A DNA stretch of 64,000 bases from contig NC_049982.1 in NCBI RefSeq assembly GCF_000003815.2, positions 7,979,849 to 8,043,848 of the forward strand, read 5' to 3'. Of the stretch, positions 1 to 64,000 are shown one piece after another. Below the pieces are notes generated by a model, which did not search any database, was not told where the DNA came from, and worked only from the letters and a program-made list of their open reading frames with translations. The stretch's first letter is position 1. Each line of letters starts with the position of its first letter. The position numbers and the translations under genes are program-made. Source of the stretch: Branchiostoma floridae. Its lineage: Eukaryota > Chordata > Leptocardii > Amphioxiformes > Branchiostomatidae.

Positions 1-63
1 AGTTACCGGCGGCTCCAACAGGTGGCGCACTTCGGTGTGTCGATCAGAGTTGCCAGAGAAAAC
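1..63 (-). CDS. G0 discoidin exon 6, partial
   Basis: Reads VFSGNSDRHTEVRHLLEPPV plus a Thr from a CCCAG acceptor at 64-68. It matches the equivalent exons of G2, G3, G4 and G6, which continue TARYVRFWPQ and end VEVLGQ. The rest, and the short last exon coding DCTGD-stop, should lie just left of the window. Confidence 0.85.
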
Positions 64-3000
64 CTGGGATGATATTTTGAAGAAAAAAAACAAGTGACTG
101 TAGGTAACACACTTTGTGACGTAATTATGGTATGTCAGTTGTGTTGCTTTCAGTGGTGTGTGACATTGTGTTTATCATTCATCAACAACCATACTGTTAC
201 ATTCCTATGAAAAAAACAACCATTGGCCCGCGGCATCAGATGTTTCCGTAAATTTACCATAGATATGTGATAATTATGATACTCAAAGTAGAAGAAAATT
301 TGTCAGGAATACCAGAAACGGTTGGTCCACGATGTCAGCTGTTGTCGTTACACCACGAACGAACATTTGTCACATCTGTATGATATTGACAGTCCCAGAT
401 ATCGAATACGATGAACAAAAAGAACGAAACGAAACCCAAATGATCCAAATTACAGAGAATATAGCGGCGATTTGGGAAACATTACGAGCGGACGACATGC
501 AAAAGAAACGTGCAAGTACATAAGCACCCCGGTATATATTCCTCTCCCAGCATTTTTCCTTTCCCGGCATCTTTTCCTTTCCCGTCGTATTCCCGGATAA
601 AAATCGGGAATAGACGTCAGACTTGAACCAATACAACCGAAAGACCTACATTTTGTAGGGGTGATTTCTGAAATCATCACATCGATTATAAAAACAGCTA
701 TCGCGAAAAGAAAGGGACGTGCTTCATTTCACACCGGTGTACAGACGACATGCCAAACCACATACGAATGCGGCAAACAGAACATAGAGATATAGGTACT
801 AGGTGCGAACGCTCACCGAAAAAAACGTTCATAATACTTGTCGACGGAGGTTACCCTCCAGTCACAAAGTAAAAATGAACCGGCTACCAGCAATGCTACA
901 TGGAAACAGATAAAATCTTTGCAGTAACACATAAATGATTTATTAGACTAAAGAAGTAGTACATCTACATACCCTGAAATATAAGAAAAAAGCTCTATCA
1001 AATCTGGAAAAAAAAATCATATATGACTTCTGTCAGTTCATATTAAACCTGTGGATTTCTTGCCCTGGGTAAGAACAATAAGGAAGTGCTCCCACTGTGA
1101 CTTGTCCAGCAGTTTGAATGGTGGATTGACCCCCATAACCACATAAACTCATAAACATCCCAGACTGTCTACCAGCTAGGAACAATAGTCAGAGACAGAT
1201 TAGCATATTACTGGTCACTGATTCAAATACTGTACTGGTTCAAAGTACTGGTTTTCATAGGAACATTATCAAATCATACAGAATGACCCAAAGTAAGTAA
1301 CAAAGTTACACAATGCAAGGTTTCAATTAGATAAGATCATGTGATAATAAGATAATACTAGGGGCGTGCTAAAAGTAATGCCCCTGACCCATTTCCCATA
1401 GCAGGAGATTAATGAAACTTGGCACAGATATTTATATTTCAGCCATACCATAGGTATGGTGAAATATATTGTATTCGTAATGTTTCTTTCTCCTGTCAAA
1501 TCTTCAGAACACGGTATCTCCGTTGTTCCTCAACCGAAAGACTTGAAATTTGGCACAAGGGTAGAGTGGGCCAATACCCTCGGACGTTTTTTTTTTTTTC
1601 ATTTTTCCCATATCTGTCTCTTAAATGATTTTATTAAGGTTTTGGGGTCATCTTAAGACCAAAACGGTATATTTTGGCCCCCTGTACCCTGGTCTTACAA
1701 TGGAATGGCCTGAAATTTGGTGTAGATAGGCATTAGATAGTTGGTAAAATGATCCAAGTAAAAGTTTTGACATAAACTACTTTAAAATGATTAATTTTGG
1801 CACTTTTCTGAGGGGAAATTTGTTTTCTTTTGGCCTCCTGACGTGACCTTCCGTGACCCCGCACGGAGCCCACACCTGTGCGCGAAGAGGGCGAAGGCTA
1901 ATCAATATTCATAAGCGGGGCCTCACGATTCCGTATATACTGCAGTGTTCCCGCCAGAATTTTTTACAGCGTCGGCACACGGGGCCCGGGGTCCACCGAA
2001 GATCGCCGAAGGCCCCGGCCCGGCAGGGTCCAGGGGCAGAGCCCCGTTGGGGGTAATCTCCAAGCAGATCCTACAATGGCATAAGATAGTACCAAACTGG
2101 CCAAGGAGTGTAGTCAGCCAAGAGGTGTACATTTGCCATGTAGCAAAACACACTCCTAAGCCGGCTTCAGTCCTCTGCCAGCTTTTGATACTATATTATG
2201 CTACCGTAGGATCTGCTTGGAGATTAGTTGGGGGAAACTCTTGCACTTTGGGCTATTCAGAAGGCTTATTGTATCAGTTTTTAGGGGCATTTCTGTGATG
2301 CGATGGTATATTTTCCCTGCGCTGTTAGCTCCGTACGTTTTTAAAAGGTTCCGTTTATCACAGAACTGCTGTTGTTTCAGATATCTTACGGACTTATGCT
2401 TACAAACACGTAAATTGCTAACTTGCAACCAGCGCTTTACTATATACAGTAAATTTCAGCACTTTTTTGAGGGAAAATTGGTTTTCTTTCTGCCTTTTGC
2501 CGTGACGTCACCCCGCAGAGCCCCGCACGTACAAGTTAAATGAATTTAACGAGCCAGCCAATCAGCGAAAAGGAAGACGAAGTCTAATTAATATTCAATA
2601 GCGGGGCCTTCCAACCCCGTTTATATAGAAACACGTGCATATCTTGACAACACAGCGGACGAATGTCACCTTACGCCCGGTTTTATATACATGTATATAT
2701 AAAATAGTTTTTTTGCGAGGATTTGGAGTTAACGACAAGGTCATTTGGACGGTAGCAGAAGTTACGCGTTCCTTGAACGTCAGAGTACATGTCTTTGTCG
2801 ATGAATTTGCAAACATTCCGCGTAGCAATATCAATCATTTTCGACAGATTTGACTTTAGCAGGGTAAGTTGAGACAATCGAGGAAATGTTACTTGGCGGA
2901 AATCGCGGGACAATTGGCCAGTTTAGATTTGATAAGTAAGTTTAACAATGGCGAGAATGATTATTTCCTCATCAATATTTATCGTTAGAATGTTTTGAAC

Positions 3001-6000
3001 TGTAAATCTAAACAATTGTGTTACCTGTGCAATGTTTATATGAATAAAGATACATTTTGCCAGCACGATGTTGGAGCAACATGATAACTTTATGTCTGCA
3101 TTATGCCACTTTTATTGTTGAAGGCGCGTAAGCAAATGAACAAGCATGACAAAAGAAATATTATGATACTATTTATTCGGTAACATTCACTTTTATTCAC
3201 GATTCTAGTTTGCAATGCCTGCAAACTCCGATCGGAATCACCCGGACCTTGTACGAGTTAAACGTAAACGATTTAACGTAAAATTGGAATTTATGACGAA
3301 TCCGACACGTTAGTTCAAGGAGCTTTTATCAGATAAAAGCTCCTTGGTTAGTTCAGATTCTTTTCTCAGTAGTCACGCTTCCTATTTTCATAGTTTAAAA
3401 ACTATCGACAAAGGAAGCGTTAAAGAATGTTTTTCTCCTGGTGCAAACTGTAAACACACGTCACCCACCACTCGTCTCCGATGTGACGAAGCCATTCGCG
3501 CCATTTTTATTGGATTTTAGACGGACTCGACAGTCAATTGCAAGCCGTCCACCGCGGCCTTGGCATCGTTTCCTCGCGATCGGTGTCAGCCCTGACTGCA
3601 CCGCTGCCCCTTGTCGTTGTCCCTCAACTTAGTTGTAGTAGAAGCAATAGTTTCCACGTCGTCCACTTCTTGACAGGTCGACGCCTGAGCGAGATACTTG
3701 TGTATGTTATCCAGTCCCAAACATCGCAGTTTCTCGGTTTATTTTCGCAAAGTTTCGTGCCTCTTCTTGATTGACGTTATGTTACCGCCTTTGTTGGAGC
3801 CACTGCTGGCTGTGATTGGTCGCAAGTTAATTCGATTTTTCGCATAAAGTGGCACGCCCTGTCTAATCGGTATATCTAAAGACTGCAGCCAAGGCTGTTG
3901 TCATGGTAACGACACGTATAACAACATTTCCCACATGCGAATCAGGTTGGGCACGTCTTGTACTGCGTGCGTTTGATTTGAGGTCAAGTCGCTGAATTTA
4001 CAAGTCTCACCTTCGGTTTTACAAACAGCACGTGCACTTACTTTTTCACCAGTCGTCTTCCAGAGCGTTCAAAATTATGAAAGAAAAGAGGCTTTTTCCT
4101 GTCATTTTTTCGGTAAAATCTTAGGAAAATACCGACACGTGTTGGTGCACAGATGTTGGCAAGATATGCAAGTTTTTCTAAGGCGCTGAATTTTGTCCCC
4201 GTGACTGAATGGTGGCATTGCAAACCGGAAGTACACTTTTTACGTCGCATTTTGGTAACTTTATCGAGAACTTATTATACCATACAGTAGAACTCTGAAA
4301 ATAGTCTACCACGTCCGGTATGAACTTCGGCTTCATGTCTTCAAAGAGAAGCTTCAAAAGAAAGGTAAACAAATTTGACTGATATTTTTTCCGTCCACCT
4401 TTATACCAGCGTTAAAACGGTAAATACTATTGTAACATCAATAGTTTTACAACGTTGTAGCGGTGTTTAACAGAGATAGAGTCAAAGGCGCGGCAGGAAA
4501 ATATTACTGAGTGAATACTGAGCGAATTTTCAGCATGTGGAGCGCCGAAGCCTCCATTTTTTTTTGCCTTGCCGGGCGTCGAAGTCTTGTTGAGGCCTGG
4601 GAAATTTTGAAATCTTGACCCTCCGAAACGCCATTTCTGGCATTTTGACGAACAAATTTCACTGATAGTCCGAGCAAAAAATTTTCCTAGGCCCTCCCCC
4701 CCGCTCAAATTTTTTTTCCTAGGCCCTCCTCCTGGCTCAATTTTTTTTTCCTAGGCCCCTATATGTTGTTTTTGGTAAGTTTTTGTCGACACATCTTGGC
4801 TTCCGGGTATCGCTCCGAGGACGCAAACAGTGAAGCGCCCCGGGCAGCTTGACCGATAATGTCATCGCTACGGGCTTTCGAAACTCATTAGGATATTGTG
4901 AGATTTTAGGTCCTACAATTTTCTTGCAAATCAGATATGTTAGACCAGATGGTACATTTTTACTTCCTGTATACTGTATAGGTGTAGTTCACGGGGAAAA
5001 TTTTGATTGGAAATACGGCGTCGTTGAAAATAGTCTCTTAACTATACGTTTCAATGGGGGCGAGAAACTGGGGTGTGCCCCTAAATGTTCCATTTTCGAG
5101 CAGGGGTTATTTGAGTCAGTTAAATGTTGTATGGGAAAAGCTATGGCTGAAATATGCTGTATTTGCTCCTAAGCAAATGTCGGCATTTCTAGTAGTCATT
5201 CTCTTCATAGGTATCACCCAGAGTTTTGCATTTCTCCCATCGTTTGATGCAGCTCTGGACACCGTTTTTGTAGGACACCCCAGGTTGGTCCTCCAACAGA
5301 TGCCTCATCAATGGCAGAAGAGGGACGACCAGGTCTGGGAGCTGTTTCCACAGACTTCCGGCCACGTTTGAATTCAGGATGCCAGCGTTTTACAAGGTCA
5401 TATGATGGGGCATCATCACCATAAGTTTCATTCATTTCATCAAAAGTCTTCTTTGGTGTGCGTCCTTTCAAATACAAAAACTGGATCACTGCGCGACACT
5501 CAACTGGTTCCATTTCACACCTGGTCCATTTCGCACCTGACTCAGTTCAAACACCAGTAAATCAGAAACCACAATTAGTTCAGAGCTGTTTTTTGCAACA
5601 TAAGCAACATAAGCCATAGAGATATGAATCATTACACATACAAAATTTCATCTAGATCAGACGACTGGAAGTGGGTCAGGGGCATTACTTATTGCACGCC
5701 CCTCGTATCTGCAATTCTTGAAAGAACAACTTTTTTCAAATTTCAAATCAGCCCTGTCAAAATTGTATCAGAGCATCTATTTGCATCTACATTTTTAAAC
5801 TTGAAAATGTCTTCCTTACAACTGAATTAGCTCTCATGAGTTGTGTGTGTAGAACAATAACTTGTAATACTTGACTTATAGTAAGAAACCAGTATAAACC
5901 TTATAATGCTCTGTGGAACTGTACACACAACTGCCAGCCAATGTCTCACACTAAAGAGCAACCCAGTGTTTTTTATTACTTCATATTCTGGGCTAAGTGT

Positions 6001-9000
6001 TCTTCAAGCTAACTTCTTCATGAGTAGTCTAACTTCAATTTCTTATCTTTTGTCTCTAGATTTCAAACATGATTTGAAGAGTAACTTGTACTTGGTAAAC
6101 TTACTCAGCCAGGCCACCATTGATGTACACTGTATGGGTGCCCGTAGCATACTGAAGGGCATAGTTTATATTATCTGCTCTTTATATAGTTTTACCGGCC
6201 CCTATGGTAAAATCCTAGTTAACATCAGCCCTACAGTATCGGCTATAGATTATTAGTCCTATTCGAGAATGACAGTTTTTGCTTCATCAGTCACATCTGT
6301 CAGGTCAAAACTAATTTTTCTGCAAACGTGGACTAGTCAGCAACATTTATTGGAAACATAAAAAAATCCTTGGAAATATCAAACTTTTGAAGACAATAAT
6401 TTATAATACCAACCTTCTCACGTCCCAGTTTGTCCTGGTATGTAGACCACGTGGTTCCGTGTCTGCTGAAGCGTAGTTTGTAGGAGGTCACCCACTGATT
6501 TGACGCACCAGGTCTACCCTGGGTGATAACTCCAGCTACAGTAGTCTCTGCTCCCATGTCAACCTGAACAGGAGGAAAACGGTATCTTGGTACGGTAGTC
6601 AGTGCACATGTTCTACTTTTGTACCTGTAACGTTACATATCCTACATTTGCATCAAATTTCCACCCAGTAACAACGTTGTAGGTGTACGTTGTTAACAAC
6701 GTAACCAGGTCACCTCGCGTATACGGTGTCTGGATAGATACGCCAGGGCATGATGTTGACATCTTGTCTTCTCTGCTCGTGATGTATTGTATCTCATACA
6801 AATTATATCAAACTGTTTTTCAAACATAAACAGAAAATGCGACAGCACATAGCCACATACAATCAATAGCAGCAAAAAAAAAAAGAAAGAAACTGGTCAG
6901 AAGATGTTAACCGGGGCCGGGGAAGAAAAATGATTTGACGAAAGGAACCAAAGAATATAACGACAGTCCAACATATGAATCAAGGGCACAATTACAAAGC
7001 AAGTTGCACCGTGCGGTGGTCCTCTCACCTGTAGCCACTGGTTGGTGTTCAGCGGGTGTGCGGCACACCAGGCTCCGGCCCATCCTCCCTGGCTTGTGAG
7101 ACTCTCCTCCAGGGAATGAAGACGAGCTTTGCTGGTGGCACAATGTGGGTGCGTGGAGGATGCAGTAATGTGGTCATCAGGAATAGCGCCGCTCTGCATA
7201 CCTAGTGGTACTGCAGTGCACGGCTGCTGCATACAGGATGTGACCAAGGCGGTTAGATAAAGACAAAACGTCACTGATGGTGAATGTCATGTCACCCATT
7301 GTCATGTGCCCATACATGATCATACAGAACACACCTTACCTGTGGGCAGGGCCCTCCACACCCTCCGCATCCACCAGCCGGACCAGGAGGCCCGGGCGGC
7401 CCGGGAGCACCATCACGGCCGTCCCGCCCGTCTCGTCCGGCCGGTCCCTCAGGACCCCGGAAGGGACCTGTGTAGATGCAGTAAGGTTTATAGTTACTTA
7501 GAAAAATTCATGATCACAAAATGCAGTATCATATACTAGTAGCGGAATTTTTTACTGGTGTCAGACGAGACGGAATAACAAGGACAATTTCCACTCTGGC
7601 ACTATTGTAGTCAACTTTCTCGCGAAAATGGAACCGACAAGTGACCATTAAAGGTTACCTGTGAAGTAACCACCGATCAACGTCTATGTATTCCTGGTGC
7701 ATTAAAAAACCATAGGAATTGATTATTGTCTGAGCATCAGGCAACCACCCTCAATCCTTGTAACAAATATCGTTGCAATCGCCAGAAACGCCCATTCCAC
7801 ACACTCCCACGCTACTGAAAACAGACAGCTGTTCCCAATTAAGGAGGTTGAGAGAGGGAAGACCAGATCACTCCATATCAACAAAAGGGGTTAATATTTA
7901 TTTTAAAACAACCAAAAAACTGCAACTTCTAATACGCACTAAAGCACAATGGCTTACATCTCAGTATTGCTATAGCAAACGTGATTGCGTACTAAAGATA
8001 TTGGTCCGGAATCACAAACGAATAATCACAAAAGGAATTGACTCTAAAATGCCACAATGAACATCTATATAACTTCATAACACCTACACAGGAAACCACA
8101 TACATGTATTAGTGTAGAATCTTGTCATGAACTCACATTTTTATATAAGGTAACTTGACACTACATACTACTAAATAGTATGATTCACGGCGTAAAAATG
8201 ACTTTTCTTTCACGTGGGACGGTTCAATTAAAATATAAACTAGAGTTCCACGACCCCATACCTTCGCCAAATGATTCTACCCTTTACAACTGCTGTATTG
8301 ATTCTGTTTGTCATTAATTATGCAAATTAGGTATTCATTTGCATAAATTATATTAGTTGGTCATCTCCTTTACCAAACAAAAGGCGTACACAATCTATGT
8401 TAAGAAATAAGGCTTAATCGCATTTTCTGATAATTTATGCAAATGAGGACCTCATTTACATAATTAATGTTTGACGATGTTCACCTGCACATAACTTTCA
8501 AATGCTACAAGTACGAAAGTTCCTGTCAGTTACCACAATGACATTATAGCATTTTCTCATTAATTATGCAAATTAGGTCTTTATTTTGCATAATAAATAT
8601 ATATAAATATTCTTTTTTTCTCATTTACAAATGCCACATGTTGCAATGGTCCTATAATTGAACTGAGCCTGTTAAGACAATTTTCTAATTAATTATGAAA
8701 ATTAGGTTCTAATTTGCATATTTAATATGTAATTATATGAAGCATCACTTCAGCTATCTACATACAAAACATCATGACAATCCTTCAATCCCTTCTTGAG
8801 TTATTCCCTTTCAAAGTCTGAAACTAAACCTTGCAGTTACAAAACAAGCCGCTAGGGTGCCCAAATCTATACTACTTACTCTCGGTCCCACAAGCTATCT
8901 ACCACTTAAAAATCATGACCACAGCATATCCAGAACCTGAGATATCAAACCCGGAAGTTCCGCTGCAGTACCGTAACAAGCCCCTAGGGGGCCCAAAATC

Positions 9001-12000
9001 TAATCGTTTTCAGGTCTTATCAAGATCTACCCACATACCAAATATCAATACAATCCATCCAGGCGTTATGCCGGTGTTCTACACACATACATACATACAA
9101 ACACACGCTACCCAAAATATAACCTTCTTGGCGAAGGTAATAAGGCCTACAATTAGATCATTTGTCAGCCATGTTTGTCCAACTGGGAACTTTTTGTTAG
9201 GCTACCAAAAATAGGGAACTTCTCGTGGCTTGCTTATGCGTTGTACATATACCGATTTTGGAAATGTGTAGAAACGTACCGCAACACATTTCGAATTTCA
9301 ATGGAAATGGAGATTTTTAATAGAGATTGTTTGCATTCAACTAGATTCCGATAATACGTACATTTAAACTAAAACAATGCCTCCGATTACATTTAAAAAT
9401 CCATGCAACCAAATGGGTAACACCTGAATATACAGCTGAAATAACTCTACATGGACGATTCACACGGTCTCTTTCTTCTTCTGTTTTTCAAGAAAAAATC
9501 TATCAGGTAAGGAATCATCAGTAATTGTGTAGTCTACATTCAACACTGATGGTTCCCACTAAGATGAATTGACTGTGATGTTGTGCGAATTTTAGGACAG
9601 AGTGTTAACAATGTGCTAATAAAAATGGTAGGCTTAGAAATTCAGCAACTAAGAAGGTACAAAATTAATATCTAATAATTTGAACTTGCTGGATAGACTA
9701 TAAAATAGTGTTATTTTATACGCTTGTGGTTTGTAGAACGAAGTTTGTTAGAAGCACAAAGCGATAAAAAATGATCAGATTTTGACCTGCATGGATAGAC
9801 ACAATAACAGATAGATTTTATGACCAGCCAGACATGTACTTTGTCTACACGTCATCAAATGGTATGTAGTACGCAAATTAAAACGGATTTGACTTTGACT
9901 TTCAGAGGGCTACAGATGACACTTATGGAGACGGTGGTATGCAGAAGTAAATGAATACGACGTAAAAAAACTCTCTTGTATATAGAATACATGTGTCTAC
10001 ACCGTAGCAAGTACCTCAAACATTTCATTATACTGTGTCATTGTATAGCGCGTACATGTATGTAGACAAAAGGAGGCACCGTAAGGAGATTTATCGATGG
10101 TTTTGAGTACTTTATAATTACCTAACTGGTAACAGTCGGAACACACAGACGTGAATCCATTGTAATATCTGAAACAATTGAAAGTAGCAGCTGGGAAAGG
10201 GTGATGAATGATTGAACACAGACACTCGACAGCTGTATGACAACAGTGACAAATTCAGCAATCGATACATTAATACTAGTCTTTTCTAGAATATACTTCT
10301 AAAAATATACGGAGGTAAATGTAATATTAAAATATACAAGTTAAGTTAAACGCTTCGGCCTGTTACACTTATACATTTTCTCATTTGAAGAGCGTTACAT
10401 ATGTATTGCCTTAGGTATGTAAATATGGAGTCTGAAGTCGTAACCTAAGTATATTGAAAATATTTGTTTTTGTATTGCGTCTACTAGATTGAAAATGTTT
10501 GTTTCTGTAATGTGTGCACTAGATTTACATACGGTATCGACTACAGTATAGGCGGGACATACCAATAGAAAATGATTGTCATTTTCAATTTTTTGAAGAT
10601 TTGGAGCCATAAAATGGCTACCTGTAGATTCCTTAAACAAACCCCAATCAGAACCACATCATCAATCATAACGCGTATGTTTGAGTTGGCAGACGTATAT
10701 TAAAACTAGAGATGGTCTGATTGATTTTTTTCTAAATTTAAATAACTGCGCTTGGATCTTTAATATGTAACAATGGCTTAGGTGTAGCTCTCACTGTGGA
10801 TCGGAATTGATCATCCAGTACAGTGGAAGCCGCTTAATTGCACACCCAATTTGCCAGCGAATTTTGTGCAATTATCCGGCGTGTGCGATAATGCGGAGTT
10901 GGTCATTTGGACCGCATCACCACGGTAGGAGGGGCCGAGAGGTGGTGTCGGAGGTAGTACAACGCACAGTTTATTTACGTGTTACAGTAGTGCTGTACCT
11001 GTTGTGCTCCGGACGTCGTATACATGTCTTCACGAAACATCATACTGCAATGCACTTGAAATCGAAACTAAAAGTAAGTTACTGTATACGTTATGTAGCT
11101 TCCTGATCACGAAACTAAAACACTGCATGCGCACGGCCGAAGGCGAGTGTTATGTCCGTCTGTAGGCCCCGAGTCGCTGTGTTGTTTCCTACTGGCTGCC
11201 AAGAACATAAAACCACTGCATAAGTATTTCCCCGCGACCCTAATTACGTAATTAGACAATGGACAGATAGAGAACATTTGTTATTGAGTATGTCATAGCA
11301 AGTTGTCTGCCAAATCGTAATGCCGGCTTTGACAACCTCTAGCGGGCGGGCGTCTCTTCATGGTGCCGACCCCACAAAATCGTTTCCTTTTGATCCCAAT
11401 AACAATTTCATACATGTTGTCAGAATGGCGACTTCACAAAGGCCGTTATCGGCTTATTTGTACCGTGTCTGACGATTCTTAGCACGCATTTTCAGTCAAT
11501 TTGCCGACGATGTTTGACAAATTTTCGTGCAATTATCCGGCAATGGTGATTTTTGTCGTGCAGATAAGCGAAGTCACTAACAATGGAGTGAATGGGAGAC
11601 TGTTTGGGATTTGGGGATTCCGTGCAATTACCCGAAGCGTGCGTTTATCCGAGGTGCAATTAACTGGCTTCCACTGTATAATAGTCCACAAGACGGTGGT
11701 ATTTCTAGCTGTTTAGAGTTGTCCTTTGTAGATTTCAATTCCAAAACGTACCATATCTTATATCAAACAGTTCCGTTTTGCAATGATTAAAGGGGAATAC
11801 ATTTTACACAGTTCAAATCACAAGCTTACCTTCGGCGAGGGAGACGATGTCGCTTGTACGTTCCAGCTGCATTTTGCTTTTCCGCACATTTTCTATGTGA
11901 CCTTCAACTTCTTGAAGACGATCCACCAATTTCATATCATGAAAACGTGGAACAAGCCCCAAAAGGTCATGCCAACGCCTGCAAAAATCAATCCCTTCTA

Positions 12001-12474
12001 TATTATTCTAATAATTTCTGTATCAGTATCTATATATCTAATCGCTGTTCGGCGTAACACACCAGCTTCGCAGGCGCGCGGCGCGTCATGATCAGCAGCT
12101 GGTTATATTACACCGAACGACCCGACAAGTTTTCACAATCCCCACCGGAAACAAGTGTGTATGGTCTCAACCAAGAATATTCATACGAGTAAAAACGAAA
12201 ATGGAGGAGGGATTTAGGCAAAATGTTAAATGCAATAAAACCTATATGCGAAAAAAAATGAAACAGAGGCATGCATATACTGAATCAAAAACAGATAGAT
12301 AAATTGAACATTAGGTGATAGATATCAAAATGAAACTTACAGCTGATTAAAGACGTAAACAGTAGCGACTGCATTTGTGTTATTTGCAGCTCCGCACGAC
12401 GTCTGTTGGCCACAAGTCTGGACAAAGATACATAGAGCCAAAACGACACACACATGTCTGTACGAACCCGCCAT
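1..12474 (-). CDS. G0: secreted coiled-coil / short-collagen / F5/8C protein (3' end off window)
   Basis: Exons read 12,474-12,341; 11,978-11,830; 7,467-7,340; 7,226-7,029; 6,563-6,414; 63-1 (cut by the window edge). All junctions are GT/AG and phases agree (2, 1, 0, 0, 0). Residues 1-22 form a signal peptide (MAGSYRHVCVVLALCIFVQT...), followed by an NNT glycosylation sequon and a charged helical stretch (RLQEVEGHIENVRKSKMQLE). From residue 95 comes a collagen exon of about 11 Gly-X-Y triplets with GRDGRDGRDG and a Gly-Cys end (GGCGGCGGPC). From residue 138 a discoidin domain starts at PCTAVPLGM and runs through FSRHGTTWSTY to VFSGNSDRHTEVRHLLEPPVT, where the window ends. The head exons were paired with this tail because exon 2 ends GAA G| and the collagen exon starts GT CCC, restoring a Gly codon in frame. 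There is no transmembrane segment or furin site. The head-tail link crosses 4.4 kb of transposon-filled intron and needs cDNA support. Confidence 0.7.
94..865. mobile_element. Insertion with short terminal inverted repeats in the G0 intron
   Basis: The corresponding G3 intron (from about 26,550) runs straight from the exon into GGAGCCGGCTAGCAGC. Here about 770 bp intervene, starting GTGACTGTAGGTAAC and ending GTTACCCTCCAGTCAC. These ends are imperfect inverted repeats. A diverged relative sits in the same intron of G6 (about 56,430-56,795). No coding sequence was recognised and the exact ends are uncertain. Confidence 0.5.
1795..2640. repeat. Two promoter-like repeat units inside the Helentron-like element
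   Basis: About 155-185 bp recur at roughly 1,795-1,950 and 2,455-2,640. Each has a CACTTTTYTGAGGG start, then TTTTCTTT, a TGACG motif (a full CRE, TGACGTCA, in the second), CCCCGCACG, TATTCA, GCGGGGCCT and a TATATA run. The order CRE, GC-rich, TATA looks like a promoter. The 173-bp hairpin MITE lies between the units. Function is inference. Confidence 0.4.
2054..2226. mobile_element. 173-bp hairpin MITE, copy 1
   Basis: Terminal inverted repeats TAATCTCCAAGCAGATCC and its complement flank an interior that is also largely self-complementary (GCATAAGATAGTACCAAA against GCATAATATAGTATCAAA), so the unit folds into one long hairpin. An equally long copy lies at 60,637-60,809. Confidence 0.85.
3310..3355. 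repeat. Perfect 31-bp palindrome with 8-bp direct repeats
   Basis: CAAGGAGCTTTTATC, one A, then its exact complement occupies 3,316-3,346. TTAGTTCA occurs directly at 3,310-3,317 and 3,348-3,355, as an 8-bp target duplication around a 30-bp foldback would. Origin unknown. Confidence 0.6.
4685..4762. repeat. Short tandem repeat, about 35-bp unit
   Basis: Three successive units of the form TTTTTCCTAGGCCCTCC plus CTCAA, with expanding T runs. No coding potential. Confidence 0.7.
5214..5513 (-). pseudogene. Mariner-type transposase, N-terminal remnant
   Basis: Begins MEPVECRAVIQFLYLKGR and continues through ETYGDDAPSYDLVKRWH, then RPGRPSSAIDEAS. This is the paired helix-turn-helix DNA-binding head of mariner-type transposases (HTH_48 type). 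Similarity stops after about 75 residues and the DDD catalytic domain is absent because of internal deletion. The start is the family's usual MEP start. Non-functional. Confidence 0.85.
8240..9139. mobile_element. 0.9-kb octamer-palindrome repeat element, copy a
   Basis: Starts CTAGAGTTCCACGACCCC and ends AACCTTCTTGGCGAAGGT. The near-terminal ATACCTTCGCCAA and TTGGCGAAGGTA are inverted. The right duplicate lacks it (AATATAAATAAGGCC near 44,450), giving an empty site. The interior holds four AT-rich palindromes with ATGCAAAT and ATTTGCAT at about 120-130 bp spacing. No transposase seen. Confidence 0.7.
10122..10168 (-). other. Candidate optional (stop-containing) exon of G0
   Basis: A pyrimidine-containing acceptor (TTTCAATTGTTTCAG) and donor (GTAATT) bound 47 bases. 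After G0 head exon 2 (phase 1) it would read DITMDSRLCVPTVTS and stop with TAG at its last three bases, giving a truncated soluble head. In another phase it reads YYNGFTSVCSDCYQL. The right copy at about 45,450-45,497 keeps the splice sites. No transcript evidence. Confidence 0.25.
10395..10640 (-). pseudogene. LINE-type reverse transcriptase C-terminal remnant
   Basis: The reading frame contains IENDNHFLLVCPAYTV, the [E/N]xxHFLLxCPxY signature common near the C terminus of non-LTR retrotransposon polyproteins. The rest is degraded, with no RT catalytic motifs. It lies in the G0 intron and recurs at 45,711-45,986. Confidence 0.5.
10821..11676. mobile_element. Pogo/Tigger-like non-autonomous DNA transposon
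   Basis: Termini CAGTGGAAGCCGCTTAATTG and (inverted) CAGTGGAAGCCAGTTAATTG are flanked by TA. The right duplicate has the uninterrupted site CCCGTAATAGTCC near 46,105. A TA target and CAGTGGAA ends fit Tc1/pogo-type elements. No transposase frame remains in 856 bp. It lies in the intron between G0 exon 2 and the collagen exon. Confidence 0.7.
12050..12130. repeat. Small foldback repeat
   Basis: GTTCGGCGTAACACACC and GGTTATATTACACCGAACG (read inverted) form hairpin arms around a GC-rich loop. Copies occur at about 46,485-46,555 and, reversed, 24,148-24,236. Confidence 0.5.
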
Positions 12475-12942
12475 GCCGCGGCTAAAATGTTAACTGGGCA
12501 CAATAGCCCACAGACTCATTATGTAAATACCTGCAGGATCAAAGAAGCGAAAAAAAAAACATCACCCATTGAATACCACTCGCTGTTACCGCCCCCTAAT
12601 AAAGAACACGCGGATGACTTTTTTAAATACCAAGGATTTTGCTTTGAGAATTGCGTAACTGGTCACAGTCGGTCTCTTTTGAATCCCTTTGGGTTCTCCT
12701 CAAATGTAAATATTGTAAAAAGATAGGTGAAACATAGTAGCCTAGGTATCATCTGATTTCTACCAGGATTCTTACTTTCGCTGCCATGAAAAAAAATTGC
12801 AGTGCCGGGAGTATAAGGAGCCCGGTTAGTAACGTATGTTTGGGATATTCAACAATATATAGTTGGTACCCATAGGCGCATGATGGGCTTGGAAACAAAC
12901 CTGGTTTGAACAATACGCGAAACCAAACAAGAAGGGCGCATG

Positions 12943-13187
12943 TGTATCGGGGACCGGACGAGAAGTGTAAGGGACTATTGGGGCGTTATATTTTCACTAG
13001 CGTGTGTCTGTGTGTCTGTATACAAGAAATCTAAAAAAAAACCATTCCCAGCTTTTATCACGCGCTACCAACACACCAAGTATGAAACTAATCCCCCCAG
13101 AGTTAAACTCAAGAACGGCTGGGAGGATTGGTTTCATACTTGGTGTGTTGGTAGCGTGTGATAAAAGCTGGGAATGATTTTATTTTA
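12943..13187. mobile_element. Foldback element present only in the left duplicate
   Basis: Arms around 13,022-13,088 and 13,123-13,187 are nearly perfect complements (e.g. CCAACACACCAAGTATGAAA against TTTCATACTTGGTGTGTTGG), with about 35 bp between. The right copy runs directly from GGGCGCAT to TATATTTCTTGGGCC near 47,360. The arm sequence is related to the 37.7-38.3 kb repeat. Confidence 0.7.
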
Positions 13188-13194
13188 GATTTCT

Positions 13195-13501
13195 TGGGCC
13201 CCAAGCTGCTTTCCTTGGTACTGAAGCACAACTTCCGGTTTTCTATCTCGTGTTATAAACTAGTTACGGTCGAGAAAGTTGGGTATAAGATAGCTCTTGT
13301 GCTCAGGAATAAGTTTGGGTCCCCTAGCGGCTAGTTTTGGAATAGAAGGGGCACGTTTGCAACTTCTAGAGTGGATAACTGAAGAGGGGAACCATATAAT
13401 TTTTTGGTATGTAGGTACCTTAGACAATTTTGCACGAAATGAAACACTAATCATGTCAAATTGAAGTAATTTTGTATAATTAATGAAAACATTCTACCGT
13501 A

Positions 13502-13561
<60 letters not shown>

Positions 13562-14120
13562 TTGTCTTGGACATGGTATGGTCTTGACATTTGGGTGGTA
13601 GAAAGCTTTTAGGGCCATGACAAGTTGGGTCAAGATTCAGCCTCCTAACATTTAATTTTGGAACTGCAGGGGCGTTTTTGTTATGACATTCTAAACAGGA
13701 TAACTGCAGAGAGGTAGGACAGATTCCCATCATTTAGGCATGCAGGTAGCCTAGACAAAGATGTTCATAATGATTTACATGTTATGCAAATGATGACTTA
13801 ATTTTTGGTGATTAATGAGGAAATTCTATAATTCCATTGTTTTCAATAACTGGACTTCAATAAATGTAACGTATCTAAATTATCATAGGTGTAACATAGG
13901 CTGATACCAATATGCAAATGTAGACCTGTTTTTCATAATATATGCAAAAAAGTCAAAACCGCTTTATGATTGATGATGGGAATTTTATACTTGTGACATG
14001 CGTATGTTGTCAATGATGAACATCACCATGCAACTATCATGTAAATGGGTAATTCATTTGCATAAGATTTTTAAAAGCTCGTAATTTTTCCTGGAGGTAT
14101 GATGTCATCGAACTCTAGTT
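13195..14120. repeat. Inverted relative of the 0.9-kb octamer-palindrome element
   Basis: Ends (reversed) with ACTAGAGTTCGATGACATC and contains the same CCGCTAGGGG and ATGCAAAT landmarks in opposite orientation, plus an (AT)n tract at about 13,506-13,557. It recurs at about 47,370-48,310. No gene seen. Confidence 0.5.
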
Positions 14121-14331
14121 TGATAAGGTAACTACAGAACATTGAGTATCTTAAACAGCGAACGCTGGAGTCTAGTTCATTCCAATGACTTACGCAGTGC
14201 GGGACAAAGGATTTACTAAGTCTATCAGTTAAATATCTAGAAAGACTGAAATTGAGTTTGATTTATTTCTCCAGGAGGAAGTCGAGAAGATACTCCCGTG
14301 TTAGGCCATTGACTAGTTTATAGAATAACAA

Positions 14332-15246
14332 CTAGAGTTCCACGACCCCATACCTTCGCCAAATGACTTTAACCTTTACAACTAGTGTTTGAATTGTGCA
14401 AATAAGATCCTAATTTGTATAAATAGTATTCGTTAATCATCTCTTCAATCCAGTTACACAATATGTTAAGAAAGAATGGTTTAACCGCATTTTCTGATAC
14501 TTAATGCAAATGAGGTCCTCATTTTTATGCAAATGATGTCCTCATTTGCATAATAGAGATCAATGATGTTCACCTGTTCATAACTCCCAAATGCCCCAAG
14601 TAAGAAATTCCTGTCATTTACCACAATAGGATTATAGCATTTTCTCATTAATTATGCTAATTGGGTCTTCATTTGCATAATGCTCATCTATCAATATCTT
14701 CTTCTCTTACTCATTTACCAATGTTACCAATGTTGCAATAGTCCTATAATGGAACGGAGCGGGTTTAGACGATTTCCTCATCAATTATGCAAATAAGATT
14801 TCAATTTGCATAATAAATAGTTAACTATATGAAGCATCACTTGAGCTATCTACATACCAAAAATTGTGACGATCCGTTAATCCCTTCTTGAGTTATTCCC
14901 TTTCAAAATCTGACACTATCCGGCCCCTGCAGTTCCAAAACAAGCCGCTAGGGGGCCCAAAACTACACCACTTACTCTCTACCCCAAGAGCTATCTACCA
15001 CTCAAAAATCATGACCACAGCATATCCAAAACTCGAGATATCAAACGCGGAAGTTAAACTGCAGTACCATAACAAGCCACTAGGGAGCCCAAAATCTAAT
15101 CATTTTTAGGTATCTTCAAGACCTACCCACATACCAAATATCAATACAATCCATCCAGGGGTTCTTGAGTTATGCTGGTCTTCTACACACACAAACAAAC
15201 ACACACACACAAACGCTACCCAAAATATAACCTTCTCGGCGAAGGT
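14332..15246. mobile_element. 0.9-kb octamer-palindrome repeat element, copy b
   Basis: Same termini (CTAGAGTTCCACGACCCC and TTCTCGGCGAAGGT) and interior octamer palindromes as the 8,240 copy. It abuts a truncated inverted copy of the gene-flank repeat that begins TTGGCAAGGAACATTTG. Confidence 0.75.
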
Positions 15247-15640
15247 AATATTGGCAAGGAACATTTGTCTGAACACAGACTGCTGTTTATCAACTGCTGA
15301 CGTATGCACAGGTGGCATTGAACATTGGGCTGCTCCTGCCGCTGGGGCCGGAAATAACGAGGAACAAGTTGAACGTTCTTGCTGGAAAGCGAGATGGTGT
15401 GCAGATGGAACTCATAACTACAAAATATGTACGCACATTTGAAATACGACGGTAACAGGAAGAGTCACAGTTGGATTACTGGAATGTCTTTTATTAAGTC
15501 AAATACACAGTTTATAGCAAGCTGACATCAGTTGGTGGACGTCATTGCCTGCAGATGTCACGTTATCAGCGTCGCAAGATACGAAAACATTGATGGAGTG
15601 TCAGGTGTATCTTACACATGTACTCCCGCAGACATTTTAA
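15247..15640. repeat. Inverted fragment of the family 5'-flank repeat
   Basis: The complement of the sequence found upstream of the membrane-head genes (GGCAAGGAACATTTG, ACTGCTGTTTA, CAACTGCTGACGT). Further inverted copies lie at about 24,880-25,110, 33,610-33,845 and 49,440-49,610. No coding sequence. Confidence 0.65.
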
Positions 15641-15693
15641 GGTGTACAGAAATGTTGAAATTAAAGAGTCCATATGTATGTGGAACAGTCTGC

Positions 15694-15699
15694 TTTATT
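15694..15699 (-). terminator. Poly(A) signal of G1
   Basis: AATAAA on the minus strand, in CAGAAATAAAGCAGA, a block conserved 3' of the family genes. It is about 1.25 kb past the G1 stop. Confidence 0.6.
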
Positions 15700-16942
15700 T
15701 CTGGCTATAAATGCCTGATAGGTTCTGAGTGCACAAATAAAGTAGCTACATTTGTATCTCATCATCTCCTTGTTTGCATGCATTAGTCATAATTTCTCCA
15801 CGACTAAAGACAGTGTAGTAACTAGGAACAGACAGCAACACCAGAATATAAGAACAAGGAATGTAGTAATCCTTCTTTACATCATGAAGCCTTTGACATA
15901 TTCATCAAGCCAGTACACAGTACACACCGGCTACACTACTAATCACCAAGACATGGTTATTGATATGGCATTGGCTGAATATCATTGTCACAAGCTTTAA
16001 ATGGGTAAACCTAGAGACCTGAAGTAACTATTGGTGGAGCCATGACTCATTACATGCTACTTCTAAACCCAGCTAAGTCACCTCAAATAATGCAAACAAA
16101 CACCAAGACAAACAGACCTAAAACAATATCTCCATTTTTACTTAGATGATTAGCTATTAAAGATAAAAAAACAACAATGTAAAGAAGGTACATCATTCTA
16201 TTTTCTGTGTAAATGCTGTTGAATCTTATCTCAAGAACTAAAAGAAGAAAACTGGTGTTTCACTTCAAACTGCACAGCAGATATATCCTGTTATGTGTGA
16301 ATCTGAGATTTAATAATTATTTTGCACAAATGAAGTGGCTATGGTATAATCTTGTGCACATGTATAATTCAAAATTTGGTTATATAAAAACTCATGATTG
16401 AAAAGATAAGAATTCAAATGTATTATTGGTTCATGATGACACGTAGCAATCTTAGGATCAGCTGGATAAAAACTAAAGGAATCAGGATACTGATTGGATA
16501 TCTGAATTAAGTATCAAAGGTGAGAAAAAACAGAATAATAGGTGTAAGTACGGTGGTGAACTATCACATTATCAGGTAAAAGATATCCTTTACTGTGCAA
16601 ATCTGAGCTTTGGAAAACTCCCATCTTTGTTGTGTCTAGTCACTTGCAGTCCCTACAAACAGAGAAGAAAAATACTAGGTTGTATTTGATGATATAATTC
16701 TGACAAACAACAATAACCTATATGTGTGTATTCAACAAATATCTATACACTATTACCGTAAGGTTGAAACCAGTCCTTTAACATGGTTCTTACAATAGTA
16801 TCGGTGCCGGTGAAAATATTTCAAATATCTTTACTGTGACATGAAATCACATAATTCAAAATCACCTTGAGCAAAGTCAGACAGGAGCAGCAGAGGACTT
16901 AATCTGTGTACTTACTGCCCCAGTCTTGGGAAGATGCTAGAG

Positions 16943-19224
16943 CTAGCGAACGCGGCAGCAACAGTAGTTTGGCCCGCAGCTGTTAGCCGGATGGGCACAG
17001 CCACCGCTGAAATAACGATATGCGGCAGGGCCAACTTTTCCAGCGTCAGAGTTGTGGTCGGATGAAAGGACAGGCCGACCTCCGTACACATGTATGGCAT
17101 CAAAGCACTCTGAGGTGCTGTGGAAACGGAATCATCAACAACAAATTATACTACTATATATCACATAGTGGCCAAATGTTCACACACGCGCACGCGCGTA
17201 TACGCGCGCACACGCACACACACGCACACTCAGGACTTTAACAAAAAAACTAATTCCATGTACAAAAGGACTGGTGCATTCAAAGAGGAAAGAATCACTG
17301 TCTGCTGAACTGGCAGTTTTGTTAGTGAAAAAATAAACATTTCGACATTCAATTACAACATTGTAGCACAAACCTTCCCTGCCTGAAGACATCTTCCTGG
17401 GAGGTGCATATGTCGTTGCACGTCTGACCGTCCCCGAAACGACTACAATCCCGACGGATGGCGAAGATGTATGCTCCTCGGTCGGTGACCGCTGTACAGA
17501 TGCTCTGTGCCAGTACATCACGGTACTTGTGGTCTGGTTGAGGAAATGTAGAGAAAATGTAGAAGGTGCAAAAATATACAGTAAATCGTTCAATATTCAT
17601 TCAAAGTGTGGAATATCCCTTAGCATGGCAAGCGTATATATGGAACACTACAACACACTTACACATGTACTGGAAATGATTTTGACTACCTATTCCTAGC
17701 CTGTTTTCTACATGTATACATGTATACACATATATCTGAGGTATTAACAAAGCAGCACAAATGTTGAAGTGTATATAGACCATGATACTGTGTGCGAGAC
17801 CAGGACGTATATGTGGTCACAAGCGCGGAGCTTACTTGATCCATTTACTCCAGGTGGTCCAGGCGGGCCCTCTGGTCCAGGAGGACACCCTCCACATCCG
17901 CACGGAGGCCCGGGCGGCCCGGGAACACCATCACGGCCGTCCCGCCCGTCTCGTCCGGCCGGTCCTTCAGGACAGCGGAAGGGACCTGCTAAATTTGAAT
18001 ATCTACACTGTTTATCATTAGCGACAAAAGGATATTGGTGAAAGTGCGTTTCATGTCGCCACTTTTTAACAAAATGAAAGTACAAATGTACGTACGGAGA
18101 CCTGAGGGTCTACGTCGACGAGCAATTAAACTTAACGAAAACGTAACATAAAAATTTTCCGATACTGCAATAGAAAACGTAACACAACATAACAACTATA
18201 TATCGTGAATTTGACACAAGACGTATGTCAAGTACAGTGCAAGTGTACTGACAGTGCAAGCTTCGAGTCTAAGAACGCGAAAATTGTGAATAATGACAAA
18301 AAGAAATGTTACATAAACACGCACTTTCAACGGAATCGTCGGATCGCCTGTACCTCCGCAAGGTGGCGTTGTGTTCAGGGACACCGTCAACTTGGTTCGA
18401 CTTTATAAAAAAAAGCAGATTTAGGCTTTTTGTTTAGCTGCTTGTCTTGGCTCTTGAATGTTCCTAATTGCTATAACATCTCAAGAAGGCAATAAAACAG
18501 GGAACCATTGGCCTAAACATTTGCCGCAAACCACGTTACATCCGCTGTATGTTGATAGCATTTCAGACACACAAGAACAAAATCTCTATTTTCTTCTAAC
18601 TACAGACCTAATGCCGAGATGTTAAGGCTAAGAAGCCAGTGTTGTTATGGCGTTAACAGGGGCATATTCACGGTTCATTGAACTTACAGCCATGTACTGT
18701 CAGATTTTACTTGCGTGTTGTAGCAAGCTACTGGCAAAAAATACCTCTCGAAAGTTGTGTTCCTCAGCATGCCCGAGTTGGACCTTGGTTTCCAGCACAG
18801 CCAGTCTCTCCCTCAAAGACGCCCCGTCAGCTTTCTCCTTCTGTAACTCCGCACGTTCGCTGTCTAGTTGAGTCTTCAGGGACGACAGTTGGATTTTCAG
18901 GGCCGTTATTTCCTCCTTGTGCGAGAACGCTTCCTCCTTGTCTCCAGTAGCGGCGCTTTGCTTGATCTCCATGGCCAAGGTACGATCCTTCAGCGCCAGG
19001 ATCTGGTCTTTCAGTTGAGACACTTCTTGGGAGCAGTCAGACACTTCTTGCGAGGACTTCTCACGGACATGCTTAACTTCGTGAGCGAGGAAGACGAGGG
19101 CCGCCACCACCAGCACCCCCGCTCCGGCCGCCACGGCCACCGTCACCGGTCGGGCCGCGCCGGATCGGTCTCTGCGGGCCCGGCCGGCAACTTCGCTTAC
19201 GTGAAGAAGCTTCTCAGAGCTCAT
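16943..19224 (-). CDS. G1: type II membrane collagen with Cys-rich C-terminal domain (complete)
   Basis: Exons 19,224-18,745; 18,400-18,325; 17,985-17,836; 17,533-17,374; 17,117-16,943 give 346 residues and a TAG stop, with phases matching at every join. Residues 1-26 are basic (RARRDR); 27-47 are a transmembrane helix (VTVAVAAGAGVLVVAALVFL), so the C terminus should be outside. A coiled coil fills about 55-155. Exon 2 carries an NAT sequon and RYRR (176-179), a furin-like site. The collagen exon reads GPEGPAGRDGRDGRDG... and is one piece, where G5 and G7 have two exons. The tail starts NHKYRDVLAQSICTAV, then RRDCSRFGDGQTCNDICT, CFDAIHVYGG, and ends GPNYCCCRVR; I do not recognise this domain. 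MSSEKLL was chosen as start because all paralogues share it; an upstream in-frame Met exists. Confidence 0.8.
17180..17232. repeat. (CA)n/(CG) microsatellite
   Basis: Alternating CACACG/CGCGCA tract within the last intron of G1. Confidence 0.9.
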
Positions 19225-19480
19225 CGTCAGCTTGTGTCGACAACAGACTAACAGAGAGAGGACAAATCTATAACGTCCCTTTCTGTTGCCCGAGAGCACT
19301 TCCACCCTTCAACAGTCGGGACTTGAAGTAAGAAAATATACCCTGTAAGAAGAATGCGTAATTTACAGCAACGTTAACGTTTCAGAGTACAGAAGCATTG
19401 ATTGGTTGAAGTGTACAAGTGGTGTGATCTTCCAACAATGCCATCTTTGCACTTGACGTCACAACGTCAACACGGCAGCA
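19225..19480 (-). promoter_or_regulatory. G1 upstream region with conserved CCAAT box and CRE
   Basis: Upstream of the start codon on the minus strand: a TATA-like TTATAGATTT (19,264-19,273), a CCAAT box (complement of ATTGG at 19,401-19,405) and a full CRE, TGACGTCA (19,454-19,461). The CCAAT box and the TATA-like string recur at the same spacing before G2 (23,729 and 23,590) and G5 (54,552 and 54,415). No transcription start is mapped. Confidence 0.5.
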
Positions 19481-19802
19481 GTTGGTAAACAGCTGTGTCT
19501 TTTGTTCAGACTAATGTTCCACACCAACAGTCCGAAAGGAAGGAACGGGGAAACGTAACCTTTTCTTTTCCGTGAAACAAAGTGAGAAAGTGTTTGTTTT
19601 GTAAAGAGCTGGTGTAGTCGCTCTCATGGTCATTCACATCGACCCTACATATAAAAACATGAAACTCCGTTGTTCATTTTTTTAGTTAACCGCTTCGGAA
19701 TGATGATGTGATGTAAATATAATAGACAATGCGTTTATGTAAAGCTGCAGCTGTACAGAAATGTTGCAGTAAAAGAGTCTATGTGGATATGAAACAGTCT
19801 GC

Positions 19803-19808
19803 TTTATT
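19803..19808 (-). terminator. Poly(A) signal of G2
   Basis: AATAAA on the minus strand about 510 bp past the G2 stop, in the conserved CAGAAATAAAGCAGA context. Confidence 0.6.
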
Positions 19809-20317
19809 TCTGACTTTAAATGCCTGATAGGCTCTGAGTACACAAATGAAGTAGAGACATTTGTATTTTATCATCTCCTTGTTTGCATATATTAGTCAAA
19901 ATATCTCCACGACTAAAGACAGTGTAGTAATTAAGGACAGCAACACCAGCATACAAAAACAATGAATTTTGTAATCCTTCTTAACATCACGAAGTCATTG
20001 ACATCTTTATCAAGCCAGTACACAGATCACATGGCTACAATATAAATGTGTAATGCTGTGCAGCTGTAATCACCAGGACACGGTAAATTAGCAGTACATT
20101 GTTCTCACAACTACAGACCTGAAGTAACTGTTGGTCTAGGAACTTGTTAATCATTACGTGCCACTTCTGAATTTATTGTAAATACAGTTAACTATCGCAA
20201 TAAGTAAAAGAAGAAGACAGATGTTTGTTTCACTTCAAACTGCGAAGCAGATACATGTACATGTATCCTGTTATGTGAAAATCTGTGCTTTGAAATCTCC
20301 AAGTCTGCATGCTGCGT

Positions 20318-23300
20318 CTAGTCACCGGTGCAGTCCCTACAGAGGAGAACAAAAATGATTTGTTGTAGAGTTGTACATCAGTTAATGCACAGTGAAAATC
20401 TTCAAAAACCTTTACTGGCACATTTTGTTGTGTGTTGTTCACCTTGTCATAGGTCATCAAGTTTCCTTCAACGGTTGTTTCTGTACCAGGGTTTACTTTT
20501 ACAGGAAGGGGTTGCTTGCGCCTCGTCGAACAGTGGACTCCCATTTCATGTTTTTTCCCCGAAAGACGGGTGCCGCCCCAACAGAGATGCCCTTCCCCTG
20601 ATCACCTTATGTGAAGTCACATGGAAAGAGAAGACTCCAGTAGTGTACTTACTGTCCCAAGACCTCCACTCGCATGCTGATGTGCTGATTCCATGTCTGC
20701 GGCCAGTACCTGACGTAACGTGCAGTTACCGGTGGGTCCAACAGGTGGCGCACTTCGGTGTCCTGATCAGAGTTGCCAGCGAAGATCTAGGATCAGGATG
20801 GTACATGTATTGTGAACGAACAGCCTATCAGAAACCCCGTTCATAAAAATCAACGTTGTAAGCACACATTATATGACAGACACAATTTCTAATAATGAAT
20901 TAGAACAATTACAATATTTACTTAGATTGAATGACTATTCATACCTGCAAGTGCGAGAGAAAACTTTATCAATTCTGTAACGTTAACTACTGTAATTGAC
21001 TTGATTATGTAAGACAATGGTTACCAACCTTCTCACGTCCAAGTTTGTCCAGGTATGTAGACCACGTGATTCCATCTCTGCTGAAGCGTAGTTTGTAGGA
21101 GGTCACCCTTTGTAGCCAAGTGTTACTGGACCTACCCTGTGTGATAACTCCGGCAACAGTAGTCTCTGCTCCCACGTCAACCTGGACAGGAATAACACGT
21201 AATCCTGATAAACATCAGCGCGGTACAAAATGCCTGCGGTGTTCAAAATGCCATACGTAGTTGCATGATTGTAAGCGTGATTGGTCAACTATGAAGCTTG
21301 AATTGGACATTTGTCCACTAAATTTTCCATGCTGACATTTGAATCCACATCTTCTGGTTTCCTATATTCTATATGTTCTTTTAAAAAAACAACAAAGATT
21401 ACACAAATAATTATAATTAGAAAGTGCTGACATGAAACTGCGTGAGTCTGCGTCAACAAATATCAAGCAAGTGGCTGTCAGTGGAACTATAGGTTACGCC
21501 TGGGAGGGAGCGAGAAGCGAGCACTGGATAGAGGAAAGTGGCGGGGTGGCGCCAGATGAATTTGTTGTGAAGAGGAGGAGAAGGGAGTGCAAGTACTGTA
21601 TTATGACGATGAGGATGAAAAAAACATGCCAGAAGATGTGCACGACACAGGACAAAAATTATTTGATATGATAAAAACAATATAATTTATACCCTGCAGG
21701 CTCCACTTACCTGTAACCATTGCTGGTTGTTGTTCTGTGCAGCGCACCAGGCCCCGGCGCCCTCCTGGGAATGAAGGCGAGCTTTGCTGGCGTCATGACC
21801 TGAACTTCCCCACGAAGTGGATGCAGTAAGGTGGCCATCAGGAATAGCGCCGCTCTCCATACCTAGTGGTACTGCAGTGCACGGCTGCTACATACAGAAT
21901 GAGATATGCATTCACTGACGGTAAATGTCATTACCCATCATCCCTGGACCATCGGGCACAATACAAAGGTGTTCAGATACATACATTTGTAGCTTGATAT
22001 GAATTTACCGCTTTCTTCCGAAAAACGTTGGCCTCGAGCTCAAGTTTGGCTCGGAACACATGAATGAATGACATTTCATGGGGGTAATAAATGAATGAAT
22101 GAAGACATCACGTTATCATACGATAATAACTACAGAGTACAGAACACACCCTACCTGTGGGCAGGATTGTCCTCCACACCCTCCACATCCACCAGCCGGA
22201 CCGGGAGGCCCGGGCGGCCCGGGAACACCATCGCGGCCGTCCCGCCCGTCTCGTCCGGCCGGTCCCTCAGGACCCCGGAAGAGGCCTGTAACAGTTGCAG
22301 TGATCGAGGATTACACCGTGTACAGTTGACATCATTACCAGCTCGGATATCGTGAAGTTATTCGTCCGATCGCCCCGTTTCATCAAAAAGTTCGGAAATA
22401 GCGAAAAAGACACCTTTTGGAAGTTTTTCTATTTATCCAATATAAAACGTAGCATAACACATAGGACGCGCCAAACGAAAATCCATTTGGCTGGGGAAGC
22501 CACATGCATGTCTCACTACTAGAGTTGGACGATCACTGATCTATTGTTTGGAGGGCTATTGTAGAATTTCCCCAGGGCATATCGGACAATAGCGCCAATT
22601 TTAGAATTCAACGACGTGGAAATCGTTTATACTAAAAGGGGAAATGATCACAATATGACAAAATTACATCAACAAGCACAATTCTCTCTCAAAACTCAGC
22701 TAACATACATACCGGCAGGTGTCGTGACCGAGTTGTCGGATCGCCTGTACCTCCGCAAGGTGGCGTTGTGTTCAGGGACACCGTCAGCTTGGTTCGGCTT
22801 CCCGCCCTTCAGACATAAAGAAAGTTAAGTCGATGGAGGTTAGACATGCAGCTAATAAGATACGTTAGATAACATTTCATTCAAGAACTGGATAAAAAAA
22901 GGAGTGGAAATTCTATTCCCTTCCGAGGGAAAAGCCATTATTGCTATGGGGTTGAATTAAAAACATATACACTTCATTGAACTTAGGGCCATGCACGGAA
23001 AGAATTTACCCCCGTGTTGCAGCAACATGAGCAAGCTACTGGTAAAGAATACCTCTCGAAAGTTCCCGAAGTTGTGTTCCTCAGCATGCCCGAGTTGGAA
23101 CTTGGTTTCCAGCACAGCCAGTCTCTCCCTCAAAGACGCCCCGCCAGCTTTCTCCTTCTGTAACTCCGCACGTTCGCTGTCTAGTTGAGTCTGCAGGGAC
23201 GACAGGTGGATTTTCAGGGCCGTCACTTCCTCCTTGTGCGAGGACAGGTGGATTTTCAGGGCCGTCACTTCCTCCTTGTGCGAGGACGCTTCCTCCTTGT

Positions 23301-23550
23301 CTCTGGCGGTGGCGTCTTGCTTGATCTCCATGGCCAAGGTACGATCCTTCAGCGCCAGGATCTGGTCTTTGAGCTGAGCGGAGTTTTCACGGACATGCTT
23401 AACCCCATGAAAGAGAAAGACGAGGGCCGCCAGCACCAGCACCCCCGCCCCGGCCGCCACCGCCACCGTCACCGGTCGGGCCGCGCCGGGTCGGTCTCGG
23501 CGGGCCCGGCCGGCAACTTCGCTTACGTTAAGCAGCTTCTCCGAGCTCAT
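20318..23550 (-). CDS. G2: type II membrane collagen with F5/8C domain (complete)
   Basis: Seven exons: 23,550-23,053; 22,806-22,713; 22,285-22,155; 21,887-21,711; 21,181-21,029; 20,786-20,653; 20,336-20,318, giving 401 residues. A basic N terminus precedes a transmembrane helix (about 27-47, ending ALVFLFHG). A coiled coil runs to about 160 and contains a direct 14-residue duplication (HKEEVTALKIHLSS). Exon 2 holds RYRR (185-188), furin-like, after an NAT sequon. Collagen exon 198-241 ends GGCGGCGGQSCPQ. The discoidin domain covers 242-401: opening CTAVPLGMESGAIPDGHLTA, FSRDGITWSTY, ARYVRYWPQTW, closing EVLGQDCTGD; first and last Cys would form the usual disulfide. Its first discoidin exon (59 codons, GAWCAAQNNNQQWLQ) is the most canonical of the cluster. 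All splice sites are GT/AG. Confidence 0.85.
23193..23285. repeat. 42-bp tandem duplication in the G2 coiled coil
   Basis: The block coding HKEEVTALKIHLSS occurs twice in succession; paralogues have one copy. In frame, two helical heptads long. Confidence 0.9.
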
Positions 23551-23960
23551 TGTCAGCTTGTAGCGAGAACAGACTGACAGAGAAAGGACAAATCTATAAC
23601 GTCCCTTTCTGCTGTTCCCGAGATCACTTCCACCCTTCAAAAGTCGGGACTTGAAGTAAGGCAAAATACTAGTACCCTGTAAGAAGAATGCGTAGTTTAC
23701 AGCAACGTCACAGGGTACAGAAGCATTGATTGGTTGAGGTGTGCAGGTGAGATGTCATTTTCCAACAATACCACCTGTGCGTCAAAAACATCAACACGGC
23801 CAAGTCAATAGTTTTGAAAAGAAAGAATAAGGAAACGTGGCGTCACCTTTCCTCTTCTGCGAAACAAAGTGATACAAGTGTTTCGCAAATAGCTGGTGTA
23901 GTCGCTCTCATGGTCATTCGCTTATCGCATCGGCCTTACGTATCAAAATCATGAAACTCC
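23551..23960 (-). promoter_or_regulatory. G2 upstream region (family 5'-flank repeat)
   Basis: Contains the conserved TATA-like TTATAGATTT (23,590-23,599) and a CCAAT box (complement of ATTGG at 23,729-23,733). The approximately 400-bp flank recurs upstream of other cluster heads and also detached from any gene. Confidence 0.45.
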
Positions 23961-24029
23961 GTTATTCCTTACTTGAGTATAAATCCGTTTTTTTTTTAAG
24001 TCCGTTAGCTGCGCAATTTTGCACTTTCA

Positions 24030-25110
24030 CCCTTCAACAGTCGGGACTTGAATAAGAAAAAAATACCCGGTAAGTGCGTAGTTTACAGCAACGTGTCACA
24101 TTTCCTCTTCTGGGAAACAAAGTGAGACAAGTGCTAGCTAGTTGTGACGGGTCGTTTGGTGTAATATAACCCGCTGCTGCCGCGCCGGGTGCCTGCGAAG
24201 CTGGTGTGTTACGCCGAACGGCGGTTATACCGGCTATAGATACAGATACAGAACGTCACATGGTACAGAAGCAGTGATTGGTTGAGGTGTGCAGGTGAGG
24301 TGTCATTTCCCAACATCAACACGGCAGTAGTAAGTTAACAGTAGTGTCTTTGTTCAGACGAATGTTCCATGCAAATAGTTTTGAAAAGAAAAAAAACAAG
24401 GAAACGTGGTGTCACCTTTTCTCTTCCGCGAAACAAAGTGTTTTGTAAAGACTCACGGTCATTAACCCCGACTTATAGGACAACTTGAATTCACAGTAAT
24501 TTTTAAGTACGAACATGAAGGCTTTTGTATTGTTCATTTGCCCAAGGTTTTGACCCCCAAAACACATTTCATTTCATTGACTACCACATTTGAAGCAATA
24601 TTAGCCCAGTCAAGAGTCAAGAAGTTGTGAAAGAAGCTCATATCTCATCCCATTCTGACTTCCTGCTCGTTTCAAAGATTAGATTTGGTATGAGTTGGAT
24701 AAGTTGAATCGTGTGCCCTGACGTGACGTAGCCGAACTGTAATCTCCAAGCAGATCTACTGTTGGAGGTGGGAAGGATCCATGGGCCGAAACAATCTCCA
24801 TTTCCCACCAGGATTGTCTGTGAACTTCTGTGGCTGACACAAAATTGTCCTATAAGTCGGGGTTAACGACCGTAAGAGCGAGTACACCGGCTCTTTACAA
24901 AACAAACCCTTTTCTCACTTTGTTTCACAGAAAAGAAAACATGACACCAAATTTCCTCGTTCCTTGTTGTCGGACTATTGGCAAGGAACATTTGCTGAAC
25001 ACAGACTGCTGTTTATCAACTGCTGACGTATGCACAGGTGGCATTGCACATTGGCCTGCTCCTGCCACTGGGGCCGGAAATAACGAGGAACAAGTTGAAC
25101 GTTCTTGATG
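24030..25110. repeat. Inverted pair of family 5'-flank repeats
   Basis: Direct (24,030-24,470) and inverted (24,845-25,110) flank copies surround a 0.36-kb core. The inner edges TAACCCCGACTTATAGGACA (within 24,462-24,483) and its exact complement (24,845-24,866) form a perfect 22-bp inverted repeat. A small foldback lies at 24,148-24,236. A like arrangement occurs at 32,870-33,845. No gene seen. Confidence 0.7.
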
Positions 25111-25437
25111 GAAAGTGAGATGGTGCGTAGATGGAACCCACAACTACAGAACATGTAGTCACATTTGAAAAACGATGGTGACAGGTAGAGTCACAGTTGG
25201 ATTTCTGGAATGTCTTTCACTAAGTCAAATACACAGCAGTTTATAGCAAGATAACATCAGTTGGTGAACGTCATTGCATGGAGATGTCACGTTATAGACG
25301 TCACAAGCTACAAAAACATTGATGGGGGAGGGGGCGCTGGGGTCAGGTGTATCTTACACCTGTACTCCCGCAGTCATTTTAAGGTGTACAGAAATATGTT
25401 ACAATACAAGAGTCCATATGTATGTGGAACAATCTGC

Positions 25438-25443
25438 TTTATT
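25438..25443 (-). terminator. Poly(A) signal of G3
   Basis: AATAAA on the minus strand in the conserved family 3' block, about 620 bp past the G3 stop. Confidence 0.6.
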
Positions 25444-26061
25444 TCTGTCTATAAATGCCTGATAGGTTCTGAGTGCATAAATGAAGTAGCTGCATTTTGT
25501 ATTTTATCATCTCCTTGCTTGCAAACATTAGTCAAAATTTCTCCACGACTAAAGACAGTGTACTAACAAAGGACAGCAACACCAGCATATAAAAACAAGG
25601 AATGTAGTCATTCTTCTTTACATCGTGAAGCCATTGACATTTTCATCAAGCACTACACAATACACGTCGGCTACAATATAAAAGTGTAATGCTGTAATCA
25701 CCAGGACATGGTATTAATATAAAATAGGCTGAACATTGTTGTCACAAGCTTTAAATCGGTAACCCTAAATACGTCAAGTAACTCTCAGTGTAGCCATGAC
25801 TCATGAGATACATGTACAGTTTCTGAACCCACCTAGGCCACCTCAAATAACTGCAAACACCAAGCCAAACAAACATACCAGCAACAATATTACTTTTTTT
25901 ACTGAGATGATAACAGTTTAAAGAAAACACATCATAGGTGTGAACTATCACAATAAGTAAAATAAGAAAACGTGTTTCACTTCAAACTGCAAAGCAGATA
26001 CATGTGTATCCTGTTGTGTGCAAATCTGTGCTTTGGAAATCTCCAAGTCTGCATGCTGTGT

Positions 26062-29000
26062 CTAGTCACCGGTGCAATCCCTACAGAGAAGAACAAAAAT
26101 GATTTGTTGTTAAGTGCATCAGTGAATGTGCAGTGAAAATCTTTTTTCAATGCATTTACTGGCACATTGTGTCGTGTTGTTCATCTTGTAGTGAGCCATA
26201 GGTCAGCAGGTTTCCTTGCTGTTTCCGTTTCAGGGTATTCAGAAAGGGTTGCTTGCACCTCCTCGAACACGGACAGTATTTCATGTCTTTTCGAGAGACG
26301 TGTGTAGCCCAAGATGCCCTTCTCCGAATTAATGCAAAACCGTCTTAATGGAAGTCACACGGAAAGAAGAGAAGACTTCAATAGTGTACTTACTGTCCCA
26401 AGACCTCCACCCGCATACTGAGGTGAGAGTTCCATGCCTGTGGCCAGAACCGGACGTAACGTGCAGTTACCGGCGGCTCCAACAGGTGGCGCACTTCGGT
26501 GTCTCGATCAGAGTTGCCAGAGAAAACCTGGGATGATATTTTGAAGAAAAAAAACAATGGAGCCGGCTAGCAGCAATGCTACATGGAAACAGATGGTAAA
26601 ATCTTGCAGTAACACATAAATGATTTATTAGGCTAAAGAAGCCTAAGAACATGTACATCTACATACCCTGAAATATCAGAAAAAACTCTATCTAATCTGG
26701 AAAAAAAATCATATATGACTTCTGTCAGTTCATATCCACTATGGTAAAATCCTAGTTAACATCAGCCATACAGTATCGGCTATAGCTTATTAGTGATATT
26801 CGAGAATGACAGTCTCTGCTACGCTGCATCAGTCACATCTGTAACATGTCTCAGGTCTGTTACAAATGTCTTTTTCTGCAAAGTGGCCTCATTAAGTAGT
26901 CAGCAAAATTTATTGGAAACATAAAAAAATCCTTGGAAATATCAAACTTGTGCAGAAGACAATGGTTACCGACCCTATCACGTCCCAGGTTATCCAGGTA
27001 TGTAGACCATGTGATTCCGTCTCTGCTGAAGCGTAGTTTGTAGGAGGTCACCCACTGATCTGCACCAGCTCTACCCTGGGTGATAACTCCAGCTACAGTA
27101 GTCTCTGCTCCCACGTCAACCTGAACAGGAAAAACACTGAGAAACGCCAGCGGTACAAAATGCCTGCGGTGTTGAATATGTCGTACATAGTTGCATGATT
27201 TAAGTGTGATTGGTCAACCATGAAACTTGAATTGGAGAATGTCCATGCTGACATTTGAACCCTTCTCTTCTGCTTTTTTATGTTAAAAAAACACAAAGGG
27301 AACACAAATAATTAGAAAATGCTAAAATAAAATAGATAACTGCGTGACTGCGTCAACAAATATCAAATAAGTGGCTGTTACGCCTGGGAGGGAGCGAGCA
27401 AGCGAGCACTGGATAGAGGAAAGTGGCGGGATGGTGCCAGATGAATTTGCTGTGAAGAGGAGGAGGAGAAGGGTGTGCTGGTACTTGTATTTAATATGAG
27501 GATGAGGATGCAAAAAACATGCCAGAAGAGGTGGATGACACAGGACAAAAATGACTTGATATGATATGATAAAAGAGATATAATCTACGCCCACCCTGCA
27601 GCCTNNNNNNNNNNNNNNNNNNNNNNNNNNNNNNNNNNNNNNNNNNNNNNNNNNNNNNNNNNNNNNNNNNNNNNNNNNNNNNNNNNNNNNNNNNNNNNNN
27701 NNNNNNNNNNNNNNNNNNNNNNNNNNNNNNNNNNNNNNNNNNNNNNNNNNNNNNNNNNNNNNNNNNNNNNNTACTGCAGTGCACGGCTTCTATATACAGG
27801 ATGACATATGCATGTTACCGTTCCCATTATCCTTTGCCCATACGGTACAAAGTTGTCCAAAGTTAAGCTGGATGTAAATTTACGGCTTCCTAAAAATGTT
27901 CGCCTGAAGTTCGATAGCACAAGAACACATCACGTTATTCTGCAAAAATAACTACAGAACACACGCTACCTGTGGGCAGGATTGTCCTCCACACCCTCCA
28001 CATCCGCCAGATGGACCTGGAGGCCCGGGAGCACCATCACGGCCGTCCCGCCCGTCTCGTCCGGCCGGTCCCTCAGGACCTCGAAAGAGGCCTGTAACAG
28101 TTGAAGTGATCGTGTACAGTTAATGTCATTGCCAGCTCGGATAGAAATATGGCACAGTTATTCATCAGAAAAAGTACAGGCACAGCCACCGGGTAACAGA
28201 TATTTGGCATTTATCCAATATAGAACGTACGTACCATAAACAAATAAATGCCAGACAGGGCACCAAACGATCGAAAGCCCCTTCGACTGGTAAATTAAAA
28301 GTTATGCTAGCGCTATACTAGAGTTGGGCCTAGACCTAAAGAGGTGACCTGTGAAGACCCTGGAAAACAGTATTCAGGATTCACAAATATCAATCAGAAA
28401 TCTATTTCTAAGTGACTTTGACGCAAATAAAGCAAAGGTTAGACAAATACTTTAGAACTTAACGACGTGGAAAATTAATACTAAAATAGAAAATATCACA
28501 ATAGGACAATATTACACCAACAAACACAATCCTCTCTATTTCACGCGCATTTACGTTAAGTCAAACAAAACTCAGCTAACAGACATACCGGCAGGTGTCG
28601 TGACGGAGTTGTCGGAGCGCCTGTACCTCCGCAAGGTGGCGTTGTGTTCAGGGACACTGTCAGCTTGGTTCGGCCTCTCGTCCTTAGATATAAAGAAAGT
28701 TACATTTATGAAAGTTATACATGCAGCTAGTAAGATAAGTAAAGTTCATTCAAGACACCGACGGAAGGTAGCGAATGCTACCTGAGACGTCTGGCCGTTT
28801 CCAAATTTTATCCAGTTGCGTGATCATTAGTAACTGTTACCTTGCATAGGATAAAGTTGGTTTAGCTTAGATATTTTTGATAACACGGTGACTCCATTGA
28901 CGCATTATTGTTATAGGGTTGGGACAGGAACATATTCACCCTTTATTGAACTTAGAGCCATGTACGTACGCTAAGAATTTTCTCCGGTGCTATAGGAACA

Positions 29001-29441
29001 TGAGCAAGCTACTGTTAAAATATCATACCTCTCGAAAGTTCCCAAAGCTGTGTTCCTCAGCATGCCCGAGTTGGAACTTGGTCTCCAACACAGCCAGCCG
29101 CTCCCTCAAAGATGCGCCGTCAGCTTTCTCCTGCTGTAACTCCGTCTTCAGAGACGACAGTTGGATTTTCAGGGCCGTCACTTCCTGGGTGTCTTTGGCA
29201 GCGGTGTCTTGTTTGATCTCCATGGCCAAGGTACGATCCTTCAGCGTCAGGATCTGGTCTTTCAGTTGAGCGGAGTTTCACGGACATGCTTTACCTCATG
29301 AAAGAGGAAGACGAGGGCCGCCACGGCCAGCACCCCCGCCCCGACCGCCACGGCCACCGTCACCATTCGGGCCGCGCCGGGTCGGTCTCGGCGGGCCCGG
29401 CCGGCAGCTTCGACAACGTATGCAGCCTTCTCCGAGCTCAT
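26062..29441 (-). pseudogene. G3: membrane collagen / F5/8C gene with frameshift, partly in assembly gap
   Basis: Exons 29,441-29,029; 28,682-28,589; 28,091-27,970; first discoidin exon mostly in the N run (only KPCTAV visible near 27,772-27,788); 27,120-26,974; 26,527-26,394; 26,080-26,062. The head starts MSSEKAAYVVEAAG with a transmembrane helix. One T is missing in a run at 29,276-29,278 compared with the copy at 32,625, so the frame breaks after HEVKHVRE and soon stops. Downstream the coiled coil, RYRR exon, collagen (one triplet shorter, GPSGGCGGCGG), discoidin exons and DCTGD stop are open and well spliced. A single-base loss in a homopolymer may be a sequencing error; otherwise it is a young pseudogene. 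Confidence 0.7.
27605..27771. other. Assembly gap (N run)
   Basis: About 167 N between the first-discoidin-exon edge of G3 and its following intron. The true length is unknown. Confidence 0.98.
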
Positions 29442-29509
29442 TATCAGCTTGTAGCGAGAACAGACAAAGTAAGGACAAATTTATAACGTCACTTTCTAGA
29501 TCTGTTGCC

Positions 29510-30600
29510 CGAGAGCACTTCTACCCTTCAACGGTCGGGACTTCAAGTAAGAAAAAATACCCTGTAAGAAGAATGCGTAGTTTACAACAACGTAATAGGA
29601 TACAGAAGCATTGATTGATTGACGTGGGCAGGTGAGATGTCATTTCCCAACAATGGCACCTGTGCGTCAAAAACGTCAACACGGCAGTAGTTGGTTACAG
29701 CAGTGTCTTTGTTCTGACGAATGCTCCAAGTCAATAGTTTTGAAAGGAAAGAACAAGGAAACGTGGTGTCATCTTTCCTCTTCTGCGAAACAAAGTCAGA
29801 CAAGTGTTTCTTAAAGAGCTGATGTAGTCGCTCTCATGGTCATTCACATCGGCCCTACATATCAAAATCATGAAACTCCGTTATTATTCCTTACTTGAGT
29901 TATCCGCTTTTTTTAGAAATTCCCTGTTACTCCTTGTTAGCTGCAATTTTGCACTTCCACCCTCAACAGCCGGTACTTGAATAAGAAGTAAGAAAAAATA
30001 CCCTGTAAGTGCGTAGTTTACAGTAACGTCACAGGGTACAGAAGCAGTGATTGGTTGAGGTGTGCAGGTGAGGTGTCATTGCCCAACATCAACACGACAG
30101 TAGTTGGTTAACAGTAGTGTCTTTGTTCAGACGAATGTTCCATGCCAATAGTTTTGAAAGGAAAGAACAAGGAAACGTGGTGTCACCTTTTCTCTTCCGC
30201 GAAACAAAGTGTTTGTTTTGTAAAGATCTGGTGTAGTCGCGCTCATGGCCATTCACATCGGCCCTACATATCAAAAATTATGAAACGTCTTAATTCATAT
30301 CTTGAGTTATCCGCTTTGGATTTTTTTCTTTTTAGAAACAATGTCCCTGCTATTCCTTATTAGCTACAACTGTGCACTTGTACCTTTCAACATGTACAGT
30401 CAGAAGTATGAAAAAATACCCTGTAGTTTTTAGCAACGTCACGGGACACAGAAGCATTGATTGGTTGAGGTGTGCAGGTGAGGTGTGCAGGTGAGGCCCA
30501 GCATCAACACGGCAGCAGTTGGTAAGCAACAGTGTCTTTGTTCAGACGAGTGTTCCATGCCAATAGTTTGAAAGGAAATAACGGTGAAATTTGTTTGGTA
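29510..30600. repeat. Three tandem copies of the family 5'-flank repeat
   Basis: Units start near 29,510, 29,945 and 30,380 (about 435-bp period). Each has the CACTTCYACCC / AATACCCTGTA / GATTGGTTGAGG / AACACGGCAG / TTTGTTCAGACGA order of the G1 upstream flank. Only the unit nearest 29,441 precedes a head exon. The CCAAT box of that unit is altered (GATTGATTG). Confidence 0.75.
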
Positions 30601-31257
30601 GAGAACATTAATCTGTGACCGACACACCGACTCATATAACTTTTTATAGGACAAATATCCACAGTAATCTTGACTTTTTCGTAGCAGTTGTAATTTATCG
30701 GCCAAATTGTTGTCGCGTGTAAAGAACAATGGTTTATGTGCAATGGGCAGTTACACTATTTATTCAAGTGTATGATAAGTGATATGAAGATATGTGCCTT
30801 AGAACACAAAGTATAGCACATTTAATGTCATATCTCAGTGAGAACCACAATGATATTCGCCACCTCTTGAAGAGGGCTAATGTTGTCCCTATCACGACAT
30901 GTCCATGATGTAAACAGGTGTCATTTAGTATCATTTAGGCCCTCTTTCCACTAGATAGAGATCACTGAGCAACCGTACCGTGACCAAAATCGGATGCGTG
31001 TGACCCTTGTATTACAACTGGACTATGATACAAGATGTATTTAGTATGATTAGAAAGAAAACATAACACACAAAGTTTTTTTATTTTAAATCTGTTATCA
31101 TCAGGCTGTGAAATTCATTGAGCAGTCTGTTAACTCATCAGTCGCTCAGCGGTCACAGCCTCCAGTGGAAAGGTGATGTTATACCCCTGTCACGTGCACA
31201 TTGCGCGAAAATCGATCAGACGACGAGTCTGCGACAATCGCCCGAGCCTCGCTTATA

Positions 31258-31310
31258 ATAATAACTTTATTGCATAACAATTGTACAAGGTACGAAGTAT
31301 GGCTTAACAT
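31258..31310 (-). mobile_element. LINE 3'-end remnant
   Basis: The complement reads GTACAATTGTTATGCAATAA then AGTTATTATTATAA, matching the tail of the plus-strand LINE fragment near 43,590-43,620 (ACAATTGTTGTGCAATAAAG). Confidence 0.5.
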
Positions 31311-31311
31311 C

Positions 31312-32196
31312 CATTATCATAATACCGCCACGTTTACGACAATATTTCTAGGTTCTTTCTAGCCGTACCGATTTGACAAATTATCAACGCATCATTTTCT
31401 CCAGGTACATGTTGCTCTTACAGCTTACCTTTGCCACTTCTTCTGTGTATCTTTTTTTGTCTCTCTTGTCCTGCTGAAAGCGTAATATCGTAATTGTAAC
31501 ACACCGCGGAATTGCACGGGGAACGGACGCGTGGTTTGGAGGGGGTTAAAAATACCGCCAGGAAGAAACACGGCACAATTAACTGCCGGTTTGTACCTTA
31601 GTTTATACATCCTCTGTTGTTCCTTCCTTTTCTGTTAGTAATTGCATAAAACGTAAACCCGCATAGGCATACAAAAAGTCATGAGAAAACGGACGTATAC
31701 TGACAAGAATTTTCATTTAATTTTGGTCCGTCACAACCGCTATGACGTAAAACTTTACTGCTTGCGTAGATATAAAAATGGCGGGAAAATGGCGCGCGCA
31801 CGTTCAATTTTGCCCATTCAGCCGTAGTGCGGGCTATCATGCAACGGTTCGTCACACTTTTACACGAGTTGTAGGTCACCAACATAAATTCAAGATTACT
31901 GTTGAATCATAGTCGTCTTGTGCCATGTGCACGTGTGATTATTATTTACAAATCCGGCGCTGAACGTGACAATGTGTTCGTCCCACGACGAGTTCGCCTG
32001 CCCCGAAAATGACCTGAAAACGTTTGGCCTTATTGTCTTGGAATGCATCGTTATTGAAGCCTATTCAAAAATGTGTTGAGCACATGGATGTCTGAAGTGT
32101 GCATACCTCGGAACTTACTGTTGTTGCGCTAGTAGATCTCCTTAAATTCATCGCTGATTTATTTGGCGGTATTATGACTAGTGGCGGTATTATGAT
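31312..32196. repeat. Perfect 24-bp inverted repeat around 0.84 kb
   Basis: Arms of CATCCATTATCATAATACCG plus CCAC near 31,312-31,335 and the complement near 32,173-32,196. The interval has no recognised gene. Confidence 0.4.
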
Positions 32197-32493
32197 AATG
32201 GATGTTGTATGTGACAGGGACGGTTTTCAGGTGAAAAATACGCGCAACCCTCTGTCGATCTTAAATATGGCCGACCTTCCAGCGATACGCCCGAAGATCG
32301 TGGATAATGTGACACGGGTATTAGCTTGTACATGCTGCTGTGAGCACATTGTGAGGTATAAGGTTTGGTCAAGGCGGATTATGTCGTTTCTTTATTGTGT
32401 ACATTATAATATAAATAGACAATGAATTTATGTAAAGCTACAGCTGTATAGAAATGTTGCAATAAAAGAGCCTATGTGTGTGGAAGAGTCTGC

Positions 32494-32499
32494 TTTATT
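32494..32499 (-). terminator. Orphan family poly(A) signal fused to a head fragment
   Basis: AATAAA on the minus strand, immediately followed upstream by the truncated head exon at 32,521. It shows that a 3'-UTR end was joined to a coding exon. Confidence 0.55.
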
Positions 32500-32520
32500 T
32501 CTGACTATAAATGCCTGATG

Positions 32521-32797
32521 ACTTCAGGGCCGTCACTTCCTGGTTGTCTTTGGCAGCGGTGTCTTGTTTGATCTCCATGGCCAAGGTACGATCCTTCAGC
32601 GTCAGGATCTGGTCTTTCAGTTGAGCGGAGTTTTCACGGACATGCTTTACCTCATGAAAGAGGAAGACGAGGGCCGCCACGGCCAGCACACCCGCCCCGA
32701 CCGCCACGGCCACCGTCACCATTCGGGCCGCGCCGGGTCGGTCTCGGCGGGCCCGGCCGGCAGCTTCGACAACGTATGCAGACTTCTCCGAGCTCAT
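32521..32797 (-). pseudogene. T4: truncated membrane-head exon
   Basis: Starts MSSEKSAYVVEAAGRARRDR, keeps an intact transmembrane helix (VTVAVAVGAGVLAVAALVFL) and half the coiled coil to QEVTALK, then breaks at about 32,520 into a family 3'-UTR block (AATGCCTGAT). The furin exon, collagen and tail are absent. Closest to the G3 head, but without its frameshift. A deletion or unequal exchange between a head and a neighbouring 3' UTR would explain it. Confidence 0.8.
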
Positions 32798-32869
32798 TAT
32801 CAGCTTGTAGCGAGAACAGACTGACAAACCAAGGAAAAATCTATAACGTCACTTTCTGTTGCCCGAGAG

Positions 32870-33845
32870 CACTTCCACCCTTCAACAGTCGGGACTTGGA
32901 ATAAGAAGTAAGAAAAAATACCCTGTAGGAAGAATGCGTACTACAGCAACATCACAGGGTACAGAAGCATTGATTGGTTGAAGTGTACAGGCGAGGTGTC
33001 ATTTCCCATGGCCAATGCTAGTTGGTAAACAGCACCGTCTTTGTTCAGACCAACGTTCCATGCCAATAGTCCGAAAGGAAGGAACGAGGAAATTTGGTGT
33101 CAAGTTTTTTTCCCCGAAACAAAGCGAGACAAGGGCTTGTTTTATAAAGAGCTGGTGTAGTCGCTCTCACGGTCATTAACCCCAACTTATAGGACAACTT
33201 GAATTCACAGTAATTTTTAAGTACGAACATGAATGTTTTTGTATTGTTCATTATCATTATCTTCAATTTGCCCAAGGTTTTGACCCCCAAAACACATTAA
33301 ATTCATTGACTACACATGTGAAGCAATATTAGCCCAGTCAAGAGTCAAGAAGTTGTGAAAGAAGCTCATATATCATCCCATTCTGACTACCTGCTCGTTT
33401 CAAAGATTTAATTTGGTATGAGTTGGATAAGTTGAATCGTGTGCCCTGACGTGACGTAGCCGAACTGTAATCTCCAAGACATGAGATGTACTGTGGGAGG
33501 TGGGCAGTATCCATGGGCCGAAACAATCTCCATTTCCCACCGGGATTGTCTGTGAACTTCTGTGGCTGACACAAAGTTGTCCTATAAGTCGGGGTTAACG
33601 ACCGTAAGAGCGAGTACACCAGCTCTTTACAAAACAAGCCCTTGTCTCACTTTGTTTCGAGGAAAAGAAAACTTGACACCAAATTTCCTCGTTCCTTCCT
33701 TTCTGACTATTGGCATGGAACATTCGTCTGCACACGGACACTGCTGTTTACCAACTGCTGCCGTATGCACAGGTGGTATTGAACATTGGCCTGCTCCTGC
33801 CTCTGGGGCCGGAAATAACGAGGAACAAGTTGAACGTACTTGATG
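32870..33845. repeat. Second inverted pair of family 5'-flank repeats
   Basis: Direct copy 32,870-33,175 and inverted copy 33,599-33,845 around a core bounded by TTAACCCCAACTTATAGGAC (33,176) and TTGTCCTATAAGTCGGGGTT (33,577). Same layout as 24,030-25,110. Confidence 0.7.
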
Positions 33846-34158
33846 GAAAGTACCGATGGGACCCATAACTACAGAATATGTACTCACATTTGAAATACGA
33901 CGGTAACAGGTAGATGCACAGTTGGATTACTAGAATGCCTTCCAGTTGTCAAATGCAATGTTTGTAGCAAGATGACACCAGTTTGTGAACGTCATTGTAT
34001 GAAGATGTCACGTTATCGGCGTCGCAAGGCACAAAAACATTGATGGGGGGGGGTGCGGTGGGGTCAGGTGTATCTTACACCTGTACTCCCGCAGTCATTT
34101 TAAGGTGTACAGAAATATGTTACAATACAAGAGTCCATATGTATGTGGAACAATCTGC

Positions 34159-34164
34159 TTTATT
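34159..34164 (-). terminator. Orphan family poly(A) signal
   Basis: AATAAA on the minus strand in the conserved 3' block, 550 bp past the truncated head at 34,712, with no tail exons between. Confidence 0.5.
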
Positions 34165-34711
34165 TCTGGCTATAAATGCCTGATAGGTTCTGAGTGCACA
34201 AATGAAGTAGCTGCATTTTGTATTTTATCATCTCCTTGCTTGCAAACATTAGTCAAAATTCTCCACGACTAAAGGCAGTGTAGTAACTAAGGACAGACAA
34301 CAACACAAACATACAATTGATCTAGTCATTCGTCTTAACATCATGAAGTCCTTGACATCTTCATCAAGCCAGTACACAAGGCACACCGGCTACAATATAA
34401 AAGTGTAATGCTGTAATCACCAGGACATGGTATTAATATAAAATAGGCTGAACATTGTTGTCACAAGCTTTAAATCGGTAACCCTAAATACGTCAAGTAA
34501 CTCTCAGTGTAGCCATGACTCATGAGATACATGTACTGTTTCTGAACCCACCTAGGCCACCTCAAATAACTGCAAACACCAAGCCAAACAAACGTACCAA
34601 AAACAATATTTGTTGAGATGATAACCAAAGGTGATAACAATTTTAAGAAAACACATCATTTGTAATTTGTAATTTGCTGTAAACTACCATAATAAGTAAA
34701 AGAAGAAAACG

Positions 34712-34965
34712 TTGACTCTGGCAGCGGCGTCTTGCTTGATCTCCATGGCCAAGGTACGATCCTTTAGCACCAGGATCTGGTCTTTCAGTTGAGCGGAGTT
34801 TTCACGGACATACTTAACTTCGTGAGCGAGGAAGACGAGGGCCGCCACCACCAGCACCACCGCCCCGGCAGCCACGGCCACCGTCACCGGTCGGGCCGCG
34901 CCGGGTCGGTCTAGGCGGGCCCGGCCGAGAACCTCGCTTCCGTTGGCAGCCTTCTCTGTGCTCAT
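34712..34965 (-). pseudogene. T5: truncated membrane-head exon
   Basis: Starts MSTEKAANGSEVLGRARLDR, keeps the transmembrane helix (VTVAVAAGAVVLVVAALVFL) and coiled coil to MEIKQDAAAR, then joins at about 34,712 to a family 3'-UTR block (complement of AAGTAAAAGAAGAAAAC). The joint resembles T4 but uses a different point in both partners. No collagen or tail follows before G4. Confidence 0.8.
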
Positions 34966-35460
34966 TGCCAGCTTGTAGCGAGGACGGACTACAACAGAGA
35001 GTCCAAATGCATAACGTCACTTTCTGTTGGCTACGAGCACTTCCACCCTTCAACAGTAGAGAAGGAATGTCTTTCATTAAGTCAAATGCACTGCCAGTTT
35101 ATAGCAAGATGACATCGGTGAAAGGTACAAAAACAGTAGTGGGGGGAGGGGTATATTTTACACCTGCCCTGTACTCCCACAGTCATTGTAAGGTGTAAGG
35201 TGTAAGGTGTCAATTCTCAACAATGACACAGCGGCACAATAACAACACCACAGTGGATGGTAAACAGCGGTGCCTTTATCCAGACGAGTGTTCCATGTCA
35301 ATAGCTGCAAGCTGGTGAAGTCACGCTCACTGTCATTTGTAAAGGCAAGATCATTGCTTGTTGTGCAAATAACAACACAAATAACAATAGAACATTTGAT
35401 ATCGTTTCTCATTACAGTATCATTTAGGCCCCCTTTTCACTAGACGGAGACCACTGAGCA

Positions 35461-35602
35461 TAGCCTGGGTACCATCCGATTTCTAACGGGGGCTCCTTAT
35501 ACTCGCTACCCCCCCCCCCCCCACAAACACACACACACACAAAGATTTTTTGGGGTATAGAGTATAAGGAGCCCCGGAAGAAATCGGATGGTACCCGGGC
35601 TA
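35461..35602. mobile_element. 142-bp foldback MITE with paralogous empty site
   Basis: Arms TAGCCTGGGTACCATCCGAT and its near-complement, then GGGGCTCCTTATACTC, flank a poly-C/(CA)n loop (35,507-35,542). The paralogous flank at about 30,970 (CACTGAGCAACCGTACCGTG) lacks it. A relative lies near 12,735-12,830. Confidence 0.75.
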
Positions 35603-35985
35603 CGGTGACCAAAATCGGATGTGTGTGTCCCTGGTATCATAATGGGAATATGATACAAGATGTAATGGTATGATTTTAAAGAAAATATAACACACAGGTT
35701 TTTTTCTAATCCGTTCTTTATCTGTGAAATTCTCATCGTTGTTGTTCAGTAGTCACAGCATCCAGTTGTTGTTACAACAATACATTCTTGCAAGGAGGTT
35801 TTCAACCTCCTTGATTCTTGTATATACTTCTGTGAGCACATTGTGAGGCATAAGGTTAGGTCAAGTGGATTATGTTCTTTATTGTATATGCTGTGATGTA
35901 AATACAATAGACAATGAGTTTATGTCAAACTGCAGCTGTACAGAAATGTTGCAATAAAAGAGTCTATATGTGTGGAAGAGTCTGC

Positions 35986-35991
35986 TTTATT
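35986..35991 (-). terminator. Poly(A) signal of G4
   Basis: AATAAA on the minus strand in the conserved family block, about 495 bp past the G4 stop. Confidence 0.6.
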
Positions 35992-36484
35992 TCTGACTTT
36001 GAATGCCTGATAGACCCTGAGTACAAATGAAGTAGCTTCATTTGTATTCATCAACTCCTTGTTTGCAAACATTAGTCCAAATTTCTCCAGAACAGTGTAG
36101 TTACTAGGAACAGACAGCAACACCAGCATACAAAAACAATGTATCATCCTTTTTATCACGAAGTCAATGACATCTTTATCAAGGGAGTAGACAGTACACA
36201 CCGGCTACAATATAAAATGTAATGCTGTGCAGCTGTAATCATTAGGACACGGTGAATTAGCAGTACATTATTGTACATTGTTGTCGCAGACCTGAAGTAA
36301 CTGTTGGTAACTGTCAATTACGTGCCACTTCTGAGTTCCTTGTAAATAGAGTTAACTATCGTAATAAGTAAAAGACGAAAACTGGTGTTTCACTTCGAAC
36401 TACGAAGCAGATAGATACATCTACATGTGTATCATGCTATGTGCAAATCTGTGCTTTGGAAATCTCCAAGTCTGCATGCTGTGT

Positions 36485-39400
36485 CTAGTCACCGGTGCAG
36501 TCCCTACAGAGAAGAACAAAAATGACTGTTGTTGTACATCAGTTAATGCACAGTGAAAATCTTCAAATGCCTTTACTGGCACATTTTCTTGTGTCTTGTT
36601 CACCTTGTCATATGTTCACCATATCAAGTTCTCTTGCTGTATCTGTACCAGGGTTTACTTTTACAGGAAGGGGTTGCTTGCGCCTCGTCGAACAGTGGAC
36701 CCCCATTTCATGTTTTTTTTTTCCGAAAGACGGGTGCCGCCCCAACTGAGGTGTCCTCTCCGGATCTATTGAAAATCACCTTATGTGAAGTCACATGGAA
36801 AGAGAAGACTCCAGTAGTGTACTTACTGCCCCAAGACCTCCACCCGCATGCTGAGGTGAGAATTCCATGTCTGCGGCCAGAACCGGACGTAACGTGCAGT
36901 TACCGGCGGGTCCAACAGGTGGCGCACTTCGGTGTCCTGATCGTAGTTGCCAGGGAAGACCTGGGGTGATATTGTGAGAAAATCAGTAATGCTACAAAGA
37001 AACAGGTTGTGAAATAAAATCTTTGATGTAACACTGATAAAATGATTTCTTAGACTAACGAAGACCTGAAAATATCATATATGACTGTCAGTTCATATTG
37101 ACTATCATGGTAAAATACTAACTGACATCAGCAATACAGTATTGGCTATGGCTAAACAGTCCTATTCGATAATGACAGTCTCTGCTACGCTGCATCTTAC
37201 ATCTGTATCTGTAAGCTGACTTAGGTCTTGATTTGTTATAAACTTCTTTTTCTACGAACGTGGCCTAGTCAGCAAAATTTATTGGAAACATAAAAAAATA
37301 TTCTTGGAAATATCAAACTTGTGCAGAAGGCAATGGTTACCGACCCTCTCACGTCCCAGTTTGTCCAGGTATGTAGACCACGTGCTTCCGTCTCTGCTGA
37401 AGCGTAGTTTGTAGGAGGTCACCCACTGAATTGACGGACCAGGTCTACCCTGGGTGATAACTCCAGCTACAGTAGTCTCTGCTCCCACGTCAACCTGAAC
37501 AGGATTGAAAACGGCATCCTGGTACGGTAGTCTTCGTACATATTCTACATTTGTACCAAGACATATTCTACATTTGGGTACATACAAGTTTTTCACCCAA
37601 CATGTGACAACGTAACCAGATTTCACGTAAGTTACACTCAGTCTGACACTGTGTCTGGTTAGATACATCAGGACATGATGTTGGCCGTTGTCTACTTTAT
37701 ATAGCTCGTTATTGTTATTACCTCCATGAAATGTCATGGAATGGAGGTTATATTTTCTGTTATGTGTCTCTGTCTGTGTAGATGATTACTCAAGAACGGC
37801 TGGATGGATTGGTTTCATACTTGTTGTGTTGGTGGGGTGTGATGAAAGCTCGAATCGATGAGATCTTGGGAGCCGTATCTGTCGTTATAATTGATGTAAT
37901 AATATCAGAAATCACCCCTATATTTGAGATATATTGGTACAGGCATCGTGCTGTATGTGTTTGTTAATGGCCTTAGCTGCAAGCAGATAGTGAGGTGACA
38001 GCTGTTTGGGGAACCCCCAGTAGTTTTATTTATGTCTGCTTAGGACTGTTTGAAATATTTGTAACAGTTGGCACAGTAGTTACCTCCATGAAATGTCATG
38101 GAGGTTATATTTTCTGTTATGTGTCTCTGTCTGTGTACAAGATTACTCAAGAACGGCTGGATGGATTGGTTTCATACTTGTTGTGTTGGTGGGCTGTGAT
38201 GAAAGCTCGAATCGATGTGATTTTGGACGACGTATCTGTCGTTATAATCGATGTAATAATATCAGAAATCCCCCCTATATCTGCGATATATTGGAACATG
38301 GGCTTAGCTCCAAGCAGATAGTGAGGTGATTTGTATGACAGTTTTTTGAATATGATAATTAGTTTTATTTATGTCTGCTTAGGACATCATGGAGATGTGA
38401 AGCGTAAGTATAATTGTAAGAAGTTGAGGTACATTTAATGGTAATGCTTAACAGGTATGGATGTCTCACATACTGTACTGCTGATTTGAGTGACATGGTG
38501 ATTAAAATGCCATTAGGTCCTCTCATCTTAGATGGGTTGGGTGTCAGAAGTTTTATGGGCGATACAGATGTTCTGATTTCGTTACGATAAGGGACAGTTG
38601 TTAGTTGTCTCTTTCGTAGCCAATGGTACTTGTTTTTTAGCAGACGGGGTTGGCACCAAGTATTCATCTTACAGTTGATGTAGGGCTATCAGAGGAAAGT
38701 GTGCATCTCATTTTTGTACCGTGTGAACAGCTGATGTTATGACATATTGGTGGAAAATCAAATCACCATCTGACTAAAGTTGGCCACATCCCTTCTTTTT
38801 TCTGAGTTTCCCAACTTCCTCCCACCACACCGCTCTGAGGCACATAGTCGAACCTCAATAATGCTGACAACCTTAGACAGTTTAAATGCCAAACATCAAG
38901 CTTAAGGAACACCACGCTACCATATGCCGTCGAACTCTTAAACGCACATTACACAATTAAGTGTCACATTTTAATAATTACTAATCAGATGGACATCCTC
39001 TGTGTCATTAAATAAATACACCACTACTTTCCCATAACATTTATAACCATTACTCTCAAATACAACCGACTATAAACATACATACCATCCACAAAAAAGC
39101 AATAAATATTTCATGGAGGTATGAGGTCCCCGAACTCTAGTTTACTTTGATTTATCCCCTCTTTCAACCTCCTTGATCAAACGTAAACAGAAAAAGCACA
39201 GTATATAAGCATATACAATCAATGGCGGCACGATAAGAAGAAAGAAACAGATTAGAAGACATTGACCGGGGGAAGAAAAATAATAATGATAATAATAATC
39301 ATCTGGTGTATTTTGTCAGCCAGTAGGTCGTTACCCAATGTGTTGAGTAATGAGGCCGTTGAACGAGGTCGAGGCACCTCCTCGAGTACGGGACCCCCGT

Positions 39401-42400
39401 TTTACGTCCCTCTCGGAAGACGAATTCGTGGAATGACCATGAAAAGAACCATGCGTCATATGAATCAAGGGCACAATTACAAATGATTGGCAATAAACCA
39501 AGTTATTTCCCTTGCCGTGAATCTCCCCTTACCTGTAGCCACTGGTTGGTGTTCAGCGGGCCGTTGGCGCACCAAGCCCCGGCCCATCCACCTTGGTCTG
39601 TATAACTCTCTTCCCGGGAATGAAGACGAGCTTCGCTGGTGGCACAATGTGGGTGCGTAGTGGATGCAGTGATGTGGCCATCAGGAATGGCGCCGCTCTC
39701 CATACCCAGTGGTACTGCAGTGCACAGCGGCTACGGAAAATCACGGTGAAATGATGACATTTGACAACATGTATCTGTACACGTCACATCGTCCATTCCC
39801 AATAGTACAACATGGCCATGGACCAGAGCCTAGTCTGATACGCTAGTAACGGTTGGTGTACGTAGTAACAGTTAACGAGGGCTGAAAATGTCCAACCTGT
39901 GGGCATGGGCAGGATTGTCTCTCACACCCCCCACATCCGCCAGCCGGCCCGGGAGGCCCGGGAACACCATCACGGCCGTCCCGCCCGTCTCGTCCGGCCG
40001 GTCCCTCAGGACCCCGGAAGAGGCCTGTAACAGTGGAAGTGATCGAAAACAGTTAATATCATTGCCAGCCCGGATAGAAATATGGCAAAGTTATTCATCA
40101 GAAAAAGTACAGGCACAGCCACCGGGTAAAAGACATTTTGGCATTTATCCAATATAGAACGTACCATAATCAAATAAATGCCAGACAGGGCACCAAACGA
40201 GTTGGGCCTAGACCTAAAGAGGTGACCTGTGAAGACCCTGGAAAACAGTCCGGTGTGACAGCGATTTCGCCCCCCCCCCCCCGGGGGGGGAAATCACTAG
40301 CGTTTTCGCCCCGGCCCCCTTTAGCGTTTTCGCCCCCCCCCCCCCACCAAGAGCAGCTGGTTACTACATATTACAGGTGCGCTACCTGGTACTATACTGC
40401 ACCTGGGGAGTAACGTATATGGTGTGTTACCTGGTACCTATATGGCACCTTATTACCGTACCGTAAGATGTCATACCTCGAAAGTCGATACTATATTGTT
40501 CGGTGCAAACATGACATTGAAATGAAAAAGACAATTTTTGCAGCTGAGGTGGCATAAAAACAGTGCTACTGCGAACGTATAAATCAACACCGTCTATGGT
40601 ACGGAATACGTCAGCTATGTGTTTTCAATTTGTCACAGTGTTTTCTTTCTTGTGCTGGAAACATGTCCAAAGCACTAACAAAAACACACGTGAATAATAG
40701 TTTCTCATTATAAACACTATCTACGCGCAAGTTGATATAGCTGTTGCTAAATGTTACACAAACACTGGTAAAGTACCAGTCTTAAGAAACACGGGTAAAT
40801 GCATCAGTTCCTAAATACTAGAAAAAACAGTCATGTTGGTGGTGAAGATATCCCTTGGCCAGGTGCATAGACCAAAATGTGCTTTTTTCTAATTAATAAC
40901 AAATATTTGCTTATTTAATAAAGACATTACATAGTTCTTTTGTGGTCACTTCATGGTAGAGACTTCATATTGGAGATATATAGGTTGCTTGAGGACAGGT
41001 GAATACAATGAAATACATCTTATGTCAAGACTCAGGTATATGCAATAATGGGAATACAAGGGACCCAACCCACCTTGTCTGAAACAAGTTCAACTATCTT
41101 ATTACCATGTAATTACGTTAATATTGATACTATGAATTGAGTTATGTATCAAACTCGTGTACTTATATCATTCTGAAACTGCATTTTGTGATTTATACCA
41201 ATCAACTTCTAAAATGTCATGTAAACCCGTTTTTTTGGGGGGGGGCGAAATCGCTAAAGGGGGGCGAGGTAGGGGGGCGAGATCACTAGCCGGGGAGGGC
41301 GAGATCGCTAGTGATTTCGCCCCCGGGGGGGCGAGATCACGGGGGGGGGGGGCGAGATCGCTGTCACACCTGTCTGAATAGGGTTAAGGTTCTGAAGCTT
41401 CATTGATTACAAATATGCAGAAACATAAACAGACACACCTGTCTTTGCATAGCCCACTCGAACTAAGGGAACGCTCAGCTACAGATAATGATGTAACCTG
41501 ACCCTTATCTAGCCTCCTTGTCTAGCCATGGGGAAACAGGCGACAAAATTCTACCAAGGAGCAAACCAATGGCCTGAGAAATTAACCAAGCAGATGTAGG
41601 TGGGGAACATTGTGACCAAACTGGCCCTGCAGCTCATGCAATGGCATGCTGCAAGGGGGCTTAAACTAATACCACTTCCAACGCACTGAAAGGTATGCGT
41701 CTTCGAAACAAAGAAGACCACAGCATGTCCATGCCCAAACGCTCTAAAATAAAAAGGGCCGCCGAGTTTCAAGTTCAAACACTAGGAGGCCCAAAATCAA
41801 TTTTGAGCATCAGATCTAGACGACCACCACCAAACCATGTAAAAAATATCATCGCGATCACACGTTTTGTTCTGTAGATATAGCGCCGGAAACGCCCCTT
41901 CAACACACAAAAGGCTATCTGCAGACAGTGCAGTGCCAAGTTTGAACACAAGCAATTCCAAAATCAATCCTGAGCATCAGGCAACCACCCTCAATCCTTG
42001 TAACAAATATCGTTGCAATCGCCAGAAACGCCCATTCCACACACTCCACGCTACTGAAAACAGACAGCTGTTCCCAATTAAGAGAGAGGGAAGACCAGAT
42101 CACTCCATATCAACAAAAGGGGTTAATATTTATTTTAAAACAACCAAAAAACTGCAACTTCTAATACGCACTAAAGCACAATGGGGTTAAGGTGGGTTTA
42201 CACCTGCGTATATTTTCAAGTGCGCATGATTTCCGCATGAAATTTTGTCAATACGCGGCCGAATGCCCAACATTTGGATTTTTTTTGGAATAAATTAAAT
42301 TGTACGTCGAGCCCATCTGGCGTTTGAATTACGACTTCAGCGTTTTCATTTCGCATGAGATGCGTATGATTGCAACTGAAATGCGCAACAAAATTTTCCG

Positions 42401-45400
42401 TACTGCGAATATATTCGCATGGGGTACGTATGTTGGGCGTTTTCCGGACGCACACAACGTCTACCGACCGCATGCCTGACGCACCTGGTGCTAACTGCAT
42501 TCCAAACGCATTTCAGGTGTGTCAGAGGAACAGTTTCTGTTACATATACTTTTGTTTGCGAGCATTGCCAATAGAGTATTTTTGGTAGAGGAACCCTTTG
42601 TACTACGTATGCTTTTGTTTACAGGCAGTGCAAGTAGAACATTGACAAGTAAACAGTGAAGAGGTTTTTTTTATTCATTTGCGAAGCAGTGAAGCAGTGA
42701 CACTGTGCTTTTACAGAAATGTGGGCCATCATTTACCTTAAGAAATTATGTGCACTGTTAAGATTGTGTTTGTTTTCACTTTGTCCTTAATGATTTCCCC
42801 TATCATCTTAGTATTTCAACTACTATAAAAATCACACTCTTACACACCACAAAACGTATTCAAGATCTTTATCAAACACGTAGATTAAACAATTATGAAA
42901 CCTTACGCCCTCTTTCAAAGTTGCAATATGGCTCTATATTGCACCTTTATATCATGTGGTTCTACACACACAAAAAGTGCCATTATCAGCAAATCAAGTG
43001 AAATATCTGTTACACAAAATGTCACGTGTGTCACACAAATTGACCCAGTGCTTGAGCAGGTTCCTCTACATCTTCCCGTCCCTGGAGGCTCTGTTGGGAC
43101 CAGTGTCCTGCATTCATGGTGTCCTGCAAGTTGTGACCATCTCTCCATGCCCCCGGTACAAATTCGTCGGTCCTGGCCTGGATCTGACATCATAAACCGG
43201 AAGATTCCAAAAAATCCCTATCGACCAGAGGGTTTGTCCATTCTGCCCAGAGCTAATAGAAGACGAATATCACTTTATGGTTGTATGTCCCAAATATTCC
43301 GATATACGCAATTCTCTATACAGAAGGCTGTCATTTTGTACACAAGGATTTATCCAAATGGACCTGAAGGGCAAATTCAAATACATAATGACATGTGACA
43401 ATCCCTGCATGGCAGATATAGGAAAATATATCAAAGAAGGTTTAGACATTAGAAATTCCCCAAATGATTGTAAAAGCCTCCAATGATTGTAAGAAACTTA
43501 TCCCATACTATAACTCCTGTATTAGTTAGGTAAGCCTTAAGTTAAGTTATAGCACTGTAGTTATGTAGATGCCATACTTTGTACCTCCTACAATTGTTGT
43601 GCAATAAAGTTATATACATCTTGAGATTATTTTTTTTGTCTGGAGTCAGATGCACCTTCGTATTTATTCCAAATCTGGAGTGTGCGTCGATCACGCTATC
43701 AGTACGCGTAGTATGCGCAAAGCGATCGCAGAACGCACGGTACTAAATCGTGATCTAGTGTGCATTCGTTATACGGTCGCTCATGGTGCGTTGTGTCTGC
43801 GCTGTAAGAACGCTATGTACTCGCAATACCGCGATTTCCGCGTATTACTGCGTATAAAGCGCAAACATATAGCGTCTTCATAGCGCAATCGACCGACGTG
43901 GGACCACTGTATTGCGCATCCATAACGTTTTGGGCACCAAACTGCGTACGAATGATAGTTTTGTGCATGTCCAAAACTATCAGGCGAACTGGGCGCATAT
44001 TTTCGTTTGCCTGCGTACGTGAAACTTTCTAAAGACGATTCAGATGCGATAGAGGTGCGACTTGTGCGTGCGGCCGCGTATTGAAGAAATTAGTCAAAAT
44101 GTCGAAAAATGTCAAAACGGAACTCATGCGGCATGAAAATATACGCAGGTGTAAACTCACCTTTACATCTCAGTATTGCTATAGCAAACGTGATTGCGTA
44201 CTAAAGATATTGGTCCGGAATCACAAACGAATAATCACAAAAGGAATTGACTCTAAAATGCCACAATAAACATCTATATGACTTCATAACACCTACACAG
44301 GAAACCACATACATGTATTAGTGTAGAATCTTGTCATGAACTCACATTTTTATATAAGGTAACTTGACACTACATACTACTAAATAGTATGATTCACGGC
44401 GTAAAAATGACTTTTCTTTCACGTGGGACGGTTCAATTAGAATATAAATAAGGCCTACAATTAGATCATTTGTCAGCCATGTTTGTCCAAATGGGAACTT
44501 TTTGTTAGGCTACCAAAAATAGGGAACTTCTCATGGCTTGCTTATGCGTTGTACATATACCGATTTTGGAAATGTGTAGAAACGTACCGCAACACATTTC
44601 GAATTTCAATGGAAATGGAGATTTTTAAATAGAGATTGTTTGCATTCAACTAGATTCCGATAATACGTACATTTAAACTAAAATAATGCCTCCGATTACA
44701 TTTAAAAATCCATGCAACCAAATGGGTAACACCTGAATATACAGCTGAAATAACTCTACATGGACGATTCACACGGTCTCTTTCTTCTTCTGTTTTTCAA
44801 GAAAAAATCTATCAGGTAAGGAATCATCAGTAATTGTGTAGTCTACATTCAACACTGATGGTTCCCACTAAGATGAATTGACTGTGATGTTGTGCGAATT
44901 TTAGGACAGAGTGTTAACAATGTGCTAATAAAAATGGTAGGCTTAGAAATTCAGCAACTAAGAAGGTACAAAATTAATATCTAATAATTTGAACTTGCTG
45001 GATAGACTATAAAATAGTGTTATTTTATACGCTTGTGGTTTGTAGAACGAAGTTTGTTAGAAGCACAAAGCGATAAAAAATGATCAGATTTTGACCTGCA
45101 TGGATAGACACAATAACAGATAGATTTTACGTATGACCAGCCAGACATGTACTTTGTCTACACGTCATCAAATGGTATGTAGTACGCAAATTAAAACGGA
45201 TTTGACTTTGACTTTCAGAGGGCTACAGATGACACTTATGGAGACGGTGGTATGCAGAAGTAAATGAATACGATGTAAAAAAAAACCTCTCTTGTATATA
45301 GTATACATGTGTCTACACCGTAGCAAGTACCTCAAACATTTCATTATACTGTGTCATTGTATAGCGCGTACATGTATGTAGACAAAAGGAGGCACCGTAA

Positions 45401-46882
45401 GGAGATTTATCGATGGTTTTGAGTACTTTATAATTACCTAACTGGTAACAGTCGGAACACACATACGTGAATCCATTGTAATATCTGAAACAATTGAAAG
45501 TAGCAGCTGGGAAAGTGTGATGAATGATTGAACACAGACACTCGACAGCTGTATGACAACAGTGACAAATTCGGCAATCGATACATTAATACTAGTCTTT
45601 TCTAGAATATAATTCTGAAAATATACGGAGGTAAATGTAATATTAAAATATACAAGTTAAGTTAAACGCTTCGGCCTGTTACAATTATACATTTTCTCAT
45701 TTGAAGAGCGTTACATAGGTATTGCCTTAGGTATGTAAATATGGAGTCTGAAGTCGTAACCTAAGAGTATTGAAAATATTTGTTTTTGTATTGCGTCTAC
45801 TAGATTGAAAATGTTTGTTTCTGTAATGTGTGCACTAGATTTACATACGGTATCGACTACAGTATAGGCGGGACATACCAATAGAAAATGATTGTCATTT
45901 TCAATTTTTTTAAGATTTGGAGCCATAAAATGGCTACCTGTAGATTCCTTAAACAAACCCCAATCAGAATTCACATCATCAATCATTACGCGTATGTTTG
46001 AGTTGGCAGACGTATATTAAAACTAGAGATGGTCTGATTGCTTTTTTTCTAAATTTAGATAACTGCGCTTGGATCTCACTATGGATCGGAATTGATCACC
46101 CGTAATAGTCCATAAGACGGTGGTATTTCTAGCTGTTTATAGTTGTCCTTTGTAGATCTCAATTCCAAAACGTACCATATCTTATCTCAAACAGTTCCGT
46201 TTTGCACTGATTAAAGGGGAATACATTTTACACAGTTCAAATCACAAGCTTACCTTCGGCGAGGGAGACGATGTCGCTTGTACGTTCCAGCTGCATTTTG
46301 CTTTTCCGCACATTTTCTATGTGACCTTCAACTTCTTGAAGACGATCCACCAATTTCATATCATGAAAACGTGGAATAAGCCCCAAAAGGTCATGCCAAC
46401 GCCTGCAAAAATCAATCCCTTCTATATTATTCTAATAATTTCTGTATCAGTATCTATATATCTAATCGCTGTTCGGCGTAACACACCAGCTTCGCAGGCG
46501 CCCGGCGCGTCATGATCAGCAGCTGGTTATATTACACCGAACGACCCGACAAGTTTTCACAATTCCCACCGAAAACAAGTGTGTATGGTCTCGACCAAGA
46601 ATATTCATATGGAGGAGGGATTTAGGCAAAATGTTGAATGTAATAAAACCTATATGCGAAAAAAAATGAAACAGAGGCATGCATATACTGAATCAAAAAC
46701 AGATAGATAAATTGAACATTAGGTGATAGATATCAAAATGAAACTTACAGCTGATTAAAGACGTAAACAGTAGCGACTGCATTTGTGTTATTTGCAGCTC
46801 CACACGACGTCTGTTGGCCACAAGTCTGGACAAAGATACATAGAGCCAAAACGACACACACATGTCTGTACGAACCCGCCAT
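36485..46882 (-). CDS. G4: secreted coiled-coil / short-collagen / F5/8C protein (complete)
   Basis: Exons 46,882-46,749; 46,402-46,254; 40,024-39,897; 39,730-39,533; 37,494-37,345; 36,960-36,827; 36,503-36,485 encode 303 residues. Signal peptide 1-22, NNT sequon at 31, a short charged helix to 94, collagen 95-137 (GRDGRDGRDGVPGPPGPAGG, then CGGCERQSCPCPQ with extra Cys), discoidin 138-303 ending EVLGQDCTGD. The head is almost identical to the G0 head (one V to I change noted), but the tail is closest to G3. The 6.2-kb intron between head and collagen carries a G/C-rich TIR element, a Harbinger-like element and a LINE fragment. The joining of head to tail is inferred from phase, order and the G0 parallel; no other 5' exon for this tail is visible. 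Confidence 0.7.
37719..39127. mobile_element. 1.4-kb element with internal 362-bp tandem duplication
   Basis: Ends TACCTCCATGAAAT and ATTTCATGGAGGTA are inverted. Within it the unit starting TACCTCCATG at 37,719 repeats at 38,081. It includes the ACGGCTGGATGGATTGG motif also found in the 12,943 foldback. No transposase frame. It lies in the G4 intron. Confidence 0.55.
40251..41370. mobile_element. TIR element with poly-C/poly-G ends
   Basis: Left end CGGTGTGACAGCGATTTCGC then a C run; right end a G run then GCGAGATCGCTGTCACACC. The subterminal regions repeat TAGCGTTTTCGCCCC in both orientations. The paralogous G3 intron (about 28,358) continues without it after GGAAAACAGT. The target duplication is not clear. 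No coding frame recognised. Confidence 0.65.
41371..41969. other. Intron DNA of G4 without recognised gene
   Basis: Contains a stretch (about 41,750-41,870) resembling the right part of the 0.9-kb octamer element (GGCCCAAAATC, GACCACC). Nothing else is supported. Confidence 0.4.
42190..44162. mobile_element. Harbinger-like TIR element with TTA target duplication
   Basis: TIRs AGGTGGGTTTACACCTGCGT and (inverted) AGGTGAGTTTACACCTGCGT are bounded by TTA on both sides (42,187-42,189; 44,163-44,165). The left duplicate keeps a single TTA at 7,954-7,956. A three-base TTA/TAA target fits PIF/Harbinger elements. There is no transposase frame; the interior carries a LINE fragment and a CpG-rich GCGTAC-type stretch (43,650-44,080). 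Confidence 0.75.
43190..43622 (+). pseudogene. LINE fragment: C-terminal reverse transcriptase region and 3' tail
   Basis: One frame reads VCPFCPELIEDEYHFMVVCP followed by KYSDIRN, the CxxC...H...C zinc-knuckle-like end of non-LTR retrotransposon polyproteins, and stops near 43,485. The 3' UTR ends with TGCAATAAAGTTATATAC. It is nested inside the Harbinger-like element and 5' truncated. Confidence 0.75.
45711..45986 (-). pseudogene. LINE remnant, right duplicate
   Basis: Counterpart of 10,395-10,640, again with IENDNHFLLVCPAYTV. Lies in the G4 head-tail intron. Confidence 0.5.
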
Positions 46883-47684
46883 GCCGCGGCTAAAATGTTT
46901 ACTGGGCACAATAGCCTTTATTCTATAGCCCACAGACTCATTATGTAAATACCTGCAGGATCAAAGAAGCGAAAAAAAAACATCACCCATTGAAGACCAC
47001 TCGCTGTTACCGCCCCCTAATAAAGAACACGCGAATGACTTTTTTAAATACCAAGGATTTTGCTTTGAGAATTGCGTAACTGGTCACAGTCGGTCTCTTT
47101 TGAATCCCTTTGGGTTCTTCTCAAATGTAAATATTGTAAAAGGATAGGTGAAACATAGTAGCCTAGGTATCATCTGATTTCTACCAGGATTCTTACTTTC
47201 GCTGCCCTGAAAAAAAATTGCAGTGCCGGGAGTATAAGGAGCCCGGTGAGTAACGTATGTTTGGGATATTCAACAATATATAGTTGGTACCCATAGGCGC
47301 ATGATGGGCTTGGAAACAAACCTGGTTTGAACAATACGCGAAACCAAACAAGAAGGGCGCATTATATTTCTTGGGCCCCAAGCTGCTTTCCTTGGTACTG
47401 AAGCACAACTTCCGGTTTTCTATCTCGTGTTATAAACTAGTTACGGTCGAGAAAGTTGGGTATAAGATAGCTCTTGTGCTCAGGAATAAGTTTGGGTCCC
47501 CTAGCGGCTAGTTTTGGAATAGAAGGGGCACGTTTGCAACTTCTAGAGTGGATAACTGAAGAGGGGAACCATATAATTTTTTGGTATGTAGGTACCTTAG
47601 ACAATGTTGCACGAAATAAAACACTAATCATGTCAAATTGAAGTAATTTTGCATAATTAATGAAAACATTCTACCGTATCAGTT

Positions 47685-47704
47685 TATATATATATATATA
47701 TATA

Positions 47705-47745
<41 letters not shown>
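47685..47745. repeat. (AT)n microsatellite
   Basis: Interrupted AT dinucleotide run; the left duplicate has the matching tract at 13,506-13,557. Confidence 0.9.
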
Positions 47746-47748
<3 letters not shown>

Positions 47749-48518
47749 TTGTCTTGGACATGGTATGGTCTTGACATTTGGGTGGTAGAAAGCTTTTAGG
47801 GCCATGACAAGTTGGGTCAAGATTCAGCCTCCTAACATTTAATTTTGGAACTGCAGGGGCGTTTTTGTTATGACATTCTAAACAGGATAACTGCAGAGAG
47901 GTAGGACAGATTCCCATCATTTAGGCATGCAGGTAGCCTAGACAAAGATGTTCATAATGATTTACATGTTATGCAAATGATGACTTAATTTTTGGTGATT
48001 AATGAGGAAATTCTATAATTCCATTGTTTTCAATAACTGGACTTCAATAAATGTAACGTATCTAAATTATCATAGGTGTAACATAGGCTGATACCAATAT
48101 GCAAATGTAGACCTGTTTTTCATAATATATGCAAAAAAGTCAAAACCGCTTTATGATTGATGATGGGAATTTTATACTTGTGACATGCGTATGTTGTCAA
48201 TGATGAACATCACCATGCAACTATCATGTAAATGGGTAATTCATTTGCATAAGATTTTTAAAAGCTCGTAATTTTTCCTGGAGGTATGATGTCATCGAAC
48301 TCTAGTTTGATAAGGTAACTACAGAACATTGAGTATCTTAAACAGCGAACGCTGGAGTCTAGTTCATTCCAATGACTTACGCAGTGCGGGACAAAGGATT
48401 TACTAAGTCTATCAGTTAAATATCTAGAAAGACTGAAATTGAGTTTGATTTATTTCTCCAGGGGGAAGTCGAGAAGATACTCCCGTGTTAGGCCATTGAC
48501 TAGTTTATAGAATAACAA

Positions 48519-49437
48519 CTAGAGTTCCACGACCCCATACCTTCGCCAAATGACTTTAACCTTTACAACTAGTGTTTGAATTGTGCAAATAAGATCCTAA
48601 TTTGTATAAATAGTATTCGTTAATCATCTCTTCAATCCAGTTACACAATATGTTAAGAAAGAATGGTTTAACCGCATTTTCTGATACTTAATGCAAATGA
48701 GGTCCTCATTTGTATGCAAATGATGTCCCCATTTGCATAATAGAGATCAATGATGTTCACCTGTTCATAACTCCCAAATGCCCCAAGTAAGAAATTCCTG
48801 TCATTTACCACAATAGGATTATAGCATTTTCTCATTGATTATGCTAATTGGGTCTTCATTTGCATAATGCTCATCTATCAATATCTTCTTCTCTTACTCA
48901 TTTACCAAAGTTACCAATGTTGCAATAGTCCTATAATGGAACGGAGCGGGTTTAGACGATTTCCTCATCAATTATGCAAATAAGATTTCAATTTGCATAA
49001 TAAATAGTTAACTATATGAAGCATCACTTGAGCTATCTACATACCAAAAATTGTGACGATCCGTTAATCCCTTCTTGAGTTATTCCCTTTAAAAATCTGA
49101 CACTATCCGGCCCCTGCAGTTCCAAAACAAGCCGCTAGGGGACCCAAAACTACACCACTTACTCTCTACCCCAAGAGCTATCTACCACTCAAAAATCATG
49201 ACCACAGCATATCCAAAACTCGAGATATCAAACGCGGAAGTTAAACTGCAGTACCATAACAAGCCACTAGGGAGCCCAAAATCTAATCATTTTTAGGTAT
49301 CTTCAAGACCTACCCACATACCAAATATCAATACAATCCATCCAGGGGTTCTTGAGTTATGCTGGTCTTCTACACACACAAACACACACACACACACACA
49401 CAAACGCTACCCAAAATATAACCTTCTCGGCGAAGGT
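48519..49437. mobile_element. 0.9-kb octamer-palindrome repeat element, copy c
   Basis: Duplicate of the copy at 14,332-15,246, with the same ends and a slightly longer (CA)n tract. Confidence 0.75.
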
Positions 49438-49905
49438 AATATTGGCAAGGAACATTTGTCTGAACACAGACTGCTGTTTATCAACTGCTGACGTATGCAC
49501 AGGTGGCATTGAACATTGGGCTGCTCCTGCCGCTGGGGCCGGAAATAACGAGGAACAAGTTGAACGTTCTTGCTGGAAAGCGAGACGGTGTGCAGATGGA
49601 ACGGTTCAACCCATAACTACAGAATATGTACGCACATTTGAAATACGACGGTAACAGGAAGAGTCACGGTTGGATTACTGGAATGTCTTTTATTAAGTCA
49701 AATACACAGTTTATAGCAAGCTGACATCAGTTGGTGGACGTCATTGCCTGCAGATGTCACGTTATCAGCGTCGCAAGATACGAAAACATTGATGGAGGGG
49801 GTGGTGGGGGTGTCAGGTGTATCTTACATCTGTACTCCCGCAGTCATTTTAAGGTGTACAGAAATGTTGAAATTAAAGAGTCCATATGTATGTGGAACAG
49901 TCTGC

Positions 49906-49911
49906 TTTATT
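49906..49911 (-). terminator. Poly(A) signal of G5
   Basis: AATAAA on the minus strand; duplicate of the G1 signal at 15,694. Confidence 0.55.
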
Positions 49912-50576
49912 TCTGGCTATAAATGCCTGATAGGTTCTGAGTGCACAAATAAAGTAGCTACATTTGTATCTCATCATCTCCTTGTTTGCATGCATTAGTC
50001 ATAATTTCTCCACGACTAAAGACAGTGTAGTAACTAGGAACAGACAGCAACACCAGAATATAAAAACAAGGAATGTAGTCATCCTTCTTTACATCATGAA
50101 GCCTTTGACATCTTCATCAAGCCAGTACAAAGTACACACCGGCTACACTACAAAAGTGTACTGCTGTAATCACCAAGACATGATTATTGATATGGAATTG
50201 GCTGAATATTATTGTCACAAGCTTGAAATGGGTAAACCTAGAGACCTGAAGTAACTATTGCCTATTGGTGGAGCCATGACTCATTACATGCTACTTCTAA
50301 ACCCAGCTAAGTCACCTCAAATAATGCAAACAAACACCAAGACAAACAGACCTAAAACAACGTCTCCATTTTTACTTAGATGATTAGCTATTAAAGATAA
50401 AAAAACAACAATGTAAAGAAGGTACATCATTCTATTTTCTGTGTACAAAAAACTAATTCCATGTACAAAAGGACTGGTGCATTCAAAGAGGAAAGAATCA
50501 CTGTCTGCTGAACTGGCAGTTTTGTTAGTGAAAAAATAAACATTTCGACATTCAATTACAACATTGTAGCACAAAC

Positions 50577-53500
50577 CTTCCCTGCTTGAAAACATCTTCC
50601 TGGGAGGTGCATATGTCGTTGCACGTCTGACCGTCCCCGAAACGACTACAATCCCGACGGATGGCGAAGATGTATGCTCCTCGGTCGGTGACCGCTGTAC
50701 AGATGCTCTGTGCCAGCATATCACGGTAGTTGTGGTCTGGTTGAGGAAACGTAGAGAAAATGTGGAAGGTGCAAATATAGACAGTAAATCATTCAATATC
50801 CATTCAAAGTGTGGAATATCCATAAGCATGGCAACTTAAGCGTGTAGATGGAACAGTACAACACATGTACTGAAAATGATTTTGACTACCTACTCCTAGC
50901 CTGTTTGCTACATGTATACATGTATACACCTATATCTGAAGTATTTACAAAGCAGCACAAATGTTGAAGTGTATATAGACCATGATGCTGTGAACGAGAG
51001 CAGGACGCATATGTGGTTACAAATTTAAATATGCAACTTACTCGATCCATTTACTCCAGGTGGTCCGGGTGGGCCCTCTGGTCCAGGAGGACCCTAGGGA
51101 CATTTGTGATTAGCTGTAATTTTTCTTTCTTCAAAAAACTCTACATTTACAAATATGTCAGAGAGCACTAGTTGATTTATACGGCAGATGATGATGGCGA
51201 TGCATGGGTCATGCATGTGCTGCTCAAAGTTTGCCAAAATGTGACGCCAAAACAAACTACAGAATTTCAGACCTTCTTAAGAGCTGTTTTTGACAATATA
51301 GATTTTATATTCAATTTTTGCTTCTTGGATTTGGAAACCACAATGGCAACGGGTCACAATGATCATAAAACAACTCCGCCCAATGTTCAATAATACACAA
51401 ACCTATGATTAAAATTATGTTTTTTACAGAACGCTTACACAAAAATGTCCTACCTGTTCGCAAGACGGCTCCCCACACCCTCCACATCCGCACGGAGGCC
51501 CGGGCGGCCCGGGAACACCATCACGGCCGTCCCGCCCGTCTCGTCCGGCCGGTCCTTCAGGACAGCGGAAGGGACCTGCTAAATTTGAATATCTACACTG
51601 TTTATCATTAGCGACAAAAGGATATTGATGAAAGTGCGTTTCATGTCGCCACTTTTTAACAAAATGAAAGTACAAATGTACGTACGGAGACCTGAGGGTC
51701 TACGTCGACGAGCAATTAAACTTAACGAAAACGTAACATAAAAATTTTCCGATACTGCAATAGAAAACGTAACACAACACAACAACTATATATCGTGAAT
51801 TTGACACAAGACGTATGTCAAGTACAGTGCAAGTGTGCTGACAGTGCAAGCTTCGAGTCTAAGAACGCGAAAATTGTGAATAATGACAAAAAGAAATGTT
51901 ACATAAACACGCACTTTCAACGGAATCGTTGGATCGCCTGTACCTCCGCAAGGTGGCGTTGTGTTCAGGGACACCGTCAACTTGGTTCGACTTTATAAAA
52001 AAAAGCAGATTTAGGCTTTTTGTTTAGCTGCTTGTCTTGGCTCTTGAATGTTCCTAATTGCTATAACATCTCAAGAAGGCAATAAAACAGGGAACCATTG
52101 GCCTAAACATTTGCCGCAAACCACGTTACATCCGCTGTATGTTGATAGCATTTCAGACACACAAGAACACTAGAAAGGCCGACATTTGCTTGAGAGCAAA
52201 TACAGCATATTTCAGCCATCTCCCTCCCCATGCAACAGTAGACAGTTCTAAAATCACCCATGTGTGAAAACGGAACACTTCTGCTTAAAAATCACTTTTA
52301 CTAAGCACAGTTTAGTCCAAAAAGGAATCTTAAAGAAATACCCCGTGCAAGAATGGACTCTTTCAGTGCACCCCATTGGAGCTTTCACAATAGACCAGTC
52401 TAGAAATGCTCCCGCTGAAAACATGGCCTTTGAATCAGAAACCCAGTCCAAAATTAGACTCAGCAAAAGAGTCCCCCCGTGCATGAAAAGGTAAAATAGA
52501 CCAGTCTAAAAACACTTCAATCTGCTAAAAATAAAATTTTGAATCATCACCCATCCATCCTGAATTTGAAAAAATCCCCCTCCGTCCAAGAATGGACACT
52601 TCCTGTGATACCCCTATGTAAAATGGACCAGTGCAAAAATACATCCTCTAAAATAGGACTTTGACATAGTCATGAAGTCCAAAAATTATTCCTTTTGTAA
52701 GAATGCCCCCCTCCGTGCAAGAATGGACTATTCCATCATATCCCATGTAAAATTGCAAAATAGACCAGTCCAAAAATACTCCCACTAAAAGACTTTACAT
52801 AATCATTGGTCCAAATATGAATTTAAAAATAAAAATTAACCCCTCCGTGCAGGAATGGACTCTTCCAGATATATACAGGCTCGCTGATTGGCTGCCGTAA
52901 CCTACTCAGAATATTAAATCAGCCTACACGAATGGTTGCCAAATAGGTCTTGTATAGACATGTACACGTGCAGTCTGCAGGTGGAGGGTCAACGACCTTG
53001 AGGTCATTGACCTCTCTGGCCATTTGAAAATGACCACAAAATCCCAAAATATATCATTTTGAAGTGATTTATGCCAAAAATTATACATAGGTCATTTGGA
53101 TAAATATCAAGAGCACCCCTTTACCAAATTTCAGGTCATTTGGTTGTGAAACGGGGGTACAGGAGCCAAAAATGTCCTATTTTTGACAAAAAATGGCCAA
53201 AAAATCGCAAAATTAAGCATTTTGTTGTACTGTATGCCCAATTGTTGTTGAATCCATGTGCGCATATGTAAAGGGCACTCCTATACAAAAATTTAGGTCA
53301 TTTGGTTGTGAAACGAGGGTACAGGAGCCAAAAATGTCCTTTTTTGTAAAAAAAATGACCAAAAGTCACAAAATTAAGCAATTTCTTGTACCATATGCCA
53401 AAACTGTTATTGAATCTATGTGGGCATATTATTAAAGCATCTCTTTACCAAATTTTAGGTCATTCGACTGTAATACCAGGGTACAGGGAGCCAAAATATA

Positions 53501-54375
53501 CATAAAAATTGCCAAAAACCTCAATAAAATCATTTTAAAGGCAGATATGAAAAAAATGAAAAAAACGTCTAAGGGTATTAGCCCACTCTACCTTTGTGCG
53601 AAATTTCAGGTCATTCGGTCCAGGAACGACAGAGATAACGTGTTCCGAAGATTTGACAGGAGAAAGAAGAAAGAAGAAACATTACGAATACAATATATTT
53701 CACCATACCTATGGTATGGCTGAAATATAAAAATCTCTATTTTCTTCTAACTACAGACCTAATGCCGAGATGTTAAGGCTAAGAAGCCAGTGTTGTTATG
53801 GGGTTAACAGGGGCATATTCACGGTTCATTGAACTTACAGCCATGTACTGTCAGATTTTACTTGCGTGTTGTAGCAAGCCACTGGCAAAAAATACCTCTC
53901 GAAAGTTGTGTTCCTCAGCATGCCCGAGTTGGACCTTGGTTTCCAGCACAGCCAGTCTCTCCCTCAAAGCCGCCCCGTCAGCTTTCTCCTTCTGTAACTC
54001 CGCACGTTCGCTGTCTAGTTGAGTCTTCAGGGACGACAGTTGGATTTTCAGGGCCGTTATTTCCTCCTTGTGCGAGAACGCTTCCTCCTTGTCTCCAGTA
54101 GCGGCGCTTTACTTGATCTCCATGGCCAAGGTACGATCCTTCAGCGTCAGGATCTGATCTTTCAGTTGAGACACTTCTTGGGAGCAGTGAGACACGTCTT
54201 GCGAGGACTTCTCACGGACATGCTTAACTTCGTGAGCGAGGAAGACGAGGGCCGCCACCACCAGCACCCCCGCTCCGGCCGCCACGGCCACCGTCACCGG
54301 TCGGGCCGCGCCGGATCGGTCTCGGCGGGCCCGGCCGGCAACTTCGCTTACGTGAAGAAGCTTCTCAGAGCTCAT
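50577..54375 (-). pseudogene. G5: broken copy of G1 (nonsense in coiled coil, last exon deleted)
   Basis: Exons 54,375-53,896; 51,990-51,915; 51,575-51,454; 51,093-51,042; 50,736-50,577. In the head a CAA to TAA change (54,109-54,111, against Gln in G1) stops translation just after MEIK. The last tail exon is absent because about 1.03 kb present in G1 is missing, so the Cys-rich domain would run into intron (GRFVLQCCN, stop). A Helentron-like element sits in the first intron. The two collagen exons are separate (GEPSCEQ, then GPPGPEGPPGPPGVNGS), as in G7, which is probably the ancestral state. Translation could give only a membrane stub. Confidence 0.8.
52170..53729 (-). mobile_element. Helentron-like element, right copy, with empty site
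   Basis: On the minus strand it starts TATATTTCAGCCATACC and ends GTCGGCCTTTCTAG after a hairpin (ATTTGCTCTCAAGCAAAT). ATGGCTGAAATAT before the hairpin is the inverse of the 5' end. The left duplicate at about 18,579 is uninterrupted (minus strand GAGATTTTGTTC), which places the insertion between two T, as for Helentrons. No coding frame. Confidence 0.65.
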
Positions 54376-54780
54376 CGTCAGCTTGTGTCGACAACAGACT
54401 AACAGAGAGAGGACAAATCTATAACGTCCCTTTCTGTTGCCCGAGAGCACTTCCACCCTTCAACAGTCGGGACTTGAAGTAAGAAAATATACCCTGTAAG
54501 AAGAATGCGTAATTTACAGCAACGTTAACGTTTCAGAGTACAGAAGCATTGATTGGTTGAGGTGTACAAGTGGTGTGATCTCCCAACAATGCCACCTTTG
54601 CACTTGACGTCACAACGTCAACACGGCAGCAGTTGGTAAACAGCTGTGTCTTTTGTTCAGACGAATGTTCCACACCAACAGTCCGAAAGGAAGGAACGGG
54701 GAAACGTAACCTTTTCTTTTCCGTGAAACAAAGTGAGAAAGTGTTTGTTTTGTAAAGAGCTGGTGTAGTCGCTCTCATGG
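54376..54780 (-). promoter_or_regulatory. G5 upstream region
   Basis: Duplicate of the G1 upstream flank, with the CCAAT box (complement of ATTGG at 54,552-54,556), the TATA-like string near 54,415 and the CRE intact. Confidence 0.4.
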
Positions 54781-54953
54781 TCATTCACATCGACCCTACA
54801 TATAAAAACATGAAACTCCGTTGTTCATTTTTTTAGTTAACCGCTTCGGAATGATGATGTGATGTAAACATAATAGACAATGCGTTTATGTAAAACTGCA
54901 GCTGTACAGAAATGTTGCAATAAAAGAGTCTATATGTATGTGAAACAGTATGC

Positions 54954-54959
54954 TTTATT
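54954..54959 (-). terminator. Poly(A) signal of G6
   Basis: AATAAA on the minus strand about 1 kb past the G6 stop; the hAT element lengthens this 3' UTR by 0.43 kb. Confidence 0.6.
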
Positions 54960-55454
54960 TCTGACTTTAAATGCCTGATAGGCTCTGAGTACACAAATGA
55001 AGTAGAGACATTTGTATTTTATCATCTCCTTGTTTGCATATATTAGTCAAAATATCTCCACGACTAAAGACAGTGTAGTAATTAAGGACAGCAACACCAG
55101 CATACAAAAACAATGAATTTTGTAATCCTTCTTAACATCACGAAGTCATTGACATCTTTATCAAGCCAGTACACAGATCACATGGCTACAATATAAATGT
55201 GTAATGCTGTGCAGCTGTAATCACCAGGACACGGTAAATTAGCTGTACGTTGTTCTCACAACTACAGACCTGAAGTAACTGTTGGTAGAGGAACTTCCTT
55301 CTTGGCTTTTCTCATTAAATCAATTATCATTAAAGAAAATTCAATGATAGAATCATTACGTGCCACTTCTGAATTTCTTGTAAATAGAGTTAAATTAGAG
55401 TAAAAGAAGAAAACTGGTGTTTCACTTCAAACTACGAAGCAGATACATGTACAT

Positions 55455-55888
55455 TAGGGCTGGGTATCGGTATAGTGTACCGGTACAAAACCGGTTTTTC
55501 TTATTGGACCGGTCCAGAAAAAACGGACCTGAAAAAATTAGGTGGACCGGATGTTGGACCGATTAGAAAATTAACAGATTATTTTATCAGGCATTCACAC
55601 GTTTTGGCGCTTGCAGGTGGAAGAAAATAACAAGAGTGAAGTAGAATAGAGTTTATAGTAAATTTCTACCACGTTTTACAGCCAATCGTACAGGTGCAGT
55701 AAGCGTTGAAGGATTTTAAAACGCTAGTGTAAGTCTAATACTCCACCAAATAGATCTCTTTGTAGTGAAATGGACCATTGGTATGAGTCATACTGCATCA
55801 GGTCCAGGTTCAGGTCCGGACCTGGACCTAATCCTTTGGACCTGAACCGGACCTGGACCTGAATTTTCTGTACCGGTACCCAGCCCTA
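55455..55888. mobile_element. hAT-type MITE, 434 bp, in the G6 3' UTR
   Basis: TAGGGCTGGGTATCGGTA at the left and its near-complement at the right are bounded by ATGTACAT on both sides (55,447-55,454; 55,889-55,896), an 8-bp target duplication as in hAT elements. The paralogous G2 3' UTR near 20,250 has the single ATGTACAT. The interior is rich in GGACCT/AGGTCC. No transposase. Confidence 0.9.
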
Positions 55889-55951
55889 ATGTACATGTAT
55901 CCTGTTATGTGCAAATCTGTGCTTTGGAAATCTCCAGTCTTCATGCTGCGT

Positions 55952-58900
55952 CTAGTCACCGGTGCAGTCCCTACAGAGGAGAACAAAAATGATTTGTTGT
56001 AGAGTTGTATATCAGTTAATGCACAATGAAAATCGTCACTGATGCCTTTACTTTTACATTTCGCTATGCGTGTGTTGTTCACTTTGTCATAGGTCATCAA
56101 GTTTCCTTGCTGTTTCTGTACCAGGGTTTATTTTTACAGGAAGGGGTTGCTTGAGCCTCGTCGAACAGTGGACCCCAATTTCATGTTTTTTTTTTTCTGA
56201 AAGGTGAGGTACCCTTTCCCGGATCTATTGAAAATCACCTTATGTGAAGTCACATGGAAAGAGAAAACTCCAGTAGTGTACTTACTGCCCCAAGACCTCC
56301 ACCCGCATGCTGATGTGTCCAGTCCATGTCTGCGGCCAGAACCGGACGTAACGTGCAGTTACCAGCGGGTCCAACAGGTGACGCACTTCGGTGTCCTGAT
56401 CAGTGTTGCCAGAGAAGACCTGGGGTGGTATTGTGAAAAATACAATGCGGAAAAGTGCAGAAAAATAGGTGTGTTGCACATTGTTGATGTCGGCCGAGGT
56501 ACATAACCCAACATCTTGTTGGAGATATCCAAATTACCGAATGTCCAAGACTTGCCGAACGCCAAAACAACCGGGGACCTGTTCCCCAATACCATGAAAC
56601 TAGGGTAACTCCTGAAAAATCACATTAGTTACACAAACAGCTATGGTGTGATATGTGCATCATCTCGCGCAAACGGGTAGGCGACGCGCTAAAGTACATC
56701 CGAATGCAGCAAATGGATCGTGAGATACAGCTACGAATAGCATAGCAACCCCAACTACAATACTCCGTCAAGAGGTGATCCTCCTTCACAGAGTAAAAAC
56801 ATTCTTGGAAATATCAAACTTGTGCAGAAGACAATGATTACCAACCTTCTCACGCCCCAGTTTGTCCAGGTATGTAGACCACGTGCTTCCGTCTCTGCTG
56901 AAGCGTAGTTTGTAGGAGGTTACCCTTTGTAGATAAGTGTCGCTGGACCTACCCTGGGTGATAACTCCAGCTACAGTAGTCTCTGCTCCCACGTCAACCT
57001 GGACAGGAGGAAAACGGCATCCTGGTACGTTATTCAGGGTACCTATTCTACTTTTGTATCTGTACATATTCTACATTTGCGTCAAGTTTTTCACCCAATA
57101 TATTAACAACGTAAGTTACGTAACCAGGTCTCACGTACATTCACGGTGTCTTGTTAGATTCTCCGGGATATGGTGTTAGTCGTTGTCTTCTAATAAATAT
57201 TTATTGTATCTTATAAAAACTATATCAAACTGTTGTTCAAACATAAACAGAAAATGCGACAGTACATAGCCACTACAACCAATGGCAGCAAAAATGAAAG
57301 AAACTGGTCAGAAGATGTTAGCCGGGGGAAGAAGAATAATTTGACGAAAGGAACCAAAGAATATAACGACAGTCAAACATATGAATCAAGGGCACAATTA
57401 CAAAGCAAGTTGCACCGTGCGGTGGTCCTCTCACCTGTAGCCACTGGTTGGTGTTCAGCGGGTGTGCGGCACACCAGGCTCCGGCCCATCCTCCCTGGCT
57501 TGTGAGACTCTCCTCCAGGGAATGAGGACGAGCTTTGCTGGTGGCACAATCCGGGTGTGTAGTGGATGCAGTGATGTGGCCATCAGGAATAGCGCCGCTC
57601 TCCATACCTAGTGGTACTGCAGTGCACGATTGCTACATACAGGATGTGACATTGGTGGTAGAGGTCATGTCATTCAATATCCATTGATCCACATACGGTG
57701 CAACATCCATTTCGCATTGCCCAAGACCCCGATACAACAGCTACACATGTCTCTGTTATGGCAAACTGTTTAACAAAGGTTACTAGCGAACACTATGTCT
57801 AAAGCTTGTCTATGTCTAAGTTCCACGTAGGTTGATGTAACTTAAGTTTACTGATTATATCGATTCCAAATAAAATGTTCGCCTCAAGCTGAAGCTCGTT
57901 AGCACAAGAACAGGTCACCTTGCTATATGACAATAACTACAGTACTGTACGCACCAGACAGGATTGTCCTCCACACCCTCCACATCCACCAGCCGGACCG
58001 GGAGGACCCGGCGGACCGGGAGCACCATCACGGCCGTCCCGCCCGTCTCGTCCGGCCGGTCCTTCAGGGCCTAGGAAGGGACCTGGGCAGCAGTAAGGTT
58101 TACCATTACTTAACAAAAATACTTAACAAAAATACATGATCACAAAATGCACTATCATATACTAGTAGCGTTAAATTTTTGATGGTATCAGACGAGATGG
58201 AATAACAATAAGGACAATCTCCACTCTGGCACTATCGTAGTCAACTTTCTCGCGAAAATGGAACAGACAGGTGACCATTAACGGTTACCTGTGAAGTAAC
58301 CACCGATCAACGTCTATGTATCCCTGGTGCATTAAAAAACCCATAGGAATTGAGTAATGTCTTCCCACCTAAGCCGTAGGGTGTTGTGACGGTGTTGGCC
58401 GCTCTCTTGGACCGCCGCATGGTGGCGCTGTGATCTCCGGCATGCTTGACATCATCACTGACTTGACTCGGTTTCACATCGGTGTCAGTCTCCTGTTGTA
58501 TTAAAAATGTTCAAAACTTTACTCCGCATCCGCACTTATAGGTTCCATAAAGCACACTGTGGTTATGTCCTTGAAATTATCCTGCGAAGGACAGTTGTTT
58601 TAGTCCAGTCAGGTTTCATCCAATCAGAGATCCGTGTGCATGCATCATGTGTACCGTTTGGTACCGGCCGGTTACGTTGTCATGATTACACATTGCGATA
58701 AAACAAGGAAAGGGTTTAGGGCATACTTCAACTACAAATGAAGTGTTTCCAAGTTGATTTATAGCTTGTCTTCTGAGCAGTCTGGTAGTAGAAAGTAGCC
58801 ATTTTACTTTCTGCATGTTGTTCCCAACTTCCAGTCACGCGTTATTTTGTCAAGTCTCTGGAATCAAGCCTTAACTGACTTAACTCGACAAGTCTAAGTC

Positions 58901-59978
58901 GGCCTTACCACTCATGCTTATGATTGTAACATTGTGCAAACGTACCACACATTATCATGATGCTACTTTCAGACAGTTTATGTAAACCATCTCCCCTATT
59001 ATTCCACATCATCACCGCACACATCGACACAGTTCACTGCGTACAGCTATCTAAAGTAGAAAAAACAGACATGTCGAGTTTTTGCCCGAGGCAGGTTACC
59101 TGTCATGAGGTGTGGGTGACCCAACCTGCCCAATTATCCGTGGTGTTCATGTGTATGATATATATAGTCAGAACGTATTTTTGTTTTTGAGAAAATATGA
59201 GACAATTGTAGTTCTGAACGCTATCATATTGCTTCCCTGGCGATGGTGAAATTTAGCGTAAAGTGAGGGAGAGGTTAATGTAAGCTTTACAAGTTGATTG
59301 GATGCTGACACAGACATATCCAAAACCTGAGATTATACCGTTGTAGCTTAAATCTGGTATATTTGACAACATAACCGAACCTGAATATAAAAAGACTGAA
59401 GAACTTTCAATTATAGCTCACTATGATGTGATGTTGTCAACAGGGAGGCCGCTAATGTTATGGAAGCACTGAGAAGAATTTGTGCCCCCCCTTACCTCAT
59501 GAGATGTTTCGTACGTTGGTTCTTGTTCGTTTTCGACACCGAGTTGGAACTTGGTTTCCAGCACAGCCAGTCTCTCCCTCAAAGACGCCCCGTCAGTTTT
59601 CTCCTTCTGTAACTCAGCCTTGAGAGACGACATCTCCGCACGTTCGCTGTCTAGTTGAGTCCTCAGAGACGACAGTTGGATTTTCAGGGCCGTCACTTCC
59701 TCCTTGTCTCCAGTAGCGACGTTTTGCTTGATCTCCATGGCCAATGTACGATCCTTCAGCGCCAGGATCTGGTCATTTGCCTTCGCTAGTTGATCTTGCA
59801 GTTGACTTGCGTTCTTTCGCACATGCTTGACCTCGTGAGCGAGGAAGACGAGGGCCGCCACTACCAGCACCCCCGCCCCGGTCGCCACGGCCACCGTCAC
59901 CGGTCGGGCCGCGCCGGGTCGGTCTCGGCGGGCCCGGCCGGTAACTTCGCTTACGTTAAGCAGCTTCTCCGAGCTCAT
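55952..59978 (-). CDS. G6: type II membrane collagen with F5/8C domain (complete)
   Basis: Exons 59,978-59,496; 58,492-58,369; 58,082-57,955; 57,632-57,435; 56,998-56,846; 56,419-56,286; 55,970-55,952 encode 412 residues. Basic N terminus, transmembrane helix about 27-47 (ALVFLAHEV), coiled coil to about 150, ending ENEQEPTYETSHE where the other heads end GHAEEHNFRE. Exon 2 (162-202) has RSKR (188-191), a furin-like site with different residues from the RYRR of its relatives, and lacks their NAT sequon. Collagen 203-245 ends GGCGGCGGQSCL; discoidin 246-412 opens SCTAVPLGMESGAIPDGHIT and closes EVLGQDCTGD. Its head and upstream flank are the most diverged of the membrane heads, while its first discoidin exon and collagen intron are nearly those of G0. 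All splice sites and phases fit. Confidence 0.85.
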
Positions 59979-60636
59979 TGCGAGAATGTAACTTGGCGTG
60001 ATCAAAAATTTCTTACTGTAGACAATTTTCCACCCGACCGAGGACAATGTTGCAGTGTCAGATACCGAAATGCGCAGCTGATATGAAGAATACCAGTGGT
60101 CGAGGTCATTGATTAGAACCCCTGTGGCATTCAAGTATATTCATGCATGAAACCTTTACTAAACGCTTTAAAGTACTAGTACTTAGCACGCCCGCCTCCT
60201 GGCGGCTTTACAGCAAACCGCACGCTATTTCTCTTTACACATCTTATGATTTAACATGTCATTCAACTGTCATTATTCGTGAAAGGTTTCGTTATTATCC
60301 GTTCATCATTAGGAGGTGCTTTGGAGGTCCTAACCATAAATTTTCTCCTGAGAAAATTGCATGCAACACCACATCACTACACTAATCCTGTCCAAGTAAG
60401 AACTCGCATGCATGTATACGTGACCTTTTCCTACTTGAATAAACACATAATGACTAAATGTTTTGAGGCCTAGTCACAACACATAGGGCAGATTGGTCCG
60501 AGAGTTCACTGAATGCTTGCTCCATTCAAATAAACCTGACCCTGAAGAAAAAGGCAGAAGAGAAAAGCACATTAACTTATTAGCTTCCATCAAAACCACG
60601 ATGAAAGGAAAGAAAATCAGGCAAGTCAGAAAACGC

Positions 60637-60809
60637 TAATCTCCAAGCAGATCCTACAATGGCATAAGATAGTACCAAACTGGCCAAGGAGTGTAGTCAG
60701 TCAAGAGGTGTCCATTTTCCATGTAGCGAAACTCACTCCTAAGCCGGCTTCACTCCTCTGCCAGCTTTTGATACTATCTTATGCTACCGTAGGATCTGCT
60801 TGGAGATTA
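60637..60809. mobile_element. 173-bp hairpin MITE, copy 2
   Basis: Same length and termini as the element at 2,054-2,226, between G6 and G7. The remainder of 60,000-61,604 shows no gene. Confidence 0.85.
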
Positions 60810-61604
60810 GGAAAACACTTAGCCTGGGCTAGCTATAGATCGAGACGTGTCGGAAAGGCGAGAAGATATTCCTTTCGAAGATCAACTGTCAGGAAAAAAT
60901 AGGCGATCACACAATCTAAAGCAGAGACAGACCAAGATTCCTAACTTTTGCTCACTTTGAAATACATGAGTTGAATTCTGTTGCAATATCTAGCTAGATT
61001 ATGTGATCTATAATACATTCGAACAATAACGTTAAGTTTACATGATATGGCAGAGACAAACCAAGAATTCTAACTTTCGCTCACTAGAAATTACAGTGAA
61101 TCAATTTCTGTTGCAATGGCTAGATTATCTGAGAACATGTATGTTATGTGTTTATATATTTTTATCAAGTACAAGTATCGTTATGACTTTATCGGGAGAA
61201 AGTCATAACATTAAGATGCACTGAGATATTAGTGTTTAGATTGTTTATTGAGCAGCACACCGAATTTGCACAAACATCACAGAGACAATATGGACATACA
61301 GAAATTCTCTATTGTTTATTGTACAGCATGTCGAACAGACAAAGTCACGTAGAAGCAAATACAAAATACTAGTAACTTGAGAAATACATAGAAAGATTCT
61401 TCCCGGCTCAAGTGATAAATTGTTAATTGATGGATATTATAATACAGCAAAGGAAACATGTCTGAAAGTGCCTTGTATTATTTTCGGAAACAAAAGAACA
61501 TAACCTAAGAATTTAATAGATCTGGATTTGAATCGGATATTGGTTAGACGTGCTGTTTGATATATATTCACTTGACAATCTCTAATCTTGGTAAGATGCT
61601 AGAG

Positions 61605-61964
61605 CTAGCGAACGCGACAGCAACAGTAGTTTGGTCCGCAGCTGGGATGGGCACAGCCACCATGATAGCGATATGCGGCAGGGCCAACTTTTCCAGCGTC
61701 AGTGTTGTGGTCGGATGAAAGGACAGGCCGACCTCCGTACACATGTATGGCATCAAAGCACTCTGAGGTGCTGTGGAAAAGAAATCATCATCAACAAATC
61801 ATGATACTAACGTTATATATCATATAGTGGCTAAATGATCACACATACGCGCGCGCGCACACACACACATGCGCATACACACACACACACATATATGCAC
61901 ATACACACACACACACATGTACACACATAAATATTGCATATATAGACATATGTCTATATATATT

Positions 61965-62027
<63 letters not shown>

Positions 62028-63251
62028 GCAGTGCCGTGTCGTACAGATAGATACAGTGACAGTATTTGTCAAAAACTAGAATTTGCGCACAGAGCCACAC
62101 CGACTTATCTTGATAATTCTGGTGACAGAGAACCACGACTTTATAACACAAAAAATACTGTGCCATTCAACAAAGACGTTTGATAGCAAACTCATTTCGT
62201 GAACAAAAGGACTGGTGCATTCAAATATTCAAAGAGGAAAGAATCACTGTCTGCTGAACTGGTAGTTTTGTAATTGAAAAAATAAACATTTCGACATTCA
62301 ATTACAACATTGTAGCACAAACCTTCCCTGCTTGAAGACATCTTCCTGGGAGGTGCATATGTCGTTGCACGTCTGACCGTCCCCGTTACGACTACAATCC
62401 CGACGGATGGCGAAGATGTATGCTCCTCGGTCGGTGACCGCTGTACAGATGCTCTGTGCCAGTACATCACGGTAGTTGACGTAGTCTGTGCCTGATTGAG
62501 GAAACGTAGAGAAAATGTAGAAGGTACAATAATAGACAGTAAATCATTCAATATTCATTTAAAGTGTGGAATATCCCTTAGCATGCCAACTAAAGTCTTT
62601 AGACGGATACAACACATGTGCTGTACATGATTTTGACTACTAAGAGGATCTAGGACTACCTACTCCAAGTCTGTTTGCCACATGTGTACACCTATACCTG
62701 AGGTATTAACAAAGCAGCACAAATGTTGAAGTGTATAGAGACCATGATGATGTGAACGAGAGCAGGACTTGTGGTCACAAACGTGGAACTTACATGATCC
62801 ATTTACTCCAGGTGGTCCAGGCGGGCCCTCTTGTCCAGGAGGACCCTGAAAACATTTGTGATTTAGCTGTAATCTTTCTCTCTTCAACAAACTCTACGTT
62901 TACAAATATATGTCAGAGAGCACTGGTTGATTACGGCAGATGATGATGGCGATGCATGTGCTGTTCAAAACGTGACGCCAAAACAAAGAATTTTAGTCCC
63001 TTTAAGAGTTTTTTTTTTATTTTTTGCATTATTTATTCAATTTGGCTTCTTGGATTTGGAAACGTGTCACAATGATCATAAAACGACTCCGCCCAATGTT
63101 CAATAATACGCAAGCTTATAAGGCTATATATGCCATACCTGTTTGCAAGACGGCTCCCCACACCCGCACGGAGGCCCGGGCGGCCCGGGAACACCATCAC
63201 GGCCGTCCCGCCCGTCTCGTCCGGCCGGTCCTTCAGCACCTCGGAAGGGAC
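61605..63251 (-). CDS. G7: collagen plus Cys-rich tail (5' exons off window)
   Basis: Exons 63,251-63,139; 62,845-62,794; 62,491-62,323; 61,770-61,605, with GT/AG sites and matching phases. Collagen exon 1 reads GPFRGAEGPAGRDGRDGRDG... and ends CGCGEPSCKQ; collagen exon 2 reads GPPGQEGPPGPPGVNGS. The tail has CTDYVNYRDVLAQSICTA, RRDCSRNGDGQTCNDICT, CFDAIHVYGG and ends CGPNYCCCRVR, then TAG. Compared with G1 it has three extra residues where the tail begins and three fewer before the final Cys cluster. A head exon must lie beyond 64,000. This intact tail shows that the deletion in G5 is derived. The domain is not one I recognise. Confidence 0.75.
61840..62024. repeat. Compound microsatellite (CA)n, (TA)n, (GA)n
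   Basis: Successive CA, TA and GA dinucleotide runs in the G7 intron. Apparent reading frames here (SLSLSL, IYIYIY, VCVCVC) are artefacts of the repeats. Confidence 0.95.
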
Positions 63252-63464
63252 CTGTAACAGTTGCAGTGATCGAGGTTTACACCGTGTAAGTTGATATCAT
63301 TACCAGCTCGGATATCGTGAAGTTTTCGTCCGTTTCATCAAAAACTACGTAGAAATAGCGAAAAAATAACACTTTTTTTCCATTTATCCAATATAAAACG
63401 TAACAAAACACATAAGACGCGCCAAACGAAAATCGGTTTGGCTGGGGAAGCCATCTATACCTCG

Positions 63465-64000
63465 CTAAAGCTAGGTGCACAACCCGCCGTACGTGCAATT
63501 TGTCCGTACGTTTGTTTGGGAGGCCACGTCCGCCACGTATTTCTGAAAACGTGGGGAACGACTGGCAAGAGCAGGTAGGGAGTACGTCAACGCACGTCAC
63601 TTGCACGGTTGCGCAAGGTGTAAGTACGTTGTCTGCACGCCACGACTGGCTGCGAGCGGTTGTGTTCATCGTACGTTGCGCAAGTGGTAGGTGAGTTGCA
63701 CGTGGTTACAACGTCCGGTCTCTGTGCGGTTGCCACGTTTGCATTGCGTCGGCATTCACAGGTGAACAAGTGAAGCGCGGAGTAAGCACGAAACACGCAA
63801 TCACCACGTGCGCAGCACGCACGTGCTACGTGCGCCGTCCGTACAACAATTGACAAGTGAGAAAACTCAAGGAGCCAGTGCGTTGTGCGCTCATTGGCTG
63901 TACAGGGGCGAATCCGCAGCCCGATCGCAGAGAAAGTGCTGCATGCACTTAAAATTCTACGGCGTGTCTGCGTGCTCCCAAATCCGTCGAATTTCCTACG
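63465..64000. repeat. ACGT/CpG-rich stretch, possible transposon end
   Basis: Begins GCTAGGTGCACAACCCGCCG and is dense in ACGT, CGTAC and GCGC words, unlike the surrounding AT-rich intron. The style resembles the interior of the Harbinger-like element (43,650-44,080). The right end is off the window, so the TIR cannot be tested. No coding sequence supported. Confidence 0.4.

Follow-up and report, generated by a model that had tools for sequence, protein, structure and literature searches.

How do two kinds of head, a short collagen linker and alternative recognition tails come together in one locus of Branchiostoma floridae, by splice choice or by exchange among complete genes, and what could the products recognize? 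The question was addressed in the window, that is, the whole stretch of 64,000 nucleotides analyzed, and in the larger array around it. Coordinates are those of the window unless a contig is named.

Gene Content of the Window

Eight genes (G1 to G8) are located in the window, all on the minus strand. Their exon models contain membrane-F5/8C, membrane-Cys-rich and secreted-F5/8C forms, the three of four possible head-tail pairs which a preliminary description had reported.

61605-63251, minus strand: G1 collagen A (63139-63251), collagen B (62794-62845) and Cys exons (62323-62491, 61605-61770); exon models
C4:8048347-8048823: G1 head, beyond the window edge; array search
59496-59978, minus strand: G2 membrane head exon with N-terminal stretch, hydrophobic span and coiled coil, donor phase 0; 161 aa open, GT donor
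58369-58492, minus strand: G2 convertase-site exon (RRSKR), phase 0 in, phase 1 out; exon model
57955-58082, minus strand: G2 collagen exon, phase 1 in, phase 0 out; exon model
56282-57632, minus strand: G2 F5/8C exons (57435-57632, 56846-56998, 56282-56419); PF00754, E 3.4e-28
50577-54375, minus strand: G3, membrane-Cys, broken; head (53896-54375), convertase exon (51915-51990), collagen (51454-51575, 51042-51093), Cys exon a (50577-50736); exon model
46749-46882, minus strand: G4 secreted head exon 1, signal-peptide-like, donor phase 2; exon model
46254-46402, minus strand: G4 secreted head exon 2, weak coiled coil, donor phase 1; exon model
36823-40024, minus strand: G4 collagen (39897-40024) and F5/8C exons (39533-39730, 37345-37494, 36823-36960); PF00754, E 1.7e-30
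32522-34965, minus strand: two truncated membrane-head fragments without tails (34717-34965, 32522-32797)
26390-29441, minus strand: G5, membrane-F5/8C, broken as assembled; head (29029-29441), convertase exon (28589-28682), collagen (27970-28091), F5/8C exons (26974-27120, 26390-26527); exon model
20649-23550, minus strand: G6, membrane-F5/8C; head (23053-23550), convertase exon (22713-22806), collagen (22155-22285), F5/8C exons (21711-21887, 21029-21181, 20649-20786); exon model
16943-19224, minus strand: G7, membrane-Cys; head (18745-19224), convertase exon (18325-18400), fused collagen A+B exon (17836-17985), Cys exons (17374-17533, 16943-17117); exon model
11830-12474, minus strand: G8 secreted head exons (12341-12474, 11830-11978); exon model
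6414-7467, minus strand: G8 collagen (7340-7467) and F5/8C exons (7029-7226, 6414-6563); exon model
1-63, minus strand: G8 F5/8C exon 3, truncated at the edge of the window, the remainder lying outside in array unit 25

The modules of the preliminary description (two heads, collagen, and an F5/8C or Cys-rich tail) were recovered in the exon models, but some genes have lost parts of them, and the tails are of at least three kinds. In detail, G3 (54.4-50.6 kb) has a head with an in-frame stop and its last Cys exon was looked for and not found. G5 (29.4-26.4 kb) has a frameshift in the head and a 167-N gap (27605-27771) which swallows most of F5/8C exon 1, and two further heads (~35.0-34.7 and 32.8-32.5 kb) are fragments. 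The claim of identical phases at all joins applies to the head-to-collagen join, where both head kinds enter the collagen exon in phase 1 in all modelled cases. The first collagen exon exits in phase 0, except for the fused exon of G7, and the remaining joins are in phases 0, 1 or 2.

Heads, Linker and Tails

Membrane heads are type II-like in their sequence features (an R-rich N terminus, a hydrophobic stretch and a heptad-rich segment), and the secreted head is composed of two exons with a signal-peptide-like start; the signal peptide, membrane span and coil were called by hydropathy and a heptad heuristic, with no dedicated predictor. A predicted cleavage site, R-x-[K/R]-R, is found in 38/38 convertase exons of the array. 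The collagen run is short, with 7-13 Gly-X-Y triplets in the first exon (Cys triplets counted), and scores below the cut-off of the Pfam collagen model. The form of this exon is specific to the array, which holds 42 of the 51 genome matches with E 0.01 or better (best match elsewhere, E 1.2e-4).

The F5/8C tails matched PF00754 with 98.7 and 106.2 bits (cut-off 28.2). Their closest solved relatives are coagulation factors V/VIII and a venom homologue, neuropilins and lactadherin, and the matches also include a discoidin receptor. Assignment of the Cys-rich tail to a known domain was rejected, as it has no Pfam match and a single PDB match at chance level (E 0.74).

Size and Composition of the Array

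The window is a slice of a tandem row of 43 head-to-tail units, which extends over ~308 kb of contig C4. Membrane-F5/8C units predominate (25), followed by membrane-Cys (13), secreted-F5/8C (3) and membrane-pentraxin (1), with the tail of one unit, unit 3, unassigned. Neither a secreted-Cys combination nor a unit with two tails is present among the 43. The pentraxin tail is that of unit 1 (PF00354, E 3.3e-24), and thus the array contains at least three kinds of tail (F5/8C, Cys-rich and pentraxin). In the tail region of unit 3, an EGF-like half was read by eye; four open frames near this tail gave no Pfam match above the cut-off. Rfam and tRNA scans were empty.

Canonical splice dinucleotides were found at 30/30 donors of full-length membrane heads, on both sides of F5/8C exon 2 (27/27) and in all three secreted heads. 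Chance is excluded as the origin of the pattern because of these dinucleotides and the recurrence of the pattern in 43 units.

Reassortment between Copies

Reassortment among the copies is seen in the DNA for heads and collagen-tails and, at least locally, for single F5/8C exons. On the head tree, built from 38 of the 44 head hits, the tail type changes six times, and at least three of these changes are forced by starred branches. The distance between head exons, compared over 18 of the 25 membrane-F5/8C units, correlates with that of the convertase exon (rho 0.71) and of the collagen exon (0.57), whereas no correlation exists with F5/8C exon 1 (rho 0.09, p 0.19). For instance, units 13 and 36 differ by 0.6% in the head and by 18.5% in F5/8C exon 1.

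A further mosaic lies upstream of the G8 tail, beside a duplicated segment:

7353-7952, minus strand: chimeric head-collagen intron of G8, its 3' part running into the collagen exon; intron comparison
7954-20262, no strand assigned: gapped segmental duplicate of 44163-55454, with a secreted head and the adjoining membrane-Cys gene

Positions 7730-7952 of this intron correspond to the G4 intron (96% match), and positions 7353-7731 to the convertase-collagen intron plus collagen exon of G2 (87%), the latter match stopping no more than 7 bp short of the convertase exon of G2.

Exchange has nonetheless been limited, since tail type is clustered on the head tree (0/500 shuffles were as low, with either label) and head distance tracks F5/8C exons 2 and 3 weakly but significantly (0.24 and 0.32). 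Four-gamete sets also speak for little exchange: F5/8C exons 1 and 2 gave only one, and six of the ten module pairs had none.

Diversity of the F5/8C Loops

The F5/8C domain varies mainly in five segments that align to the membrane-binding spikes of factor VIII C2, on a conserved framework. Among 24 of the 28 F5/8C domains, loops exceed the framework in pN (0.314 vs 0.037) and w (0.88 vs 0.24; Mann-Whitney p 8e-14), and none of 163 circular shifts gave an equally extreme contrast; the variable columns had been inspected before the loop segments were marked, and the ligand face was assigned by alignment. Synonymous divergence is also raised in the loops (pS 0.345 vs 0.144, p 3e-4), and therefore part of the contrast reflects older or exchanged sequence, or the alignment. 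Loop w is near 1 and not clearly above it, with two of the five segments below 1 (0.59 and 0.34). Tandem expansion and diversity at the alignment-derived ligand face, by which a germline-diversified receptor family is recognized, are found together.

Alternative Explanations

According to the preliminary description, any head could be spliced to any collagen-tail, as in a clustered splice-choice locus forming one transcription unit. The phase 1 of all modelled head-collagen joins would permit this, but a shared phase follows from common descent. Moreover, one head precedes one tail in 41/41 F5/8C and Cys units, which were grouped by nearest upstream head (long-range splicing could escape this grouping), and the median distance between units is 2.5 kb. 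A single splice-choice locus was rejected as hardly credible on account of this one head before each tail; since no unit carries two tails, the array looks like a row of ordinary tandem genes. The secreted head, restricted to one duplicated lineage, raises a related doubt. Its relatives are found at C12 (three places) and C17, and in the one C12 relative that was read an EGF exon comes next, with a phase-1 acceptor by eye. An unrelated source of these exons had been named in advance as evidence against the modular family; it holds in part, as regards their origin, and the head was apparently taken over from a different family of genes at a phase-1 intron. That, as a captured fragment of an EGF-type gene, it is left out of collagen-containing mature RNA is quite improbable: both of its exons are open with GT donors in 3/3 array copies, the next family exon is in-phase collagen in all three (~0.75 kb off in unit 38), and no convincing EGF exon was found in the array (best match in the 333 kb searched, E 0.03).

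Copy number and mosaics might also derive in part from the assembly of a highly heterozygous genome, if haplotypes were lined up one after another or connected by switches. The heterozygosity of lancelets is high, blocks of 96-99% identity recur on one contig, units 12 and 45 have identical head exons, the array contains four N blocks, and haplotype switching could mimic some mosaics. We consider this explanation unlikely, as many pairs of units are 10-20% apart in single exons with canonical splice sites and open frames kept, and allelic copies alone leave the three tail types and the chimeric intron unexplained. Somewhat less doubtful, but still rather unlikely, is a family for adhesion or matrix, composed of tethered, sheddable collagen proteins like colmedins and MACITs, whose loops would vary with self-ligand partners and not with microbes. 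Such roles suit the architecture equally well. The colmedins, ectodysplasin A and the MACITs are similar in order (type II anchor, coil, convertase site, collagen, C-terminal globular domain; PMC7848082, in excerpt), and F5/8C is also found in adhesion receptors, as the neuropilin, lactadherin and discoidin-receptor matches indicate. On the contrary, ~43 tandem copies, loop-focused diversity and swapped tails would, in our judgement, be unusual for a structural matrix gene.

Proposed Function

The explanation preferred here, with a probability of about 0.6, is that the ~43-gene, ~308-kb array encodes germline-diversified, multivalent recognition proteins on a collagen stalk, both at the cell surface and soluble. 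The common form would be a type II membrane protein, trimerized by its coiled coil and by a short collagen helix closed by Cys, and a furin-type cut just ahead of the collagen would release the ectodomain. The recognition domain presented at the C terminus would mostly be F5/8C, otherwise the Cys-rich domain without a Pfam family, and once pentraxin. Three genes would use instead the secreted head captured at the phase-1 intron. The targets are probably microbial or damaged-cell surfaces. We infer, as the preliminary description did, an immune or adhesive role, and the loop-focused diversity lends it some help.

A wider proposal is tentative, and we would not expect all of it to hold. In a chordate without adaptive immunity, a 300-kb array may recombine phase-matched heads (tethered or secreted), tails and even separate F5/8C spike-loop exons between copies, so that individuals and haplotypes would differ in their loop combinations. 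This would amount to germline combinatorial recognition on a collagen trimer, partly shed by convertase.

In vertebrates, a few single genes are known for membrane collagens that carry a recognition or signalling domain at the C terminus. Proteins of this kind have been described (PMC7848082, in excerpt), and the parallel that the preliminary description drew with them is supported. Some 43 such genes, with a discoidin tail, would here stand in one cephalochordate array. Among the matches listed from the open-licence literature, there is no description of a collagen-F5/8C type II family or of the present array. The locus may therefore serve as a system for studying how exon phase and intron recombination make new receptors, and at the base of the chordates it provides a candidate for a recognition family that has diversified.

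Comparison with Known Systems

Class A scavenger receptors (SR-A, MARCO, SCARA5) have a coiled coil and a C-terminal recognition domain. As type II membrane proteins, they combine a collagenous domain with another functional motif (PMC7848082, in excerpt). The array genes appear to share their type II anchor, coiled coil and collagen, but the receptors end in SRCR or C-type lectin, and the tails assigned in the array are F5/8C, Cys-rich or pentraxin. A predicted convertase site ahead of the collagen and the large tandem arrangement also set the array genes apart.

Colmedins (gliomedin, UNC-122) and ectodysplasin A are likewise type II, with a secreted collagenous ectodomain and a C-terminal globular domain (PMC7848082, in excerpt). 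This domain is olfactomedin in colmedins and TNF-like in ectodysplasin, neither of which the array genes carry. Both are encoded by single genes, which are not known to form an array or to have diversified loops. The MACIT collagens XIII, XXIII and XXV are type II proteins with coiled coils and a furin-type site just ahead of the first collagen domain (PMC7848082, in excerpt). A convertase site of this MACIT and colmedin type is predicted before the collagen in the array genes; however, MACIT ectodomains consist of several collagenous domains, and in the array genes a single short collagen run is followed by a recognition domain.

Collectins, ficolins and C1q consist of a signal peptide, a Cys-bearing N terminus, collagen and a recognition domain. 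The secreted array genes resemble them in the way they would work, with an unrelated head and a discoidin (F5/8C) tail in place of the C-type lectin or fibrinogen domain of collectins and ficolins. Snail FREPs are a diversified recognition family of invertebrates. In their mode of action the sea urchin 185/333 and amphioxus VCBP families, as excerpted sources present them, are comparable to the array; all three are built from other domains, whereas the array genes are collagen-stalked with alternative tails.

Gene Structure and Exon Phases

The window's eight family genes all run on the minus strand, and each is modelled with a membrane or a secreted head, a collagen exon and a recognition tail. 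Exon boundaries were picked by hand and checked by script, while hydropathy, a heptad heuristic and visual inspection served to assign the membrane span, signal peptide and coil. In order of falling coordinate, the family comprises:

G1, minus strand, highest-coordinate gene: Cys tail, head beyond the window
G2, minus strand, second: membrane-F5/8C
G3, minus strand, after G2: membrane-Cys, broken
G4, minus strand, after G3: secreted-F5/8C
Two head fragments, minus strand, between G4 and G5
G5, minus strand, after the fragments: membrane-F5/8C, broken as assembled
G6, minus strand, after G5: membrane-F5/8C
G7, minus strand, after G6: membrane-Cys
G8, minus strand, lowest-coordinate gene: secreted-F5/8C, last exon truncated by the window edge

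In these gene models, the membrane head is joined to its convertase exon in phase 0 and the latter to collagen in phase 1; the two secreted exons are joined in phase 2 and the second of them to collagen in phase 1. The passage from collagen to F5/8C and those between F5/8C exons are in phase 0. The Cys genes have a phase-0 join between collagen A and B, a phase-1 join from collagen B into Cys exon a and a phase-2 join from exon a to b, and the fused collagen exon of G7 exits in phase 1. The identical phases proposed for all joins in the preliminary description thus hold for the head-collagen join (phase 1) and not for the other joins, which are in phase 0, 1 or 2. In G7 (window 17836-17985, compared with 51042-51575), the intron and adjoining codons have been lost, so that the two collagen exons form one continuous in-frame exon.

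Extent and Composition of the Array

Searches of the genome (513 Mb, 431 contigs) with membrane-head and Cys-tail queries found many copies surrounding the window (C4:7979849-8043848; C4 is contig NC_049982.1). Mapping by tblastn over C4:7,820,001-8,153,000 gave, on the minus strand, 44 matches to the membrane head, 38 to the convertase exon, 28, 27 and 26 to F5/8C exons 3, 2 and 1, 13 and 12 to Cys exons a and b, and three to secreted heads. On the plus strand, the collagen matches were antisense-like, and a secreted exon gave a single weak match (E 0.006). With modules assigned to the nearest upstream head, the array consists of 47 units across 307,873 bases. Four of these (units 19, 20, 21 and 31) are tail-less head pieces; unit 21 corresponds to the 5′ half of the broken head of G5. 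The remaining 43 comprise 25 membrane-F5/8C, three secreted-F5/8C, 13 membrane-Cys and one membrane-pentraxin unit, and one with an unassigned tail.

An automatic check of these 43 flagged in-frame stops in five (units 17, 22, 28, 42 and 46) and Ns in one (unit 41). In unit 10, a gap of 4,364 Ns occupies the expected place of two F5/8C exons; neither a convertase exon nor a full collagen exon was detected in unit 5, nor a convertase exon in unit 9, and the head match of unit 32 starts only at residue 21. The "no GT" flag of unit 1 sits on a variant collagen end, and those of units 2, 12, 27, 30, 35 and 42 on fragments of second collagen exons with repetitive sequence. Splice dinucleotides were canonical at the membrane-head donors of all 30 full-length matches (35/44 with partial ones included), at convertase acceptors (38/38), on both sides of F5/8C exon 2 (27/27), at F5/8C exon 3 acceptors (28/28), in secreted heads (3/3) and, for full-length collagen matches, at 31/31 acceptors and 29/31 donors.

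The form of the collagen exon is array-specific: 42 of its 51 genome matches at E <=0.01 are inside the array, and the strongest of the others reaches E 1.2e-4. At C18:14873431-14875080 and C19:6977165-6979248, weak matches to the membrane head and to collagen, on the same strand and ~2 kb or less apart, are possibly distant relatives of this architecture.

Along C4, F5/8C and Cys genes alternate slightly beyond random (24 runs against a shuffle mean of 18.7; 98% of shuffles give <=24), as if duplication had acted on multi-gene blocks. Noncoding repeats, some in both orientations, are common to many intergenic stretches (window 8229-9142, 14321-15250, 48508-49441 and others) and are possible substrates for unequal exchange. 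A Mos1/mariner-type transposase remnant (HTH_48, E 2.4e-10) is located at window 5217-5546 on the minus strand.

Tail Types

The F5/8C identity of the commonest tail (PF00754 in Pfam) is certain by sequence; among solved sequences, it is closest to a venom factor V homologue, factors VIII and V, neuropilins and lactadherin. For the Cys tail, Pfam gave no match and the PDB search only a chance-level one; clear relatives of this tail outside the array are on C3 (two places) and C11, with weaker ones elsewhere. Unit 1, at the array's 5′ end (C4:8136494-8133180), carries a third tail type, a pentraxin (PF00354, two open frames with E 8e-10 and 3e-24), with a phase-1 acceptor readable by eye upstream of the domain. 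In unit 3 (C4:8123595-8121980), a head, convertase site and collagen are followed by what reads by eye as an EGF-like half and by exons with no Pfam match above the cut-off; this is possibly a fourth tail or a decayed gene.

The second collagen region differs in length among the 13 Cys genes: it has about 92-139 residues in six and 17 in five, and in two it is fused into the first collagen exon. This range of 17 to about 139 residues (e.g., C4:8064804-8064394) looks like stalk growth by repeats.

Traces of Exchange between Copies

The membrane-head tree included 38 of the 44 head matches (units 19-22, 31 and 32 left out). Tail type is clustered on this tree, yet repeatedly switched. In detail, the F5/8C-or-Cys label needs six changes (bootstrap range 6-7 for F5/8C and 5-6 for Cys), of which starred branches force at least four and three, respectively; shuffling gave means of 12.0 and 10.9, and clustering follows from none of 500 shuffles being as low.

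Module distances were compared, gaps ignored, in 18 of the 25 membrane-F5/8C units (5, 10, 22, 28, 32, 41 and 46 left out). Head distance correlated with that of the convertase exon (rho 0.71) and collagen (0.57), weakly with F5/8C exons 2 (0.24, p 0.02) and 3 (0.32, p 0.006), and not with exon 1 (0.09, p 0.19). Among the F5/8C exons, rho was 0.21 for 1 and 2, 0.10 for 1 and 3, and 0.47 for 2 and 3. For instance, the divergence between units 13 and 36 is 0.6% for the head against 18.5% for F5/8C exon 1, and between units 39 and 44 it is 0.4% against 16.7%; pairs 8/34, 14/40, 14/47 and 40/47 are similar in both. At 5% clustering, 24 units show 16 distinct F5/8C exon 1-2-3 combinations, with one four-gamete set for exons 1 and 2, one for each of three other module pairs and none for six pairs.

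The G8 intron is a chimera. Its head-side part (7730-7952) matches the secreted gene G4 at 96%, and its collagen-side part (7353-7731) matches the membrane gene G2 at 87%, ending <=7 bp from the G2 convertase exon. This is the clearest sign of a secreted head having been joined to the collagen-tail of a membrane gene by a break in the phase-1 intron, and is compatible with either gene conversion or unequal crossing over.

The join of secreted head to collagen is itself predicted, over a distance of ~0.75 kb in unit 38 and 4-6 kb in G4 and G8. Outside the array, the genome search located relatives of this head at C12:14181624, 14200912 and 16954645 and at C17:4731850. At the one place read (C12:14182100-14184099, 2 kb), the donor of the second head exon is in phase 1, and the next exon is EGF-like (PF12947, E 1e-9), its acceptor being in phase 1 as judged by eye. 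The searches detected neither an array-type collagen exon in the vicinity of the C12 copies nor, within the array, a convincing EGF exon (best match E 0.03, 38% identity). Within the array, secreted heads adjoin a membrane-Cys gene in three pairs (units 17+18, 24+25 and 37+38). The simplest reading is that the head of an EGF gene would have been captured once at a phase-1 intron and then triplicated with the adjacent membrane-Cys gene.

Diversity of the Predicted F5/8C Ligand Face

Five segments were set by anchors and alignment to factor VIII C2 in 24 of the 28 F5/8C domains (units 10, 22, 41 and 46, with missing exons, Ns or stops, left out). PMC9643838 and PMC11808648 link C2 residues M2199/F2200, L2251/L2252 and W2313-H2315 to membrane binding and place R2215, R2220 and Q2222-V2223 within the epitope of a membrane-blocking antibody. 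In the 24 domains, pN was 0.314 in segments against 0.037 in the framework, and w 0.88 against 0.24. The contrast gave a Mann-Whitney p of 8e-14 over columns, with 0 of 163 circular mask shifts as large, in segments marked after the variable columns had been seen and with columns and related genes not independent. Since pS is likewise higher in segments (0.345 against 0.144, p 3e-4), segment w is only near 1, and both points count against a claim of strong selection. Per segment, w was 1.77, 0.59, 1.21, 0.34 and 1.14; for comparison, heads have an overall dN/dS of 0.47 and the two Cys exons values of 0.79 and 0.60. F5/8C exon 1 carries segments 1-2, exon 2 segment 3 and exon 3 segment 4; exchanging exons would therefore reshuffle the sets of loops.

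Proposed Function and Comparison with Known Systems

Anatomy, phases, array, exchange traces and loop diversity are visible in the DNA. The membrane form would have type II topology, trimerise through coil and collagen, and probably be cleaved at R-x-[K/R]-R, a motif found in 38/38 convertase exons; F5/8C spikes may provide multivalent recognition. Copy number and loop diversity appear to make a role in defence likelier than one in the matrix.

No description of this array was found among the literature matches listed. The layout of the secreted genes is comparable to that of collectins and ficolins. As described in PMC7848082, class A scavenger receptors, colmedins, ectodysplasin A and MACITs have a similarly working layout. 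The array family differs in tail or ectodomain from each of these, collectins and ficolins included, and is therefore not classed as a member of any.
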